From the IMG/VR virus record IMGVR_UViG_3300044858_005214, positions 1 through 46,352 of that record: a stretch of 46,352 nt of DNA; one strand, given 5' to 3'. Below the pieces are notes generated by a model. That model ran no database searches. It had not been told where the DNA came from and saw only the letters and a program-made list of their open reading frames with translations. Of the stretch, positions 1 through 46,352 are shown piece after piece (position 1 is the first letter of the stretch; the number at the start of each line of letters is the position of its first letter). Source of the DNA: a virus. A program made the translations under genes and the position numbers.

Positions 1-186
1 TGTCTTTAAACCCTGCATACAAGCTACCCTATAGTCCTCATATTGTTGTTCAACAGTTAAACTACCAATCTCAACATCATCAACCTCTTCTTCATATTTG
101 GCAATTGTATCCAAGGCCAACATCTGTAATTCATCCCAATTTGTTTGATGTATTTTATAAAAGTTTACAACTACCATTTCTTTCAT
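1..186 (-). CDS. Hypothetical protein, 3' part cut by window edge
   Basis: An open frame starts with ATG at 186 and runs off the left edge in frame, giving at least 62 residues (MKEMVVVNFYKIH...). The visible part is acidic and helical, with an EEEVDD stretch near residue 32. I do not recognise the family. It is the last visible member of a minus-strand series with the gene at 207-848, 20 bases upstream, and is probably co-transcribed with it. Confidence 0.7.
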   Translation of the reverse strand, partial: MKEMVVVNFYKIHQTNWDELQMLALDTIAKYEEEVDDVEIGSLTVEQQYEDYRVACMQGLKT

Positions 187-206
187 TATTAAAGTGTTAT
201 TTAATT

Positions 207-848
207 TTATTCCTTCGAATCTGTATCGTAAAACATTAAGTCAGAGTCTTCGGTTGCCCATTTATTATGTCCTTCACAATTATAATAATCTAAATTAACT
301 AGATAATCAGGTTTCTCAGGAAAATCTTTTGTGACAAAAGAAGGTTCATTCCATCTTATTCTATTGTTGGGTTGTAAGGCAATTTGTCCATTATCTAATA
401 AGATGATGTGATGACACTTGTGTTCCATAGGGTCTTCTGACAATGTTAAATCAGTATTCATATCACTTGAACCCCAGTTAATTGTGCCAAAATAATTTCC
501 ATCATACCATTTCTTATCTTTCATAAAAACTGAAACCCGCATCCCATATACAAAACTAAGTTGAATGAGGGAAAAGTTATATGAAAAACAATTCCATAAT
601 TGCAGAAAATGAAAAGACAAATCAGGATTTGGTGTCTCAGGTTTTGTCAATAGTGCATGAGATGGTAATTTGTCTCTCATTACACCATTGTTCAATAAAA
701 CCTGAAACAAAACCGCCTGGTTTGGCATACACCGAATCGAAGTAACAATTCCTTCTGTAAACTCACCAAATCCTTTTTGGTGCTGATACATATATTCATT
801 TCGAACATAAACTTTAAGTGGGAAAAAATTACTTTCGATATAAGCCAT
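207..848 (-). CDS. Conserved phage protein of unknown function, 213 aa
   Basis: The 213-residue soluble protein begins MAYIESNFFPLKVYVR and has a PNNRIRW motif near residue 160. From memory, similar proteins with FFPLKVYVR and an LDNGxxAxQPNNRxRW segment occur in large tailed phages, without a known role. No signal peptide, membrane segment or catalytic motif is visible. The start lies two bases from the stop of the upstream gene at 851, so the two are likely translationally coupled. Confidence 0.8.
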   Translation of the reverse strand: MAYIESNFFPLKVYVRNEYMYQHQKGFGEFTEGIVTSIRCMPNQAVLFQVLLNNGVMRDKLPSHALLTKPETPNPDLSFHFLQLWNCFSYNFSLIQLSFVYGMRVSVFMKDKKWYDGNYFGTINWGSSDMNTDLTLSEDPMEHKCHHIILLDNGQIALQPNNRIRWNEPSFVTKDFPEKPDYLVNLDYYNCEGHNKWATEDSDLMFYDTDSKE

Positions 849-850
849 AA

Positions 851-1171
851 TTAACTTGTTGGTATGTCATTTGAGCCATACTCTCTTATTAAATAGTCGG
901 TAAAATCTTCTACACTTTCAACATTGAACTCAACTTCTTCGTGCCAGATTTTTTTATCAACATCATCATATAACCACCAGCCAACTAAGTCCTGAATCCA
1001 TCCGAATTGTTCGTCTTGTTTTTTTCTGAGGAGGGTCGGAATACTTTTTTCAAGTTGAGGAGTGGTGTTGTTAAGCTCAAGTAAATCAACTCCCAAACCA
1101 TAGAGCCTATGTATCTTTTCATCGTATTCTTTAATTTTTAACAAAGTTTCGATTATGTATTCTCGTACCAT
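851..1171 (-). CDS. Hypothetical acidic protein, 106 aa
   Basis: This soluble, acidic 106-residue protein is mostly helical and has a WWLYDD aromatic patch near residue 65. I do not recognise a family. It sits tightly between the genes at 1180-1368 and 207-848 on the same strand, with gaps of 8 and 2 bases, which supports a real gene in a small operon. Confidence 0.7.
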   Translation of the reverse strand: MVREYIIETLLKIKEYDEKIHRLYGLGVDLLELNNTTPQLEKSIPTLLRKKQDEQFGWIQDLVGWWLYDDVDKKIWHEEVEFNVESVEDFTDYLIREYGSNDIPTS

Positions 1172-1179
1172 TATAAGTA

Positions 1180-1368
1180 TTATTTAAGTTGTTTGAAATA
1201 TTTTGGAATTATTATCATACTACTGATGTAAAATGCAATAAACATTACACCATAAACTAATCCCTCGTTGAAATAGATACCCAAAACATATTTACTAATC
1301 AATAGCTGGGGTATCATAATCAAAAAGAAAACTAAAAAAGAAAAGAACACAGTTACAAATGTTTTCAT
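1180..1368 (-). CDS. Small membrane protein, 62 aa
   Basis: The 62-residue protein has two hydrophobic segments, about residues 4-28 and 34-53, and a short basic C-terminus (PKYFKQLK). It would span the inner membrane twice with both ends probably inside. No family is recognised. Small two-span proteins are common in phage accessory regions, where some are holins or superinfection factors, but nothing here decides the role. It lies just downstream of tRNA-Trp. Confidence 0.65.
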   Translation of the reverse strand: MKTFVTVFFSFLVFFLIMIPQLLISKYVLGIYFNEGLVYGVMFIAFYISSMIIIPKYFKQLK

Positions 1369-1397
1369 CTCATTTTATTTTGTGGTTAAATAATTTG

Positions 1398-1470
1398 CAG
1401 GTCCCCAAGGATTCGAACCCTGACCGGATAGGTTGGAGCTATCAATGCTAAGCCATTACACTAGAGACCC
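1398..1470 (-). tRNA. tRNA-Trp (CCA)
   Basis: Read on the minus strand, a cloverleaf folds: acceptor GGGTCTC with GGGACCT (one G-U), D arm, anticodon stem GATAG/CTATC with loop CTCCAAC giving anticodon CCA, and T arm CAGGG TTCGAAT CCTTG. The discriminator is G, as in bacterial tRNA-Trp. The 3' CCA is not encoded. Confidence 0.92.
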
Positions 1471-1489
1471 ATATATTTGCTTACTATTA

Positions 1490-1497
1490 CAAAGATA
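1490..1497 (-). promoter_or_regulatory. Host-type -7 box TATCTTTG before tRNA-Trp
   Basis: The minus strand reads TATCTTTG, an exact match to the Bacteroidetes TAnnTTTG box, 19 bases before the tRNA-Trp 5' end. No clear -33 TTTG is seen. Confidence 0.55.
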
Positions 1498-1505
1498 AGA
1501 AAAAA

Positions 1506-2240
1506 TTAAAACTTTTTATATTTTTTATCCCAATTTTCAATCCTTTTTAAAAGTTCTTCCATTGTTATTGACGAATTATCCTTTTTTATTGAATTATCTG
1601 AGAATAATAATAGATTACAATTCGCAGGATGGGATATAATCTTTGGGTTAATCTTATTTCGAAAACCATCCATCACAGAATACATATGGTCTTTACTTAC
1701 CCCTTTCAAATTATTCCGTTTGTTTGTTGGTGAATACCATCCATATTGTTCAACTAAAGATAAATCAAATTCATCTTTAAAATCTTGGATGTCAAACTTA
1801 AAAAAACAAGATGGTCTATAATACTCGTAATATGTTAATTTACAATCATTACATATTATTTTCAACTTTTCAGTTACCTCATTAATTGAACAAATCTTAC
1901 AAATCTTTTTAGTTTTAATCTTTTCCTTTCTGGGCTTGTTTTTTAAGGTCTCTGAAATCTTTTTTTTAGTTTCTTCAGTCAGTTTTCTATTTCTATTATT
2001 ATACTGTATAGCACAAGAAGATGAACAAAAGGTATTAGGTTTACTAAAATATTTTTCAAATTCCTTTTTACAATTTTTACAAACTTGATTTTCCTTGTAT
2101 ATAACTTTTAAATTCAATCTACCCATTTTACAATTGATAGATTTGTAAGTCGTTCCCATAATTTCAGCAATATCACCAGGTCTATAACCCTTCTCGACAA
2201 GTGAAACTAATTGTTTTATATTTTCATCATTCCATTTCAT
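1506..2240 (-). CDS. HNH-type homing endonuclease-like protein, 244 aa
   Basis: The N-terminus (about residues 1-45) looks like a helix-turn-helix that reads DNA (KGYRPGDIAEIMGTTYKSI). Two zinc-ribbon-like Cys clusters follow (CKNCKKEF with CSSSC, and CKIC with CNDC). The C-terminal part has DHMYSVMDGF and HPANCNLLL, which resembles phage HNH-like nucleases with a diverged core. It lies between tRNA-Trp and tRNA-Cys, a common home for mobile intronless endonucleases. A TATTTATA box precedes the start. The nuclease call is by motif resemblance only. Confidence 0.7.
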   Translation of the reverse strand: MKWNDENIKQLVSLVEKGYRPGDIAEIMGTTYKSINCKMGRLNLKVIYKENQVCKNCKKEFEKYFSKPNTFCSSSCAIQYNNRNRKLTEETKKKISETLKNKPRKEKIKTKKICKICSINEVTEKLKIICNDCKLTYYEYYRPSCFFKFDIQDFKDEFDLSLVEQYGWYSPTNKRNNLKGVSKDHMYSVMDGFRNKINPKIISHPANCNLLLFSDNSIKKDNSSITMEELLKRIENWDKKYKKF

Positions 2241-2243
2241 ATA

Positions 2244-2251
2244 TATAAATA
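2244..2251 (-). promoter_or_regulatory. TATTTATA box before the 1506-2240 gene
   Basis: The minus strand reads GATATTTATA, with the box 3 bases before the ATG. It is one of many such boxes in this window. Its role is inferred, and at this distance a promoter would give a leaderless message. Confidence 0.4.
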
Positions 2252-2292
2252 TCTAAGAAATGAGGAAAAGTAAAGAATCGAACTTTTTTTTG

Positions 2293-2366
2293 AGGTCGGG
2301 GAGGGAATCGAACCCCCCTAAAAATGATTTTGCAGGTCATTGCCTAAACCACTCGGCCACCCGACC
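2293..2366 (-). tRNA. tRNA-Cys (GCA)
   Basis: The minus strand gives acceptor GGTCGGG/CCCGACC, a T arm with GGTTCGATTCC and an anticodon loop CTGCAAA with anticodon GCA. The discriminator is U, as expected for tRNA-Cys. The base of the anticodon stem has a C-A mismatch. CCA is not encoded. Confidence 0.9.
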
Positions 2367-2379
2367 TTAATATTTCTTT

Positions 2380-2518
2380 TTTATCCCCCAACTTCACCCC
2401 ACTCGTCAGTGGGGGAGTGGTTAGGTTGAGTCCGAACTTATACCTTGGGCTATTCGTTGGACAAAAAGACCACAGCAAGTGAGCAGTTCTAATGGGATGC
2501 TTCGTGGTACATTGAATG
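2380..2518 (-). ncRNA. Structured noncoding spacer between tRNA-Lys and tRNA-Cys
   Basis: No convincing gene or tRNA is seen, but three nested complementarities are. They are a perfect 7-bp hairpin CCCCACT/AGTGGGG with a 4-base loop (2397-2414), a GTCCGAA/TTCG...GGAC stem (about 2431-2462), and a CCACAGCA/TGCTTCGTGG stem (about 2470-2507). This could be a small RNA processed out of the tRNA transcript or a decayed tRNA pair. Function and strand are uncertain. Confidence 0.35.
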
Positions 2519-2593
2519 TGACCCTGGTGAGACTCGAACTCACGCTCCCTAAATTAAAAGTTTAGTGCTTTAAACCAACTAAGCCACAGGGTC
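2519..2593 (-). tRNA. tRNA-Lys (TTT)
   Basis: Acceptor GACCCTG/CAGGGTC, anticodon stem CTAAA/TTTAG with loop CTTTTAA (anticodon UUU), T arm GTGAG TTCGAGT CTCAC and discriminator A all fold well. CCA is not encoded. Confidence 0.93.
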
Positions 2594-2594
2594 A

Positions 2595-2900
2595 TTAATC
2601 AAATTTTCTATTAGGATTCATTCCTCTCTTATAGTTCACACACAATCTATCTTTATCATCAAAGAAAGTATTGACCATTGGTGTGCCCAATTTTATACCA
2701 CAACCATCAGGTGCGAAACTACATAAACTTCTTGCACGACCATCCAAGTTTACATCTTCCAATAATCTCCACTCAATTCCTGTCTCCACATCATAAACAT
2801 AATCACCATCTCTCAATACATAAAGTTGGTTGTATCTGTTTCTCATTGATTCATAAAACTTCGCTGACATAGTGTTCATTAAAATTAAAACTTTCAACAT
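2595..2900 (-). CDS. Hypothetical protein, 101 aa
   Basis: This 101-residue protein is encoded directly upstream of tRNA-Lys, its stop being two bases from the tRNA. The soluble core runs from residue 11 (MSAKFYESMRNRYNQL) to a basic end (NPNRKFD). Internal ATGs at residues 8 and 11 are possible starts; residue 11 would remove an odd hydrophobic lead (MLKVLILMNT). No family is recognised. It shares the transcript of the tRNA cluster. Confidence 0.6.
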   Translation of the reverse strand: MLKVLILMNTMSAKFYESMRNRYNQLYVLRDGDYVYDVETGIEWRLLEDVNLDGRARSLCSFAPDGCGIKLGTPMVNTFFDDKDRLCVNYKRGMNPNRKFD

Positions 2901-2923
2901 AATTCGGTTGATTGAATGGTTAA

Positions 2924-3136
2924 CTAATCCTGTCTAATTACATTCCCAAATCTACACAAAAGATTCATATATTTTACTGTTTCCATCAAATAATTTTGAT
3001 TTTTATCCATTAAAATAACAACCTCCATATCAATAATTGCTCTTACCTGAACCTCCTTGTTGTTGGGATTGTCATCACCAAAATCAATAATTAAGTTGTC
3101 ACCAACTTTAAACTCACCAATTTTTACCTTTTCCAT
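2924..3136 (-). CDS. Hypothetical protein, 70 aa
   Basis: The 70-residue soluble protein is predicted to be mostly beta-strand (FKVGDNLIIDFGDD, EVQVRAIIDMEVVIL). The pattern of a small barrel with GD turns is KOW- or SH3-like, but I do not recognise a family. It sits between tRNA-Ile and the 2595-2900 gene inside the tRNA operon. Confidence 0.6.
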   Translation of the reverse strand: MEKVKIGEFKVGDNLIIDFGDDNPNNKEVQVRAIIDMEVVILMDKNQNYLMETVKYMNLLCRFGNVIRQD

Positions 3137-3151
3137 AATAAATATTTTTTG

Positions 3152-3226
3152 TTGTTCCGGTGAGGCTCGAACTCACGACTTCTACGGTATCAGCATAGTA
3201 CTCTAAACCAACTGAGTTACGGAACA
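3152..3226 (-). tRNA. tRNA-Ile (GAT)
   Basis: Acceptor TGTTCCG/CGGAACA, anticodon stem CTATG/CGTAG with loop CTGATAC (anticodon GAU), T arm GTGAG TTCGAGC CTCAC and discriminator A. CCA is not encoded. Confidence 0.93.
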
Positions 3227-3233
3227 ATGTTTG

Positions 3234-3307
3234 TGGTTCCATCAGGATTTGAACCTGAAACCCCTCCGTTATGAGCGGAAAGCTCTAACCACTTGAGCTA
3301 TAGAACC
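3234..3307 (-). tRNA. tRNA-Met (CAT)
   Basis: Acceptor GGTTCTA/TGGAACC, anticodon stem TTCCG/CGGAG with loop CTCATAA (anticodon CAU), T arm with GGTTCAAATCC and discriminator A. A G1-C72 pair argues against an initiator tRNA. It is elongator Met, or Ile-2 if C34 is converted to lysidine, which the sequence alone cannot settle. Confidence 0.88.
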
Positions 3308-3321
3308 TTAAAAAAAATTTG

Positions 3322-3393
3322 TATGGGTGACCGGATTTGAACCGATGACCACTAATTCCCAAAATTAGCATTCTACCTCTGAACTACACCCAT
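3322..3393 (-). tRNA. tRNA-Pro (TGG)
   Basis: Acceptor ATGGGTG/CACCCAT, D arm GTTC/GAAT, anticodon stem CTAAT/ATTAG with loop TTTGGGA (anticodon UGG), T arm ATCGG TTCAAAT CCGGT and discriminator A. CCA is not encoded. Confidence 0.9.
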
Positions 3394-3396
3394 ATA

Positions 3397-3546
3397 TTAA
3401 ACAATTAAACCATATATAATTCCACATAGAAGAACAATTAGAAAAATAAGTCCTACTAAGAATAGGTCTGAGTTTCGTTTGAAGTGAGACAAAACTAAGA
3501 ATAATATTCCAATTATCAAAAACAAAAGACCAATTAATAATAACAT
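3397..3546 (-). CDS. Tiny two-span membrane protein, 49 aa
   Basis: An ATG at 3546 opens a 49-residue frame of two strongly hydrophobic helices (about residues 2-20 and 28-48) separated by a short polar turn (HFKRNSD). It fills the gap between tRNA-Ser and tRNA-Pro almost exactly. A different frame across the same bases gives a cysteine- and tryptophan-rich peptide that runs into tRNA-Pro, which I reject. Function is unknown; a holin-like or membrane-modulating role is possible. Confidence 0.6.
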   Translation of the reverse strand: MLLLIGLLFLIIGILFLVLSHFKRNSDLFLVGLIFLIVLLCGIIYGLIV

Positions 3547-3563
3547 AATTTAATTTTTTTTTG

Positions 3564-3657
3564 CGGAGAACAGAGGTCTCGAACCCACACACCAGCTCAT
3601 CACCGATGACATCTGATTTTCAAGACCAGGCCGATACCAATTTCGGTTGACTTTTCC
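3564..3657 (-). tRNA. tRNA-Ser (TGA), slightly degenerate
   Basis: A long variable arm and anticodon stem CTGGT/ATCAG with loop CTTGAAA (anticodon UGA) identify a class II tRNA-Ser. The acceptor stem is imperfect whether read from GGAAAAG or CGGAAAA, and the T stem contains mismatches around TTCGAGA. It may be weakly active or decaying, so the ends are approximate. Confidence 0.8.
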
Positions 3658-3667
3658 GTATTGTTTG

Positions 3668-3742
3668 GTGGTATGATGGGACTCGAACCCACACATACAT
3701 CATCCACAATGATGTCCCTCTACCAATTGGGGTACATACCAC
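3668..3742 (-). tRNA. tRNA-His (GTG)
   Basis: Acceptor TGGTATG/CATACCA, anticodon stem CATCA/TGATG with loop TTGTGGA (anticodon GUG), T arm GTGGG TTCGAGT CCCAT. An extra G at position -1 (base 3742) faces C73, the identity pair of tRNA-His. Confidence 0.93.
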
Positions 3743-3750
3743 ATATAGTT

Positions 3751-3826
3751 TGGTGGTGATGATTGGAATCGAACCAATATTAAACGATTTTCAGTCGTTC
3801 GCCTTGACCAACTTGGCAACATCACC
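3751..3826 (-). tRNA. tRNA-Phe (GAA) with encoded CCA
   Basis: Acceptor GGTGATG/CATCACC, anticodon stem AACGA/TCGTT with loop CTGAAAA (anticodon GAA), T arm with GGTTCGATTCC, discriminator A, then an encoded CCA (3751-3753). It is the first complete tRNA of the minus-strand operon. Confidence 0.94.
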
Positions 3827-3836
3827 ATAAAGTTTT

Positions 3837-3900
3837 GAGTAAGTATCCACCACGTTTAAGGCTGGCTGTGGACAGTGCTACCTACGACCTTTCCTTACTC
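3837..3900 (-). ncRNA. Folded 64-nt element at the 5' end of the tRNA transcript
   Basis: The ends form a perfect 7-bp stem on the minus strand (GAGTAAG/CTTACTC). Inside, TGTCCAC pairs with GTGGATA over 7 bp using one G-U, which would be an A-C mismatch on the plus strand, so the RNA is read from the minus strand. A GTAGGTAG segment recalls a D loop, but there is no T arm. The transcript start predicted from the promoter at 3906-3935 falls on the first stem base. It may be a tRNA remnant, a 5' protective fold or a small RNA. Confidence 0.45.
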
Positions 3901-3905
3901 TTCTA

Positions 3906-3935
3906 CAAAGTTACCATTTTTTTTTAATTTCCAAA
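3906..3935 (-). promoter_or_regulatory. Host-type promoter of the tRNA operon
   Basis: On the minus strand, TTTG (3935-3932) is followed after 18 bases by TAACTTTG (3913-3906). This matches the Bacteroidetes primary sigma consensus TTTG / TAnnTTTG at near-standard spacing. It points into the folded element and the Phe-to-Trp tRNA series. Confidence 0.7.
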
Positions 3936-4135
3936 TATCTTTGTAAGTTTTTTTTAAAGTGGTCAAAATCCACCACTTTAAGTTATTACTACACAATCCA
4001 TAAAATGGTAAAAACCAATTAATGTAAAACTTGAACAATAAATTATTTTAAAAAAAATTTTGAATTTTACTTGGATGTATGGTATTTGTTTTGTTTCTTT
4101 GTTAAACATTATTTCACTACTAAAAATTTAAAATT

Positions 4136-4258
4136 ATGAACACACAATTGAGCACAACTTCAAAAATTATTGTTGGAATTATTTCTGTTGTATTATTATA
4201 CAACGCTACTTACCTACTAGGAATTGTTGTAGGTTTTTTACAAGGTATTTTGGGTTAA
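4136..4258 (+). CDS. Small membrane peptide, 40 aa
   Basis: The ATG at 4136 opens a 40-residue frame (MNTQLSTTSKIIVGIISVVL...). It has one long hydrophobic stretch, about residues 11-39, broken by an N-A-T turn. It is the only plus-strand gene among the tRNAs and is followed directly by a strong terminator hairpin, supporting a small independent transcript. Function is unknown; size and single helix resemble small membrane regulators or holin-like peptides. Confidence 0.6.
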   Translation: MNTQLSTTSKIIVGIISVVLLYNATYLLGIVVGFLQGILG

Positions 4259-4270
4259 AATTATTCTTTT

Positions 4271-4315
4271 AAAAGTAGAATTCGGATTTTATTTAAAAGT
4301 TCGAATTCTACTTTT
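4271..4315. terminator. Bidirectional terminator hairpin
   Basis: AAAAGTAGAATTCG pairs with CGAATTCTACTTTT around an AT-rich loop, with T runs on both sides. It ends the 40-aa gene and may also block reading from the tRNA-Gln side. Confidence 0.75.
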
Positions 4316-4365
4316 ATTATCTCTATTTCATTATACCAGGTAATAAAATCCCTCACTTTAGAATG

Positions 4366-4438
4366 TTCCCCCTGATGGAATCGAACCACCATCCTCAGAA
4401 TCAAAATCTGATGTAATCAACCATTATACCAAGAGGGA
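4366..4438 (-). tRNA. tRNA-Gln (TTG)
   Basis: Acceptor TCCCTCT/AGGGGGA, anticodon stem TCAGA/TCTGA with loop TTTTGAT (anticodon UUG), T arm with GGTTCGATTCC and discriminator A. It is separated from the main tRNA operon by the plus-strand 40-aa gene and a terminator. Confidence 0.9.
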
Positions 4439-4464
4439 GTATTATTTTACCACGATGTCAATGA

Positions 4465-4498
4465 ACAAAAAAAACCCTGAACTTTATGGTTCAGGGTT
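4465..4498 (-). terminator. Intrinsic terminator 3' of the Ro-like gene region
   Basis: The 9-bp stem AACCCTGAA/TTCAGGGTT has an 8-base loop and is followed on the minus strand by eight Ts. It is the first terminator downstream of the TROVE/vWA gene, about 520 bases after its stop codon, leaving a long transcribed noncoding tail. Confidence 0.75.
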
Positions 4499-5014
4499 CT
4501 ACTATCAAAAAATTATTAACAATTATAATTCTATAGAATTTCCCCAACCATTACAAACACTCGGCTTTGACCAACAATTGCTAAATTGTGGCTGAACCGA
4601 TATGTTAATATGTTTGAAGAAATTTTTCATTTTTTTAGTTTGTTTATAAGTATTGCGAAATTAATAAAAAGTTTGGCTCAGAATGATTTTTTTCCAAAGT
4701 TGCAATTTTGTTTAGTTTGCTGAACTCATTCTTTATAACCTAAATTGACAGGATAGTGTTTGGTCAAATTTACAAGTTTTGATGTTTAAAGATTGCTGAA
4801 TCTATCCCTCGTTCTATATAACGTAAATATAATTAAAAAGTTTCAAAAAGAAAAGAAAATTGGAAAAATTGGTTTCAGTATGGGTTTTTTGTTGAAGTTT
4901 ATTTCCGTGCGATTGGAAAAATGAGTCAACAACTCAGCCTTGTGTTCGAATGATTCAATATTTGTATCTTAGTTTGCTGGAATCATACTTTATAAACCAA
5001 TTTTTCCTTTTCTC
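4499..5014 (-). ncRNA. Noncoding tail of the TROVE gene with degenerate repeats
   Basis: No gene is seen in these 516 bases. On the minus strand, a motif of the form GGTTATAAAG-ATGA-TTCAGCAAACTAA occurs at 4998-4969 and 4740-4711. A diverged copy lies at 4823-4792 and a collapsed one (TTATAAACAAACTAAA) near 4655-4636. A hairpin ACAATT/AATTGT lies near 4575. Because it lies between a Ro60-like gene and a terminator, it could hold a Ro-bound (Y-like) RNA; this is inference. Confidence 0.35.
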
Positions 5015-6412
5015 TTAGATTTCGATGATTGAGTATCTCTCTGAATTGATTGTCTCATTCATAATAGATACTGGTGTCATCTGTTTTCCACCCAATACTG
5101 ACTTTACAATACTTGGTGAAAGACCTGAGATTAATGCAGTCCCCGATTCATCACATCTAACAGGAAAGTTTTTATTCCTTGATTGAATATTCCAAAATAT
5201 GATTTGTGGTAATGAATAGCCACTTTCATCATACATTCTTCTTATCATCTGAATCGCACTTTCAGAGTGACGTGAAGCTTGGTTAAATTCCATATCAGAC
5301 ATAATCAATATCTTAGAAGGCATATCTTCAGGTGATACACTATGTTTGATAGCTTGATTAAGAATAAGTTCGAATACTTTTTCTAAGTTAGTACTCATAC
5401 CCCAATCCGCAACTAACATTTGGTCGTAGCGTTCTTTAAGTGTCCCCGAAACCTTTTCAAGTTGGGGCTTTTCAGAGAAAGTAATGAAAGAATCTTTGAA
5501 AACTCCTTCATTTCTTTCTGAGATATATAAACCTAAAGAAACTGCTACATCCAAACAACTAATACTACCAGAAACTATTGAACTCATTGAACCTGACACA
5601 TCAACTACAGGTAAAATTCTTTCAGTTGTACCTTCCATAAAGTTTGGTAAAGCTTTCCATTGCTCGTTTGCCAATTCCCAACTACCTTGTTTCATTGTTT
5701 GAACAATGTTATAAGGATATATAGCACCAGCATTCACTTTGGTTTCACCTTTCTTTAGTTTTTCTAAATACTCAGTGAATCCAGTTGTGTCGTGTTTAGC
5801 AAAAGCCTTTGTGTATCTACCCATAGCCAAAGATGGAGTTTTTGAGTACTCAATCTCAGTCCATTGGTTTGCACACATCTTTTGTTCGACAGTGTTGGAA
5901 ACTCCTACCAATAATTTACGGAGGTTTTTAGGGGTGGTATTCAATGCTTTTCTAATTGCGTTGAAAATAACACCCTTTCTTGGTATCCACTTTGCACATA
6001 GTCCATTTTCTACAATAAGACCACTTACAAACATTCTGGTCGCCTCAGCTTCCAACTCGGTACCAAAAAGAACTGAAAGGTCATCCCATCTACCAAAGTA
6101 TGGTATTGCTTGGATGTTCTTTTGAACAACATTTGGATGATTCTCCACAAGATACTTGATGATATCTCGGAAGATTTGTCTTTCACCTGCTCCACCTCTT
6201 ACATCTCTAACCCAAAATAGGATTTTCAATGCTGACAACGGATTCTCATTGAAAGCTTTTGAGAATGTTGAGATAAGTCTTTCCTTATCTTGTTTTCTCA
6301 TAGCACCAATAGTAAAGAATAGGTTTACACATTCGTTCAAAGTTGAAGAATTAGTTACCATTCCATTTTCCGTGTAAGTGTCCTCTGATTGTAAGGCATC
6401 AATGAAGTTCAT
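5015..6412 (-). CDS. TROVE/vWA (Ro60-like, DUF2828-type) RNA-binding protein, 465 aa
   Basis: The N-terminal two thirds is a helical-repeat TROVE-like region with the family hallmark WVRDVRGGAGER near residue 68 and an AMGRYTKAFAKHD segment near 196. The C-terminal third is a von Willebrand A domain with a MIDAS motif (DVSGSMSS near residue 269) and a second acidic segment (MSDMEFNQ near 373). Ro60 and its bacterial relatives bind Y RNAs and misfolded RNAs in RNA quality control, and DUF2828 proteins share the fold in viruses and bacteria. It is monocistronic with a long 3' tail. Confidence 0.85.
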   Translation of the reverse strand: MNFIDALQSEDTYTENGMVTNSSTLNECVNLFFTIGAMRKQDKERLISTFSKAFNENPLSALKILFWVRDVRGGAGERQIFRDIIKYLVENHPNVVQKNIQAIPYFGRWDDLSVLFGTELEAEATRMFVSGLIVENGLCAKWIPRKGVIFNAIRKALNTTPKNLRKLLVGVSNTVEQKMCANQWTEIEYSKTPSLAMGRYTKAFAKHDTTGFTEYLEKLKKGETKVNAGAIYPYNIVQTMKQGSWELANEQWKALPNFMEGTTERILPVVDVSGSMSSIVSGSISCLDVAVSLGLYISERNEGVFKDSFITFSEKPQLEKVSGTLKERYDQMLVADWGMSTNLEKVFELILNQAIKHSVSPEDMPSKILIMSDMEFNQASRHSESAIQMIRRMYDESGYSLPQIIFWNIQSRNKNFPVRCDESGTALISGLSPSIVKSVLGGKQMTPVSIMNETINSERYSIIEI

Positions 6413-6472
6413 ATCGTTTCGTTTAATTGTGTTTTAAAACTTAAGTAATCGTTTTTGATTTGTCAAGGACTT

Positions 6473-6649
6473 TTAAATCTTTTTTACTTCGTATTTGTAA
6501 CCTGAGTCGGAATTAGTTTCGAAAAGATTCTTCATATTTTCAGCCTCCTCAATAGTTTCAAATTCTAATACTTCACATTGTGTATCAACTAATACAACAG
6601 GTAAAGTCGTATTGTGGTCTGTTTTGATGTGTTTTACAATAATATACAT
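6473..6649 (-). CDS. Small hypothetical protein, 58 aa
   Basis: ATG at 6649 and TAA at 6475-6473 enclose a 58-residue frame (MYIIVKHIKTDHNTTL...) with an alternating strand-helix-strand pattern and a basic end (KYEVKKI). It follows the gene at 6652 by only two bases, which supports translation. No family is recognised. Confidence 0.65.
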   Translation of the reverse strand: MYIIVKHIKTDHNTTLPVVLVDTQCEVLEFETIEEAENMKNLFETNSDSGYKYEVKKI

Positions 6650-6651
6650 AA

Positions 6652-6924
6652 TTAAAATCGTTTTGCAATATTCTCAATTATATCAATTTCCTCATCTGTT
6701 AGAGTTAACCGATTACTTCTAATTTTTTCTATGGTTTCGTACCATAAGGTGTCATTAAGTGATAAATTTTGTGTTTGGGTATAAGTAGTAAGTGTTTTTG
6801 GTAAACTACCATCTTCAACCAAATAACGAATTAGTTTTTCGATTTCTCTACCTGAACATGAGTCAACAAATTCTTCAACATCAATATCTACTTCAGCTTC
6901 TACATCTTGATAAAAGGTTGGCAT
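6652..6924 (-). CDS. Hypothetical acidic protein, 90 aa
   Basis: The 90-residue acidic protein starts MPTFYQDVEAEVDIDVEEFVDSC and contains two helical segments. The N-terminal pattern resembles small phage proteins of unknown role seen beside nucleotide or DNA-metabolism genes, but I cannot name a family. Spacing of 4 bases to the upstream 6929 gene indicates an operon. Confidence 0.65.
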   Translation of the reverse strand: MPTFYQDVEAEVDIDVEEFVDSCSGREIEKLIRYLVEDGSLPKTLTTYTQTQNLSLNDTLWYETIEKIRSNRLTLTDEEIDIIENIAKRF

Positions 6925-6928
6925 AATT

Positions 6929-7306
6929 TTAATTTTTTAAATCTTGTATTTGAATTAATTTTTCTGTCACTTGTTCAGGTGTGAGGTAACCTATGACATC
7001 ATCAGTTATTGGTGTAGTATAGGTTAATTCACCATTTTTGTCAAGTACAGCCATTTCATATAAACCCATCTTTCCACCATAGGACATTGGATGGGAAACC
7101 ACTGAAGCACCATAACCATTTTCGAACATAGTTACACTTCTTACACCACTCATAGGATGGGGTGTGAATTGGATATCTTCAAATTTTTTGTACTTCAAGT
7201 CAAGTTCATCAATTAATCGTTGATAGGATAAACCTGTTACTTTGGATGTTTCTACTATACCATTTTCAGTATAGAATTGTTTCATTTTTTCTTTTGGATT
7301 ACTCAT
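6929..7306 (-). CDS. Hypothetical protein, 125 aa
   Basis: The first 45 residues (KMKQFYTENGIVETSKVTGLSYQRLIDEL) look like a helix-turn-helix-type segment. The rest is a beta-rich domain with HPMSGVRSV and SHPMSYGGKMG repeats that may form a small sheet. The role is unknown. The start overlaps the end of the archaemetzincin gene by 8 bases (7299-7306), so the two are likely co-translated. Confidence 0.65.
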   Translation of the reverse strand: MSNPKEKMKQFYTENGIVETSKVTGLSYQRLIDELDLKYKKFEDIQFTPHPMSGVRSVTMFENGYGASVVSHPMSYGGKMGLYEMAVLDKNGELTYTTPITDDVIGYLTPEQVTEKLIQIQDLKN

Positions 7307-7940
7307 ATATGTTCAAAGTGTTTTTACATTTTTTACAAAAAAGACCAGTATCATAATCATCATTATTTATAGCCATTACACAAGATAAATCGTCACAATG
7401 TTTCAAACCAAGAATGTGACCTAACTCGTGTACCATAGTTTCTTTTATAAACCCATTACCCACTCTTACCGATATATTAAAACCTGTGGAATATCCTCTA
7501 ACATAATCTCTTATATTACTATCAAACAATCTTTTATCTGTCAAGAAAACAACTGAGGTATATTCTGAATATGTTTGTAATAACTTTTGATTATCCATAA
7601 TTTCAGTCAAATTACCAAAATCATCTGTAATCATAAATTCACTGATTGATTCTATTTGTGAGTGATATTCAAAATCAACTTTAATACCTTGGGAACTAAA
7701 AATATTGATAACCTCATTTATTGTATCTTGTAACTCATCAATATTTACATCACCCAAACAAATTATCTTGAATGACCGATTTATTTTAATATTATCGAAT
7801 ACCCTTACATTATGTGATGAAGAATCAAATTGTGTAGGATTTGGTTGTTCGGTAACATCCTTAGCTAAATTATCAAAGTTAACATCCTTCAAAATGTAGA
7901 TGAAAAATACAACAACAGCAAGATTCAATAATGTTTTCAT
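7299..7940 (-). CDS. Archaemetzincin-like zinc protease, membrane-anchored, 213 aa
   Basis: The M54 signature is clear near residue 170: HELGHILGLKHC, then four residues, CVM, and a later CKKC pair. The three His residues bind catalytic zinc, Glu is the catalytic base, and the four Cys form the second zinc site. The N-terminus has one hydrophobic helix (about residues 3-19), so the enzyme probably faces the periplasm or sits on the membrane. Archaemetzincins are aminopeptidase-like metalloproteases of archaea and vertebrates and are unusual in phages. A second copy lies at 40369-41019. Confidence 0.85.
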   Translation of the reverse strand: MKTLLNLAVVVFFIYILKDVNFDNLAKDVTEQPNPTQFDSSSHNVRVFDNIKINRSFKIICLGDVNIDELQDTINEVINIFSSQGIKVDFEYHSQIESISEFMITDDFGNLTEIMDNQKLLQTYSEYTSVVFLTDKRLFDSNIRDYVRGYSTGFNISVRVGNGFIKETMVHELGHILGLKHCDDLSCVMAINNDDYDTGLFCKKCKNTLNIYE

Positions 7941-7963
7941 ATGATTTATTTCTTTTGATTATA

Positions 7964-7971
7964 CAAATGTA
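7964..7971 (-). promoter_or_regulatory. Host-type -7 box TACATTTG before the archaemetzincin
   Basis: An exact TAnnTTTG match on the minus strand, 23 bases before the ATG at 7940. Confidence 0.5.
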
Positions 7972-8011
7972 GTAAAAGTTTTTGATAACTAGTTATTCTT
8001 TCAAAAAAAAA

Positions 8012-8019
8012 TATTTATA
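8012..8019 (+). promoter_or_regulatory. TATTTATA box before the HNH gene
   Basis: The plus strand reads AATATTTATAATT, 23 bases before the ATG at 8043. It belongs to the box family listed throughout this window. Confidence 0.45.
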
Positions 8020-8042
8020 ATTGAAAGAAAAAAAATATTCAT

Positions 8043-8534
8043 ATGGAAAAGGTACTAGTATTGAATGCGGATTTTACACCTATTAATGTAACTAGTGTTT
8101 ATAAAGGATTTACTTTAGTAAGTAAAGGAAAAGCTGAAGTGTTAAAAGCGAGTGACAAACCCTTATTATCAGGTATGGGTGAATTTATACGTCCATTAAT
8201 TATCAGATTATTAAACTTTGTCAAGTTCAGAGTTCATAAATTGAAAATCAATAGACATAGATTATATAAACGTGATGGTCACGAATGTACTTATTGTGGA
8301 AGTAAAAGAAACCTTACAATAGACCATATTATACCAAAATCTAAAGGTGGACAAAATACTTGGATGAACTTAGTAACTTGTTGTTCATCTTGTAATAGAT
8401 TGAAGGGTGATAGAACACCAGACGAGGCAAATATGAAAATGAATATTAAACCTTATGAACCAACTATATTTTCAGATATAATCAATTCATCAGTTGGGGA
8501 TATTTGGGAAGAATTCAAAACAACATTCTATTAA
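8043..8534 (+). CDS. HNH endonuclease, 163 aa
   Basis: The core HNH domain lies at about residues 75-130. CTYCGSKRNLTIDHIIPKSKGG supplies the first CxxC and the D-H pair, WMNLVTCCSSCN gives the second CxxC, and KGDRTPDEA completes it. The N-terminal 70 residues match the bacterial HNH family that starts VLNADFTPINV. Such proteins are single-domain DNA nucleases found free-standing in bacteria and phages. It is a single-gene plus-strand unit with its own box and terminator. Confidence 0.88.
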   Translation: MEKVLVLNADFTPINVTSVYKGFTLVSKGKAEVLKASDKPLLSGMGEFIRPLIIRLLNFVKFRVHKLKINRHRLYKRDGHECTYCGSKRNLTIDHIIPKSKGGQNTWMNLVTCCSSCNRLKGDRTPDEANMKMNIKPYEPTIFSDIINSSVGDIWEEFKTTFY

Positions 8535-8538
8535 ACAC

Positions 8539-8562
8539 AAAAGGACGTGTAAACGTCCTTTT
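8539..8562. terminator. Terminator between convergent genes
   Basis: AAAAGGACG/CGTCCTTTT forms a 9-bp stem with a 6-base loop. It serves the HNH gene and also faces the minus-strand operon ending at 8638. Confidence 0.75.
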
Positions 8563-8637
8563 GGTAGATGTTGGATACCTCCCTTTCTTTAGTCGAGTTT
8601 ATCCCATGTGAGTCCTACCTCACAGGTTTCTTTAAAA
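8563..8637 (-). other. Short 3' untranslated segment with hairpin
   Basis: No gene is seen. On the minus strand TGTGAG/CTCACA forms a 6-bp hairpin, followed by a purine-rich GAAAGGGAGG stretch. It lies between the stop at 8638 and the terminator, so it is transcribed with the operon. Confidence 0.35.
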
Positions 8638-10353
8638 TTATTTTTTTCCAAAAATACTTGATAAAACATTTCCACCTTTACCTTCTAGGTATGGACAAAC
8701 AATTTTATCACCAATAAAGTTCTTAATTGATTGGAATATTTCACTTTCTTCACCTAATTCGAATAGAGTGTTTTCGATAAAACTTCCAACCATAGTTTTT
8801 CCACCAATACTTTTTGTCGCTTCAGCCGCAATAGTTTCCATTACACTTTTTGTGATTAAACCTGAAACAAATCTACAATCACTTAATTTAGGGAAGTCAG
8901 CTGGTGTTAGGTTTGTAATTGTTTTTAAAATTAAAGTACCCAAAGTTCCTTTAGGGTCGATACCCATTGTTTTTAGGATACCACCTGCTATAGTTTCAAT
9001 AACGGTTGACATTAAACCTCCACCTGCAGCACCCTTTAGACCTGATAAAAAGTCACCACCTTTTCCACTTGTAAAAAAATTAGTGAGGTTTGATAATAAA
9101 CCCATCTGTTCACTGATTATCATTTCATCAAACCCCTCGTTTCTCAATCTTACCATTTCACCCAATAAACAATCAGCTAATAGTTCAATATCCTTTCTAT
9201 TCTTTACCTCAATACTTTCGAAAATGAATTCAATTCTTTTTCTTACTTCTCTTCCTTCAGTAATAAACTTCTTTGTTTTTTGAATTTTCAATCTTGTTAA
9301 ACTTTCTGATACTAGTGTAGAAAGTTCATCATTCTTTGATTCTTTAAGGCTATAATTTAATATATTACCTTGTCCACCTCTAATTTTTATTCGTTGCATA
9401 TATTGTATTTTATCTTTAAGACCAGGAAAATTTATTGCAGTTGAACAATTTCTTACAATTGGTTTTATTTTGTCAATAGTGTTTTGGTTAATTGGAATTT
9501 CTTTTTGAATCAATTCGTAATAGGACAAAATTAGGTTTCTACAATCTTTTTTGTTAGCCCCTTTACCTAGTTTTTCTACCAATGATAAGGTTTTACTATA
9601 AATCTGTTTAGGGGAAAAATCAGACATAGGCTTACAAAGTTTAGTACCTTTTTCAAAGTAATCAGGATACTTAATGTCGATGTCGATAATGTCGTCAGGT
9701 CCCTTTTCAGGTTCAGGTACTGAACAAATCTGGTACCCCGAAAACTCAGGAAGTGCTAAAATTCTTATTTGTTCATCTTCCATTTTTTTAATTCCAACCC
9801 CCTTCTTTTTAGTTTTCCACATATAGAATGGTCTATTAGAACTAACTAAATCATCCATATATTGTTGTAATCCTTTTACAACATTATAATACATACCACC
9901 AGGTTTTAAGTCTGGGTCTTTCGCAACATCAGTTATATCATAATTTAATATGCCATTACCTTGTACACTTGCAAATTGTTTCCAACCTAAACTATTTTCT
10001 AAAGCTGATAACAATTCTTGTTGAACTTTTGATGTCTCAGGATTTGTTCGTTCTAACAAAGCATAACAACTCCATTTTGAAGTTCTAGCTACTTTACCTG
10101 TTTTATCATTTGTTGTACGATATTCTAAAGTGTAATCTGGTTTGTAATAAACAAACTTGTTGTTCGCGTTTTCAGGTTTTTTACTCAAAGCCGAAATAAC
10201 TAATTCATTTGTTTCTGGATGTTGAGTAATTACATATCCTTCAGGGAAACAATTCGCCGCGGCAGCTGCTCTCAAAACTGGGTTTTCTATAGCTTTGAAC
10301 TTTTCTAAAGGTTCATCTTGTTTATATTGTTCGAAAATTTTATACTTATTCAT
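8638..10353 (-). CDS. Large putative virion protein with internal protease-like sites, 571 aa
   Basis: The first 330 residues are soluble and unrecognised. Residues around 350-385 (STLVSESLTRLK...KKFITEG) copy the layout of the N-terminal tag found on many proteins here: (I/L/V)-x-E, basic helix, (I/L)-x-E. A further EMIISEQ occurs near 427. The last 140 residues are Gly/Ala-rich and hydrophobic (FTSGKGGDFLSGLKGAAGGG). I infer a structural or ejected protein that may be cut during head maturation. It is the last gene of the 14478-to-8638 operon, and a TATTTATA box lies 13 bases upstream. Confidence 0.6.
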   Translation of the reverse strand: MNKYKIFEQYKQDEPLEKFKAIENPVLRAAAAANCFPEGYVITQHPETNELVISALSKKPENANNKFVYYKPDYTLEYRTTNDKTGKVARTSKWSCYALLERTNPETSKVQQELLSALENSLGWKQFASVQGNGILNYDITDVAKDPDLKPGGMYYNVVKGLQQYMDDLVSSNRPFYMWKTKKKGVGIKKMEDEQIRILALPEFSGYQICSVPEPEKGPDDIIDIDIKYPDYFEKGTKLCKPMSDFSPKQIYSKTLSLVEKLGKGANKKDCRNLILSYYELIQKEIPINQNTIDKIKPIVRNCSTAINFPGLKDKIQYMQRIKIRGGQGNILNYSLKESKNDELSTLVSESLTRLKIQKTKKFITEGREVRKRIEFIFESIEVKNRKDIELLADCLLGEMVRLRNEGFDEMIISEQMGLLSNLTNFFTSGKGGDFLSGLKGAAGGGLMSTVIETIAGGILKTMGIDPKGTLGTLILKTITNLTPADFPKLSDCRFVSGLITKSVMETIAAEATKSIGGKTMVGSFIENTLFELGEESEIFQSIKNFIGDKIVCPYLEGKGGNVLSSIFGKK

Positions 10354-10366
10354 ATCCTAATTTAAC

Positions 10367-10374
10367 TATAAATA
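10367..10374 (-). promoter_or_regulatory. TATTTATA box before the 8638-10353 gene
   Basis: The minus strand reads ATATTTATAGTT, 13 bases before the ATG at 10353, in the short gap after the upstream gene. Confidence 0.45.
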
Positions 10375-11913
10375 TTATATGTCTTTTGCAAATCCTGCTG
10401 TAGGTAATGCAGAACCTTCAGGTGCAGCACCACAATCTTTCATAATTTTATCATATACTGATGTTGTAAGGATTTCACCATAACCCTTTTCCACCATTTT
10501 TTCTTTTAATGTTGGTGTAAACTTACCATCAATTGTGACTTCCAAACAACTTTGGACTCTCTTTATTTTATCATTAATACAACCAACTTCAAATGGGAAA
10601 TCATCACATTTATTATACATAATTTGTTTTTTCAGTCCATCAGGTCCTAACAGAGCACCAAATAAACCTAATGATTTTTTTTCAGATTCACCAGATTTAA
10701 CTTTTCCATCTGGTGTACAAGAATATGATGAAACCTCCTCAGTTTTGGGGTCAATTTTTTTACCATTATCAAACCACACAAAACCACCACCTTCATAAAC
10801 TATAGTACCATCACTTGTTTTCTTTTGTTTTACATTCTTAGACAACGCAACACAAGGATATTTTTTCCAACTTTCAGGCACGTCTTTAAGTAATTCAGTA
10901 GCTGACTTAGATTTTTCAGATTTCTTAGTTTCTTTATTAGCGGCCTTTTGTCCCGCTGAAATATCTGAACTTATTTTAGTAAGACCATTATACGCATATT
11001 TTGCCATATCACCTAACCATTTTATACCTAACTTACTTGAAAAGTAAGCTACACTTTCACCAATATAAGTTGCTAATTTTCCAATACCTTTAGAAATTGT
11101 TTGGATTACTTTTCCAAATGTGCCCTTCCCGGCCAACGTTCCTAATCCATAAAAGTTAGTCAAACCTTTTGTATATGCTCCTAAACCTTTAGCTAAAGCT
11201 GGTGCCAATAATGATACAATATCAACTATGATATCTGAAATACTCCATTTTTTTCCAGACATCATTTTATAGATATCATAAATTAATAACGCTCCAAAAA
11301 TTATTACGTTAGGGATTGTTCCTATTACAGGGATGAATGATACACCAGTCAAAACAGCTACCCCCAAAAATGAGGTTGCGATTGTTCTTAAACCTTCCAT
11401 AAAACAATCAATATATCCACTACCTTTAGCACAAGTAAATGCTTTTGAAATCGTAGATTTTATATTATCCCAACCCCATTGTAACCAAGTTCTTTCTAAT
11501 ATTAGTGAGTCAATCAACCTTTCAGCATATAAAGTATTTAAACCTTTCCAACTATTTTCAAAAACTTTTCTTAAATCAGTTCTATCTGAACTTTCATTGA
11601 TAAACAAAAGATTTTTTCCATATTTATTTTCCCACTCATTAATCACAGAAATTTGATTTTTGATACTCCCAATATTCATTGATTCATATAGGAACTTTCT
11701 TGCGGAATAAATATAATCATTCTCATTTATCAATCCCATATCAAATTTAACTTGGAGATTTTCCTTTAAAATATCGAGACCTAATTTTAGATTCTGAGAG
11801 TTATATTCGAGGATATTTTCATTTTCATCTAATGAAATTTTTACAATACCTTTATCAGTGAAAAAATATTGTAAATCATATGTTATACTTTGTATTTTTA
11901 ATTCCGTATTCAT
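10375..11913 (-). CDS. Putative ejection/virion protein with membrane segments and PG-binding-like end, 512 aa
   Basis: Residues 180-245 carry hydrophobic segments with a FIPVIGTIPN turn, and 250-310 are Gly/Ala-rich helical. A FIPGxG-like hairpin recurs in the gene at 13012. The C-terminal 90 residues (RVQSCLEVTIDGKFTPTLKEKM) resemble a peptidoglycan-binding domain of the LQ-x-DGxFGxxT type, though Cys-containing and diverged. I infer a virion protein that contacts wall and membrane during DNA entry. The N-terminus lacks the clear tag. Confidence 0.6.
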   Translation of the reverse strand: MNTELKIQSITYDLQYFFTDKGIVKISLDENENILEYNSQNLKLGLDILKENLQVKFDMGLINENDYIYSARKFLYESMNIGSIKNQISVINEWENKYGKNLLFINESSDRTDLRKVFENSWKGLNTLYAERLIDSLILERTWLQWGWDNIKSTISKAFTCAKGSGYIDCFMEGLRTIATSFLGVAVLTGVSFIPVIGTIPNVIIFGALLIYDIYKMMSGKKWSISDIIVDIVSLLAPALAKGLGAYTKGLTNFYGLGTLAGKGTFGKVIQTISKGIGKLATYIGESVAYFSSKLGIKWLGDMAKYAYNGLTKISSDISAGQKAANKETKKSEKSKSATELLKDVPESWKKYPCVALSKNVKQKKTSDGTIVYEGGGFVWFDNGKKIDPKTEEVSSYSCTPDGKVKSGESEKKSLGLFGALLGPDGLKKQIMYNKCDDFPFEVGCINDKIKRVQSCLEVTIDGKFTPTLKEKMVEKGYGEILTTSVYDKIMKDCGAAPEGSALPTAGFAKDI

Positions 11914-11916
11914 TGT

Positions 11917-12162
11917 CTAAAGTAGTGTATTTGCTTTACCTCTCGTTATTTTATAGACATCTCTCCATTTAGTTAAACCAATGGGATTTGCTAAACCCCT
12001 TGTTGCGCCTGATTCCCACTTAGTAACGGTTGGGTATTTTGTACCTCCACCAGTACCACCTCCACCTGCTGGTGCGTCTTGTTCATCAATTTCACCATCA
12101 TTTTTTTTGGTTGTGTATCTTTTCATCAAAGAAATAAGAGTATCTATTTCGTATTGTCCCAT
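11917..12162 (-). CDS. Small protein with Gly-rich linker and possible tag, 81 aa
   Basis: The N-terminus (EIDTLISLMKRYTTKKND then GEIDEQ) resembles a degenerate form of the tag. A GGGGTGGG linker near residue 33 follows, then a C-terminal block (SGATRGLANPIGLTKWRDV) ending in RGKANTLL. The layout of tag, flexible linker and short block suggests an adaptor peptide rather than an enzyme. Its ATG overlaps the stop of the upstream gene (TAATG), so it is translationally coupled. Confidence 0.55.
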   Translation of the reverse strand: MGQYEIDTLISLMKRYTTKKNDGEIDEQDAPAGGGGTGGGTKYPTVTKWESGATRGLANPIGLTKWRDVYKITRGKANTLL

Positions 12163-12470
12163 TAAAAAATTTCAGGTTTAGGTAATTTATCTATAAATAG
12201 AACGAAATATTCATTTAGGAATGAAAGGATTTCATTTTCATCAACAAATAAGTCATCATCCTCAAAATCTTCATAATATTCATCATTATCTTCTTCAAAT
12301 AATTCATCAGGTATATCATTATGAAATTTATAACCAAAATCAGAAATGTCGATAAATGGTATTTTTGTCTCTCTACACATTTCTTCAGAATCAGTGTTAG
12401 TTCTAAAAGTAACTTCTAATACTTCTTCCAAATTATTCAGATGAAATGTTATTACTTCTACAATTTCCAT
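12162..12470 (-). CDS. Hypothetical very acidic protein, 102 aa
   Basis: Residues 55-80 are almost all Asp and Glu (DELFEEDNDEYYEDFEDDD). The flanks are strand-forming and hydrophobic. No family is recognised. A DNA-mimic or a scaffold partner of the basic tagged proteins is conceivable but unsupported. It sits between coupled genes in the virion-type operon. Confidence 0.6.
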   Translation of the reverse strand: MEIVEVITFHLNNLEEVLEVTFRTNTDSEEMCRETKIPFIDISDFGYKFHNDIPDELFEEDNDEYYEDFEDDDLFVDENEILSFLNEYFVLFIDKLPKPEIF

Positions 12471-12471
12471 T

Positions 12472-13008
12472 TTAGTAATTTTTAAATTTTTTAAACATTT
12501 CTAATGTTTTGTTGACTTGCTCTTGTAATGGTTCAACCATCTCCTCATCTAAATTTTCGTCAAAACCCAATACTGAAATTTTACTGAATGATGGTTCATC
12601 ATCTTCATCATCAAAATGTAATTCATATGTAACCTCGTCATCTTCATCATCAAATGTTCCGTGTTCCATATCAGAACTACTATCACCAATCATATCTCTA
12701 CCATCAAAACCAACATATTCTGACTCAAATTCATCATCAGGGCCACCAAAATCAAATGAAATATCAGGTAAGTATTTTGCACCTGTCATTGCATCAGATT
12801 CGTTGATATTCATATTTGTATATGTTTTGACAACACCCTTGTTACTTACAGTAAGACCTTGTTTGTCATTTGCAAAATCTTGGACATATAATGGTTGTTG
12901 ATTTATTTGTTGTCCATATGTGGTCACGAAACCATCATAAACCTTTCTGTGTTGGTCTAAAATATCATTTCGTTCTGCTTGGTTCATTTTGAAAAAATAA
13001 GCGTTCAT
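12472..13008 (-). CDS. Acidic protein with variant N-terminal tag, 178 aa
   Basis: The N-terminus MNAYFFKMNQAERNDILDQH aligns with the tag of its neighbour at 13012 (ISESDRSHILNLYG), although the (I/L)-x-E site has changed to MNQ. The middle (residues 75-150) is rich in Asp and Glu, with DDEDDE repeats. Function is unknown. It starts 3 bases from the stop of the 13012 gene and belongs to the same operon. Confidence 0.6.
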   Translation of the reverse strand: MNAYFFKMNQAERNDILDQHRKVYDGFVTTYGQQINQQPLYVQDFANDKQGLTVSNKGVVKTYTNMNINESDAMTGAKYLPDISFDFGGPDDEFESEYVGFDGRDMIGDSSSDMEHGTFDDEDDEVTYELHFDDEDDEPSFSKISVLGFDENLDEEMVEPLQEQVNKTLEMFKKFKNY

Positions 13009-13011
13009 ATT

Positions 13012-14478
13012 TTAAATTTTATTAAGTTGATTTTGTATTTCCTGAGAATTAGGAATATTTTTTGTTTTTAGTAATTCAGCTATTTTTTTCGCTGTCAATC
13101 TATCCATTTTACCAATTGAGGTTGTTAATCCATTATCTGTTTGGAATTTTTTTAATTGTTCTTGTGTTTCAGCACCAAATTTTCCATCCGCACCAAATCT
13201 AGCTAACTTATATCCTAACAATTGTAACCCATCTTGGAATGTTTTTACATTCCCTTGAATAGTGTAAGCACCAGTATCACCTTCAAATTCAGCAACCTCT
13301 TCACCCATAAATGCTAATGATTCTGCAGATGTTTGGTCAGGGTTAGCATCAGGTATACTATTTAGTATATCATAATTTATATCACTACCATCACTATTTA
13401 ACAAATCAGCAGTTCTTTTGACAAAAAATGGAACTGCAACAGAATACCCTCTTCTACTCCAAGGTGCTCCAATGGCATCTTTCGTAAATTTCTCGATAGA
13501 CATTTCTGCGGGTATTTTTTCACCATTTTTTGAAATATAAGTAACAAGTACTTTAGAATCGGTGACATTATCAATCATTATTTTGTCCGTTTTGAAGGCA
13601 GCACCTTTTAAACGATAAGTTTTACCAGGAACAAACCCCAACTTCCTCAAAAAAAGAGGACCACTTTTTATTTTTGGTAATTTTTTAAAGAAGTTTTGCA
13701 ACCTAACTTTAAGTTGTTTACTTAATGTTAGTTGTCCTAGTTCTTTTGCTGTTGTTTTCAACAAACCAGGTTTTTTAACAACATCATCGGCAGTGGCTTT
13801 AACTCCAGGTGTTTTTGTACCTTTAGCTTTTGCCAAAACACCATCAAAAATAGTTTTTACTCTATCGTAAAATTTTTGAATATACTTGGATATATTATCT
13901 CCATGTTTACCTAAAATATTTCTAGCTAACTTTGATTGTAATGCTTTTTGAAGTAAATTTTTTATACCACCAAGAATTGTTCCTAAATTTTTTCCAATAA
14001 TTTCTAACGCGCCCAAAACAGCCTTTGAAGCAAATCCTCTACCTGTTTTTATTGCATTTTTTAAAACTGGGGCAACAGCTTGTAGTGGACCGGGTAATAT
14101 TACAAAAGCAAAAGTTATTGCTGCCATAGTGTATAGTGAATCTCTCTCCTCAGCAGGTTTAAATTGAGCTTCTATAATGTAACTGAGGGCATTCAAAGCA
14201 TCTACGATAGCTCCTGAACCGGGAATTACGAAGTCCATTCCAGCAGACAATAAATCAGCCCCTGTATGAAGAATATCACTGATACTCCAACCTTCCATAA
14301 TTGGAACTTCTTCACCTGTTTGACAAGAATATATTTTGTTTTCATACATAATATATTTTCCATCAGGTGTGTACTTACACTCTAACAATTTTTGTAAAGG
14401 TCTTACCTCATCCTTTACGATACCATATAAATTTAAAATATGACTTCTATCTGATTCAGAAATTATAAACTTTTGCAT
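13012..14478 (-). CDS. Tagged hydrophobic protein with C-terminal peptidoglycan-binding domain, 488 aa
   Basis: The tag FIISESDRSHILNLYGIVKDE opens the protein. Residues 60-190 hold long hydrophobic and glycine-rich helices around a FVIPGSGAIVDALNALSYI motif, similar to pre-toxin and membrane-inserting modules. Residues 405-488 form a peptidoglycan-binding domain (LQLLGYKLARFGADGKFG, then FQTDNGLTT). I infer a packaged protein that binds wall and enters membrane at infection. It is the first gene of the operon running down to 8638. Confidence 0.65.
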   Translation of the reverse strand: MQKFIISESDRSHILNLYGIVKDEVRPLQKLLECKYTPDGKYIMYENKIYSCQTGEEVPIMEGWSISDILHTGADLLSAGMDFVIPGSGAIVDALNALSYIIEAQFKPAEERDSLYTMAAITFAFVILPGPLQAVAPVLKNAIKTGRGFASKAVLGALEIIGKNLGTILGGIKNLLQKALQSKLARNILGKHGDNISKYIQKFYDRVKTIFDGVLAKAKGTKTPGVKATADDVVKKPGLLKTTAKELGQLTLSKQLKVRLQNFFKKLPKIKSGPLFLRKLGFVPGKTYRLKGAAFKTDKIMIDNVTDSKVLVTYISKNGEKIPAEMSIEKFTKDAIGAPWSRRGYSVAVPFFVKRTADLLNSDGSDINYDILNSIPDANPDQTSAESLAFMGEEVAEFEGDTGAYTIQGNVKTFQDGLQLLGYKLARFGADGKFGAETQEQLKKFQTDNGLTTSIGKMDRLTAKKIAELLKTKNIPNSQEIQNQLNKI

Positions 14479-14491
14479 ATTGTTTTTTTTT

Positions 14492-14499
14492 AATAAATA
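14492..14499 (-). promoter_or_regulatory. TATTTATT box at the head of the virion-type operon
   Basis: The minus strand reads GTATTTATTA, 13 bases before the ATG at 14478. Confidence 0.45.
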
Positions 14500-14519
14500 C
14501 TATAAACTATTTTGTTTAA

Positions 14520-14816
14520 TCAAATGTTATCCAATAATTGTTTTTTTGTTATGGTATAACTTTCTTCTATTTTTTTCTTTTTCTTTTTTTTGTTAAAATC
14601 TTTTTCATACATCCACTTATCAGCATCTTCTAATAAATTATAAGTTCTGCCATTATCCCATTTGACATTATATTGTTTGTGTCCAAACACAACTACATAT
14701 GGATTATTAAACTTATCTATAGGAACAACAACACCTCCTTCGTAAGTCATATTTGGTTCACCTTCCATAGTTAGTAGAATAACTCTATCACCAACCTTTA
14801 ATTCTGGATTAATCAT
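14520..14816 (-). CDS. Hypothetical protein with KOW/SH3-like strand pattern, 98 aa
   Basis: The first 70 residues are beta-rich with LKVGDRVILL and GGVVVPI turns, like a small barrel. A lysine run (about residues 76-83) follows, then an IEESYTITKKQLLDNI end that resembles the tag placed at the C-terminus. No function is known. It is divergent from the gene at 14860 and shares a palindromic box with it. Confidence 0.55.
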   Translation of the reverse strand: MINPELKVGDRVILLTMEGEPNMTYEGGVVVPIDKFNNPYVVVFGHKQYNVKWDNGRTYNLLEDADKWMYEKDFNKKKKKKKIEESYTITKKQLLDNI

Positions 14817-14831
14817 AATTTTAGTTTTGTA

Positions 14832-14845
14832 TATAAATATTTATA
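14832..14845. promoter_or_regulatory. Palindromic double box between divergent genes
   Basis: TATAAATATTTATA contains the TATTTATA box on both strands, 15 bases from the minus-strand ATG at 14816 and 14 bases from the plus-strand ATG at 14860. Confidence 0.5.
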
Positions 14846-14859
14846 CAATATTTATTATT

Positions 14860-15483
14860 ATGAAAATTATAATCACCGAACAACAAAAAAGAATAATTAT
14901 CACTGAAAGTACTGGTGAGGAACTTGGTAATTTAATCAAACAAAATACTGAAAGGGTAAAAAAAATTGTAAATGAAGCTCAAGACCAAATTGGTATGAAC
15001 TTACAATTTTTATTAACTTGGGGTGCTGGTATTGGTGGTTTTATGGGTCCTGTTGAAGATTTCGTAAGAGGAAAATATCCTGAGATTGATGAGAACGAGT
15101 TAGTTTTAATTTTGATTGGTATAATTGCAACATATTTTATAGACAACAAAAAAATTGTTACAAAAATCTATACAAAAATACAAGAGGATGGTTTGAGTGG
15201 GATTTTTGATAGAATATTGAAAAAAACTGATACATTCACAAATACATTTATCAATTTTATTGATAGCTTGGGTTTAACTTTCCACAAAATAACAAATATG
15301 TTAAGCTATACTTTTATTATCCCAATATTACCTATGATATATCAAATGGTTGAAGATGGAAGTACTGAAAATGTGGATTTGAAACAATTAGCTATCAGAA
15401 TTATTAGTTTTACAGGTTTAACACTTTCAGGTATCATCTTCAAAGAATTATTATCCAAATTAGTTAAAAGATTCAAATCATAA
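14860..15483 (+). CDS. Tagged membrane protein, 207 aa
   Basis: I choose the ATG at 14860 because it yields the tag (MKIIITEQQKRIIITEST); an in-frame codon at 14827 would lie upstream of the promoter-like box. Two (I/L)-x-E sites occur in the first 16 residues. Hydrophobic segments lie near residues 50-65, 82-97, about 140-160 and 180-195. The C-terminus is basic (KLVKRFKS). Function is unknown; a packaged membrane protein is the inference. Confidence 0.65.
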   Translation: MKIIITEQQKRIIITESTGEELGNLIKQNTERVKKIVNEAQDQIGMNLQFLLTWGAGIGGFMGPVEDFVRGKYPEIDENELVLILIGIIATYFIDNKKIVTKIYTKIQEDGLSGIFDRILKKTDTFTNTFINFIDSLGLTFHKITNMLSYTFIIPILPMIYQMVEDGSTENVDLKQLAIRIISFTGLTLSGIIFKELLSKLVKRFKS

Positions 15484-15535
15484 TATTTGAGTTTTCAAGA
15501 TTTATATTTTATCCTTAAATCAAAAAGGATAAATT

Positions 15536-16561
15536 ATGCAAAAATTCGACTTTAAGGACATTACACTAGTTCCTGAAACAATTTCCACAATATCATCAAG
15601 AAGTGAAATTAATATTTTCACACCAGAGGGGTCTCTCCCAATCATAGTTAGTCCAATGGACACTGTAGTTAACAAAGAAAATTACGAAATATTCCTAGAT
15701 GAAAACCTTGAGGTATGTTTACCTAGAGGTGAAAGGCCATACTACGACAATACATTTTGGTCAATTTCTTTATCAGACTTTGAATTAATGATACATAAAC
15801 ATAAAACTTATGGTACTATGGTTCATCAAAAAAGGATATTGGTTGATATTGCAAATGGTCATATGTCAAAACTATATGACTTGTGTAAGTATTTCACTGA
15901 AAATATGAAAAGTACAAACCAATTAATGATTGGAAATATTGCAAATCCTAATACATACGAGTTATTTGCCGAACTTGGTGTCGATTATATTAGAGTTGGT
16001 ATTGGTGGTGGTTCAGGATGTTTAACTTCAGCAAATACTGGTGTGCATTATCCAATGGCTTCTTTAATATCAGAGTGTTATAACATCAAAAAGAAAAGAG
16101 GTTATACAACAAATATTGTTGCTGATGGTGGATTTAGAAACTATGATGATATTATCAAAGCATTAGCCCTTGGTGCCGATTATGTGATGTTAGGTGGAGT
16201 ATTAAACAAAACATTGGAATCTTGTTCTCCTGTTTATTTAGGTAAACTCATTCCATTAAATGAAAATACCTCCAAATATGTTTGGAATAATTTCAAATTC
16301 CTTAGAAAGTTTATGTATAAGAAATTTAGAGGAATGAGTACAAAAGAAGTACAAAGAAAGTGGGGTAAAAATAAGTTGATTACATCTGAGGGTATTACGA
16401 AATACAATAAGGTAGAATATACATTAGATAAATGGATTGAAAATCTTGTAGACTATCTAAAATCAGCAATGTCTTATACTAATTCAAAAACACTTGAGGA
16501 GCTCAAAGAAACCGAATATGTGTTTATAACAGAAAATGCTTTGAAAAGATTTAATAAGTAA
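15536..16561 (+). CDS. IMP dehydrogenase / GMP reductase family enzyme, 341 aa
   Basis: The TIM-barrel features are present: FKDITLVP at the start, a VSPMDTVV loop near 38-45, VDIANGH near 103, the catalytic-loop Cys162 in GIGGGSGCLTSANTG, and ADGGFRNYDDIIKALALGADYVMLGG. The CBS domains of IMPDH are absent and the length fits GMP reductase (about 345 aa). It would interconvert IMP, XMP or GMP and tune the guanine pool during phage replication. Which reaction is used cannot be decided by eye. It is a single plus-strand gene. Confidence 0.85.
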   Translation: MQKFDFKDITLVPETISTISSRSEINIFTPEGSLPIIVSPMDTVVNKENYEIFLDENLEVCLPRGERPYYDNTFWSISLSDFELMIHKHKTYGTMVHQKRILVDIANGHMSKLYDLCKYFTENMKSTNQLMIGNIANPNTYELFAELGVDYIRVGIGGGSGCLTSANTGVHYPMASLISECYNIKKKRGYTTNIVADGGFRNYDDIIKALALGADYVMLGGVLNKTLESCSPVYLGKLIPLNENTSKYVWNNFKFLRKFMYKKFRGMSTKEVQRKWGKNKLITSEGITKYNKVEYTLDKWIENLVDYLKSAMSYTNSKTLEELKETEYVFITENALKRFNK

Positions 16562-16563
16562 TA

Positions 16564-16833
16564 TCAAACAAAGGTAATCAGGACTTTTAATTCTTGATTA
16601 CCTTTTATTACTCTATGATATACACCTTCAGGTATATAATACTTTTCACCAATAACTAATTTTTTAGGGAATTCGTTGTCCATTTGTAAAAACCAATCAT
16701 CCCCATCCAATATTTCAACTAATCTATTTTCCCTATCACGATGCCATTTTAATTCCTCATCGTCAACATCAGGTGAAAATGTTCTTAATCGTTTATTACC
16801 AATTATTTCTTGTTCGAAAGGTAGTTTTTCCAT
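16564..16833 (-). CDS. Small cupin-like protein, 89 aa
   Basis: A short beta-barrel pattern is seen: KWHRDRENRLVEIL, GDDWFLQ, LVIGEKYYIPEGVYHRV, with His residues where cupins bind metal. I take the ATG that overlaps the upstream stop (TAATG) rather than one two codons earlier inside that gene. It could be a small sugar- or metal-binding cupin; the substrate is unknown. It is coupled to the 16833-17459 gene. Confidence 0.6.
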   Translation of the reverse strand: MEKLPFEQEIIGNKRLRTFSPDVDDEELKWHRDRENRLVEILDGDDWFLQMDNEFPKKLVIGEKYYIPEGVYHRVIKGNQELKVLITFV

Positions 16834-17459
16834 TACCAACTAGCACTTGACTTTAAACCCAATTTTTTTGCGTGTCGACCAACATTACAACTCCAATAAC
16901 CAGCAGTTGTTCTATCTTTCTTTTGGTCACACTTATGTCTTGCTCTAAATGATTTTGCTGCTTTTGGATTTCTATTTCTCACCTTTAGGTTGGGGTCACC
17001 AAATGTTACTTTCTTGATTGTTCCTTTTGGTGTTTTAACATATACCGCAAACTTTTTAGGTCCTCCTGGTGTTCTAAATGGTGAATTAAGTTTAACATTT
17101 TTTCCGTGATGTTTTGCTTCAAACAATAATTCTTCAACTTCCTCTTCATACATTGGAGCATCTAACCATACCTCATCCCCATTTTCTAATAAAACTTTTT
17201 TACCTAAATCTGACTCAACCAACCAAGTGTCCTCTTCATTCAATTCTATTTTACCATCATAATATAAGTTTCTTACCTCATTAATTAACTTAAAATATTT
17301 CTCAGAGTATATTCTAAAAATATTTTCATTCAATGGAATCTTATTTTCCAAATGATATTTTAAATCCTCAGAAATCATACAATGTTCAGTCAATTTCATT
17401 ACCGGATTTAGTGATTCTCTTAGAACTTTCTTTATTAAGTTATCTAACTTGGTACTCAT
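16833..17459 (-). CDS. Phage protein with conserved C-terminal RARHxC domain and tag-like start, 208 aa
   Basis: Residues 135-208 match a domain I recognise from many phages: KKFAVYVKTPKGTIKKVTFG, then KSFRARHKCDQKKDRTTAGYWSC. It has Cys and His spaced as in a small metal knuckle, and in my recollection is often annotated DUF5872. The N-terminus has LIKKVLRES, KLTEH and MISED, that is, three (I/L)-x-E-like sites in the first 32 residues, so it may be a tag variant. A GATATTTATT box precedes it. Confidence 0.6.
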   Translation of the reverse strand: MSTKLDNLIKKVLRESLNPVMKLTEHCMISEDLKYHLENKIPLNENIFRIYSEKYFKLINEVRNLYYDGKIELNEEDTWLVESDLGKKVLLENGDEVWLDAPMYEEEVEELLFEAKHHGKNVKLNSPFRTPGGPKKFAVYVKTPKGTIKKVTFGDPNLKVRNRNPKAAKSFRARHKCDQKKDRTTAGYWSCNVGRHAKKLGLKSSASW

Positions 17460-17474
17460 ATATTTTGTTTTTAA

Positions 17475-17482
17475 AATAAATA
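17475..17482 (-). promoter_or_regulatory. TATTTATT box before the 16833-17459 gene
   Basis: The minus strand reads GGATATTTATTTT, 15 bases before the ATG at 17459. Confidence 0.4.
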
Positions 17483-17523
17483 TCCTTATATTAGTAATGA
17501 TATTTTATAATCACAATTAATAA

Positions 17524-17754
17524 ATGACTATGTTACTAATTTTATTTTTAATCGTTCATACCTTTATAAGAATATACATTTTTGCTAAAGTATTTTATCT
17601 AATGTGTATGACTTATTATTATCCCGAAACATATCCTATTTCATTATTAACTTGGTGGATTTATTTTTTAATTTTTGATATATGGATTGACCATTTATTG
17701 AATAACAAAAAAATAGAAAAAGTAATAGAAAAAAAAGATGAGTCCATCGATTGA
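17524..17754 (+). CDS. Small membrane protein, 76 aa
   Basis: Hydrophobic segments lie at about residues 3-30 and 38-58, followed by a charged tail (NNKKIEKVIEKKDESID). It looks like a two-span inner-membrane protein with a cytoplasmic C-terminus. No family is recognised. It is followed closely by the 17805 gene. Confidence 0.6.
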   Translation: MTMLLILFLIVHTFIRIYIFAKVFYLMCMTYYYPETYPISLLTWWIYFLIFDIWIDHLLNNKKIEKVIEKKDESID

Positions 17755-17783
17755 GGGATTTTTTTATTTTGTTAATCTTGTTA

Positions 17784-17791
17784 TATTTATA
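17784..17791 (+). promoter_or_regulatory. TATTTATA box before the 17805 gene
   Basis: The plus strand reads TTATATTTATAAAG, 13 bases before the ATG. Confidence 0.45.
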
Positions 17792-17804
17792 AAGAAAAAA
17801 GTTT

Positions 17805-18332
17805 ATGAAAGGTTACAATATAAAAGAATCTAATATACGTAAAGTTATCCGACAAAAATTAATGGAACAAATGGAAACGTCTGAACCAAAGGAAGAAAAA
17901 AAAGTTAGATGTGTTCCTGAAAATATTATGCCATTGGAGGAAATTGTAGGAAATGCTGGAGAGTATGTAACATACGCACCTGGTGTTACAAAAAGAAAAA
18001 TGGGAGTTAATTCTATGGTAGATACTTTAGGTATTTTGAATAATTTAAGATTATTCAAAGACATCAAAGATGGTGGTTCTCACTTAGCTTACGATATGAT
18101 GCACCATTTAAATAAGTTCAGAAACAAAAATTATTACGATGAAACAACAGGTGGTTGTAATAAAGCTATGGACAAAATTATTGAATTATACAAAGAAAAC
18201 GAACACGGAACTGAACTTGTTAAAGATATTGAGAGAGTTTTAAATCTTCAAACTAAAGATGATGAATTAACTCCATCACCAAGAGCGAAAGAATACCTGA
18301 AAAGAGCTTTGGCTTTAGTTAAAGGTGAATAA
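17805..18332 (+). CDS. Tagged hypothetical protein, 175 aa
   Basis: The N-terminus NIKESNIRKVIRQKLMEQ is a clear tag variant, with an (I)-x-E site, a basic amphipathic helix and a closing LMEQ. The body is soluble and helical and contains a conserved-looking HHLNKFRNKNYYDE segment near residue 100. It resembles other small phage proteins behind this tag, without a known fold. A terminator follows at 18384. Confidence 0.6.
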   Translation: MKGYNIKESNIRKVIRQKLMEQMETSEPKEEKKVRCVPENIMPLEEIVGNAGEYVTYAPGVTKRKMGVNSMVDTLGILNNLRLFKDIKDGGSHLAYDMMHHLNKFRNKNYYDETTGGCNKAMDKIIELYKENEHGTELVKDIERVLNLQTKDDELTPSPRAKEYLKRALALVKGE

Positions 18333-18383
18333 TCTAACCTCTTAGGAGGACTATTAGGACCGTTTGCTGTTACGGCAACAAAA

Positions 18384-18414
18384 AAAGAGGACATCGCTAC
18401 GTCCTCTTTTTCTT
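18384..18414 (+). terminator. Intrinsic terminator after the 17805 gene
   Basis: AAAGAGGAC/GTCCTCTTT forms a 9-bp stem with an 8-base loop, followed by a T-rich run. Upstream, CCGT/ACGG and other short complementarities at about 18340-18380 suggest a folded 3' tail. Confidence 0.75.
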
Positions 18415-18422
18415 TTATATCC

Positions 18423-18430
18423 TATTTATT
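18423..18430 (+). promoter_or_regulatory. TATTTATT box before the 18444 gene
   Basis: The plus strand reads CCTATTTATTAAG, 13 bases before the ATG. Confidence 0.4.
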
Positions 18431-18443
18431 AAGAAAATTTACT

Positions 18444-18740
18444 ATGAAAAACAAACTATTTTTCGGATGGGAAAATATTAAATGGTTAATTAGAGAAGTT
18501 ACTAATATGTATTCATCTAAAGAATCATTTTTTTCCAAAAAAAGGATTGAGTCCGGAATCGCTTTCATCATTGCACAATGGGGAATGATTTTCTTTTTAT
18601 TAGAAAAACATTCAGTTCTAACAATGACTGATTTGATTATGTGGGCAGGTGTTGAGTTTGCAATCTCAGGTTATATTATTCACCAAATCCAAAAAGAAAA
18701 GAAAACTGAAGAACAAAAAGAAGAAACCCCCAACGAATAG
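18444..18740 (+). CDS. Holin-like membrane protein, 98 aa
   Basis: Two hydrophobic segments (about residues 35-50 and 58-76) follow a charged amphipathic start and precede a Lys/Glu-rich tail (QKEKKTEEQKEE). This two-span, charged-tail layout and size fit phage holins, but no holin family is recognised by sequence. A terminator overlaps its stop codon. Confidence 0.55.
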   Translation: MKNKLFFGWENIKWLIREVTNMYSSKESFFSKKRIESGIAFIIAQWGMIFFLLEKHSVLTMTDLIMWAGVEFAISGYIIHQIQKEKKTEEQKEETPNE

Positions 18741-18755
18741 TCAGGGGTTTTTTGT
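18724..18755 (+). terminator. Terminator between the holin-like gene and dnaK
   Basis: AAACCCC/GGGGTTT forms a 7-bp stem overlapping the TAG stop, followed by six Ts. It separates two convergent genes. Confidence 0.7.
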
Positions 18756-18756
18756 T

Positions 18757-20622
18757 TTACTTTACTTCTTCAAACTCTACATCTGAACCTGTAAAACCAT
18801 CAGTGTTTTCAGTTTGTTCACTCACATTACTATAAAGTTCTTGGGTAATTTTTTGCATAATTGAATTAACATTATCTAACGCAGGGTCAATTTTTTCAAT
18901 TTCACCAGTGTTTTTAGCCTCTTTTAATTCCTCCAAACCTTTTTTAACTTCTTCTTTGTGTTCATCAGAGATTTTTTCATCCAAATCCTTCAAAGTTTTC
19001 TCAATATTAAAGATTGTACTATCAGCCTCATTGATTTTTTCAGCTTTTTCTTTAGCTAATTTATCACTTTCAGCATTTTCCTCAGCTTCTCTCTTCATTC
19101 TGTCGATTTCTTCTTGTGAAAGTCCAGATGATGACTCAATTCTAATCGTTTGTTGTTTGTTTGTTCCCTTGTCTAAGGCCGAAACATTGATAATACCATT
19201 TGCATCGATGTCAAAAGTAACTTCGATTTGAGGAATACCTCTCATTGATGGTGGAATACCATCTAAATGGAATCTACCAATAGTTCTGTTGTCTTTTGCC
19301 ATTGGTCTTTCACCTTGTATTACGTGAATTTCAACAGAAGGTTGATTATCTACCGCAGTTGAGAAGATTTGTGACTTTTTGGTTGGAATTGTTGTATTTG
19401 CTTCGATTAATCTTGTCATTACACCACCCATTGTCTCAATTCCTAATGAAAGTGGGGTAACATCCAATAAAAGAACATCTTTTACATCACCAGCTAATAC
19501 ACCACCTTGAATCGCAGCACCCAAAGCAACAACTTCGTCAGGATTTACACCTTTTGACGCTTCTTTTCCGAAAAACTTCTTAACTGCTTCTTGAATTGCA
19601 GGGATTCTAGTAGAACCACCAACCAAAATAACCTCATCAATGTCATTAATTGTCAATCCAGCGTTTTTAAGAGCTGATTTACAAGGTGCAATCGTTCTTT
19701 CAACCAATTTATCAATAATTTGTTCAAACTTTGCTCTTGTAAGTGTTTTTACAAGGTGTTTTGGTTGATTATCAATTACCATAAAGTAAGGTAAGTTAAT
19801 TTCAGTACTTTGAGATGAAGATAATTCAATTTTTGCCTTCTCAGCTGCCTCTCTTAACCTTTGGATTGCCATAGAATCATCATTCCAAGCACCATTGTTC
19901 TCATTTTTGAACTCGTTTTTTAACCAATCAGAAATAGCATTGTCAAAGTCATCACCACCTAAGTGTGTATCACCATCGGTTGATAATACTTCAAATACAC
20001 CACCACCTAATTCTAGTACAGATACATCGTGTGTACCCCCACCACAGTCAAAAACAACGATTTTAGAGTCCTTGTTTTTCTTATCAAGACCATAAGCAAG
20101 AGCAGCTGCAGTTGGTTCATTGATAATTCTCTTAACTTTCAGACCCGCAATCTCACCAGCTTCTTTTGTTGCTTGTCTTTGAGCATCATTGAAGTAAGCA
20201 GGAACTGTGATAACGGCTTCAGTTACTTCTTGACCCAAATAATCTTCAGCAGTTTGTTTCATTTTCTGTAACACCATTGCTGAGATTTCTTGAGGTGAGA
20301 ATTGTTTATCATCAATCTCTACTCTTGGGGTGTTGTTTTTCCCTTTTACGACCTTATAAGGAACTCTCTTAACCTCTGACTTGGTTTCGTCATAATTTGA
20401 GCCCATAAAGCGTTTGATTGAATAAATTGTTTTGTCAGGATTGGTTACAGCTTGTCTTTTTGCTGGGTCTCCAATCTTTCTTTCACCATTGTCAACAAAT
20501 CCAATGATTGAAGGGGTTGTTCTTTTACCTTCATTGTTTGTTATTACAATTGGTTCTCCATTTTCCATTACGGCTACACACGAGTTTGTAGTCCCTAAAT
20601 CGATTCCAATAATTTTACTCAT
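18757..20622 (-). CDS. dnaK: Hsp70 chaperone DnaK, 621 aa
   Basis: All family marks are present: [14 protein letters not shown] at the start (ATP phosphate loop), [31 protein letters not shown], the substrate domain with [12 protein letters not shown] and [19 protein letters not shown], and a C-terminal EFEEVK lid tail. I start at ATG 20622, giving [10 protein letters not shown]; an upstream in-frame ATG would add 22 non-family residues. It is full length. DnaK is rare in phages, and the Bacteroidetes-style tail suggests capture from the host. It could assist head or tail folding or replication. Confidence 0.97.
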
Positions 20623-20721
20623 ATTTTGTTCGTTTTTGTTTGAATTATATTGTTTATTTTTTATGTAGTCAATTCTACTCACAAACATTTGTTATAAAAA
20701 ATTAATCCAAACCTTTTTAAC

Positions 20722-20749
20722 CTGACAAATTGTCAGTTTTAATGACAAA
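20722..20749 (-). promoter_or_regulatory. Palindromic operator upstream of dnaK
   Basis: CTGACAA-A-TTGTCAG is a perfect 7-bp inverted repeat (20722-20736), and a half-site TGACAAA follows at 20743-20749. It lies 100 bases upstream of the dnaK ATG. It may be a heat-shock or repressor operator brought in with the gene. Confidence 0.5.
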
Positions 20750-20827
20750 ACATAATTTTTTTTATTATTTTTATAAAAAAATTGATTTTTCTAAAATCTT
20801 ATCGTATTTATTCCTAAAAGAAAAAAA

Positions 20828-20863
20828 ATGGACATCAATCTAAACAACATATACAATTTTTAA
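20828..20863 (+). CDS. Putative Asn-rich leader peptide, 11 aa
   Basis: The frame MDINLNNIYNF has four Asn codons and one Asp in eleven. It sits directly before an intrinsic terminator and a gene for an asparaginyl-tRNA-synthetase-like enzyme. This is the layout of ribosome-mediated attenuation, with stalling at Asn codons when charged Asn-tRNA is low. No alternative antiterminator stem is obvious by eye, so the call is tentative. Confidence 0.35.
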   Translation: MDINLNNIYNF

Positions 20864-20870
20864 TTCATAA

Positions 20871-20898
20871 CCCCCTTATTATTAGGGGGCTTTTTTTT
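20871..20898 (+). terminator. Terminator between leader peptide and synthetase-like gene
   Basis: CCCCCT/AGGGGG forms a 6-bp GC-rich stem with a 7-base loop, followed by C and eight Ts. It lies upstream of, not after, a protein gene, consistent with an attenuator. Confidence 0.7.
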
Positions 20899-20928
20899 AT
20901 AAACCAATAAACAAAATTAATAACAAAA

Positions 20929-21762
20929 ATGAAAAACACACAAATCTACAACGAGTTAGTACAAAAGATGAGAAACTTTTTCCAAGCCAAAGGTTTCTTG
21001 GAGGTTCCAACACAATCTAGACTTTCAATCCTTGCCGCTTGTGAAAATCCACATAGCATCACAAAATTTGAATATTCAGGTGAAATTTGGCCTTTACCAC
21101 AAACAGGTCAAATGTGGTTGGAATATGAATTACTTCTAAATCCTGAATTTCCTGGTGTATATTGTATCTCCACATCATACAGACAAGAAGCAAACCCAAT
21201 CCCTGGTCGTCACGACTTAATCTTCCCTATGTTCGAAGTTGAAACAAAAGGAACTAAAGAAGATATGGTTAAACTTCAAGCGGAAATGTTAGAATATTTG
21301 GGATTTGATATTCCAATAGTTGTAGATTATAATGAACTTTGTGAAAAATACGGAACTGAAATCCTTGAAGCTGAACACGAAACAAAAATGTGGAATGAAA
21401 TCGGTGATTCTATCTCACTTCAAAACTTCCCATTGAGAACAAATCCTTTTTGGAATATGCAAAAGGGTGAAGGTGACAAATTCCAAAAGGTTGATGTTAT
21501 CCTTTTCGGTCAAGAAACAATCGGTTCTGCTGAAAGAAGTTGTGATAAAGAAAGTATGAAAGAAATGTTCTACACAATCGAAGGTGGGAACTACTCAGCA
21601 AAACTTTTTGAATTATTTGGTAAGGAAAGAGTAGAAAAAGAATTGGAACATTTCTTATCTTTGGATTTCTTCCCAAGATTTGGATGGGGTTGTGGCCTTA
21701 CAAGATTGGCAAGAGCTTATGAATTGAATCTTACAAAAAAACTTACTGAAGCAATCATTTAA
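20929..21762 (+). CDS. Class II synthetase-like enzyme (AsnRS/AspRS core; possible asparagine synthetase), 277 aa
   Basis: The protein is only the catalytic core of a class IIb synthetase. It has motif 2 (SYRQEANPIPGRHDLIFPMFEVE, about residues 83-105) and motif 3 (FGWGCGLTRLARAYEL, about 254-269), and lacks the N-terminal anticodon-binding barrel. That is the layout of the archaeal-type asparagine synthetase, an AsnRS paralogue that makes Asn from Asp. AsnRS-like stand-alone ligases are the alternative. The Asn-rich leader upstream fits an asparagine-related role. It is co-transcribed with the 21765 gene. Confidence 0.75.
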   Translation: MKNTQIYNELVQKMRNFFQAKGFLEVPTQSRLSILAACENPHSITKFEYSGEIWPLPQTGQMWLEYELLLNPEFPGVYCISTSYRQEANPIPGRHDLIFPMFEVETKGTKEDMVKLQAEMLEYLGFDIPIVVDYNELCEKYGTEILEAEHETKMWNEIGDSISLQNFPLRTNPFWNMQKGEGDKFQKVDVILFGQETIGSAERSCDKESMKEMFYTIEGGNYSAKLFELFGKERVEKELEHFLSLDFFPRFGWGCGLTRLARAYELNLTKKLTEAII

Positions 21763-21764
21763 TT

Positions 21765-21950
21765 ATGGCGAAAAAACTAAACCCTGAACCTCAAATGACA
21801 CAAGATACCAAATCAGAAGTTGTTATAGACCACGGAGATATCATCCAAATATGGAAATATGACAAAAAATTGGGTAGAAATGCCTATGAAGTGGAAAATG
21901 TTTATAAAGGGGAAGCTAAGTTTAGTAAATTAAAAAAGGGGTCGAAATAG
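21765..21950 (+). CDS. Small hypothetical protein, 61 aa
   Basis: The 61-residue charged protein (VVIDHGDIIQIWKYDKKLGRNAYEVENVYKG) has a beta-strand pattern and a basic end. It starts two bases after the synthetase-like stop and ends inside a terminator, so it belongs to that operon. Function is unknown. Confidence 0.6.
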   Translation: MAKKLNPEPQMTQDTKSEVVIDHGDIIQIWKYDKKLGRNAYEVENVYKGEAKFSKLKKGSK

Positions 21951-21962
21951 ACCCCCTTTTTT
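21932..21962 (+). terminator. Terminator after the synthetase operon
   Basis: GGGGTC/GACCCC forms a 6-bp stem with flanking A and T runs. The stop codon of the 61-aa gene lies in the hairpin. Confidence 0.75.
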
Positions 21963-22640
21963 TTATTCTTTTTCCTCTTTTCCTGAGTATTTAACCCCCA
22001 TTATTGTACCGATTATACTAAATGCGTTAGTTAATAATATACCTAACATATTTGACCAAGTAGAACCAATCATTTGTGTATCTTTGTTTATTACTAAAGC
22101 CAAAATATACATAAATGTGGTTATAATACCGATAGATATAATAACACCTAATGCAATTCTCACGATGTTACCAATTAATTCGGTTTGTTTTTTCTTTTGT
22201 AGAACATCCAAATCATTAACCGCTGCAGTTTTGGCTTCTTCTGCTTGGATTCTTGCTAATTCTGACTTGGCCATCTCTTGTTGAAGTTCCACACTCATTC
22301 TTTGGTTGTCTTGTTGCCAAGCAAGTAACTCTCTATTTTGAACTTCGAAAGTCATTTTTGCCTCCTCAACCTCTTTCAAAGAAACTTGGAGTTCATCCAT
22401 TATTCTTTGATTTTCAGTATTGAGTTCAATTAGTTCTTTGTTCTTTTCCTGAACTTGTTTTGTTATTTCTAACCTTTTTTTTCTTGTTTCTTTATCTTTA
22501 TCCTTACAATTCTCAACATATTTAGCAAAATCAGGGTCATCTGAAGAGTCAATAATCTTCAAAATATTACCTTCTAAACCAATATTTTTCTTTTCGAGTA
22601 ATTCTATTAACTCTTGTTTTGTTTCCTTATTAAATTTCAT
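21963..22640 (-). CDS. Coiled-coil membrane protein of the kinase operon, 225 aa
   Basis: Residues 40-150 form a long coiled coil rich in Glu, Gln and Lys. Two hydrophobic segments follow (about 155-180 and 190-215), ending KYSGKEEKE. It is the third gene of a kinase-receiver-coiled-coil operon and its start overlaps the receiver stop by one base. It may be the output or scaffold partner of the two-component pair; this is inferred from context only. Confidence 0.65.
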   Translation of the reverse strand: MKFNKETKQELIELLEKKNIGLEGNILKIIDSSDDPDFAKYVENCKDKDKETRKKRLEITKQVQEKNKELIELNTENQRIMDELQVSLKEVEEAKMTFEVQNRELLAWQQDNQRMSVELQQEMAKSELARIQAEEAKTAAVNDLDVLQKKKQTELIGNIVRIALGVIISIGIITTFMYILALVINKDTQMIGSTWSNMLGILLTNAFSIIGTIMGVKYSGKEEKE

Positions 22641-23074
22641 TATTTATACACCTTAAATGAGGCAGTTCTTTTTTTATAGCCTTCATAATCTTTTTTGAAT
22701 TCTTCTAATCTAGGTTCGATATCATCAGATTTTATAATCCAAAATTGTGCGCCAGCTTGAACAGCTTTAGCTTGTTCTTCAGGTTCATTAGATGAGGATA
22801 TAATCCCTATAACCACATTATTACCATACTCAAAGTTAATCTTTCTAATCAATTCTATACCATCAAAGGAAGAACCAATTATATTTAAATCAACAAATAC
22901 ACACTCAGGTCTATCTGAATAATCACCACCCAACCATTTTTGAAAAAGTTTAGCGGCTTCATCAGAACTATTCAATGATTTTAGTGATAAACTAATATCT
23001 AATAAAGAACAAGCGTCTTCAAAAACTAAATGGAACAAGTCCTCATCATCTACCAACATTAACGAATCAATCAT
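22640..23074 (-). CDS. Response regulator receiver, 144 aa
   Basis: A single CheY-like receiver carries every active-site residue: acidic pair Asp9/Asp10, phospho-acceptor Asp62 in VFVDLN, the Ser of IISSS near 93-95, and Lys115 in IIKSDD. There is no DNA-binding output domain. It lies 14 bases downstream of the sensor kinase gene and would take its phosphate. An effector role through protein contacts is likely. Confidence 0.9.
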   Translation of the reverse strand: MIDSLMLVDDEDLFHLVFEDACSLLDISLSLKSLNSSDEAAKLFQKWLGGDYSDRPECVFVDLNIIGSSFDGIELIRKINFEYGNNVVIGIISSSNEPEEQAKAVQAGAQFWIIKSDDIEPRLEEFKKDYEGYKKRTASFKVYK

Positions 23075-23088
23075 TTTTTGTTTTTTTT

Positions 23089-25212
23089 TTATTTTATGTT
23101 TATTTTCATTTTAGTACCAATATCATTTTTTTCACATGTAATTTCAAATCCGTGTTCTTCTAAAATTGCAACACAAATATTTAACCCTAATCCTGTACCA
23201 CTCTCTTTTTGTCCTTCTTTTCTTGTATATGGTTTTGATAAATGGTCGAAATCTTGTTGAGTGATTCCTCTACCATTATCTTGTATTATTAACAAATCCC
23301 CCTCCATAAATATTTTAACAAATTTCGTATCAGAATCGTTATATTTCAAACCATTTCTTATCAGATTATCAATTGATGTACAAAACAATGACTCATTCAC
23401 ATCTTTAGTTATTAATTCCTCGATATGAACCTGACTTTTGTATGAGGTTGTTGTTAAGTAACTTTCTAAAATACTTTTTAGATTACATTCTGTTTTATTT
23501 AATACAACATCTTTTTTTACTAAGTTTGTAAATTCATAAACACCTTTATAAACTTTTTGAGCATGGCTCAACCCATCTTTAATCATTTTAAATGGTGCTG
23601 TTATTTTTAACTCCTCTATTTGTTCAATAGTTAATCTTCGTTCTAATGAACTAACTCCCCTAGGTATGTATGTGTTAATACCTGAGTGCATATCGTGTCT
23701 TAGAATCTTTGCTGCGTGTTCTAAATAAGTGTTCTTTTTCTCAATTTCTATTGATTGTGTAATTCTATCAGTTATATCTGTTGCAATTTTCATTACTCTT
23801 TGTACTTTACCATCTATATCAAATACAGGATTATATGAAGCTTGAATCCAAACTTTGTTTTTATCTTTAGTAAACCTTAAAAACTCATCAGTAACATATT
23901 CTCCACTTTTTAACAATTTCCAAAACTCTTTATATTCAGGAGATTTTGAATATTCCTTTGAAACAAAAATCTTATGATGTTTACCTTTTAATTCTTTTTC
24001 TTCATAACCCATTTTTTCACAGAATAAACTATTAGCAAACATAATTTTACCATCCAAATCAAACTCAATAACCATATTCGATGTATTAATAGCATTCATC
24101 CTATTTTTTATATCAATTTCTTTTTTCTTGACTTCTGTTACATCATATCTGATTGACATATACCCCAAAAACTTACCATTTTCATCAAAATCACCTTTTA
24201 TATATGAATCAACCCAATATAAGTTACCATTTTTATCCCTATTTGTAACAATCTCATTCCAAATCTTTTTCTCAACGACAACATCTTTGTACATATTAGC
24301 CCAAAACTCCTTGGGATGTTTACCCGAATTAACAATACTATGGTCTTTTCCTCTTACTTCATCTAAAGACCATCCAGATACTTCCTCAAACTTTTTATTT
24401 ACATATGTTATTCTACCTTTATTGTCCGCTTTAGAAACCAAAACAGATGTATCAACAAACTTTTCGAACTCTTGTAAATTACCTCTCAAAATATTACTTT
24501 CTTTAACCGAATAAGCAAAAGAATATAGTGATGATAACATTTGAGCAAAGTTAACTTCTAATCCAATCCATTCCCTTAATGTTTTACTCTCAATACACAC
24601 AACACCAATTACATCGCCTCTGTACATAATTGGAACATCCAACATAGATTTAATACCAAGGGGTTTCAAATACCCTTCAACAAAACAATATGTTGCGGTA
24701 TGAGTTTCAGCATTGTTTGCAATAATAATCGGATTGATTTCTAAGTGTTCAAAATAGGCGATAAAATCTTTTTTATACATTTCCGCCCCACTATACCATT
24801 CATCTTCTTTTTTAATATAAAGTTGTTGACAGATAATTGAGGTTTTATCTGAATTATATAACCAAATTGAACATCTATCAGCATCAATTGATTCTGTTAC
24901 TTCCTTTGTTAAAGTTTTTGCCCCATCCTTTACATTTCCTTGATAAAATAATGAATTGTGTGATTGTGATATAAGAACTTTGTTAAGTTTTTTGGAGTAT
25001 TGTGTTAATTTTATATTATGTTTTAATTTATTAGTATATTCTTTTACCAAGATTGAAAAGAATGGTAAAAAAACAATAAAACAAGATAATTCAATTATTT
25101 TGATTAATTGTAGTGCGTCATTTATAAAAAATAATGAAATCATCTTCATTATAAAGAAAATTGACATAATTAAAACTGAAAAGTAAATAGAAATTTTAAC
25201 CTTGATTGACAT
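23089..25212 (-). CDS. Sensor histidine kinase with GAF and two PAS domains, 707 aa
   Basis: Two membrane segments lie in the first 55 residues. A GAF domain follows (about 90-235), then PAS domains with attached PAC motifs (about 250-365 and 370-490). A HisKA-like helix carries the phospho-His in LRHDMHSGIN (near 510). The HATPase domain (about 600-707) has intact N (DNLIRNGLKYN), G1 (DNGRGI) and G2 (GTGLGLN) boxes. The catalytic machinery looks complete. Full sensor kinases are very unusual in phages. A TATTTATA box lies 19 bases before the start. Confidence 0.92.
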   Translation of the reverse strand: MSIKVKISIYFSVLIMSIFFIMKMISLFFINDALQLIKIIELSCFIVFLPFFSILVKEYTNKLKHNIKLTQYSKKLNKVLISQSHNSLFYQGNVKDGAKTLTKEVTESIDADRCSIWLYNSDKTSIICQQLYIKKEDEWYSGAEMYKKDFIAYFEHLEINPIIIANNAETHTATYCFVEGYLKPLGIKSMLDVPIMYRGDVIGVVCIESKTLREWIGLEVNFAQMLSSLYSFAYSVKESNILRGNLQEFEKFVDTSVLVSKADNKGRITYVNKKFEEVSGWSLDEVRGKDHSIVNSGKHPKEFWANMYKDVVVEKKIWNEIVTNRDKNGNLYWVDSYIKGDFDENGKFLGYMSIRYDVTEVKKKEIDIKNRMNAINTSNMVIEFDLDGKIMFANSLFCEKMGYEEKELKGKHHKIFVSKEYSKSPEYKEFWKLLKSGEYVTDEFLRFTKDKNKVWIQASYNPVFDIDGKVQRVMKIATDITDRITQSIEIEKKNTYLEHAAKILRHDMHSGINTYIPRGVSSLERRLTIEQIEELKITAPFKMIKDGLSHAQKVYKGVYEFTNLVKKDVVLNKTECNLKSILESYLTTTSYKSQVHIEELITKDVNESLFCTSIDNLIRNGLKYNDSDTKFVKIFMEGDLLIIQDNGRGITQQDFDHLSKPYTRKEGQKESGTGLGLNICVAILEEHGFEITCEKNDIGTKMKINIK

Positions 25213-25231
25213 AATTGATAACTTTTTTTTA

Positions 25232-25239
25232 TATAAATA
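25232..25239 (-). promoter_or_regulatory. TATTTATA box before the kinase operon
   Basis: The minus strand reads AGTATTTATATAAA, 19 bases before the ATG at 25212. It is divergent from a second box at 25262-25269. Confidence 0.45.
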
Positions 25240-25261
25240 CTAACTGAACCTAGTTAATTGG

Positions 25262-25269
25262 TATTTATA
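25262..25269 (+). promoter_or_regulatory. TATTTATA box before the endolysin
   Basis: The plus strand reads GGTATTTATAAAAA, 17 bases before the ATG at 25287. Confidence 0.45.
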
Positions 25270-25286
25270 AAAAAAACTATAAAACT

Positions 25287-26090
25287 ATGTTAAAAATCGG
25301 TTCACAAGGAGAATTAGTTAAACAACTCCAAACAAAATTAGGCGTTACTGCCGATGGTGCATTCGGTCCTGGTACTGACAAAGCACTTAAAGAATGGCAA
25401 ACTAAAAATGGTTTAGTTGCTGATGGTATTGCAGGTCCTGCAACACTTGAGAAAATGGGGGTATCTCTTCCAAAAGTCGAAAAAGAGACATTAAAATTGG
25501 ACAAACTTAAAGGACAAATTCCTGATTCAGTAATCAATGAAATTAATGCCAATGGTGAAAAGTTCGGTATTATCACGAATTTGAGATTGACACACTTTTT
25601 AGCACAATGTTCAACAGAATCAGGTAACTTCAAAGCTGTTAATGAGAATCTTAATTACTCAAAGGATGGTTTGATGAAAATTTTTCCAAAGTATTTTCCT
25701 GGTAACTTAGCTGAATCTTACGCTTATAAACCTGAGAAAATTGCATCTCGTGTTTATGGAAGTAGATTGGGTAATGGTGATGAAACAACTAAAGAAGGTT
25801 GGAAATATCGTGGAGCAGGTTTTATACAGTTGACAGGAAAAGACAACTTCAAAAAATTTGGTGAGTTTTTAGGTGAAGATTTAGTAACAAATCCAGACTT
25901 AGTTGCAACGAAATACCCTTTAACTTCCGCAGCATTCTTTTTCAATAGTAACAATCTTTGGTCTGTTTGCGACCGTGGTACTGGTGAAGATGTTGTAACA
26001 GAAGTAAGTAGAAGAGTAAATGGTGGATTCAATGGTTTAGACCACAGAAAACACGAGTTCAAAAGATTCGAAAAATTACTTTTAGCTTAA
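25287..26090 (+). CDS. Endolysin: peptidoglycan-binding domain plus GH19-type lysozyme, 267 aa
   Basis: Residues 3-58 are a classic peptidoglycan-binding domain (LKIGSQGELVKQLQTKLG, DGAFGPGT). Residues 75-265 are a GH19 chitinase-like lysozyme, with the proposed catalytic Glu in AQCSTESGNF and the hallmark YRGAGFIQLTGKDN. It cleaves glycan strands for host lysis. It has no signal peptide and no tag, so it is a cytoplasmic endolysin needing a holin. A terminator follows. Confidence 0.9.
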   Translation: MLKIGSQGELVKQLQTKLGVTADGAFGPGTDKALKEWQTKNGLVADGIAGPATLEKMGVSLPKVEKETLKLDKLKGQIPDSVINEINANGEKFGIITNLRLTHFLAQCSTESGNFKAVNENLNYSKDGLMKIFPKYFPGNLAESYAYKPEKIASRVYGSRLGNGDETTKEGWKYRGAGFIQLTGKDNFKKFGEFLGEDLVTNPDLVATKYPLTSAAFFFNSNNLWSVCDRGTGEDVVTEVSRRVNGGFNGLDHRKHEFKRFEKLLLA

Positions 26091-26097
26091 AAAAATT

Positions 26098-26126
26098 AAA
26101 CCCCACTTTTTAGGTGGGGTTTTTTA
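26098..26126. terminator. Terminator between endolysin and phosphoesterase
   Basis: ACCCCAC/GTGGGGT forms a 7-bp stem with an AT loop and flanking A and T runs. It serves two convergent genes. Confidence 0.75.
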
Positions 26127-26807
26127 TTATAAGAACTCAATTTCGTTTGTCTCAGGATTCCATTCGATTGTAAGTGGTTTGTGATGGTAATTATAACTTT
26201 CATTTAATACTGCGGCATTAATGTAGTGAGTGTCACCATCAAATGTGTAACCATATCCTGTGTGAATGTGTCCACACACATGAATCTTTGGTTTAATTTC
26301 TTTGATTCTATCAGTCAATAATTCACAACCAAGATTTTCAGGTCTACCAATTACTTTATCAACATAACCATAAGCAGGTCCGTGAGTAATTAATATGTCT
26401 GTATTATTTGGAATGTTACCCCACTTTTCTTTTAACTCATAACCATTCCTTGGAAGATTGAATGCCCAATTATAAAACTCAGGTTGCCAAGGACTACCAT
26501 AAACACTTACAAGTTTTTCACCCACCAATACTTCATTATCTTCTATATATGTTATGTCACTATAGAAGTCCAAGATTTCTTTTACTTTCTCAGTATTGAT
26601 TTGGAATCCCCAATCGTGGTTACCCGCAATGAATACTTTGTGAGTGTAATTGTCCAAACTATTGTACCATTTACAGAACTCACGAATTTCGTGTTCATAA
26701 CCCATAGAAGATATATCACCAGCATGGATTAACAAATCACCACCAGGTAAATCATCAGTAACAAACTTGTGTTTGTTGTGTGTGTCAGATATAAATGTTA
26801 TTTTCAT
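26127..26807 (-). CDS. Calcineurin-like metallophosphoesterase, 226 aa
   Basis: All metal-binding motifs are in place: SDTHNKH (start), HAGDIS near 32, AGNHDW near 62, THGP near 140 and CGHIHTGYG near 177. The layout is closest to the MPPED/239FB-type phosphodiesterases. The substrate is unknown; possible roles are nucleotide or RNA-end trimming. It has a host-type promoter and is separate from the tagged genes around it. Confidence 0.9.
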   Translation of the reverse strand: MKITFISDTHNKHKFVTDDLPGGDLLIHAGDISSMGYEHEIREFCKWYNSLDNYTHKVFIAGNHDWGFQINTEKVKEILDFYSDITYIEDNEVLVGEKLVSVYGSPWQPEFYNWAFNLPRNGYELKEKWGNIPNNTDILITHGPAYGYVDKVIGRPENLGCELLTDRIKEIKPKIHVCGHIHTGYGYTFDGDTHYINAAVLNESYNYHHKPLTIEWNPETNEIEFL

Positions 26808-26834
26808 AATTGTTGTATTGTCTTTATTTTAATA

Positions 26835-26842
26835 CAAATATA
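26835..26842 (-). promoter_or_regulatory. Host-type -7 box TATATTTG before the phosphoesterase
   Basis: An exact TAnnTTTG match on the minus strand, 27 bases before the ATG at 26807, with a TTTG farther upstream (near 26866-26869). Confidence 0.5.
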
Positions 26843-26846
26843 AAGA

Positions 26847-26854
26847 TATTTATG
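26847..26854 (+). promoter_or_regulatory. TATTTATG box before the 26871 gene
   Basis: The plus strand reads AGATATTTATGAAT, 16 bases before the ATG, next to the divergent host-type box. Confidence 0.4.
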
Positions 26855-26870
26855 AATAAAAAATACAAAA

Positions 26871-27851
26871 ATGAAAACAATTATTAGATTAACAGAAAAT
26901 GATTTATACAAAATTGTTAAGAGAGTAATCTCAGAACAAGTAAGTGATGAAAACAAAGCAGGAAATTACCTTAAAAATAGTGTCCCATATTCTTTCAAAG
27001 GTCTATTTCCAATAAGACCAGATGTACAAAGTGCAACAATAACCTTCGATAGAACCCTTGGTAACATACCATCACCTCAAATTACCAAACAACCTATCAA
27101 TGTTGCAGGTATTGAAAATGGTGTTCATTTTTTTATTAAAGATGAATCAGAAAGTCTGAAGTCTTATTTGAACTCCGTTTTGACTATGAACCTAAATAGT
27201 CTTGCAGGAAAACTAACAATAAATGGACAACCTTTAGACCAAGGGAGACCAGTTGACGAACCAAATGTAGGACCTACTTTTTACACAATTAGTAATGAGT
27301 TTAATAAATTGATTGGTGACCTTTCTTCAGGATTAGGTTTGTCAGGAAATCTGAACCCAAACAACGTTATGACATTTGTTAATTCAGTACCATCTATGAC
27401 TAGAGATGAATTAAATAATATTATGAGAGCTGTAGAAAGTTTCAGAAAAGCATTCGGAAACTTCAAGACTGAGTTTGAAAAAAAGGGTGTTCAAGGACTT
27501 GATTTAGGTAAATTTTCTAACGTTGAAAAATATGGTCAAGCTTACTTTGGTGATAAAATGCAAGTGTATCTAACATTACAAGTTGATGATACAGGTGATG
27601 ACCAATTGGATTCTAAATATGAAACATTCCGTGATATGATTGGACAACAATATTTGGAATTTGTAAAAAATGGAATAAAACAGAATAACATTTTTATACC
27701 TTCTTTAGAATCATTGTTTAAGGCGAGTCCAAGAATTAAAAACGAAATTGATAAAGGCGGTATTGGGGGAATGAACAAACTAAATCCTAAAATAAGTAAA
27801 CTTGTTGTTGTGGTTTATTCACCAAATCCTGGAGGTGTAGAACTTGCTTAA
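26871..27851 (+). CDS. Tagged hypothetical protein, 326 aa
   Basis: The tag is textbook here: IIRLTENDLYKIVKRVISEQ. The remaining 300 residues are soluble, of mixed alpha/beta pattern, with no recognised domain. An N-terminal strand-rich part (about 40-120) is followed by a helical part with YFGDKMQVYLTLQVDDTGDD near 225. I infer a packaged protein whose tag would be cut after RLTE or ISE. It is a single gene flanked by a terminator. Confidence 0.7.
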   Translation: MKTIIRLTENDLYKIVKRVISEQVSDENKAGNYLKNSVPYSFKGLFPIRPDVQSATITFDRTLGNIPSPQITKQPINVAGIENGVHFFIKDESESLKSYLNSVLTMNLNSLAGKLTINGQPLDQGRPVDEPNVGPTFYTISNEFNKLIGDLSSGLGLSGNLNPNNVMTFVNSVPSMTRDELNNIMRAVESFRKAFGNFKTEFEKKGVQGLDLGKFSNVEKYGQAYFGDKMQVYLTLQVDDTGDDQLDSKYETFRDMIGQQYLEFVKNGIKQNNIFIPSLESLFKASPRIKNEIDKGGIGGMNKLNPKISKLVVVVYSPNPGGVELA

Positions 27852-27857
27852 AATATA

Positions 27858-27888
27858 AAAACACTACTTACGTAGTGTTTTTTTTTAC
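27858..27888. terminator. Terminator after the 26871 gene
   Basis: AAACACTAC/GTAGTGTTT forms a 9-bp stem with a 4-base loop and eight further Ts; it may also serve the convergent gene. Confidence 0.75.
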
Positions 27889-28607
27889 CATTCCTTGTCT
27901 TGGAAGTCTGTGTAGTAAACCTTATTAGTGTAGTTAAATGAAAACTTTTCATTCTTGATTAGAGTTTTACAATAGTCTTTGTTTGGAAGTGATTTAGATA
28001 AGTAACTCATAAATGTTCTATCAATCCAAGCGGCTAATACATCATCCTTGTCATTACTATTGATATTCATCTTTTCTTCTGAGGATAGTGAATTGAACCA
28101 AGTCATAGCTAATGTGTAACTTTTATCAGTTATTCTATCAAAGTGAACTTCAACAGACTCAACTAATCTACCATTGTAAATCAACTCCACTCTAAAATCA
28201 TACTTTGTTTTGTACTCAACAATACTATCAACGTAGAAAATAGAAAAAGGAATGTAATTCAAAGAATAATTTACCTTTTGATTCAAGTCAATTTTTAATC
28301 TTGTGGTATTGAAAGAAATGAAACTAGGTTTTGAATGATTGTCAATTGAAAAAACAGAATTAACCTCAGTTACATATTTTTGGGCATCAACAAACATAAT
28401 ATCATCACCATCGAAGTAATGTTTGTTTTTATTAACATCATTACCTTCAGCAATGTACAATTTGTTAGTTCTTATGATACCATTAGTAACATCAGAAATT
28501 GTGTCAATTGATTTAGATGGTAATGTTAAATCACCTACCATCATTGTAACTTGACAAAAAATAGATGTGGAAACCAAAAATGAAAGGAATAAAATACTTG
28601 TTCTCAT
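27885..28607 (-). CDS. Secreted hypothetical protein, 240 aa
   Basis: An N-terminal signal peptide (MRTSILFLSFLVSTSIFCQ) is followed by a beta-rich body with no recognised fold. The cleavage region FCQ is typical of Bacteroidetes secreted proteins. It would act in the periplasm or outside. No tag is present, so it is made and exported during infection rather than packaged. It is divergent from the tagged gene at 28686. Confidence 0.65.
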   Translation of the reverse strand: MRTSILFLSFLVSTSIFCQVTMMVGDLTLPSKSIDTISDVTNGIIRTNKLYIAEGNDVNKNKHYFDGDDIMFVDAQKYVTEVNSVFSIDNHSKPSFISFNTTRLKIDLNQKVNYSLNYIPFSIFYVDSIVEYKTKYDFRVELIYNGRLVESVEVHFDRITDKSYTLAMTWFNSLSSEEKMNINSNDKDDVLAAWIDRTFMSYLSKSLPNKDYCKTLIKNEKFSFNYTNKVYYTDFQDKEW

Positions 28608-28638
28608 AATCTCATCGTTTTTTTTTACAAGATAAACA

Positions 28639-28646
28639 TATTTATT
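28639..28646 (+). promoter_or_regulatory. TATTTATT box before the 28686 gene
   Basis: The plus strand reads ACATATTTATTATA, 39 bases before the ATG. Confidence 0.35.
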
Positions 28647-28685
28647 ATAAAATAATAGAAAATAAAAAAAATTAAAAAATAAATT

Positions 28686-29063
28686 ATGAGAAGAACTGTA
28701 AGATTAACTGAAAGTGATTTAGTTAAATTAGTAAAAAGAGTAATCAGTGAACAAGCAACAAGTTGTATGGAACCATTACAATCTCATTTAGAGGGTATGA
28801 TGAACTTAGGTCCTAATTTCAAAGAAGGCCAAAAGAAACCATATAGAGATTTGCTTATTCAAAATTGTAGTGCTCTTGAAAGTTACATAAAAAGTAACCC
28901 TAATGTACAATTTGGTACAGAAACATTAAAAGCAAATAAGACAGCATTTGCATGTGTAACTTCTGTTAATTTTGGCAACAAAGAAGAGGATAAAGATATG
29001 GCTGTTGCTTTAGCTAAAGTTGGGGCTTTTGTAAATTGTGTAAAAGGTTCTGGTGGTAAATAA
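28686..29063 (+). CDS. Tagged small hypothetical protein, 125 aa
   Basis: The tag RLTESDLVKLVKRVISEQ is followed by a 100-residue helical domain with four Cys (SCMEP, QNCSAL, ACVTS, NCVKG). The Cys spacing suggests disulfides and hence a periplasmic destination after delivery. No family is recognised. A strong terminator follows. Confidence 0.7.
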   Translation: MRRTVRLTESDLVKLVKRVISEQATSCMEPLQSHLEGMMNLGPNFKEGQKKPYRDLLIQNCSALESYIKSNPNVQFGTETLKANKTAFACVTSVNFGNKEEDKDMAVALAKVGAFVNCVKGSGGK

Positions 29064-29087
29064 AAAAAAAGGATAATTATTATAAAA

Positions 29088-29120
29088 AAAACGAACTTAA
29101 ACTAAGTTCGTTTTTTTTTA
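29088..29120. terminator. Terminator between convergent genes
   Basis: AACGAACTTA/TAAGTTCGTT forms a 10-bp stem with a 3-base loop, with A and T runs on either side. Confidence 0.75.
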
Positions 29121-29121
29121 T

Positions 29122-29606
29122 TTAATCGAAGTGTGTTACTAAATAATCATTCTTTTGACTATAATATATAGACACAAAAAACATCTTTTTTTCTGATGAG
29201 TTCTTTGATTTATATTCTATTACGATTCTTTCACCTTTATCCGATAAAAAATGTCTTGAGCTATGATAAGGAGTTCCCTCTTCATACAAAAAGGTTAAAA
29301 ATAAAAATTTTTTTTCGATATCAGAATTACTATTAAGCACCAATAGATTTTCATATTCATAAAAATTAAATTATTTTGTTCCTCAATTATTCTATCATCA
29401 TCGAGTGTACGTATTTGTTTTATGTTAGAATCCAAAGTGTCTATTCTACTATCAATTAAATCAGTTTTATTAAAATAAAAACCAATTTCTTTGAGTCCTT
29501 CTAATTCTAATGAATCCCATGTTGGTTCAGAATTAGGTATTCTTGATTGAGAATTAATATTTTGGGATGTAAAAACGAACAAGAAAAATAAAATTAAATT
29601 TTTCAT
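29122..29606 (-). pseudogene. Secreted protein gene split by a one-base frameshift
   Basis: The upstream frame (29606 downwards) starts with a signal peptide (MKNLILFFLFVFTSQNINSQ) and reads to about residue 80, then degenerates. The downstream frame (to 29122) lacks a good start but continues sensibly. The switch lies at a run of five As (29361-29365; five Ts on the coding strand). Adding one base would join both into one secreted protein of about 160 residues. Either the gene is broken or the assembly lost a base in the homopolymer. Confidence 0.6.
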
Positions 29607-29669
29607 ACTTACTAATATTATATGTTTATAAATAAATTATATATACTCAAAAAAAAAGTTTTAGAAAAT

Positions 29670-30227
29670 TTAATCCCACCAACCTCTCATACCAGAACCA
29701 TCAAATTGGTCATCCCAATCTTTTTCCTTGTCGAACTTATCGTAGTCTTGTCCCTTCAATATTTCCCACAATTCATTCCATTCTTCATTTTCAAGCTCAG
29801 TAACCCTATTGAAATATTTGTTGTTGAATTCTTTTTCTTCATCAGAATCATAGTCAACTAGTTCAAAATAATCAGGTTTATCCTCACAAGGAACAAATTC
29901 GATTTTACTGGTATTGTAACCTCTACCCAATTCTTTTTCAACGATGTCAAAGTATCTGTCCTCACGGATATTCTTTAGGATTTCAACAACTCTGTTCATT
30001 TTATCAACTTTCTTGAATCGTGGTTTTTCTACCTCATTTCCTTTCACCTTGAGGTTTTTAGCCATATGTTCAGTAGATATCTCAATGAACCTCAAAGTCC
30101 CATTATAATCCCACCAGTGATGATTCCATAGGGCTTTTCTAAATCTCCAAATGTTTTTTAAAAAGTTAGGTAAATCTTTGAATAGGAATATTCGCAATTC
30201 ATCATACCAAGTATATCCGTAAGCCAT
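29670..30227 (-). CDS. Conserved phage hypothetical protein, 185 aa
   Basis: Aromatic-rich N-terminus (NIWRFRKALWNHHWWDYNGTLRF), then a charged helical middle and a very acidic end with WDDQFDGSGMRGWWD. From memory, proteins with a HxWWD motif followed by a helical segment recur in large phages as uncharacterised ORFs. There are no membrane segments or catalytic motifs. It is likely in one operon with 30243-30497, 15 bases upstream. Confidence 0.7.
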   Translation of the reverse strand: MAYGYTWYDELRIFLFKDLPNFLKNIWRFRKALWNHHWWDYNGTLRFIEISTEHMAKNLKVKGNEVEKPRFKKVDKMNRVVEILKNIREDRYFDIVEKELGRGYNTSKIEFVPCEDKPDYFELVDYDSDEEKEFNNKYFNRVTELENEEWNELWEILKGQDYDKFDKEKDWDDQFDGSGMRGWWD

Positions 30228-30242
30228 AAATTTTTGTTTTGA

Positions 30243-30497
30243 TTAAAATAAGAAAAATTGTGAAATGTTTGAAAGAAAGTTCCCTTTCTTTTTTCGTGTT
30301 TTAGAAAGTTTACCTTTTTTTTCTTTTTCGAAATTGGAACTAAGTTGCCCCATCTGTTTGTCAGTTAATTCTTTGTTCCATTTTTTGACATACAACTCGA
30401 ACAATCTTTCAGTTGTTCTCACTTGTTCTTCGTTCTGACAAGAATCAAGAACTTTCATAACCCAAGTGTATTGATTTAGTAACTCGTGCTTTGTCAT
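30243..30497 (-). CDS. Small basic helical protein, 84 aa
   Basis: The 84-residue protein is helical, with a lysine-rich stretch (EKEKKGKLSKTRKKKG, about 52-70) and a short hydrophobic end. The basic block suggests nucleic-acid contact. It has a host-type promoter box upstream at 30536-30543. No family is recognised. Confidence 0.6.
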   Translation of the reverse strand: MTKHELLNQYTWVMKVLDSCQNEEQVRTTERLFELYVKKWNKELTDKQMGQLSSNFEKEKKGKLSKTRKKKGNFLSNISQFFLF

Positions 30498-30535
30498 TTC
30501 GATTTATTTTATTGGGTGAACAAATATTTCTCAGA

Positions 30536-30543
30536 CAAAGATA
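30536..30543 (-). promoter_or_regulatory. Host-type -7 box TATCTTTG before the 30243 operon
   Basis: An exact TAnnTTTG match on the minus strand, 38 bases before the ATG at 30497. Confidence 0.5.
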
Positions 30544-30554
30544 AGTTTTATAAT

Positions 30555-30857
30555 CTAATCCTCAAAATATTTTACATATTTTTTTATTGTTTGTCTTCTT
30601 TTTTTGTCGTCCACATCCGCAAATACATCAACAAGTAAATTATCAATTTTATCAATCAACTTTTTAAAGTTACCTCTTACAGGAACTGACTTGTCATCAA
30701 CTAAAATCCTATATTTACCAAAGTATTCCTGAAATTCTGTTGGAACTTCATTGACTGGAAAATTTCTCCTCAAATAAACTAAAACTTTATCGTCAGCTTC
30801 TGTGTATTTGGCAAGTATATCCTCTTTTTCTTCTTCTGTAAGTACTATTCTTTTCAT
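30555..30857 (-). CDS. Tagged hypothetical protein, 100 aa
   Basis: Starting at ATG 30857 gives the tag RIVLTEEEKEDILAKYTEAD; an earlier in-frame ATG lies upstream of the box. The body (LRRNFPVNEVPTEFQEYFGK, then DDKSVPVRGNFKKLIDKID) is soluble and of unknown fold. It ends KKRRQTIKKYVKYFED, another basic helix. Confidence 0.65.
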   Translation of the reverse strand: MKRIVLTEEEKEDILAKYTEADDKVLVYLRRNFPVNEVPTEFQEYFGKYRILVDDKSVPVRGNFKKLIDKIDNLLVDVFADVDDKKRRQTIKKYVKYFED

Positions 30858-30862
30858 ATTTA

Positions 30863-30870
30863 TATAAATA
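30863..30870 (-). promoter_or_regulatory. TATTTATA box before the 30555 gene
   Basis: The minus strand reads AATATTTATATAA, 5 bases before the ATG at 30857. Confidence 0.4.
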
Positions 30871-30905
30871 TTGATGATTATAACAAATTTACTTATTTTA
30901 ATCAA

Positions 30906-31181
30906 ATGAAGAAAGGATTATTGATTTTATTTAATAAAGTTTTCAAAAAGGATTTAGAGCTTCTTTATGGTATAGGTAGTGATGTAGAAATAACTAACAT
31001 TATATTCAGTACAAATAATAAAATTCACGTGATTAGTTGTAAGTTAAAAATCGGAGATGTTAAGTTGTATGAAGACATAGGTGAAACAGGTTTAAATTAT
31101 CTATTTGAAGAATCTTGGAAGTATTTGGGATTTTATGATAAAAATTTTATGCTACAAATATCTTTTGATTTGACATTTTAA
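30906..31181 (+). CDS. Small hypothetical protein, 91 aa
   Basis: The 91-residue protein has an alternating strand-helix pattern (VEITNIIFSTNNKIHVISCKLKIG) and no tag. It starts divergently 48 bases from the tagged gene at 30857. No family is recognised. Confidence 0.55.
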   Translation: MKKGLLILFNKVFKKDLELLYGIGSDVEITNIIFSTNNKIHVISCKLKIGDVKLYEDIGETGLNYLFEESWKYLGFYDKNFMLQISFDLTF

Positions 31182-31225
31182 ATTAATGTGATTATTATTC
31201 ATTCAATAAAACATTACAATTTAAA

Positions 31226-31651
31226 ATGAAAAAAATTCAAGTAGGTGACACCGTTATAGTCAATTATACAGGAAGATTGGAAGATGGGACAATCTTTGAT
31301 TCTTCACTTAATGAGGGACGTGAACCATTAACATCAACATTAGGTCAAGGTCAACTCATTTCAGGTTTTGAGGATGGTTTAATTGATATGGTAGTTGGTG
31401 AGACAAAAACAATCGAAATTGAACCTGAGAATGCCTATGGCAATTATCAATCAGAAATGATTACAATAGTATCCAAGAGTCAAGTACCTGAAACAATACA
31501 AGTTGGTGAAACCCTCCAAGGAAACACACCTAATGGACCGATTATTGTAAAAGTAATTGAAGTGACTGATGATTCAGTAACTTTGGATGCTAACCATCCT
31601 CTTGCAGGAAAAAAATTAATCTTTGATTTGGAAGTTATGGGTATTTCTTAG
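31226..31651 (+). CDS. FKBP-type peptidyl-prolyl isomerase, SlyD-like, 141 aa
   Basis: The FKBP core is plain: GDTVIVNYTGRLEDGTIFDSS, LGQGQLISGFEDGLIDMVVGETK and the closing NHPLAGKKLIFDLEV. An inserted flap (about residues 70-120) follows the SlyD pattern and adds chaperone activity in that family. It lacks the metal-binding His-rich tail of E. coli SlyD. With dnaK it gives the phage two folding factors. A terminator overlaps the stop. Confidence 0.92.
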   Translation: MKKIQVGDTVIVNYTGRLEDGTIFDSSLNEGREPLTSTLGQGQLISGFEDGLIDMVVGETKTIEIEPENAYGNYQSEMITIVSKSQVPETIQVGETLQGNTPNGPIIVKVIEVTDDSVTLDANHPLAGKKLIFDLEVMGIS

Positions 31652-31667
31652 GAAATACCTTTTTTTT
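31640..31667. terminator. Terminator after the FKBP gene
   Basis: GGTATTTC/GAAATACC forms an 8-bp stem with a 4-base loop spanning the stop codon, followed by eight Ts. Confidence 0.75.
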
Positions 31668-32052
31668 ATTCATACATATACTTTTCATCATTTGGGAACT
31701 CTTTCTCAAACAACTTTATTAATCTTGCTGAATATGCGTTAGCCTCATCCTCATTAATTCCACCAATGTCAGGTCCTCTTTCTCTTCCCAAAATTGTCAT
31801 TTGATATTCATGAATCCATTCATGAGCTAATGTTCTCAATATATCTCGATTCATCCTACCTGATGTTAATACTTTCAAGGTATGATTGGTGTTCCTAGAC
31901 CCAGTAGTCATTACACCTTCCCTTTCACCAAGTAATTCAATAGTCAAGTCGTATTTTAAAGGGTAATTCTTTTGAATGAATTTAATAAACTCCAAATACA
32001 ACTTATGTGTGGTCTTTTTTTTATCGTCTTTAAATACAATTTTGACTTTCAT
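31666..32052 (-). CDS. Small zinc metalloprotease-like protein (HExxH), 128 aa
   Basis: LAHEWIHEYQ near residue 78 supplies the HExxH zinc motif. A downstream Glu in NEDEANAYS (near 101) is the likely third ligand, as in gluzincin-type families. The protein is short and lacks a signal peptide. The start could be ATG 32052 (three bases after a box) or ATG 32067 upstream of it; I prefer 32052. The substrate is unknown. Confidence 0.75.
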   Translation of the reverse strand: MKVKIVFKDDKKKTTHKLYLEFIKFIQKNYPLKYDLTIELLGEREGVMTTGSRNTNHTLKVLTSGRMNRDILRTLAHEWIHEYQMTILGRERGPDIGGINEDEANAYSARLIKLFEKEFPNDEKYMYE

Positions 32053-32055
32053 ATC

Positions 32056-32063
32056 TATAAATA
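32056..32063 (-). promoter_or_regulatory. TATTTATA box before the metalloprotease gene
   Basis: The minus strand reads GATATTTATAGAT, 3 bases before the ATG at 32052. An upstream ATG at 32067 puts the box inside the frame, so its role here is unclear. Confidence 0.35.
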
Positions 32064-32100
32064 TCATTTATTATAATTAAAATAAACAATGAATTATTGA

Positions 32101-32108
32101 TATTTATT
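32101..32108 (+). promoter_or_regulatory. TATTTATT box before the 32121 gene
   Basis: The plus strand reads TTGATATTTATTTA, 12 bases before the GTG at 32121. Confidence 0.4.
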
Positions 32109-32120
32109 TAAAAAAGTGTT

Positions 32121-33416
32121 GTGAAAAAAATTGTCATTTCTGAAGAAGAAAAAAAACATATAAAAGGTCTATACAAAATTAATGAACAAGGAAAATCTCC
32201 TTTAGACATTATTTTTAGTACAGCATTAGATAAATTAGAAAAATTTAGAAGAGGTGAAATTGACCCTGAAGATATGACAACATCTGATTCAACATCCGAT
32301 AGTAGTGAATATGATTCTTCATTAGTATCAAGTTTCGAACCTGGAGAATTTTTTGTACATCCAAATGCTGAATCTTTTAAAATTACTTACGGACCATCAG
32401 CAATAAAATTAAATTCACCCTCTGAATTGTTACTTAAAAGTATTTTTGCTCAAGCAAATACATCAAATTTGAAAGTTACAAGTACTTTAAGAACGTATGA
32501 AGACCAAGCGAGAGTTAATAAACAAAATAGTAGGTCAAATATAGCATCTTGGTATGGACAAGATGTGGTAAATGTTTGGGATAAATATATGTCAGGTGAA
32601 TTAACACAAAAACAATATGCTGATTTTTTAGAAGATAGAGATAAAAAAAGAGGTAAAGTTTTAAGTAACCATATACCTGGATTTGCTATCGATGTTGCAC
32701 CATATAGTGAACAATTTGCAAGTGCCGCAGAAAAATTAATGAAAACCCCAAACTCTGGGATAAGAAAGGTTCTAAGAGAAAAGAATAATAACGCTGTTCA
32801 CATAGAATTCAATTTTCCTGTGACAGATAAAGGTGGTATTGGCACGATTCCAAAAATGCCATCAAAAAAAGAAGAAAAAAGATTTGATAAACAAATGTCT
32901 AAGGGGGGTATCATTGTTGATAAAAATAATAATACATCAAATTATGCAATTGTTTTCGGTGGTTCACCAAGTAGTTCATATGGTGCTCAGTTTATGTTTG
33001 ATAAAGGTTCAAAAATACTTTCAGACAAAAATGTAGTTTATAGTAATTTTGAAAATTCATTGGACAATGTTTTGAATCAGATTAAATTACAAGACCCTAA
33101 GGCTAAAATAACTTCAGTAAGTGGATTTTCAGCTGGTGGTAAAAATGCTTGGGAGGCAGCAACTAAAGGTTATAAGGTGGGTTTAATTGACCCAGTTGTA
33201 CCTGATTTTGCAACTCAATTTGTTGGTTCTAATTTTAATGGTGAATTACCCTCAAACATCAAAATGATATCAAGACAAGAAAATTGGTCGGGGCAATTTA
33301 GAAAACATGGTGAAAGATTAAAAAACTTAGAGTCGACTCAACCTGAGGTACGAAGAAATGTTAAACATGCCGATATGCCAAGTCAATTTTTTAGTGACTT
33401 TAAAAACTTTGTGTAA
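32121..33416 (+). CDS. Tagged M15 peptidase fused to an alpha/beta-hydrolase-like domain, 431 aa
   Basis: A GTG start gives the tag VISEEEKKHIKGLYKINEQ, then a PLDIIFSTALDKLEKFRRG segment shared with the next gene. Residues 105-240 are an M15 D-Ala-D-Ala peptidase-like domain with SNHIPGFAIDVAP (His and Asp zinc ligands) and VHIEF (His ligand). Residues 270-431 look like a serine hydrolase with nucleophile elbow SGFSAGG and possible Asp/His partners (GLIDPVVPD and VKHADM). The fusion would cut wall peptides and perhaps an ester. It forms an operon with 33429. Confidence 0.75.
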   Translation: MKKIVISEEEKKHIKGLYKINEQGKSPLDIIFSTALDKLEKFRRGEIDPEDMTTSDSTSDSSEYDSSLVSSFEPGEFFVHPNAESFKITYGPSAIKLNSPSELLLKSIFAQANTSNLKVTSTLRTYEDQARVNKQNSRSNIASWYGQDVVNVWDKYMSGELTQKQYADFLEDRDKKRGKVLSNHIPGFAIDVAPYSEQFASAAEKLMKTPNSGIRKVLREKNNNAVHIEFNFPVTDKGGIGTIPKMPSKKEEKRFDKQMSKGGIIVDKNNNTSNYAIVFGGSPSSSYGAQFMFDKGSKILSDKNVVYSNFENSLDNVLNQIKLQDPKAKITSVSGFSAGGKNAWEAATKGYKVGLIDPVVPDFATQFVGSNFNGELPSNIKMISRQENWSGQFRKHGERLKNLESTQPEVRRNVKHADMPSQFFSDFKNFV

Positions 33417-33428
33417 AAATATTAAATT

Positions 33429-34265
33429 ATGTCAAGAAGAATGATAATCTCAGAAAATGAGAAAAATAGAATCAAAAGTTTGTATAAAATAATTGAACAA
33501 GAAATAAATCCTTTAGATATTATTTTTAAAACCGCAATGAAAAAACTAGATGATTATAGAAGTGGTAAAATTTCACCTGATGCCGATAATAAAGATACCG
33601 AATCAGATACTGAAATCGATGATAAAACTACTCCGTATAAATCAAGTGGTAAAGGCGATTTTTATGACATAACAAAAAAGGTTATTGAAAATTTTGAAGG
33701 CGGTTATTGGAATCCTGAATGTGCTGGTTATCCAGGTTCAAAACATCCTCGTAAAACAGGAATGTATAGTAGGTCAGGTGAAACAATGTTCGGATTGGAT
33801 AGAGAAGCAGGTAAGATTGAAGATATATCCTCAGATGGAAAAAAATTCTTTCAGTTGATTGATGACCAAAAAGAAAAGATGGGTATGGATAATTTTTGTA
33901 AAAAATGGACTTGGAATTATAGGGGTGGTGAAATTAAAAATCAATTACTTGATTTAGCAGTAAAAACTATGAAAAGTTTGTTTGATAAAAATTCAAAAAA
34001 TTATTTATCTGAAAAAGCAAGAAATATTGTAAATAATAGTAATCCATTATTATTACACTTCTCATACGCCACGTGGAATGGTCCTGGTTTCTTCAAAGAT
34101 TTTGCAAAAAGTATTAATAAAGGTGTTGATGAAGGCAAATCAGAGAAGGAATTAGTCAAAATCGCTAAAAACGATAGAGACAGAAGATTAGGTGGTGGTG
34201 CATGGGCTAAAGCAAACGAAAAGGTAAAAGCTCTCATTGATAAAGAAGCCTCAGGTATAGTATAA
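33429..34265 (+). CDS. Tagged putative lysozyme-like protein, 278 aa
   Basis: The tag IISENEKNRIKSLYKIIEQ and the following 30 residues (NPLDIIFKTAMKKLDDYRSG) copy the 32121 protein, so the N-terminal 55 residues were duplicated. Residues 80-278 resemble phage N-acetylmuramidase/GH108-type enzymes: VIENFEGGYWNP with a candidate catalytic Glu, GMYSRSGETMFGLD, and a DRRLGGGAW end. The family call is tentative. It follows the 32121 gene by 12 bases. Confidence 0.6.
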   Translation: MSRRMIISENEKNRIKSLYKIIEQEINPLDIIFKTAMKKLDDYRSGKISPDADNKDTESDTEIDDKTTPYKSSGKGDFYDITKKVIENFEGGYWNPECAGYPGSKHPRKTGMYSRSGETMFGLDREAGKIEDISSDGKKFFQLIDDQKEKMGMDNFCKKWTWNYRGGEIKNQLLDLAVKTMKSLFDKNSKNYLSEKARNIVNNSNPLLLHFSYATWNGPGFFKDFAKSINKGVDEGKSEKELVKIAKNDRDRRLGGGAWAKANEKVKALIDKEASGIV

Positions 34266-34267
34266 AA

Positions 34268-34507
34268 TTATTCTTTTCGACAATAAGGTACTTTACCTGA
34301 AGGGTCTTGTAGTACAACTCCGAATTCTGTTTTAATTTCAGTAGGATTAGGTGGATTTTTAACACTCGAACATAACGATAAGTTCTCATATGTTTTTTTA
34401 TCCAACTTTTTAGTGGTTGTTGTTGTTACAACACCTTGTTCCATTAATCTATTTTTTTCAATTAAAACATTTCTTTCTTGTATGAGTTTTGTTTTTCTGT
34501 ATGACAT
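34268..34507 (-). CDS. Small protein with tag-like N-terminus, 79 aa
   Basis: The first 27 residues (YRKTKLIQERNVLIEKNRLMEQG) share the plan of the tag: (I/L)-x-E, basic amphipathic helix, closing MEQ. A TTTTTKK linker near 30 follows, then a short domain with two Cys (SLCSSVKNPP, PYCRKE). Function is unknown. It converges on the 33429 gene with a two-base gap. Confidence 0.55.
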   Translation of the reverse strand: MSYRKTKLIQERNVLIEKNRLMEQGVVTTTTTKKLDKKTYENLSLCSSVKNPPNPTEIKTEFGVVLQDPSGKVPYCRKE

Positions 34508-34519
34508 ATTGTTTTTAAA

Positions 34520-34527
34520 TATAAATA
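34520..34527 (-). promoter_or_regulatory. TATTTATA box before the 34268 gene
   Basis: The minus strand reads ATATATTTATATT, 12 bases before the ATG at 34507. Confidence 0.45.
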
Positions 34528-34532
34528 TATAT

Positions 34533-34718
34533 CTAACTCAATAATCTTTTAACCTGTTCCATAATTTGTACTTGTCTTCGTTCCAAATCATTAATTCTTT
34601 GTTTTTGTTGATTAGACAACTCCAAACTTTCACCTTTTATTCTATTTATTTCATTAAATAATTTGGTATGTTCATTTAGTAAACTACCATAAATTTGAGC
34701 TTTTTGTTCTTCAGTCAT
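34533..34718 (-). CDS. Short coiled-coil protein, 61 aa
   Basis: A 61-residue, wholly helical protein (LFNEINRIKGESLELSNQQKQRIND) with heptad-like spacing of Leu and Ile. It may be a small oligomeric adaptor. It is divergent from the membrane gene at 34730. No family is recognised. Confidence 0.55.
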   Translation of the reverse strand: MTEEQKAQIYGSLLNEHTKLFNEINRIKGESLELSNQQKQRINDLERRQVQIMEQVKRLLS

Positions 34719-34729
34719 TTTTGTATTTT

Positions 34730-35221
34730 ATGTTTTTTATCAAAAAATATGAGTTTTATATAAAACTTAGTGTTATTATACTATCAATAATACAACCATT
34801 TATTCTTTTGTCAATATGTGGTGAATTATGGTCTTTATCAAGTTATTGGAGAACACCACTTCAACCAATGTTCATAATAATAAACGCAGCCACAAGTTAC
34901 TTCTTCTTTAGTACAGACAAATGGTTGGTACCTTCGATTCTGTTATTACTTCTGACTGCGTTTTCTTTAGACCTATACCCAACAACACATAATATTATTG
35001 CAGGTCTTTTCTTTCTCTCTTGTTCCTATCCTCTTATGACATTAAAAAGATTCCAATTTTTTGGTATTCTTTATTATATGTCAATATTTGTATTGTTGTA
35101 TTCAGGTATGTTGTGGTTCGAGATTTATTGTGTTTTAATACTGGGGTCATACCATCTTACAATACTTTTATATAAACATCATTTAGATAAATTAAGAGAA
35201 GAATCACATAACAAATCATAA
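34730..35221 (+). CDS. Multi-span membrane protein, 163 aa
   Basis: Five or so hydrophobic segments span residues 10-150, with aromatic caps and short loops. I start at ATG 34730; a TTG nine bases earlier is possible. It overlaps the end of the convergent gene at 35179 by 43 bases. No family is recognised; a membrane modulator is a guess. Confidence 0.6.
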   Translation: MFFIKKYEFYIKLSVIILSIIQPFILLSICGELWSLSSYWRTPLQPMFIIINAATSYFFFSTDKWLVPSILLLLLTAFSLDLYPTTHNIIAGLFFLSCSYPLMTLKRFQFFGILYYMSIFVLLYSGMLWFEIYCVLILGSYHLTILLYKHHLDKLREESHNKS

Positions 35222-35811
35222 CTTTGATTAATTTGATGTTTAATAATCAATTCATCATAACGCCATAACTCGTATTTTTCTATAACCATACCAATGTGTT
35301 TCCAATATTCACCAAATCCATAACCTTTACAATGATTTGTCCAATATTTCCAATTTTTACCAACAGCGTGTTTGTAATATTTCTTAAGAAATAAAGCATG
35401 GTCTTCAAATGATTCAGAGAAACTTTCATACTTTCTCCATTTTGTTCCACCCAAAGATACATAATAATCACCATCGTACAATTCTTTATAATACTTCATA
35501 CCGAATAGATTATTTGCATTCTTTGCAATTGGTGAATACCCACCCCCACTTTCAGCTATCGCTTGTGCTAATTGAACACTTGTAGGTATACCATGTTCTA
35601 AGTGATAGTACATTGCAATTTCGTGGTAATTATCACAAAATTTACTATACGGGTGTTTTCGATTTATTTTCACCTTGTTTGATAATTGTATTGCTACAAC
35701 ATCATTGTGAACTTTCTTTTCAACCTCCGAAGAAACTGAAATTTTTTGTGGACTATTAGAATCCAAGGAAACCAACAAGAACCACAAAATGATTGCAATT
35801 ATCTTTTTCAT
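35179..35811 (-). CDS. Secreted glucosaminidase (FlgJ-like), 210 aa
   Basis: A signal peptide (MKKIIAIILWFLLVSLDSN) is followed by a GH73/FlgJ-type glucosaminidase domain at about residues 55-190: HGIPTSVQLAQAIAESGGG with the catalytic Glu, NNLFGMK, YESFSESFEDHALFL, and a C-terminal YWKHIG. It cuts glycan strands in the periplasm. It carries a signal peptide instead of the tag, so it is exported rather than packaged. Confidence 0.85.
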   Translation of the reverse strand: MKKIIAIILWFLLVSLDSNSPQKISVSSEVEKKVHNDVVAIQLSNKVKINRKHPYSKFCDNYHEIAMYYHLEHGIPTSVQLAQAIAESGGGYSPIAKNANNLFGMKYYKELYDGDYYVSLGGTKWRKYESFSESFEDHALFLKKYYKHAVGKNWKYWTNHCKGYGFGEYWKHIGMVIEKYELWRYDELIIKHQINQSYDLLCDSSLNLSK

Positions 35812-35859
35812 TTTGTTTTTTGTTTTTGTAAAACCACAATTCGTTTTACCCCATTACAT

Positions 35860-35867
35860 TATAAATA
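35860..35867 (-). promoter_or_regulatory. TATTTATA box upstream of the glucosaminidase
   Basis: The minus strand reads TTATATTTATAATG, 48 bases before the ATG at 35811; farther than in most genes. Confidence 0.3.
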
Positions 35868-35897
35868 TAATAGTTAAGTAAGTAAAGCCACAAAGTG

Positions 35898-36356
35898 TTA
35901 AACTGGATAAACTGCGTTGATTTGGAGTTGGTAAGTTTTTTCAAACCAAGCTTTCAACATTTTTTCGAAAAGTTCTTTACCAAAAGCACCTGAAACATTC
36001 TTAAGTTCCCAAGCATGATATTCTAAATTGTAATCGTCTGAATTGTCTACTGGTAATACTTTAAACACATATTCATCGTCTTCCCAATCTATTTCAGGGT
36101 CAACATAATAAACATATGCTTGGTATATATCATAAGTCTTAAAATCTTCATACTCCCTCTGAACTTCAATTAGATTTTCATACTTCTCCATCATAGAATC
36201 AAACAAGTTTTTTAATCTTTCTTCCTTGTTTTCATTAACAAACTTTAACTTATTTGTAATTCTAAATTCATTTTTATTAAGTTGATGATGAAGTTCCCAG
36301 TTATGAATTGAGTTATTGTATTCTTCCAATAATATTTTTTTAATTATCTTTTTCAT
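35898..36356 (-). CDS. Hypothetical protein with shortened tag, 152 aa
   Basis: MKKIIKKILLEEYNNS resembles the basic half of the tag with LLEE as its site. The body is acidic with aromatic strands (DEYVFKVLPVDNSDDYNLEYHAW). No family is recognised. It starts 3 bases after the stop of the tagged lysozyme at 36360, so the two are co-expressed. Confidence 0.55.
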   Translation of the reverse strand: MKKIIKKILLEEYNNSIHNWELHHQLNKNEFRITNKLKFVNENKEERLKNLFDSMMEKYENLIEVQREYEDFKTYDIYQAYVYYVDPEIDWEDDEYVFKVLPVDNSDDYNLEYHAWELKNVSGAFGKELFEKMLKAWFEKTYQLQINAVYPV

Positions 36357-36359
36357 CTA

Positions 36360-37046
36360 TTAGGATATAAATAAATTGTATTCTTGTTCTCTTCTATTTG
36401 CTAATCCCTCTGTTGTACCAATATAAAAAGTTTTCACAAGTTCAGCAGCTTTTTTTGTATTACCTTTTTTTAGTTCTTGTATAAATCTAGATTTTCTCAT
36501 ACTTGTACATCCAGCATTGAATGTCATTGAAACCATAGCATCAAATTGTCCTTGAGTTAATTTATAAGTTTTTAAATCATTTTTTTTCCATTCATCCATT
36601 ATTCGTCTGATACAACCAATAGCATCGCCAGAATCTTGAACCAAAAAATCTTCAGCTTGTTTTTTGGTTATTTTCATACCAACCCTAACACCATCGGTAT
36701 GACCATATCCAATCGTTGGTATTCCCCTTGAGTCAAGATATCCTACCAACTTAGGTTGTTTTACCCCACCAATTCTATTTGCTGCGTCACCCTCCCATTC
36801 TCTAACTATTTTTTTGTAATCATTTGTTATATTCATAACAGAACCATCCATCAATTGTTTCCCACTAATTTTCTGTGGTTCAGGATTGGCAATACCTTTT
36901 GGTTTTACCTTTTTTGTTGTTTCTATTTTTTTCTGAGAAGGTCTTTGAATCCCCACCATTTTATATGGGTCAGTTATATTTCCAATCGTTTTATTTACTT
37001 GTTGTAAAATATTATCGTATTGTTGTTCAGTAATTATAATTTTCAT
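36360..37046 (-). CDS. Tagged GH24 lysozyme, 228 aa
   Basis: The tag IIITEQQYDNILQQVNK opens the protein, followed by a linker of about 60 residues. Residues 82-228 are a phage-type GH24 lysozyme with the catalytic Glu in VREWEGD, GIPTIGYGHT, FDAMVSMTFNAG and the closing GLANRREQEYNLF. It lacks a signal peptide. The tag suggests that this lysozyme is packaged and acts from outside during DNA entry, unlike the GH19 endolysin at 25287. Confidence 0.88.
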   Translation of the reverse strand: MKIIITEQQYDNILQQVNKTIGNITDPYKMVGIQRPSQKKIETTKKVKPKGIANPEPQKISGKQLMDGSVMNITNDYKKIVREWEGDAANRIGGVKQPKLVGYLDSRGIPTIGYGHTDGVRVGMKITKKQAEDFLVQDSGDAIGCIRRIMDEWKKNDLKTYKLTQGQFDAMVSMTFNAGCTSMRKSRFIQELKKGNTKKAAELVKTFYIGTTEGLANRREQEYNLFIS

Positions 37047-37059
37047 AAATGAATTTTAC

Positions 37060-37067
37060 AATAAATA
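37060..37067 (-). promoter_or_regulatory. TATTTATT box before the tagged lysozyme
   Basis: The minus strand reads TGATATTTATTGTA, 13 bases before the ATG at 37046. Confidence 0.4.
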
Positions 37068-37076
37068 TCACAAATA

Positions 37077-37101
37077 AAAATCCCCACCTTATTGATGGGG
37101 A
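37077..37101 (-). terminator. Terminator after the 37132 gene
   Basis: ATCCCCA/TGGGGAT forms a 7-bp stem; on the minus strand a T run follows. It separates the 37132 gene from the lysozyme transcript. Confidence 0.7.
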
Positions 37102-37131
37102 TGTGTCTGATAAATAGTTTAAAATTTATAA

Positions 37132-38043
37132 TTATAAAAGTATTGATTTTCCGTTGAATCTTCTTGCTTCAAAAAGTATATCTAATGTTGTCTCACCTTC
37201 GAAACTGAAATACCTTTCAAACATTTCACTCATTAAACCACCCAAGAATCCAGTAACATTACCTGCAGCCTTAGAAATACCACTACCAATATCACTTGCG
37301 GTTTTCGAAATTTGTGAACCAACATTTTGGGCTGTTTTTTTTGCTGTCTGATAAGCACCTGAAGCTAAAGATTTAGCTTGTTCCCAAGTTTTACCAACCT
37401 GTGCTTGAACTGTTGACCATTGTTGTTTAAGATAATCTCCGACCAAATTAGCAATTGTACCTATTTTAGATGCTCCACTTAATACTGCAGCATAAATCTT
37501 GTAACCAAATTGTTTTGCTTGACCAATAATCCATTTACCTAAGGTTACTGATGAATCTTTAAGGTTAGAAAGTTGTTGTCCTACATATTGAGCACCCTTA
37601 TCAATTAATATACCACCAGCTTTTAAAGTATCTACTGATTTCTTACCTAATTCAGTTGCCCCCCCAATAACTAATTTACCTGTTGATGATAATAATTTTA
37701 ATAAAGCATCGGATGTGGCTTTAGCTATTCTATAAACACCTTTACCAATCAACCAAATAACTGCAGCACCATATATTACAATTGTAAAGGTAATGTTACC
37801 CAAAGTCACAATAGTTTGTTTACCAGCTTTCATTACTTGTTGTGCTCCACTAGATATAGCTTGACCGGCTACCTGAGCACCTTGTTTTACCGCAGTTACC
37901 GCCTGACCTACAGCTTGTTTTGTTGCTTGAGCGGCCTTTTGACCTTGTTGTTGTCCTGCTTGATAAGATGTTGTTTGTTCGTCTATTATTTTTTTTATTA
38001 ATCTTGTCAAATCAGATTCAGTTAGAGTTATAATCCTTTTCAT
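37132..38043 (-). CDS. Tagged Ala/Gln-rich amphipathic protein, 303 aa
   Basis: The tag ITLTESDLTRLIKKIIDEQ is followed by a long low-complexity helical region rich in Ala, Gln, Lys and Gly. It has one hydrophobic span (TIVIYGAAVIWLIGKG, about 85-105), repeats of the form KQGAQVAGQAISSGAQ, and a C-terminal ILFEARRFNGKSILL. The overall character is like ejected phage proteins that line a channel through the cell envelope. The fold is unknown. Confidence 0.65.
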   Translation of the reverse strand: MKRIITLTESDLTRLIKKIIDEQTTSYQAGQQQGQKAAQATKQAVGQAVTAVKQGAQVAGQAISSGAQQVMKAGKQTIVTLGNITFTIVIYGAAVIWLIGKGVYRIAKATSDALLKLLSSTGKLVIGGATELGKKSVDTLKAGGILIDKGAQYVGQQLSNLKDSSVTLGKWIIGQAKQFGYKIYAAVLSGASKIGTIANLVGDYLKQQWSTVQAQVGKTWEQAKSLASGAYQTAKKTAQNVGSQISKTASDIGSGISKAAGNVTGFLGGLMSEMFERYFSFEGETTLDILFEARRFNGKSILL

Positions 38044-38073
38044 TTTTATACTTTTTATAATTTTATTATTGTC

Positions 38074-38081
38074 TATAAATA
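38074..38081 (-). promoter_or_regulatory. TATTTATA box before the 37132 gene
   Basis: The minus strand reads GATATATTTATAGA, 30 bases before the ATG at 38043. Confidence 0.4.
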
Positions 38082-38107
38082 TATCATAAAAATAAAAAAA
38101 TTACCCA

Positions 38108-38500
38108 TTATAAATTCAATATACCATCCTTGACTATTGTTTCATTTGGTAACCAAATCTTTATCTCAAAATTTTCAACCAGTTCCAATTCACCAATTTT
38201 TATTTTATCCTTTAGGTTTGGTAAAGTTATAATCAATGTTTGATTATTAATCTGACTTTCAAAATTATATCGACCATTTTTTGCCAAAACATCCAAAATT
38301 TCATACCTAAGATTTGTTTTAACCATCAATTCCACCCTAACATATGTCTTGTCCCAAGTTAAAACAGATTTTTTACACTCCAAAGGGAATACAACCTCAT
38401 TCACATTTACATTAAAAGACCTAATTAATGTTTTCTCGGATTGTCCAAAAGAGATATAACTACCAAGTAAAAAAACTAACAACAGAATTAAATTTTTCAT
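38108..38500 (-). CDS. Secreted hypothetical protein, 130 aa
   Basis: A signal peptide (MKNLILLLVFLLGSYISFGQ) with a Bacteroidetes-type SFGQ end precedes a beta-strand-rich domain of about 110 residues (VNVNEVVFPLECKK, LIITLPNLKDKIKI). It would act in the periplasm. No tag is present and no family is recognised. Confidence 0.65.
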   Translation of the reverse strand: MKNLILLLVFLLGSYISFGQSEKTLIRSFNVNVNEVVFPLECKKSVLTWDKTYVRVELMVKTNLRYEILDVLAKNGRYNFESQINNQTLIITLPNLKDKIKIGELELVENFEIKIWLPNETIVKDGILNL

Positions 38501-38539
38501 AATAAGATTTTTTTTAATCGTTTATAGTTCAAATATAAC

Positions 38540-38547
38540 TATAAATA
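38540..38547 (-). promoter_or_regulatory. TATTTATA box upstream of the 38108 gene
   Basis: The minus strand reads TTGATATTTATAGT, 39 bases before the ATG at 38500. Confidence 0.35.
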
Positions 38548-38595
38548 TCAAAAAAACAAATAAAATTCTGTGGATTACTTCAAAAATTGTAATTA

Positions 38596-38623
38596 AAAAC
38601 CCACTCTTACTCAGGTGGGGTTT
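38596..38623 (-). terminator. Terminator after the 38627 gene
   Basis: AACCC(C)AC pairs with GTGGG(T)T around an 8- to 10-base loop; a T run follows on the minus strand. Confidence 0.6.
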
Positions 38624-38626
38624 AAT

Positions 38627-39076
38627 TTACCTATAATAAAATTTATTTTGTATGAATTGTTCAATTATATCCCAATTATCTGAGTAATAATCTTCGTTGG
38701 AAATATACGATGGCTCAAACTCATAATCATAATCTCTACCATCGTGAAATTCTTGCATACTTCCTGTCAATTCAAACATTTCACCATTATCTAATTCCTT
38801 TGTGAATGTGACATCATCACCATCAAATTCAACATTACCATAAAACTTTTGTTCAAAATGAACTTGGATTGGGAAACTCTTACTGAAAATATTTTTTAAT
38901 TCATTATGTAATTGAACTTTGATAGCATTTTCTCTTTTGAAACTTTCCTCACCAGGAAGAATAATCTCAAGCATCTTGCCTGTGAAGTAAACATCAACAA
39001 TTTCATTCTTAAATGATTTCTTGACATATCTTATTACAGCATCTTCAAATTGACTTTCAGTTATTATAATTTTCAT
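38627..39076 (-). CDS. Tagged acidic protein, 149 aa
   Basis: ATG 39076 overlaps the upstream stop (ATGA) and gives the tag IIITESQFEDAVIRYVKKSF. The body is acidic with beta-strands (VQVHF-type pattern, ELTGSMQEF). It resembles the 39529 and 39806 proteins in plan: a tag, then a small strand-rich domain, acidic in the middle. These may be tandem paralogues. Function is unknown. Confidence 0.65.
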   Translation of the reverse strand: MKIIITESQFEDAVIRYVKKSFKNEIVDVYFTGKMLEIILPGEESFKRENAIKVQLHNELKNIFSKSFPIQVHFEQKFYGNVEFDGDDVTFTKELDNGEMFELTGSMQEFHDGRDYDYEFEPSYISNEDYYSDNWDIIEQFIQNKFYYR

Positions 39077-39516
39077 TCCCCACAATTTTTAATAAATGTA
39101 TTTGTAATTAATTCACCATAATTTTTGATAAGATAATGTTCCATTTGATAAAATATATTTTCAAACTCCATATCTTCTTCATCAATATTATAATGAGAAG
39201 TAAAATTAAAATTATTATAACAAAACTCATTAATTGCCTCAGTTACGACAATAAGAAATTGACTTGGGGTTTCATAAAGGTCACACATACCAATTTTCTT
39301 ATCGAAGTCATAAACTTTATGAAATTTATTTTCCATATAGAAATCAATTAAATCAGTAATTCTTTTATCCTCCAACTCGAAACCAAATCTATCAATAAAT
39401 TGATTTGTATCCATACCCATCATTCTGGCCGTATTATAGATACCATCTTCCATAACCTTTTTGGATATGGTTTGTTTTAATTTCTCCAACTTACTTTCCG
39501 AAATAATAATTCTCAT
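39073..39516 (-). CDS. Tagged hypothetical protein, 147 aa
   Basis: The tag IIISESKLEKLKQTISKKVMED follows ATG 39516. The body is helical with an NQFIDRFG and a DLIDFYMENKF segment and ends in TFIKNCGE. Its stop overlaps the next start. It belongs to a run of four tagged genes (39806, 39529, 39073, 38627) with small gaps or overlaps. Confidence 0.65.
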   Translation of the reverse strand: MRIIISESKLEKLKQTISKKVMEDGIYNTARMMGMDTNQFIDRFGFELEDKRITDLIDFYMENKFHKVYDFDKKIGMCDLYETPSQFLIVVTEAINEFCYNNFNFTSHYNIDEEDMEFENIFYQMEHYLIKNYGELITNTFIKNCGE

Positions 39517-39528
39517 ATACAATATATA

Positions 39529-39816
39529 TTAACAATTTCCAACATAAGAACCGATGTGAAAATTAATACCTGAAAATATTGTTTTCAATTCCTCTTTTAT
39601 TTCTTTTTTTAATCTAACAACATCAATCCAAAAATCATCAGTATTATTTTCATCCCTCCAATCTTGAGATATTATAGCCATTATCCAAAACACATCATCC
39701 TCATCATAACCATCAACCTCAAAACGACATATCTTACCTGAATATCTATTTAATAATTTATCCAAATACTTTTGTAATACTCTATCAAATTGATTCTCGT
39801 TAATTCTAATCTTCAT
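39529..39816 (-). CDS. Tagged small protein, 95 aa
   Basis: The tag IRINENQFDRVLQKYLDKLLN uses INE as its site. The rest is a strand-rich domain of about 65 residues (CRFEVDGYDEDDVFWIMAII). It overlaps the stop of the 39806 gene by 11 bases and so is coupled to it. It may be paralogous to 38627 and 39806. Confidence 0.6.
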   Translation of the reverse strand: MKIRINENQFDRVLQKYLDKLLNRYSGKICRFEVDGYDEDDVFWIMAIISQDWRDENNTDDFWIDVVRLKKEIKEELKTIFSGINFHIGSYVGNC

Positions 39817-40129
39817 ATATTATATCGTTGAAAAATAATTTTATATTTGGGAAATGTGTACCAATTAAATATTGAATTGTTGCTCTAATATTATCAAAAT
39901 CCTCTCTATTACCACTAACATAAAAATTAAGATAAACATTTAATCCTGTATATGGCACAATTCTATCAATCTCAATTCTCTTAACAGATTCCAACTCCTC
40001 CAATTCATCCATCTCACCCAATCCCCAATCCTGAGATTCTTCTCTCAAATTATCCAATTCACCATCAATCAAATTTTGAATGTGTTTTTTGAATTTCTCC
40101 AATTGTTTATCCGTGATTTCTACTTTCAT
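39806..40129 (-). CDS. Tagged small acidic protein, 107 aa
   Basis: The first gene of the tagged run. The tag VEITDKQLEKFKKHIQNLID uses ITD in place of ITE. The body is acidic, then strand-rich (GLNVYLNFYVSGNREDF). A TATTTATA box lies 4 bases before the start. Function is unknown. Confidence 0.6.
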   Translation of the reverse strand: MKVEITDKQLEKFKKHIQNLIDGELDNLREESQDWGLGEMDELEELESVKRIEIDRIVPYTGLNVYLNFYVSGNREDFDNIRATIQYLIGTHFPNIKLFFNDIIYED

Positions 40130-40133
40130 AATA

Positions 40134-40141
40134 TATAAATA
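40134..40141 (-). promoter_or_regulatory. TATTTATA box before the tagged-gene run
   Basis: The minus strand reads GATATTTATATAT, 4 bases before the ATG at 40129. Confidence 0.4.
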
Positions 40142-40150
40142 TCTTAAATA

Positions 40151-40178
40151 AAAAACCCAACTTTTATTGTTGGGTTGT
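40151..40178 (-). terminator. Terminator overlapping the 40164 stop
   Basis: AACCCAAC/GTTGGGTT forms an 8-bp stem with a 7-base loop and a T run on the minus strand. Confidence 0.7.
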
Positions 40179-40286
40179 TAAACATTTTTTCAAAACCTCT
40201 TTATTCTCATTCATTCTTTTCAAGGTTTTCTTAAATGATTTTTTACTTTGTCTTTTGTTTCTTGGAACTCTTTTATTCTTTGCCAT
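40164..40286 (-). CDS. Tiny very basic protein, 40 aa
   Basis: ATG 40286 to TAA encloses MAKNKRVPRNKRQSKKSF..., with 14 Lys or Arg among the first 24 residues. It could bind nucleic acid or be a small packaged basic peptide; alternatively it is a ribosomal-protein-like mimic. It has its own box and terminator, which supports it being a real gene. Confidence 0.55.
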   Translation of the reverse strand: MAKNKRVPRNKRQSKKSFKKTLKRMNENKEVLKKCLTTQQ

Positions 40287-40296
40287 AATTTTTTAA

Positions 40297-40304
40297 TATA
40301 AATA
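40297..40304 (-). promoter_or_regulatory. TATTTATA box before the 40-aa basic gene
   Basis: The minus strand reads GTATATTTATATTA, 10 bases before the ATG at 40286. Confidence 0.45.
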
Positions 40305-40313
40305 TACTTCTAT

Positions 40314-40352
40314 AAAAAAAAGGTTAGGGACTCAATACGAGTGAAACAAGGA
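40314..40352 (-). repeat. Dispersed repeat, copy A (diverged)
   Basis: The plus strand reads an A run, then GGTTAGGGACTC, AATACGAGTGAAACAAGG. It matches copies B-D at most positions and lies between the archaemetzincin stop and the box of the 40-aa gene. Confidence 0.6.
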
Positions 40353-40368
40353 AATCATCAGATAATAT

Positions 40369-41019
40369 TTAATTATTTTGGTGTTTAAAAGAAAAAGGTC
40401 TTTTTATTATTTGACAACACTTTTTACACAACCATTTTTTTTCTTTATCTATTTGTTTGATAGTCCCTTTAGCATCATTCATCAAACATTCATTATCAAA
40501 ATCACAATGTTCTAAACCTAAATTATGACCTATTTCATGTAAACATACTTTTTCAACCCTTTCTTTTATAATTTCTTTAGATACATTTTTTTTCATTCTG
40601 AATGTTGATACAACACAAGTGTTTCCAGGTCTATATCCCAAACCAAGAATACCCCATTCATCAATCATACCCTTTTTCATTGTAATATCAATTTCAGTAA
40701 TAATTAATAGATTTTGATTTGAGTCAAATTTTTTTAATATTGTACTTGCACAATATCTTTTTTTACTTTTGGAAAGTAAATCATCAGTTAATTCAACACG
40801 TGGTTTTATTTCACACTTATAATTGTAAAAGGACTCAACTGAATTTTTGATGATGTTTAAATATTCTGGTGAAACATCACCTAAAGGTAGGATATTAATT
40901 TTTGGTTTAATATCTGTTTTTTTAATATTTTTAGATATCTTTTCATTTGTTGGTTTACACGATAATAGAAATATTGATGTCACCAAAATTGTTGTAAGTA
41001 TTATAATTGTATTTTTCAT
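40369..41019 (-). CDS. Archaemetzincin-like lipoprotein, 216 aa
   Basis: The complete M54 signature is visible: HEIGHNLGLEHC, four residues, CLM, 17 residues, CKKC. The N-terminus is a lipoprotein signal with lipobox LLSC near residue 20, so the enzyme would be anchored on a membrane outside the cytoplasm. It is paralogous to 7299-7940, with which it shares the two zinc sites but little else. A host-type promoter box lies upstream. Confidence 0.88.
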   Translation of the reverse strand: MKNTIIILTTILVTSIFLLSCKPTNEKISKNIKKTDIKPKINILPLGDVSPEYLNIIKNSVESFYNYKCEIKPRVELTDDLLSKSKKRYCASTILKKFDSNQNLLIITEIDITMKKGMIDEWGILGLGYRPGNTCVVSTFRMKKNVSKEIIKERVEKVCLHEIGHNLGLEHCDFDNECLMNDAKGTIKQIDKEKKWLCKKCCQIIKRPFSFKHQNN

Positions 41020-41023
41020 AATA

Positions 41024-41031
41024 CAAAGATA
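41024..41031 (-). promoter_or_regulatory. Host-type -7 box TATCTTTG before the archaemetzincin
   Basis: An exact TAnnTTTG match on the minus strand, 4 bases before the ATG at 41019; it would give a leaderless message. Confidence 0.45.
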
Positions 41032-41071
41032 ATAAACAAAGACCTAACTACAAAAGATTTTCTTATTGTAA

Positions 41072-42142
41072 TTACACAAAATTACTAGTACCTTGAGCCC
41101 CAAGTGATTGAGGAGATGGGCATACCTCACTATTTAACATTTTATCGAAATAATTTTTAGAATTATCAACCAAATAGTTCTCATTGGATTCTGATAATAC
41201 AAAAACTTTAGCTTTATCCCAATATTTTTGTAAAATATTCAAAAATTCTGTTGTTAAATTTATGCAACCATATGATAAATCTAAATTTAAACCACCAGTG
41301 GATACCGCATTTATAAATTCCTTTTTTGCCTCAGGGTTTTTAACATCTCCCAAAAACTTTTTTGCCTTTTGTAATACTAATGTTCGTGGTTGTTCTAGGT
41401 AATAACCATGAATTGCTTGTGTGTATTGTTTGTTATTTTGAACCAAATGTTTTATATTATTTATCTTTCCCGCATACGATGCGTCACTCGTAATCGTACC
41501 CATATCATAAACACCAGGAGAGGTAAACCTCTTGTTATTTCTATCTATCCAATCATACACATAATCATGATTGTATTTTCTATTCTGACTTGTTTGGTCA
41601 ACATATCCCTTACCATTAATCCATTTAAAACCCGCTTTGATAGCTGACTCATCCCAAGATAACATAGCATTTGCTATATCCGTAGGGTTAGTGGGTTGTT
41701 TGTTTTTTCCTGAAATAATTACATCTTTCGCAATAAAATTACCATTCGGGTCAAACAGATATATCAATTGATTTAAAGTGTCAACTACAATCAAATTATA
41801 AGTTCTCATCAATGGTCTAATACAATTCAAAGCAATTTCACAAGAAATTCTATCATTCTTTATTGTTTTATAATACATTTCAGCTCTTTTATTTATTAAA
41901 TTATTAATATAATTCCAAATAGTTGTATCAACTGTAATCGATGGTAAATTAAGTTGTTTTTTGTAAAAATCGTAAATATTTTCAATATCAACAATTTGTT
42001 TAGAGTCCTTATTAATATAAGGACAAAATTGTTTTTGTCTCTCTGATGATTTTTTAATTTCAGGTTTTGATTCTTGTTCACTCAAAATACCATACAATAA
42101 TTTGATTAAAACCTTTTCCTCCTCCGTAATTCTAACTTTCAT
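41072..42142 (-). CDS. Tagged L,D-transpeptidase-like protein, 356 aa
   Basis: The tag RITEEEKVLIKLLYGILSEQ opens the protein. A YkuD-type catalytic region lies at about residues 235-315: AIHGYYLEQPRT (His) and LSYGCINL with the nucleophilic Cys in S-x-G-C. The upstream part (about 120-230, YNLIVVDTLNQLIYLFDPNG) fits the family N-terminal strands. These enzymes form or cut 3-3 peptide cross-links in peptidoglycan. In a phage it could reseal or remodel the wall after entry. Confidence 0.8.
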   Translation of the reverse strand: MKVRITEEEKVLIKLLYGILSEQESKPEIKKSSERQKQFCPYINKDSKQIVDIENIYDFYKKQLNLPSITVDTTIWNYINNLINKRAEMYYKTIKNDRISCEIALNCIRPLMRTYNLIVVDTLNQLIYLFDPNGNFIAKDVIISGKNKQPTNPTDIANAMLSWDESAIKAGFKWINGKGYVDQTSQNRKYNHDYVYDWIDRNNKRFTSPGVYDMGTITSDASYAGKINNIKHLVQNNKQYTQAIHGYYLEQPRTLVLQKAKKFLGDVKNPEAKKEFINAVSTGGLNLDLSYGCINLTTEFLNILQKYWDKAKVFVLSESNENYLVDNSKNYFDKMLNSEVCPSPQSLGAQGTSNFV

Positions 42143-42153
42143 AAATTTTTATT

Positions 42154-42161
42154 TATAAATA
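42154..42161 (-). promoter_or_regulatory. TATTTATA box before the transpeptidase gene
   Basis: The minus strand reads GATATATTTATAAA, 11 bases before the ATG at 42142. Confidence 0.45.
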
Positions 42162-42173
42162 TATCAGTCAAAT

Positions 42174-42207
42174 AATAATCCCCACCTATGTAAGAGTGGG
42201 GATTATT
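42174..42207. terminator. Terminator after the HD-domain gene
   Basis: AATAATCCCCAC/GTGGGGATTATT forms a perfect 12-bp stem with a 10-base loop, between the 42213 stop and the transpeptidase box. Confidence 0.7.
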
Positions 42208-42212
42208 AAATT

Positions 42213-42830
42213 TTAAACCAACCTTCTAATTATTTCTCGTATCTTGGCTTCAGATATATTTGTACCTCCACCATCCAACTTATCAGTAAAACCTTTCAAC
42301 TTATCAAATGCTGGATGAGAAGATATTGGTTCTTTTTTTGCATCCTTCATAACATCCCAAGTTGATGGCTTAATCTTCATATGGTTTTTAACCAAATATT
42401 TTATTTCATCAACATCAGTTCCTTCATAAGATTCAACCCAATCTCTAAATTGTTCAACATATTTTTCTGATTTATCTTCATGTCCATATGCGGTAGGTTC
42501 TCCTGTCTTAGGATTAATTCCATAGGTATCCATTTTACCCAAATCATGAAATAATGCGGTCATTATCATATTGGGGTCATCAGGATAATGATGATACGCC
42601 CTCTTGATTACAACCAAAATATGTTTTAATGAATTACCCTCAGGATGCCATTTTGGATTCTGTTTTGCATCCCATTGTTTGAATAATAATTCTTTTAATT
42701 CTTGGGGTAAATCATCATATAATTCTCTATACGATTTTGGAAATTCTTTTTTGTTTTCTTCCATTTCATTTATTGTTTGTTTAACCAAACTTAATAAATC
42801 TCTTTCAGTTAGTCTAATTATTTTTTTCAT
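42213..42830 (-). CDS. Tagged HD-domain phosphohydrolase, 205 aa
   Basis: The tag IIRLTERDLLSLVKQTINEM is followed by an HD domain at about residues 60-165: NSLKHILVVIKRAYHH (first His), TALFHDLGKMDTYG (His-Asp pair), GHEDKS (His) and a distal VKNHMK. Such proteins hydrolyse nucleotides or cyclic dinucleotides. A packaged enzyme of this kind could destroy signal nucleotides at entry, but the substrate is unknown. Its ATG lies 3 bases from the stop of 42834. Confidence 0.85.
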   Translation of the reverse strand: MKKIIRLTERDLLSLVKQTINEMEENKKEFPKSYRELYDDLPQELKELLFKQWDAKQNPKWHPEGNSLKHILVVIKRAYHHYPDDPNMIMTALFHDLGKMDTYGINPKTGEPTAYGHEDKSEKYVEQFRDWVESYEGTDVDEIKYLVKNHMKIKPSTWDVMKDAKKEPISSHPAFDKLKGFTDKLDGGGTNISEAKIREIIRRLV

Positions 42831-42833
42831 ATT

Positions 42834-43370
42834 TTAGTTTTTATTTATAAAGTCATTATATACATTCTCATCAAAGAAAAATCTACCCCCCAATTCCACA
42901 GAATTAACACCATAGTCATATCTATAATCATTATCAAGATATGCCTTGATTAAATCACCACCATCCACAGTTATGGTTACCAATGGAGAACCCTTTTTTT
43001 CATATGAAACATCATCATCCACCCTTTCCTCATTTCCCTCACCAATATATTCAAAGTCATCATTCATAAAACCCAATAACATATCAACCTCTTGCTTTAA
43101 TCTTTCAGGATTTATATAATCACCATAGTTAGAAAAGAAATCATCAATTTCATCCTTAAATTGTTCATAGGTAGGATATTCACTTGATTCATCATCATTT
43201 GTCATTTCAAATTCATCATCACCATCCATTTCCATTAATGGTTTTACATTTCCCAAACTTGATTTCAATAATTTATTGAATTTTTGTGTTTCAACAATCA
43301 AGGAATTATTATATTGTTCCAAGATTCTATTTTTTTCTTCACCAGATAAATCGTTTAATAAATGTTTCAT
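42834..43370 (-). CDS. Acidic protein with variant tag, 178 aa
   Basis: MKHLLNDLSGEEKNRILEQYNN is a variant of the ISEEEKxxI form, with LSGEEK at the site. A second VETQKFNKLLKSSL segment follows. The body is acidic (MEMDGDDEFEMTNDDESSE) and ends in a strand-rich domain. It is first in an operon with the HD gene. Confidence 0.6.
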   Translation of the reverse strand: MKHLLNDLSGEEKNRILEQYNNSLIVETQKFNKLLKSSLGNVKPLMEMDGDDEFEMTNDDESSEYPTYEQFKDEIDDFFSNYGDYINPERLKQEVDMLLGFMNDDFEYIGEGNEERVDDDVSYEKKGSPLVTITVDGGDLIKAYLDNDYRYDYGVNSVELGGRFFFDENVYNDFINKN

Positions 43371-43381
43371 AATTTTTTATT

Positions 43382-43389
43382 TATAAATA
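43382..43389 (-). promoter_or_regulatory. TATTTATA box before the 42834 operon
   Basis: The minus strand reads ATATATTTATAAAT, 11 bases before the ATG at 43370. Confidence 0.45.
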
Positions 43390-43400
43390 TATTTTATTTC

Positions 43401-43440
43401 AAAAAAGGGGTTGGGGATTGAATACGACCGAAGGGAGAAA
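43401..43440 (-). repeat. Dispersed repeat, copy B
   Basis: The plus strand reads AAAAAAGGGGTTGGGGATTG, AATACGACCGAAGGGAG. It lies directly after the stop of the 43448 gene and before the 42834 box. Confidence 0.7.
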
Positions 43441-43447
43441 AATTATA

Positions 43448-43882
43448 TTATAATAACCCCATTATCGATTTAATCTCCATCTTCAATTTATCAAAATCAG
43501 GCATCTTAAAATAACCCTGCCATACCAATGTCTTCCCATTCTCCATATTCATTGTCGTACCCACTCCATTAATTAATTTCTTTGACAGTTCAACATTAGA
43601 TGTGGGACTAGTAACAAACAAACGATATGTACTCTCATCATCAACAATCTTAGGTCCAACCTTCAACTCTAATTCCCCACCATTCTTACCCTTATAATAT
43701 AATTGATTGTTGACAAAAACCATCCCCAATTCCTTACCAATCTTTTCCATATCAATCTTACCTTGAAAGGTGGGAACACCAGGAGGAGCTTGGTCAATAT
43801 ACAAATCAACATTCTGCTCAGAAATTATTCTATTTACCAATTTAATTAATTCACCCTCTGTTAATCTTATAATTCTTTTCAT
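43448..43882 (-). CDS. Tagged hypothetical protein, 144 aa
   Basis: The tag IIRLTEGELIKLVNRIISEQ is followed by a short Pro-rich linker (DQAPPGVPTF) and a strand-rich domain (GKNGGELELKVGP, YRLFVTSPTSN). No family is recognised. A box lies 13 bases upstream, and a repeat copy lies on each side of the gene (B and C). Confidence 0.7.
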   Translation of the reverse strand: MKRIIRLTEGELIKLVNRIISEQNVDLYIDQAPPGVPTFQGKIDMEKIGKELGMVFVNNQLYYKGKNGGELELKVGPKIVDDESTYRLFVTSPTSNVELSKKLINGVGTTMNMENGKTLVWQGYFKMPDFDKLKMEIKSIMGLL

Positions 43883-43895
43883 AAATCAATTTTAA

Positions 43896-43903
43896 TATAA
43901 ATA
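43896..43903 (-). promoter_or_regulatory. TATTTATA box before the 43448 gene
   Basis: The minus strand reads GTATATTTATATT, 13 bases before the ATG at 43882. Confidence 0.45.
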
Positions 43904-43911
43904 TACAAAAT

Positions 43912-43955
43912 TAAAAAGGGGCTGGGGATTTGAATACGAGTGAAACGAGAAAATA
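43912..43955 (-). repeat. Dispersed repeat, copy C
   Basis: The plus strand reads AAAAAGGGGCTGGGGATTTG, AATACGAGTGAAACGAGAAAAT. It lies between the terminator after 43991 and the box of the 43448 gene. Confidence 0.7.
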
Positions 43956-43956
43956 T

Positions 43957-43985
43957 AAAACCCCACTCTATAATGAATGGGGAAA
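43957..43985 (-). terminator. Weak terminator after the 43991 gene
   Basis: CCCCA/TGGGG forms a 5-bp stem with a 12-base loop; a T-rich stretch follows on the minus strand. Confidence 0.45.
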
Positions 43986-43990
43986 CTAAT

Positions 43991-44533
43991 TTACCTAATA
44001 ATAAGATTAGGATTTATCTTTATGTTTTCAAATATAGTGTCAAAATTATAAATGATGATATTTCTACTTTCATAATCAGTAATATCCTTTATGTAATAAC
44101 CAGTAGTTGCCGACAAACTATTATGTTCCATCTTGGTTACTGTCACCGTAACATTGTACTTATATAAAAAATCAGTAAACTCCTCAATCGTCATATCAGG
44201 GTTTTGTTGAAGATATTCCAATAACAACACAACAATAACAACCCTATTAACAACATGCTCCTTAACTATCTTAAACTCATCCTTTTTAAGTTCACTAATC
44301 ATCCCATTCTTTTTCATTTCCTTTATCACTTTCTCCAATTCAATTACACCAACAGATTTTAATCCAGTATCAAAAAAAGAAACATCAAATATCTGACTCC
44401 TTAATGAACTAACCAAAGCATCGTATAATATAATATCATTATTCCTAGCTTCAATACAATCTTTTAAACATCCTTTGATAAGAATATAACAAGCTTTAAT
44501 TCTTACTTGCTGACTTGGACTTAATTTTTTCAT
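43991..44533 (-). CDS. Hypothetical helical protein, 180 aa
   Basis: I start at ATG 44533 (MKKLSPSQQVRIKACYILIKG), since an earlier ATG would overlap the promoter region. The protein is largely helical with a short hydrophobic segment (VVNRVVIVVLLLEYLQQ near 113) and a C-terminal strand-rich tail. It has no clear tag. A host-type TATCTTTG box lies upstream. No family is recognised. Confidence 0.6.
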   Translation of the reverse strand: MKKLSPSQQVRIKACYILIKGCLKDCIEARNNDIILYDALVSSLRSQIFDVSFFDTGLKSVGVIELEKVIKEMKKNGMISELKKDEFKIVKEHVVNRVVIVVLLLEYLQQNPDMTIEEFTDFLYKYNVTVTVTKMEHNSLSATTGYYIKDITDYESRNIIIYNFDTIFENIKINPNLIIR

Positions 44534-44563
44534 TTTAGTATTTTTTTTTGTTAGTAATCTCAA

Positions 44564-44571
44564 CAAAGATA
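44564..44571 (-). promoter_or_regulatory. Host-type -7 box TATCTTTG before the 43991 gene
   Basis: An exact TAnnTTTG match on the minus strand, 30 bases before the ATG at 44533. Confidence 0.5.
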
Positions 44572-44655
44572 TTACTATTTCACAATTTCTAAAATTTTTC
44601 CAAAAATATTTTTTTTACAATTTCACTTATATTTGTACACATCAGATTTTTTCCC

Positions 44656-44697
44656 AAAAAATGGGTTGGGGATTTGAATACGAGTGATAACGAGAAA
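44656..44697 (-). repeat. Dispersed repeat, copy D
   Basis: The plus strand reads AAAAAATGGGTTGGGGATTTG, with AATACGAGTGATAACGAG following. It lies directly after the stop of the HNH gene at 44699. Confidence 0.7.
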
Positions 44698-44698
44698 A

Positions 44699-45448
44699 TT
44701 ATAATTCCGCAATTTGTTGCTCAATTAATTCTTTATATAACGGATGTTCTTTATACTCTTTCAATAGGCTAAAATAAAAATTAATCTTTTCATCTATCCT
44801 TTGTCCCGCAGGTTGTGATGTATCCCATAACTCCAAATTCTCAATTCTATTGTCAGTCCTTATCCCATTTATATGATGTATGTTTTGGTGGGGTAATAAT
44901 TTGATTCCGTAGTGTTGTTCATATATAACCCTATGTTCTCGCATCCCTCTGAATTCACCATGTCTATATTCAAGATATCCCTTCCCATTAACTATTGGTT
45001 CACCCCCCTTCCAATTATAATGATTAGACCCCGACATTCTTTCACTAACAATATCTTTAACCAAACATCCACAAGACCTTGTTGGATTTTGTTTTTTTGT
45101 CAAATCCTTTCTGAAAACATCCACCTCATTACCACAATCACATTGACATTTCCATTTAACACCATAGTTCTTTACCGACTCAACAAATTCAGTAACAACT
45201 AATCTACCTACCCTCATACCTATTATATTGTCAATTCCTTTTTCCTTTTTTACATAGGTTTTTTTGTGACGTTCTTTTCGCTTGAGCAATATTGATTCTT
45301 TGTTTTTTTCATATTCATTTTTCTTTCTAATACTAGTACAAGGTTTACAATAACTAGCCTTACCATATGTCCCCTTTTTGTCATTGAAAAAATCATCCAG
45401 TACCTTCCCAATTTTACAAGAACTACACACTTTTTTTACTCCACACAT
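44699..45448 (-). CDS. HNH homing endonuclease-like protein with zinc ribbons, 249 aa
   Basis: A first Cys cluster (CSSCKIGKV and CKPC, residues 8-40) is followed by a basic helix, then a second cluster (CQCDCGNEV and CGC, near 104-140). The C-terminal HNH core reads REHRVIYEQHYG, then HHINGIRTDNRIENLELW. This matches free-standing phage HNH_3-type nucleases. It sits next to a G-rich noncoding region and the odd-composition end of the window, fitting a mobile element. Confidence 0.85.
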   Translation of the reverse strand: MCGVKKVCSSCKIGKVLDDFFNDKKGTYGKASYCKPCTSIRKKNEYEKNKESILLKRKERHKKTYVKKEKGIDNIIGMRVGRLVVTEFVESVKNYGVKWKCQCDCGNEVDVFRKDLTKKQNPTRSCGCLVKDIVSERMSGSNHYNWKGGEPIVNGKGYLEYRHGEFRGMREHRVIYEQHYGIKLLPHQNIHHINGIRTDNRIENLELWDTSQPAGQRIDEKINFYFSLLKEYKEHPLYKELIEQQIAEL

Positions 45449-45926
45449 ATTATTCGATTTTTTTAAAGATAGGAGTAATTTTCCAATTTCTCAAAATTTT
45501 TCCCAAAATTTTTTTTTCAATATAGGGACATTTTTCCAATTTTCAGAATTTTTTCCATAAATATTTTTTCACCCATATACTTTGTTTAGGGGATTGTCCC
45601 CCCTTTTTACGAAAAATACGACAAATATAGGGAGGGGGGATACGGAGGAGGGGGGTATATACCCATACCACCCCCCATATAGGCCACCAACCCCACCCAT
45701 ACCATTTCAAACAATCAAATAAAATAGATAGCCCCTCCTATGTCAAATGAAACCCTATGACAATATGACATAGGTAATGCTCTCGTATATGATGGGGATA
45801 TGAACATAGTTATCCACTGACAAGATGACAATGTGGATAACAATAATAAAATAAAGATGGGGGAATGTTTGGTAATGCCGGCACCATATATTACCTTTGT
45901 TGTTCACACTTAAATCAAGAACCAAT
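45449..45926. other. G-rich noncoding region with inverted DnaA-box-like sites
   Basis: No gene is seen. About 45590-45700 has runs of four to six G or C, including GGGAGGGGGGATACGG and GGAGGAGGGGGG, and a hairpin GGGGATTGTCCCC at 45590. A 9-bp inverted repeat CCTATGTCA/TGACATAGG lies at 45737-45774. A second, GTTATCCAC/GTGGATAAC, lies at 45809-45841; its right arm reads TTATCCACA, the E. coli DnaA box. This could be a replication origin or a control region. Confidence 0.4.
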
Positions 45927-46301
45927 ATGAAGAAGACATTATTATTAATGTTGGTTGGGGGTTCATTGTATTCTCAGGGAATAGATTGTTCGAGTATGTT
46001 CAACCCCACCAATAAGACCATTCAATTAATTGACTCACTTAATATGAGTGAGATGACCTATCGTGTACAGGTTGTATCATCATCCTATGTAGACAGGAAT
46101 AAGTTTGGTAAGTATTTGAGGACGCATAGATGTGAGGTGGACTATTGTTTATTACCGAGTGGTAGGGAAGTATATAGATATACCATATCCCCAACCATTG
46201 TTAATAGTTATACTGAGGCATTGAAGTTGATGGAGGTATTGAATAGGACTTATGATAATCCGTTTGTGGTAATGTATCGCAAGGGGAAAAGAATTAATTA
46301 G
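45927..46301 (+). CDS. Secreted SPOR-domain-like protein, 124 aa
   Basis: I start at ATG 45927 because it begins a signal peptide (MKKTLLLMLVGGSLYSQ). Residues 45-124 fit a SPOR domain as found in Bacteroidetes: YRVQVVSSSYVDRNKF near the start, then YRYTISPTIVNSYTEALKLMEVL and PFVVMYRKGKRI at the end. SPOR domains bind denuded septal glycan. Codon and base usage is more G-rich than in the genes to the left. It could be a captured host gene that interferes with division. Confidence 0.7.
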   Translation: MKKTLLLMLVGGSLYSQGIDCSSMFNPTNKTIQLIDSLNMSEMTYRVQVVSSSYVDRNKFGKYLRTHRCEVDYCLLPSGREVYRYTISPTIVNSYTEALKLMEVLNRTYDNPFVVMYRKGKRIN

Positions 46302-46352
46302 AAATGTTTTGTAGTGTGGGGATGGTTTATTATCTTTGTTGTATCACAAACA

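Follow-up and report, generated by a model that had tools for sequence, protein, structure and literature searches.

Interchangeable N-terminal leaders on unrelated proteins of a large Bacteroidota phage, a probable expanded counterpart of the T4 capsid-targeting sequence

The proteins that phage T4 packages include a restriction inhibitor and a modifier of RNA polymerase. Previous reports describe the capsid-targeting sequence (CTS) of T4 IPI, IPII, IPIII and the Alt propeptide as a short N-terminal leader on unrelated proteins that ends in L/I-x-E (PMC9026906, PMC3012670). In the phiKZ-like phages SPN3US, phiKZ and 201phi2-1, N-terminal propeptides are removed from many head proteins by a protease resembling T4 gp21, which cuts behind a glutamate, as at ASE-20; propeptides of SPN3US are mostly 111-254 residues long, with two of 20 and 24, and the substrates of the protease number 9 in SPN3US, and 19 or more in phiKZ and 201phi2-1 (PMC10052503). 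Freshwater Bacteroidetes myophages encode bS21 on the opposite strand within a cluster of terminase, portal, prohead protease and capsid genes, and the accessible part of that report makes no mention of an N-terminal module (PMC9723584).

The virus considered here is a large phage of Bacteroidota hosts. The window, i.e. the whole stretch of DNA that was analyzed, is IMG/VR record IMGVR_UViG_3300044858_005214 (46,352 nt), and a second record of the same species (G001, 147.9 kb) holds the head genes. A first-pass annotation of the window had proposed that about 19 genes share one N-terminal module, in three sub-forms, and had added four weaker candidates; it had the coordinates, strands and N-termini of these genes right. 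The module proteins and look-alikes of the window are given below with their scores against our leader profiles (a slash in a motif marks the predicted cleavage site).

26871..27851, plus strand: form A, 326 aa, orphan cargo; 38.6 bits; TATTTAT upstream
28686..29063, plus strand: form A, 125 aa, orphan cargo; 42.7 bits
37132..38043, minus strand: form A, 303 aa, helical cargo with weak tape-measure-like PHROG matches; 41.4 bits
42213..42830, minus strand: form A, 205 aa, HD hydrolase (PF01966, 23.2 bits, cut-off 22); 38.9 bits
43448..43882, minus strand: form A, 144 aa, orphan cargo; 42.1 bits
17805..18332, plus strand: degenerate form A, 175 aa; 2.0 bits
13012..14478, minus strand: form B, 488 aa, C-terminal peptidoglycan-binding domain (PF01471, 37.4 bits); 31.0 bits
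32121..33416, plus strand: form B, GTG start, 431 aa, M15-peptidase-like by eye (PF18979 below cut-off); 33.5 bits
33429..34265, plus strand: form B, 278 aa; 21.0 bits
41072..42142, minus strand: form B, 356 aa, L,D-transpeptidase-like by eye (SYGCIN), no match in a Pfam search; 8.2 bits, E 0.033
30555..30857, minus strand: form B, 100 aa from ATG, module kept in the L099 orthologue; 24.0 bits
42834..43370, minus strand: form B, long sub-form MKHLLNDLSxEEKNRI, 178 aa; 22.5 bits
14860..15483, plus strand: form C, 207 aa from ATG; 12.5 bits
36360..37046, minus strand: form C, 228 aa, phage lysozyme (GH24; PF00959, E 5.3e-26); 22.0 bits
38627..39076, minus strand: form C, 149 aa; 26.3 bits
39073..39516, minus strand: form C, 147 aa; 13.1 bits
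39529..39816, minus strand: form C, 95 aa; 13.6 bits
39806..40129, minus strand: doubtful form C start, 107 aa, L073 and L048 homologues start alike; 5.2 bits
16833..17459, minus strand: form D, 208 aa, C-terminal basic domain behind LFE/A; 12.1 bits
35898..36356, minus strand: form D-like, 152 aa; 9.4 bits
12472..13008, minus strand: look-alike start without a leader cleavage motif; no profile match

Profiles of forms A, B, C, D and E were built from 206, 38, 88, 18 and 16 non-redundant leaders, respectively, leaving out the proteins of the focal genome and any protein whose first 25 residues equal those of a focal protein. At a threshold of 8 bits for an N-terminal match, these species-free profiles recovered 16 of the 19 listed proteins and none of the controls, which were 21 hand-picked other window proteins and 460 shuffled N-termini. 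The common module thus stands for most of the list, the exceptions being 17805, 39806 and 12472. Because its L043 orthologue, with a cargo 76% identical, bears a form A module, 17805 was rescued as form A. Orthologues of 12472 keep the look-alike start, likewise without (I/L)-x-E in the leader, and from its sequence this start is probably not a removable tag. Two of the four weaker candidates (16833 and 35898) scored with form D; 11917 and 34268 did not reach the threshold. Relatives of 16833 carry the C-terminal basic domain behind LLSE/A, LLTE/A or FLNE/A.

Three sub-forms had been claimed, but more exist. Forms D (TIRRILRE) and E (LQEQLNRIxxMMG), which intergrade, are also found in the species outside the window, so that it has at least five dissimilar leader forms (A-E). 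The match lies at the N-terminus. Among 1226 crudely predicted proteins of four phages, N-terminal and internal matches numbered 36 and 1 for form A, 14 and 3 for B, 37 and 1 for C, 15 and 3 for D, and 9 and 2 for E; three further forms gave 4 and 0 (F), 2 and 1 (G), and 4 and 0 (H). Some of the internal matches start at Met and look like misplaced start calls. Module proteins numbered 32/283 in the focal phage and 26/365, 46/353 and 10/225 in the others, which are probably undercounts, since open reading frames were predicted simply by taking the longest ORF, a crude rule that gives some wrong starts and that missed 32121. The form A pattern was found in at least 120 stretches of IMG/VR (80 loci in 78 records among the matches listed) versus 4 in a collection of 84,980 species genomes, and by this sequence pattern it appears nearly confined to phage records. 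No match among named phages was obtained by tblastn with a 23-residue consensus, with protein 26871 or with 41072. Searches of titles and the starts of abstracts returned no description of these leaders, with most subscription journals and all of bioRxiv outside their coverage, and the accessible parts of PMC5512222 and PMC7824862 hold no account of them.

The first-pass annotation had read the module as a capsid-targeting signal and had asked in advance for a T4-type prohead protease and a scaffold in the same genome. The window record alone yielded no S77 protease, the head genes lying outside it. One is encoded by the 147.9-kb record (PF03420, ∼80.6-80.8 bits, cut-off 27, E 7.5e-24; PHROG 207 head maturation protease, E 3.6e-42), adjoined by a Gp23 capsid gene (E 1.9e-73) and by scaffold-like and portal-like genes. 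Inside this minus-strand head cluster lies a bS21 gene on the plus strand (G001, 58,031-58,222), named by eye and context.

Protease and module also co-occur more widely. Among the 50 largest module-bearing records of the 78 listed, S77 was found in 24, including all seven of at least 290 kb; in the control survey, the 50 largest records from the 80 control loci listed, it was found in 7. Of the 26 module records without S77, 25 likewise gave no Gp23 match, and the remaining one (G034) is a fragment from the focal species. Among module records of 100 kb or more in the same survey, 5 of 17 lacked S77, as did two of the four form-A-positive control records (G064 and G065). Those of them that were searched for a focal-type terminase had none, and they may be fragments or may belong to different phages. 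Since five of the seven S77-positive controls had no form A match, the protease does not imply form A. Of 20 head clusters, 7 had a form-A-like gene no more than two genes away from the protease.

The leader forms, though dissimilar, tend to end in (I/L)-x-E, the cleavage motif of T4 gp21. This motif ended at residues 10-30 in 89/110 module proteins, compared with 280/921 other N-termini, 25/110 for residues 41-61 of the same proteins, and 52.6 ± 4.8 (maximum 68) in composition shuffles, a statistic that is partly circular in that profiles chosen by similarity have the motif in common. In form C no more than 23/36 have an (I/L)-x-E that ends within residues 9-32, and judging by that proportion some tags may stay on the protein. 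The capsid proteins tell the same story: across 21 that were aligned, the processing site has (I/L)-x-E in 20 (LINE/, LIYE/, LLKE/), the other being VSE/ in the cultured relative immuto. In five that were aligned to T4 gp23 the site falls at FLTE/A, the T4 cut site. The gene next to that of the capsid protein encodes a family whose leaders, ∼7-22 residues long, end in (I/L)-x-E in 14/15 and V-x-E in 1/15, and in several members the residues after the motif (ATSD..G) resemble the mature capsid N-terminus.

That the domains behind the module are unrelated was borne out in an analysis of 286 loci and the four genomes. It comprised 458 module proteins (415 distinct sequences, overlapping stretches being included), which fell into 297 cargo clusters, of which 201 had a single member. 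More than one leader form occurred in 17 clusters, several of which look weak or transitive (e.g. L043/g12_170820, L082/g12_244713). In different phages, homologous cargoes follow form A ...LLTE/GLNNT or form B ...YLME/GLGNT in one example, and form D ...LLNE/TKFFRRRI or form E ...TINE/SKFFHRRI in another, D/E exchanges involving intergrading forms. In clear cases the exchange boundary lies at the cleavage motif; BLAST alignments of the exchange clusters run into the module, so that their start positions leave the boundary undefined. Most cargoes match no family, and the largest recognized group has peptidoglycan-related domains; other cargoes include pterin dehydratase, GNAT and HD enzymes. 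PADLOC, run on 104 proteins, gave two marginal Cas10-model matches of one member each. The cargoes may be effectors, as the first-pass annotation proposed.

Immuto (NC_055915), a cultured phage with Flavobacterium sp. LMO8 as host, has a T4-like head cluster and carries forms F, G and H on 10 proteins. Its leaders differ in sequence from those of the focal phage, and form G resembles the C-terminal tail of its scaffold, with reciprocal matches in both directions among the 1226 proteins. In profile searches no form of the focal lineage significantly matched the scaffold tail. A likeness of form E to that tail was suggestive in a matrix scan, with reciprocal profile searches not significant; nor did form D significantly match the N-terminus of 58219, a conserved protein of the head cluster. 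No likeness was apparent by eye in the scaffold tails of T4, P-SSM2 and Vibrio phage D479.

Our results favor, with good confidence, the reading of the module as a capsid-targeting propeptide that works like the T4 CTS, greatly expanded and diversified. The protease, the cleavage motif, module exchange, co-occurrence and a promoter-like element all support it. From these data we infer late expression, packaging, cleavage, injection and a function for the cargo. The tagged protein would be made late and would join the prohead scaffold core through its basic helical leader, the S77 protease would cut behind (I/L)-x-E and free the cargo within the head, and the cargo would be ejected with the DNA into the host, several interchangeable leader types serving tens of proteins per genome. 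More tentatively, and at rather less than even confidence, head loading could be modular, with a toolbox of interchangeable leaders (at least one of them, form G of immuto, a look-alike of the scaffold tail) by which dozens of proteins per genome co-assemble as false scaffold until the protease frees them.

Peptidoglycan enzymes often sit on phage tails, and the prominence of such cargoes, together with the frequent lack of a second cleavage motif in form C, would suit an assembly signal that docks proteins on the tail, baseplate or capsid surface and is not a cleaved tag for head cargo. We consider this unlikely, since the motif belongs to the head protease and marks the exchange boundary in clear cases, form-A-like genes lie near the protease in some head clusters, and the pterin dehydratase, GNAT and HD cargoes suggest no tail role. 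It is more improbable still that the module has nothing to do with the virion and serves to sort proteins within the infected cell, whether to the membrane, the periplasm or a compartment of the phage. Two cargoes do have homologues with hydrophobic starts in the module's place (a signal-peptide-like one in the G008 homologue of part of 32121, a signal-like one in the L099 homologue of 41072), but the module itself is short and basic, without a hydrophobic core, is nearly phage-only in its form A pattern, and tends to end at the prohead protease motif.

TATTTAT, a promoter-like element common to several head genes and absent at the capsid and portal genes, precedes 44/46 leading module genes versus 128/312 other genes in three genomes. 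Least probable of all is a recombination or translation-initiation cassette copied with the 5' ends and encoding a functionless peptide: it would fit tandem arrays with a common start (such as nine genes of form C in G001, 136,897-141,786) and codons at R6, E9, D11, L12 and V16 more uniform than genome usage predicts, but it leaves module exchange and the cleavage motif unexplained, and at the conserved L7 and T8 codon choice is no less mixed than in the genome (0.30 and 0.30 vs 0.35 and 0.33), with E22 equal to genome usage, so that conservation seems to lie in the peptide and not in the DNA.

No general method is known for recognizing, among the many orphan proteins of a large phage, those that reach the host cell together with its DNA. 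Were these leaders to serve as loading tags, candidates for injection could be named with a simple profile in any such genome, uncultured phages included; capsid loading would be an exchangeable module and a source of new tags with which to fill phage heads, and the scaffold-tail resemblance would hint at the tag's binding partner. Should loading as false scaffold also hold, the injected protein set of uncultured phages could be read straight from sequence.

In conclusion, the focal module can be placed among known systems as follows. The 147.9-kb record resembles the bS21-encoding Bacteroidetes myophages in its opposite-strand bS21 within the head cluster. With phiKZ-like head proteins the module would have in common an N-terminal propeptide and a gp21-like protease cutting behind glutamate, whereas the phiKZ-like motif is A/S-x-E and that of the focal phage (I/L)-x-E. 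With the T4 CTS it shares a short leader on unrelated proteins, an L/I-x-E end and a gp21/S77 protease in the genome. Unlike T4, where three or four proteins are tagged, the large phages studied here tag 26-46 (32 in the focal phage), the focal species has at least five leader forms exchangeable between cargoes, and packaging is predicted from sequence. The kind of signal is thus known from T4, while its scale, its interchangeable forms and the resemblance to scaffold in immuto look new.

All genes that the first-pass annotation assigned to a set of about 19 tagged proteins are present, with the starts claimed, in the window, an uncultured virus record of 46,352 bases. In the focal species we distinguish at least five types of leader (forms A, RLTESDL...ISEQ; B, ISEEEK...LYxIxEQ; C, IIITEQQ; D, TIRRILRE; E, LQEQLNRIxxMMG), each standing before otherwise unrelated cargo proteins. 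Because circularity had to be limited, profiles of the five forms were built without the focal genome and without proteins whose first 25 residues equal those of a focal protein, which left 206, 38, 88, 18 and 16 non-redundant leaders for A to E, respectively, although some of the seeds of the profiles that first collected these members came from the focal species. Sixteen of the 19 proteins scored at least 8 bits at the N-terminus, as did two of the four weaker candidates, the other two falling below; none of 21 hand-picked other window proteins (best 4.1 bits) and none of 460 shuffled N-termini (best 5.0) did so. The three proteins missed are 17805 (numbered by window start), whose orthologue bears a form-A leader, 39806, which has homologues with look-alike starts, and 12472, whose family has leaders that lack the cleavage motif.

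A search with protein 41072 reached longer records of the same species: the window corresponds to 88,900-135,243 of record G001 at 99.96% identity, and a further record (G003) adds 45.5 kb to G001 at 99.99%. Iterated profiles recognized 114 module proteins among 1226 crude ORFs of four phages (focal species, 32; G012, 46; G008, 26; the cultured Flavobacterium phage immuto, NC_055915, 10), with N-terminal matches greatly exceeding internal ones. The four genomes and 286 loci together gave 458 module proteins (415 distinct sequences), which fall into 297 cargo clusters; 201 clusters are singletons. Outside the window, G001 contains:

136,897-141,786 (L018:3897-8786): nine consecutive form C genes
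141,787-147,595, minus strand: genes with forms D and E
145,682-147,595 (L018:12682-14595): a 637-aa protein that opens with a form E module and carries another at residue 397

Several cargoes of the nine-gene run are related, as in an amplified family, and the 637-aa protein looks like a fusion of two tagged proteins.

Eighteen Pfam families were recognized among 104 module proteins (E 0.001), including peptidoglycan binding (3 members), phage lysozyme (2), receptor L domain (2), LysM, GH19, pterin dehydratase, GNAT and HD; among PHROG families (best 25 of 35) endolysins were foremost. Domain search confirmed the lysozyme and HD domains named earlier on tagged window proteins, and the M15 and L,D-transpeptidase domains were seen as motifs by eye only. 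Two cargoes have homologues in which a hydrophobic, signal-like start replaces the module. The cargo set agrees with wall enzymes being delivered from the virion, without proving it. Other genes were read by eye:

Window 5015-6412: TROVE/Ro60-like or von Willebrand-type protein
Window 22640-25212: PAS-containing sensor kinase, adjoined by a response-regulator-like gene; unusual in a phage
Window 7299-7940 and 40369-41019: a pair of short proteins, each carrying the zinc-peptidase motif HExxHxLGLxH; one of them starts like a lipoprotein
G001 ~16-42 kb (L011 to L013): long block of glycosyltransferases, methyltransferases and sugar-nucleotide enzymes

Leaders are exchanged between cargoes. More than one form was found in 17 of the 96 cargo clusters having at least two members; several of these 17 seem weak cases, and forms D and E grade into each other. 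Four exchanges are clear: one cargo stands behind A (...LLTE) and B (...YLME), with GL.NT next in both; another has D (...LLNE) or E (...TINE) ahead of.KFF.RRI; a pterin dehydratase-type enzyme carries D or E; and, as read by eye, a cargo containing YMFFSNLEQM bears form A in G008 and the focal phage and a D-like start in two other stretches (L339, L341). Within form A, codon choice at Leu7 and Thr8, both conserved, shows the mixture of genome usage, and codons at R6, E9, D11, L12 and V16 are more uniform.

The first-pass annotation had looked to a prohead protease and scaffold in the same genome, and both are found in G001: a Peptidase S77 of 240 aa, the T4 gp21 type (PF03420, 80.6 bits against a cut-off of 27), and an acidic scaffold, assigned, like the portal and terminase, from its position, its composition and its resemblance to relatives. 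A Gp23 capsid protein is also encoded (E 1.9e-73). Two further genes concern us here:

G001 49,987-50,925: focal member of a family adjoining the capsid gene
G001 58,031-58,222 (L014:1031-1222), plus strand: gene reading as ribosomal protein bS21, on the opposite strand within the head cluster

A bS21-like gene occurs in 7 other head clusters taken, and its placement in G001 is the arrangement described for freshwater Bacteroidetes myophages (PMC9723584).

According to a review (PMC9026906), T4 gp21 cleaves behind L/I-x-E, and T4 internal proteins bear leaders of 10-19 residues, called capsid-targeting sequences, and co-purify with the scaffold gp22. In our set, (I/L)-x-E ended at residues 10-30 in 89/110 module proteins with a length of 80 aa or more, compared with 280/921 other N-termini, 25/110 for residues 41-61 of the same proteins and 52.6 ± 4.8 (maximum 68) when residues 2-30 were shuffled, an enrichment that is partly circular because the profiles select for similarity. 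The stronger point is that dissimilar forms tend to the same ending: any such site at residues 9-32 was present in 35/36 leaders of form A, 12/14 of B, 23/36 of C, 10/10 of D and 7/8 of E, and in 4/4, 2/2 and 3/4 of F, G and H, the forms of immuto. The motif lies at the corresponding place in 20/21 aligned capsid proteins (LINE|, LIYE|, LLKE|), immuto having VSE, and a motif of that type is present in most of 24 protease N-termini. When five capsid proteins were aligned with those of T4, P-SSM2, Vibrio phage D479 and Mel-JY01, it coincided with T4 FLTE|A, which we take to be the place where T4 is cut.

The family adjoining the capsid gene ties leader and processing site together. Its leaders vary in sequence and in length (about 7 to 22 residues), some resembling plain form D (MNIRNIVKKILRE), and end in (I/L)-x-E in 14/15 members, the remaining one having V-x-E. 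In most members conservation sets in at the motif, and in several the conserved part reads AT(S/T)D..G there, like the mature capsid protein. Two short members (L331, L335) start further along, at DL(A/S)VWFG, a stretch that in the focal protein likewise comes after an L-T-E.

A form-A DNA pattern was found in at least 120 stretches of IMG/VR and in only 4 stretches across a collection of 84,980 species genomes. Among the largest 50 of 78 module-bearing records in the matches listed, S77 was present in 24, including 7/7 of at least 290 kb and 12/17 of at least 100 kb. Of the 26 others, 25 gave no Gp23 match and one (G034) a match below cut-off; G034 contains a stretch (L032) 100% identical to the focal species and is thus a fragment, itself lacking S77, of a phage that has the protease. 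The focal terminase was absent from the 11 S77-negative module records and 2 control records in which it was sought, the positive control G012 having it. In 50 control records chosen by an unrelated tRNA pattern, S77 occurred in 7 (7/20 of at least 100 kb); form-A matches occurred in 4, of which two are S77-positive and two S77-negative, and were absent from 5 of the 7 S77-positive records. Of 20 head clusters examined, 18 belonging to module-bearing records and two to controls, 7 have a form-A-like gene at most two genes from the protease.

The module genes also have an upstream element in common. Counting genes of at least 70 aa with an upstream gap of at least 35 bases, the 45 bases before the start contain TATTTAT in 44/46 module genes of three large genomes (10/11, 12/12, 22/23) versus 128/312 other genes (34/97, 50/111, 44/104), and in 2/3 versus 14/63 in immuto. 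With region classes set by us, by position, the focal species has it before 10/11 module, 9/17 structural and 7/30 early- or metabolism-like genes (module versus early, P 1.5e-4; structural versus early, P 0.057). The element stands upstream of the genes for protease, scaffold and terminase, and is absent there from those for capsid and portal. Before module genes it begins 11-13 or 21-24 bases ahead of the start codon in 48 of 60 occurrences; at window genes 26871, 41072 and 43448, as at further module and head genes, the two position clusters are about one helical turn apart. In this, TATTTAT resembles a late-promoter element with very short leaders.

Two immuto proteins of form G begin MKKQILSEQF(K/R)RMQ(F/K)LAGIITES, and the next best match of their profile among the 1226 proteins was the end of the immuto scaffold (SEQVSRWQKLAGIIK, E 2.8e-4). 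Among 276 proteins of Microcystis phage Mel-JY01 and part of LR756508, its best two matches were the extreme ends of scaffold-like proteins (E 0.019 and 0.15). Conversely, a profile of three scaffold tails retrieved the immuto scaffold and then exactly the same two form-G proteins (E 3.7e-5 and 0.0047 among 1226; 1.4e-4 and 0.019 among 4804). The resemblance is a selected result, several forms having been tried. In the focal lineage no scaffold-tail match was significant, and by eye the tails of T4, P-SSM2 and Vibrio phage D479 bear no resemblance. In LR756508 (484 kb), gene runs flanking the scaffold and capsid genes on both sides carry short basic leaders ending in E (L359:732-2808 and L359:17721-23600; e.g. 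MRLKNVLLKEQ, MKLKGILKEA), possibly another set of tagged proteins.

In conclusion, we establish an N-terminal tag with a protease motif, in phages where the protease is present, together with leader exchange between cargoes and a promoter-like element common with several head genes. The T4 capsid-targeting sequence is the closest known counterpart of the leaders, and the case that they would work like it is strong but indirect; the tagged proteins would then be expressed late, packaged, cleaved and injected. Their scale, the interchangeable set of forms and the scaffold-tail resemblance look like new features, no description of which was found in a literature search. T4 has four internal proteins (PMC9026906) and phiKZ at least 19 cut head proteins (PMC10052503), compared with the 26-46 tagged proteins found per large genome here.
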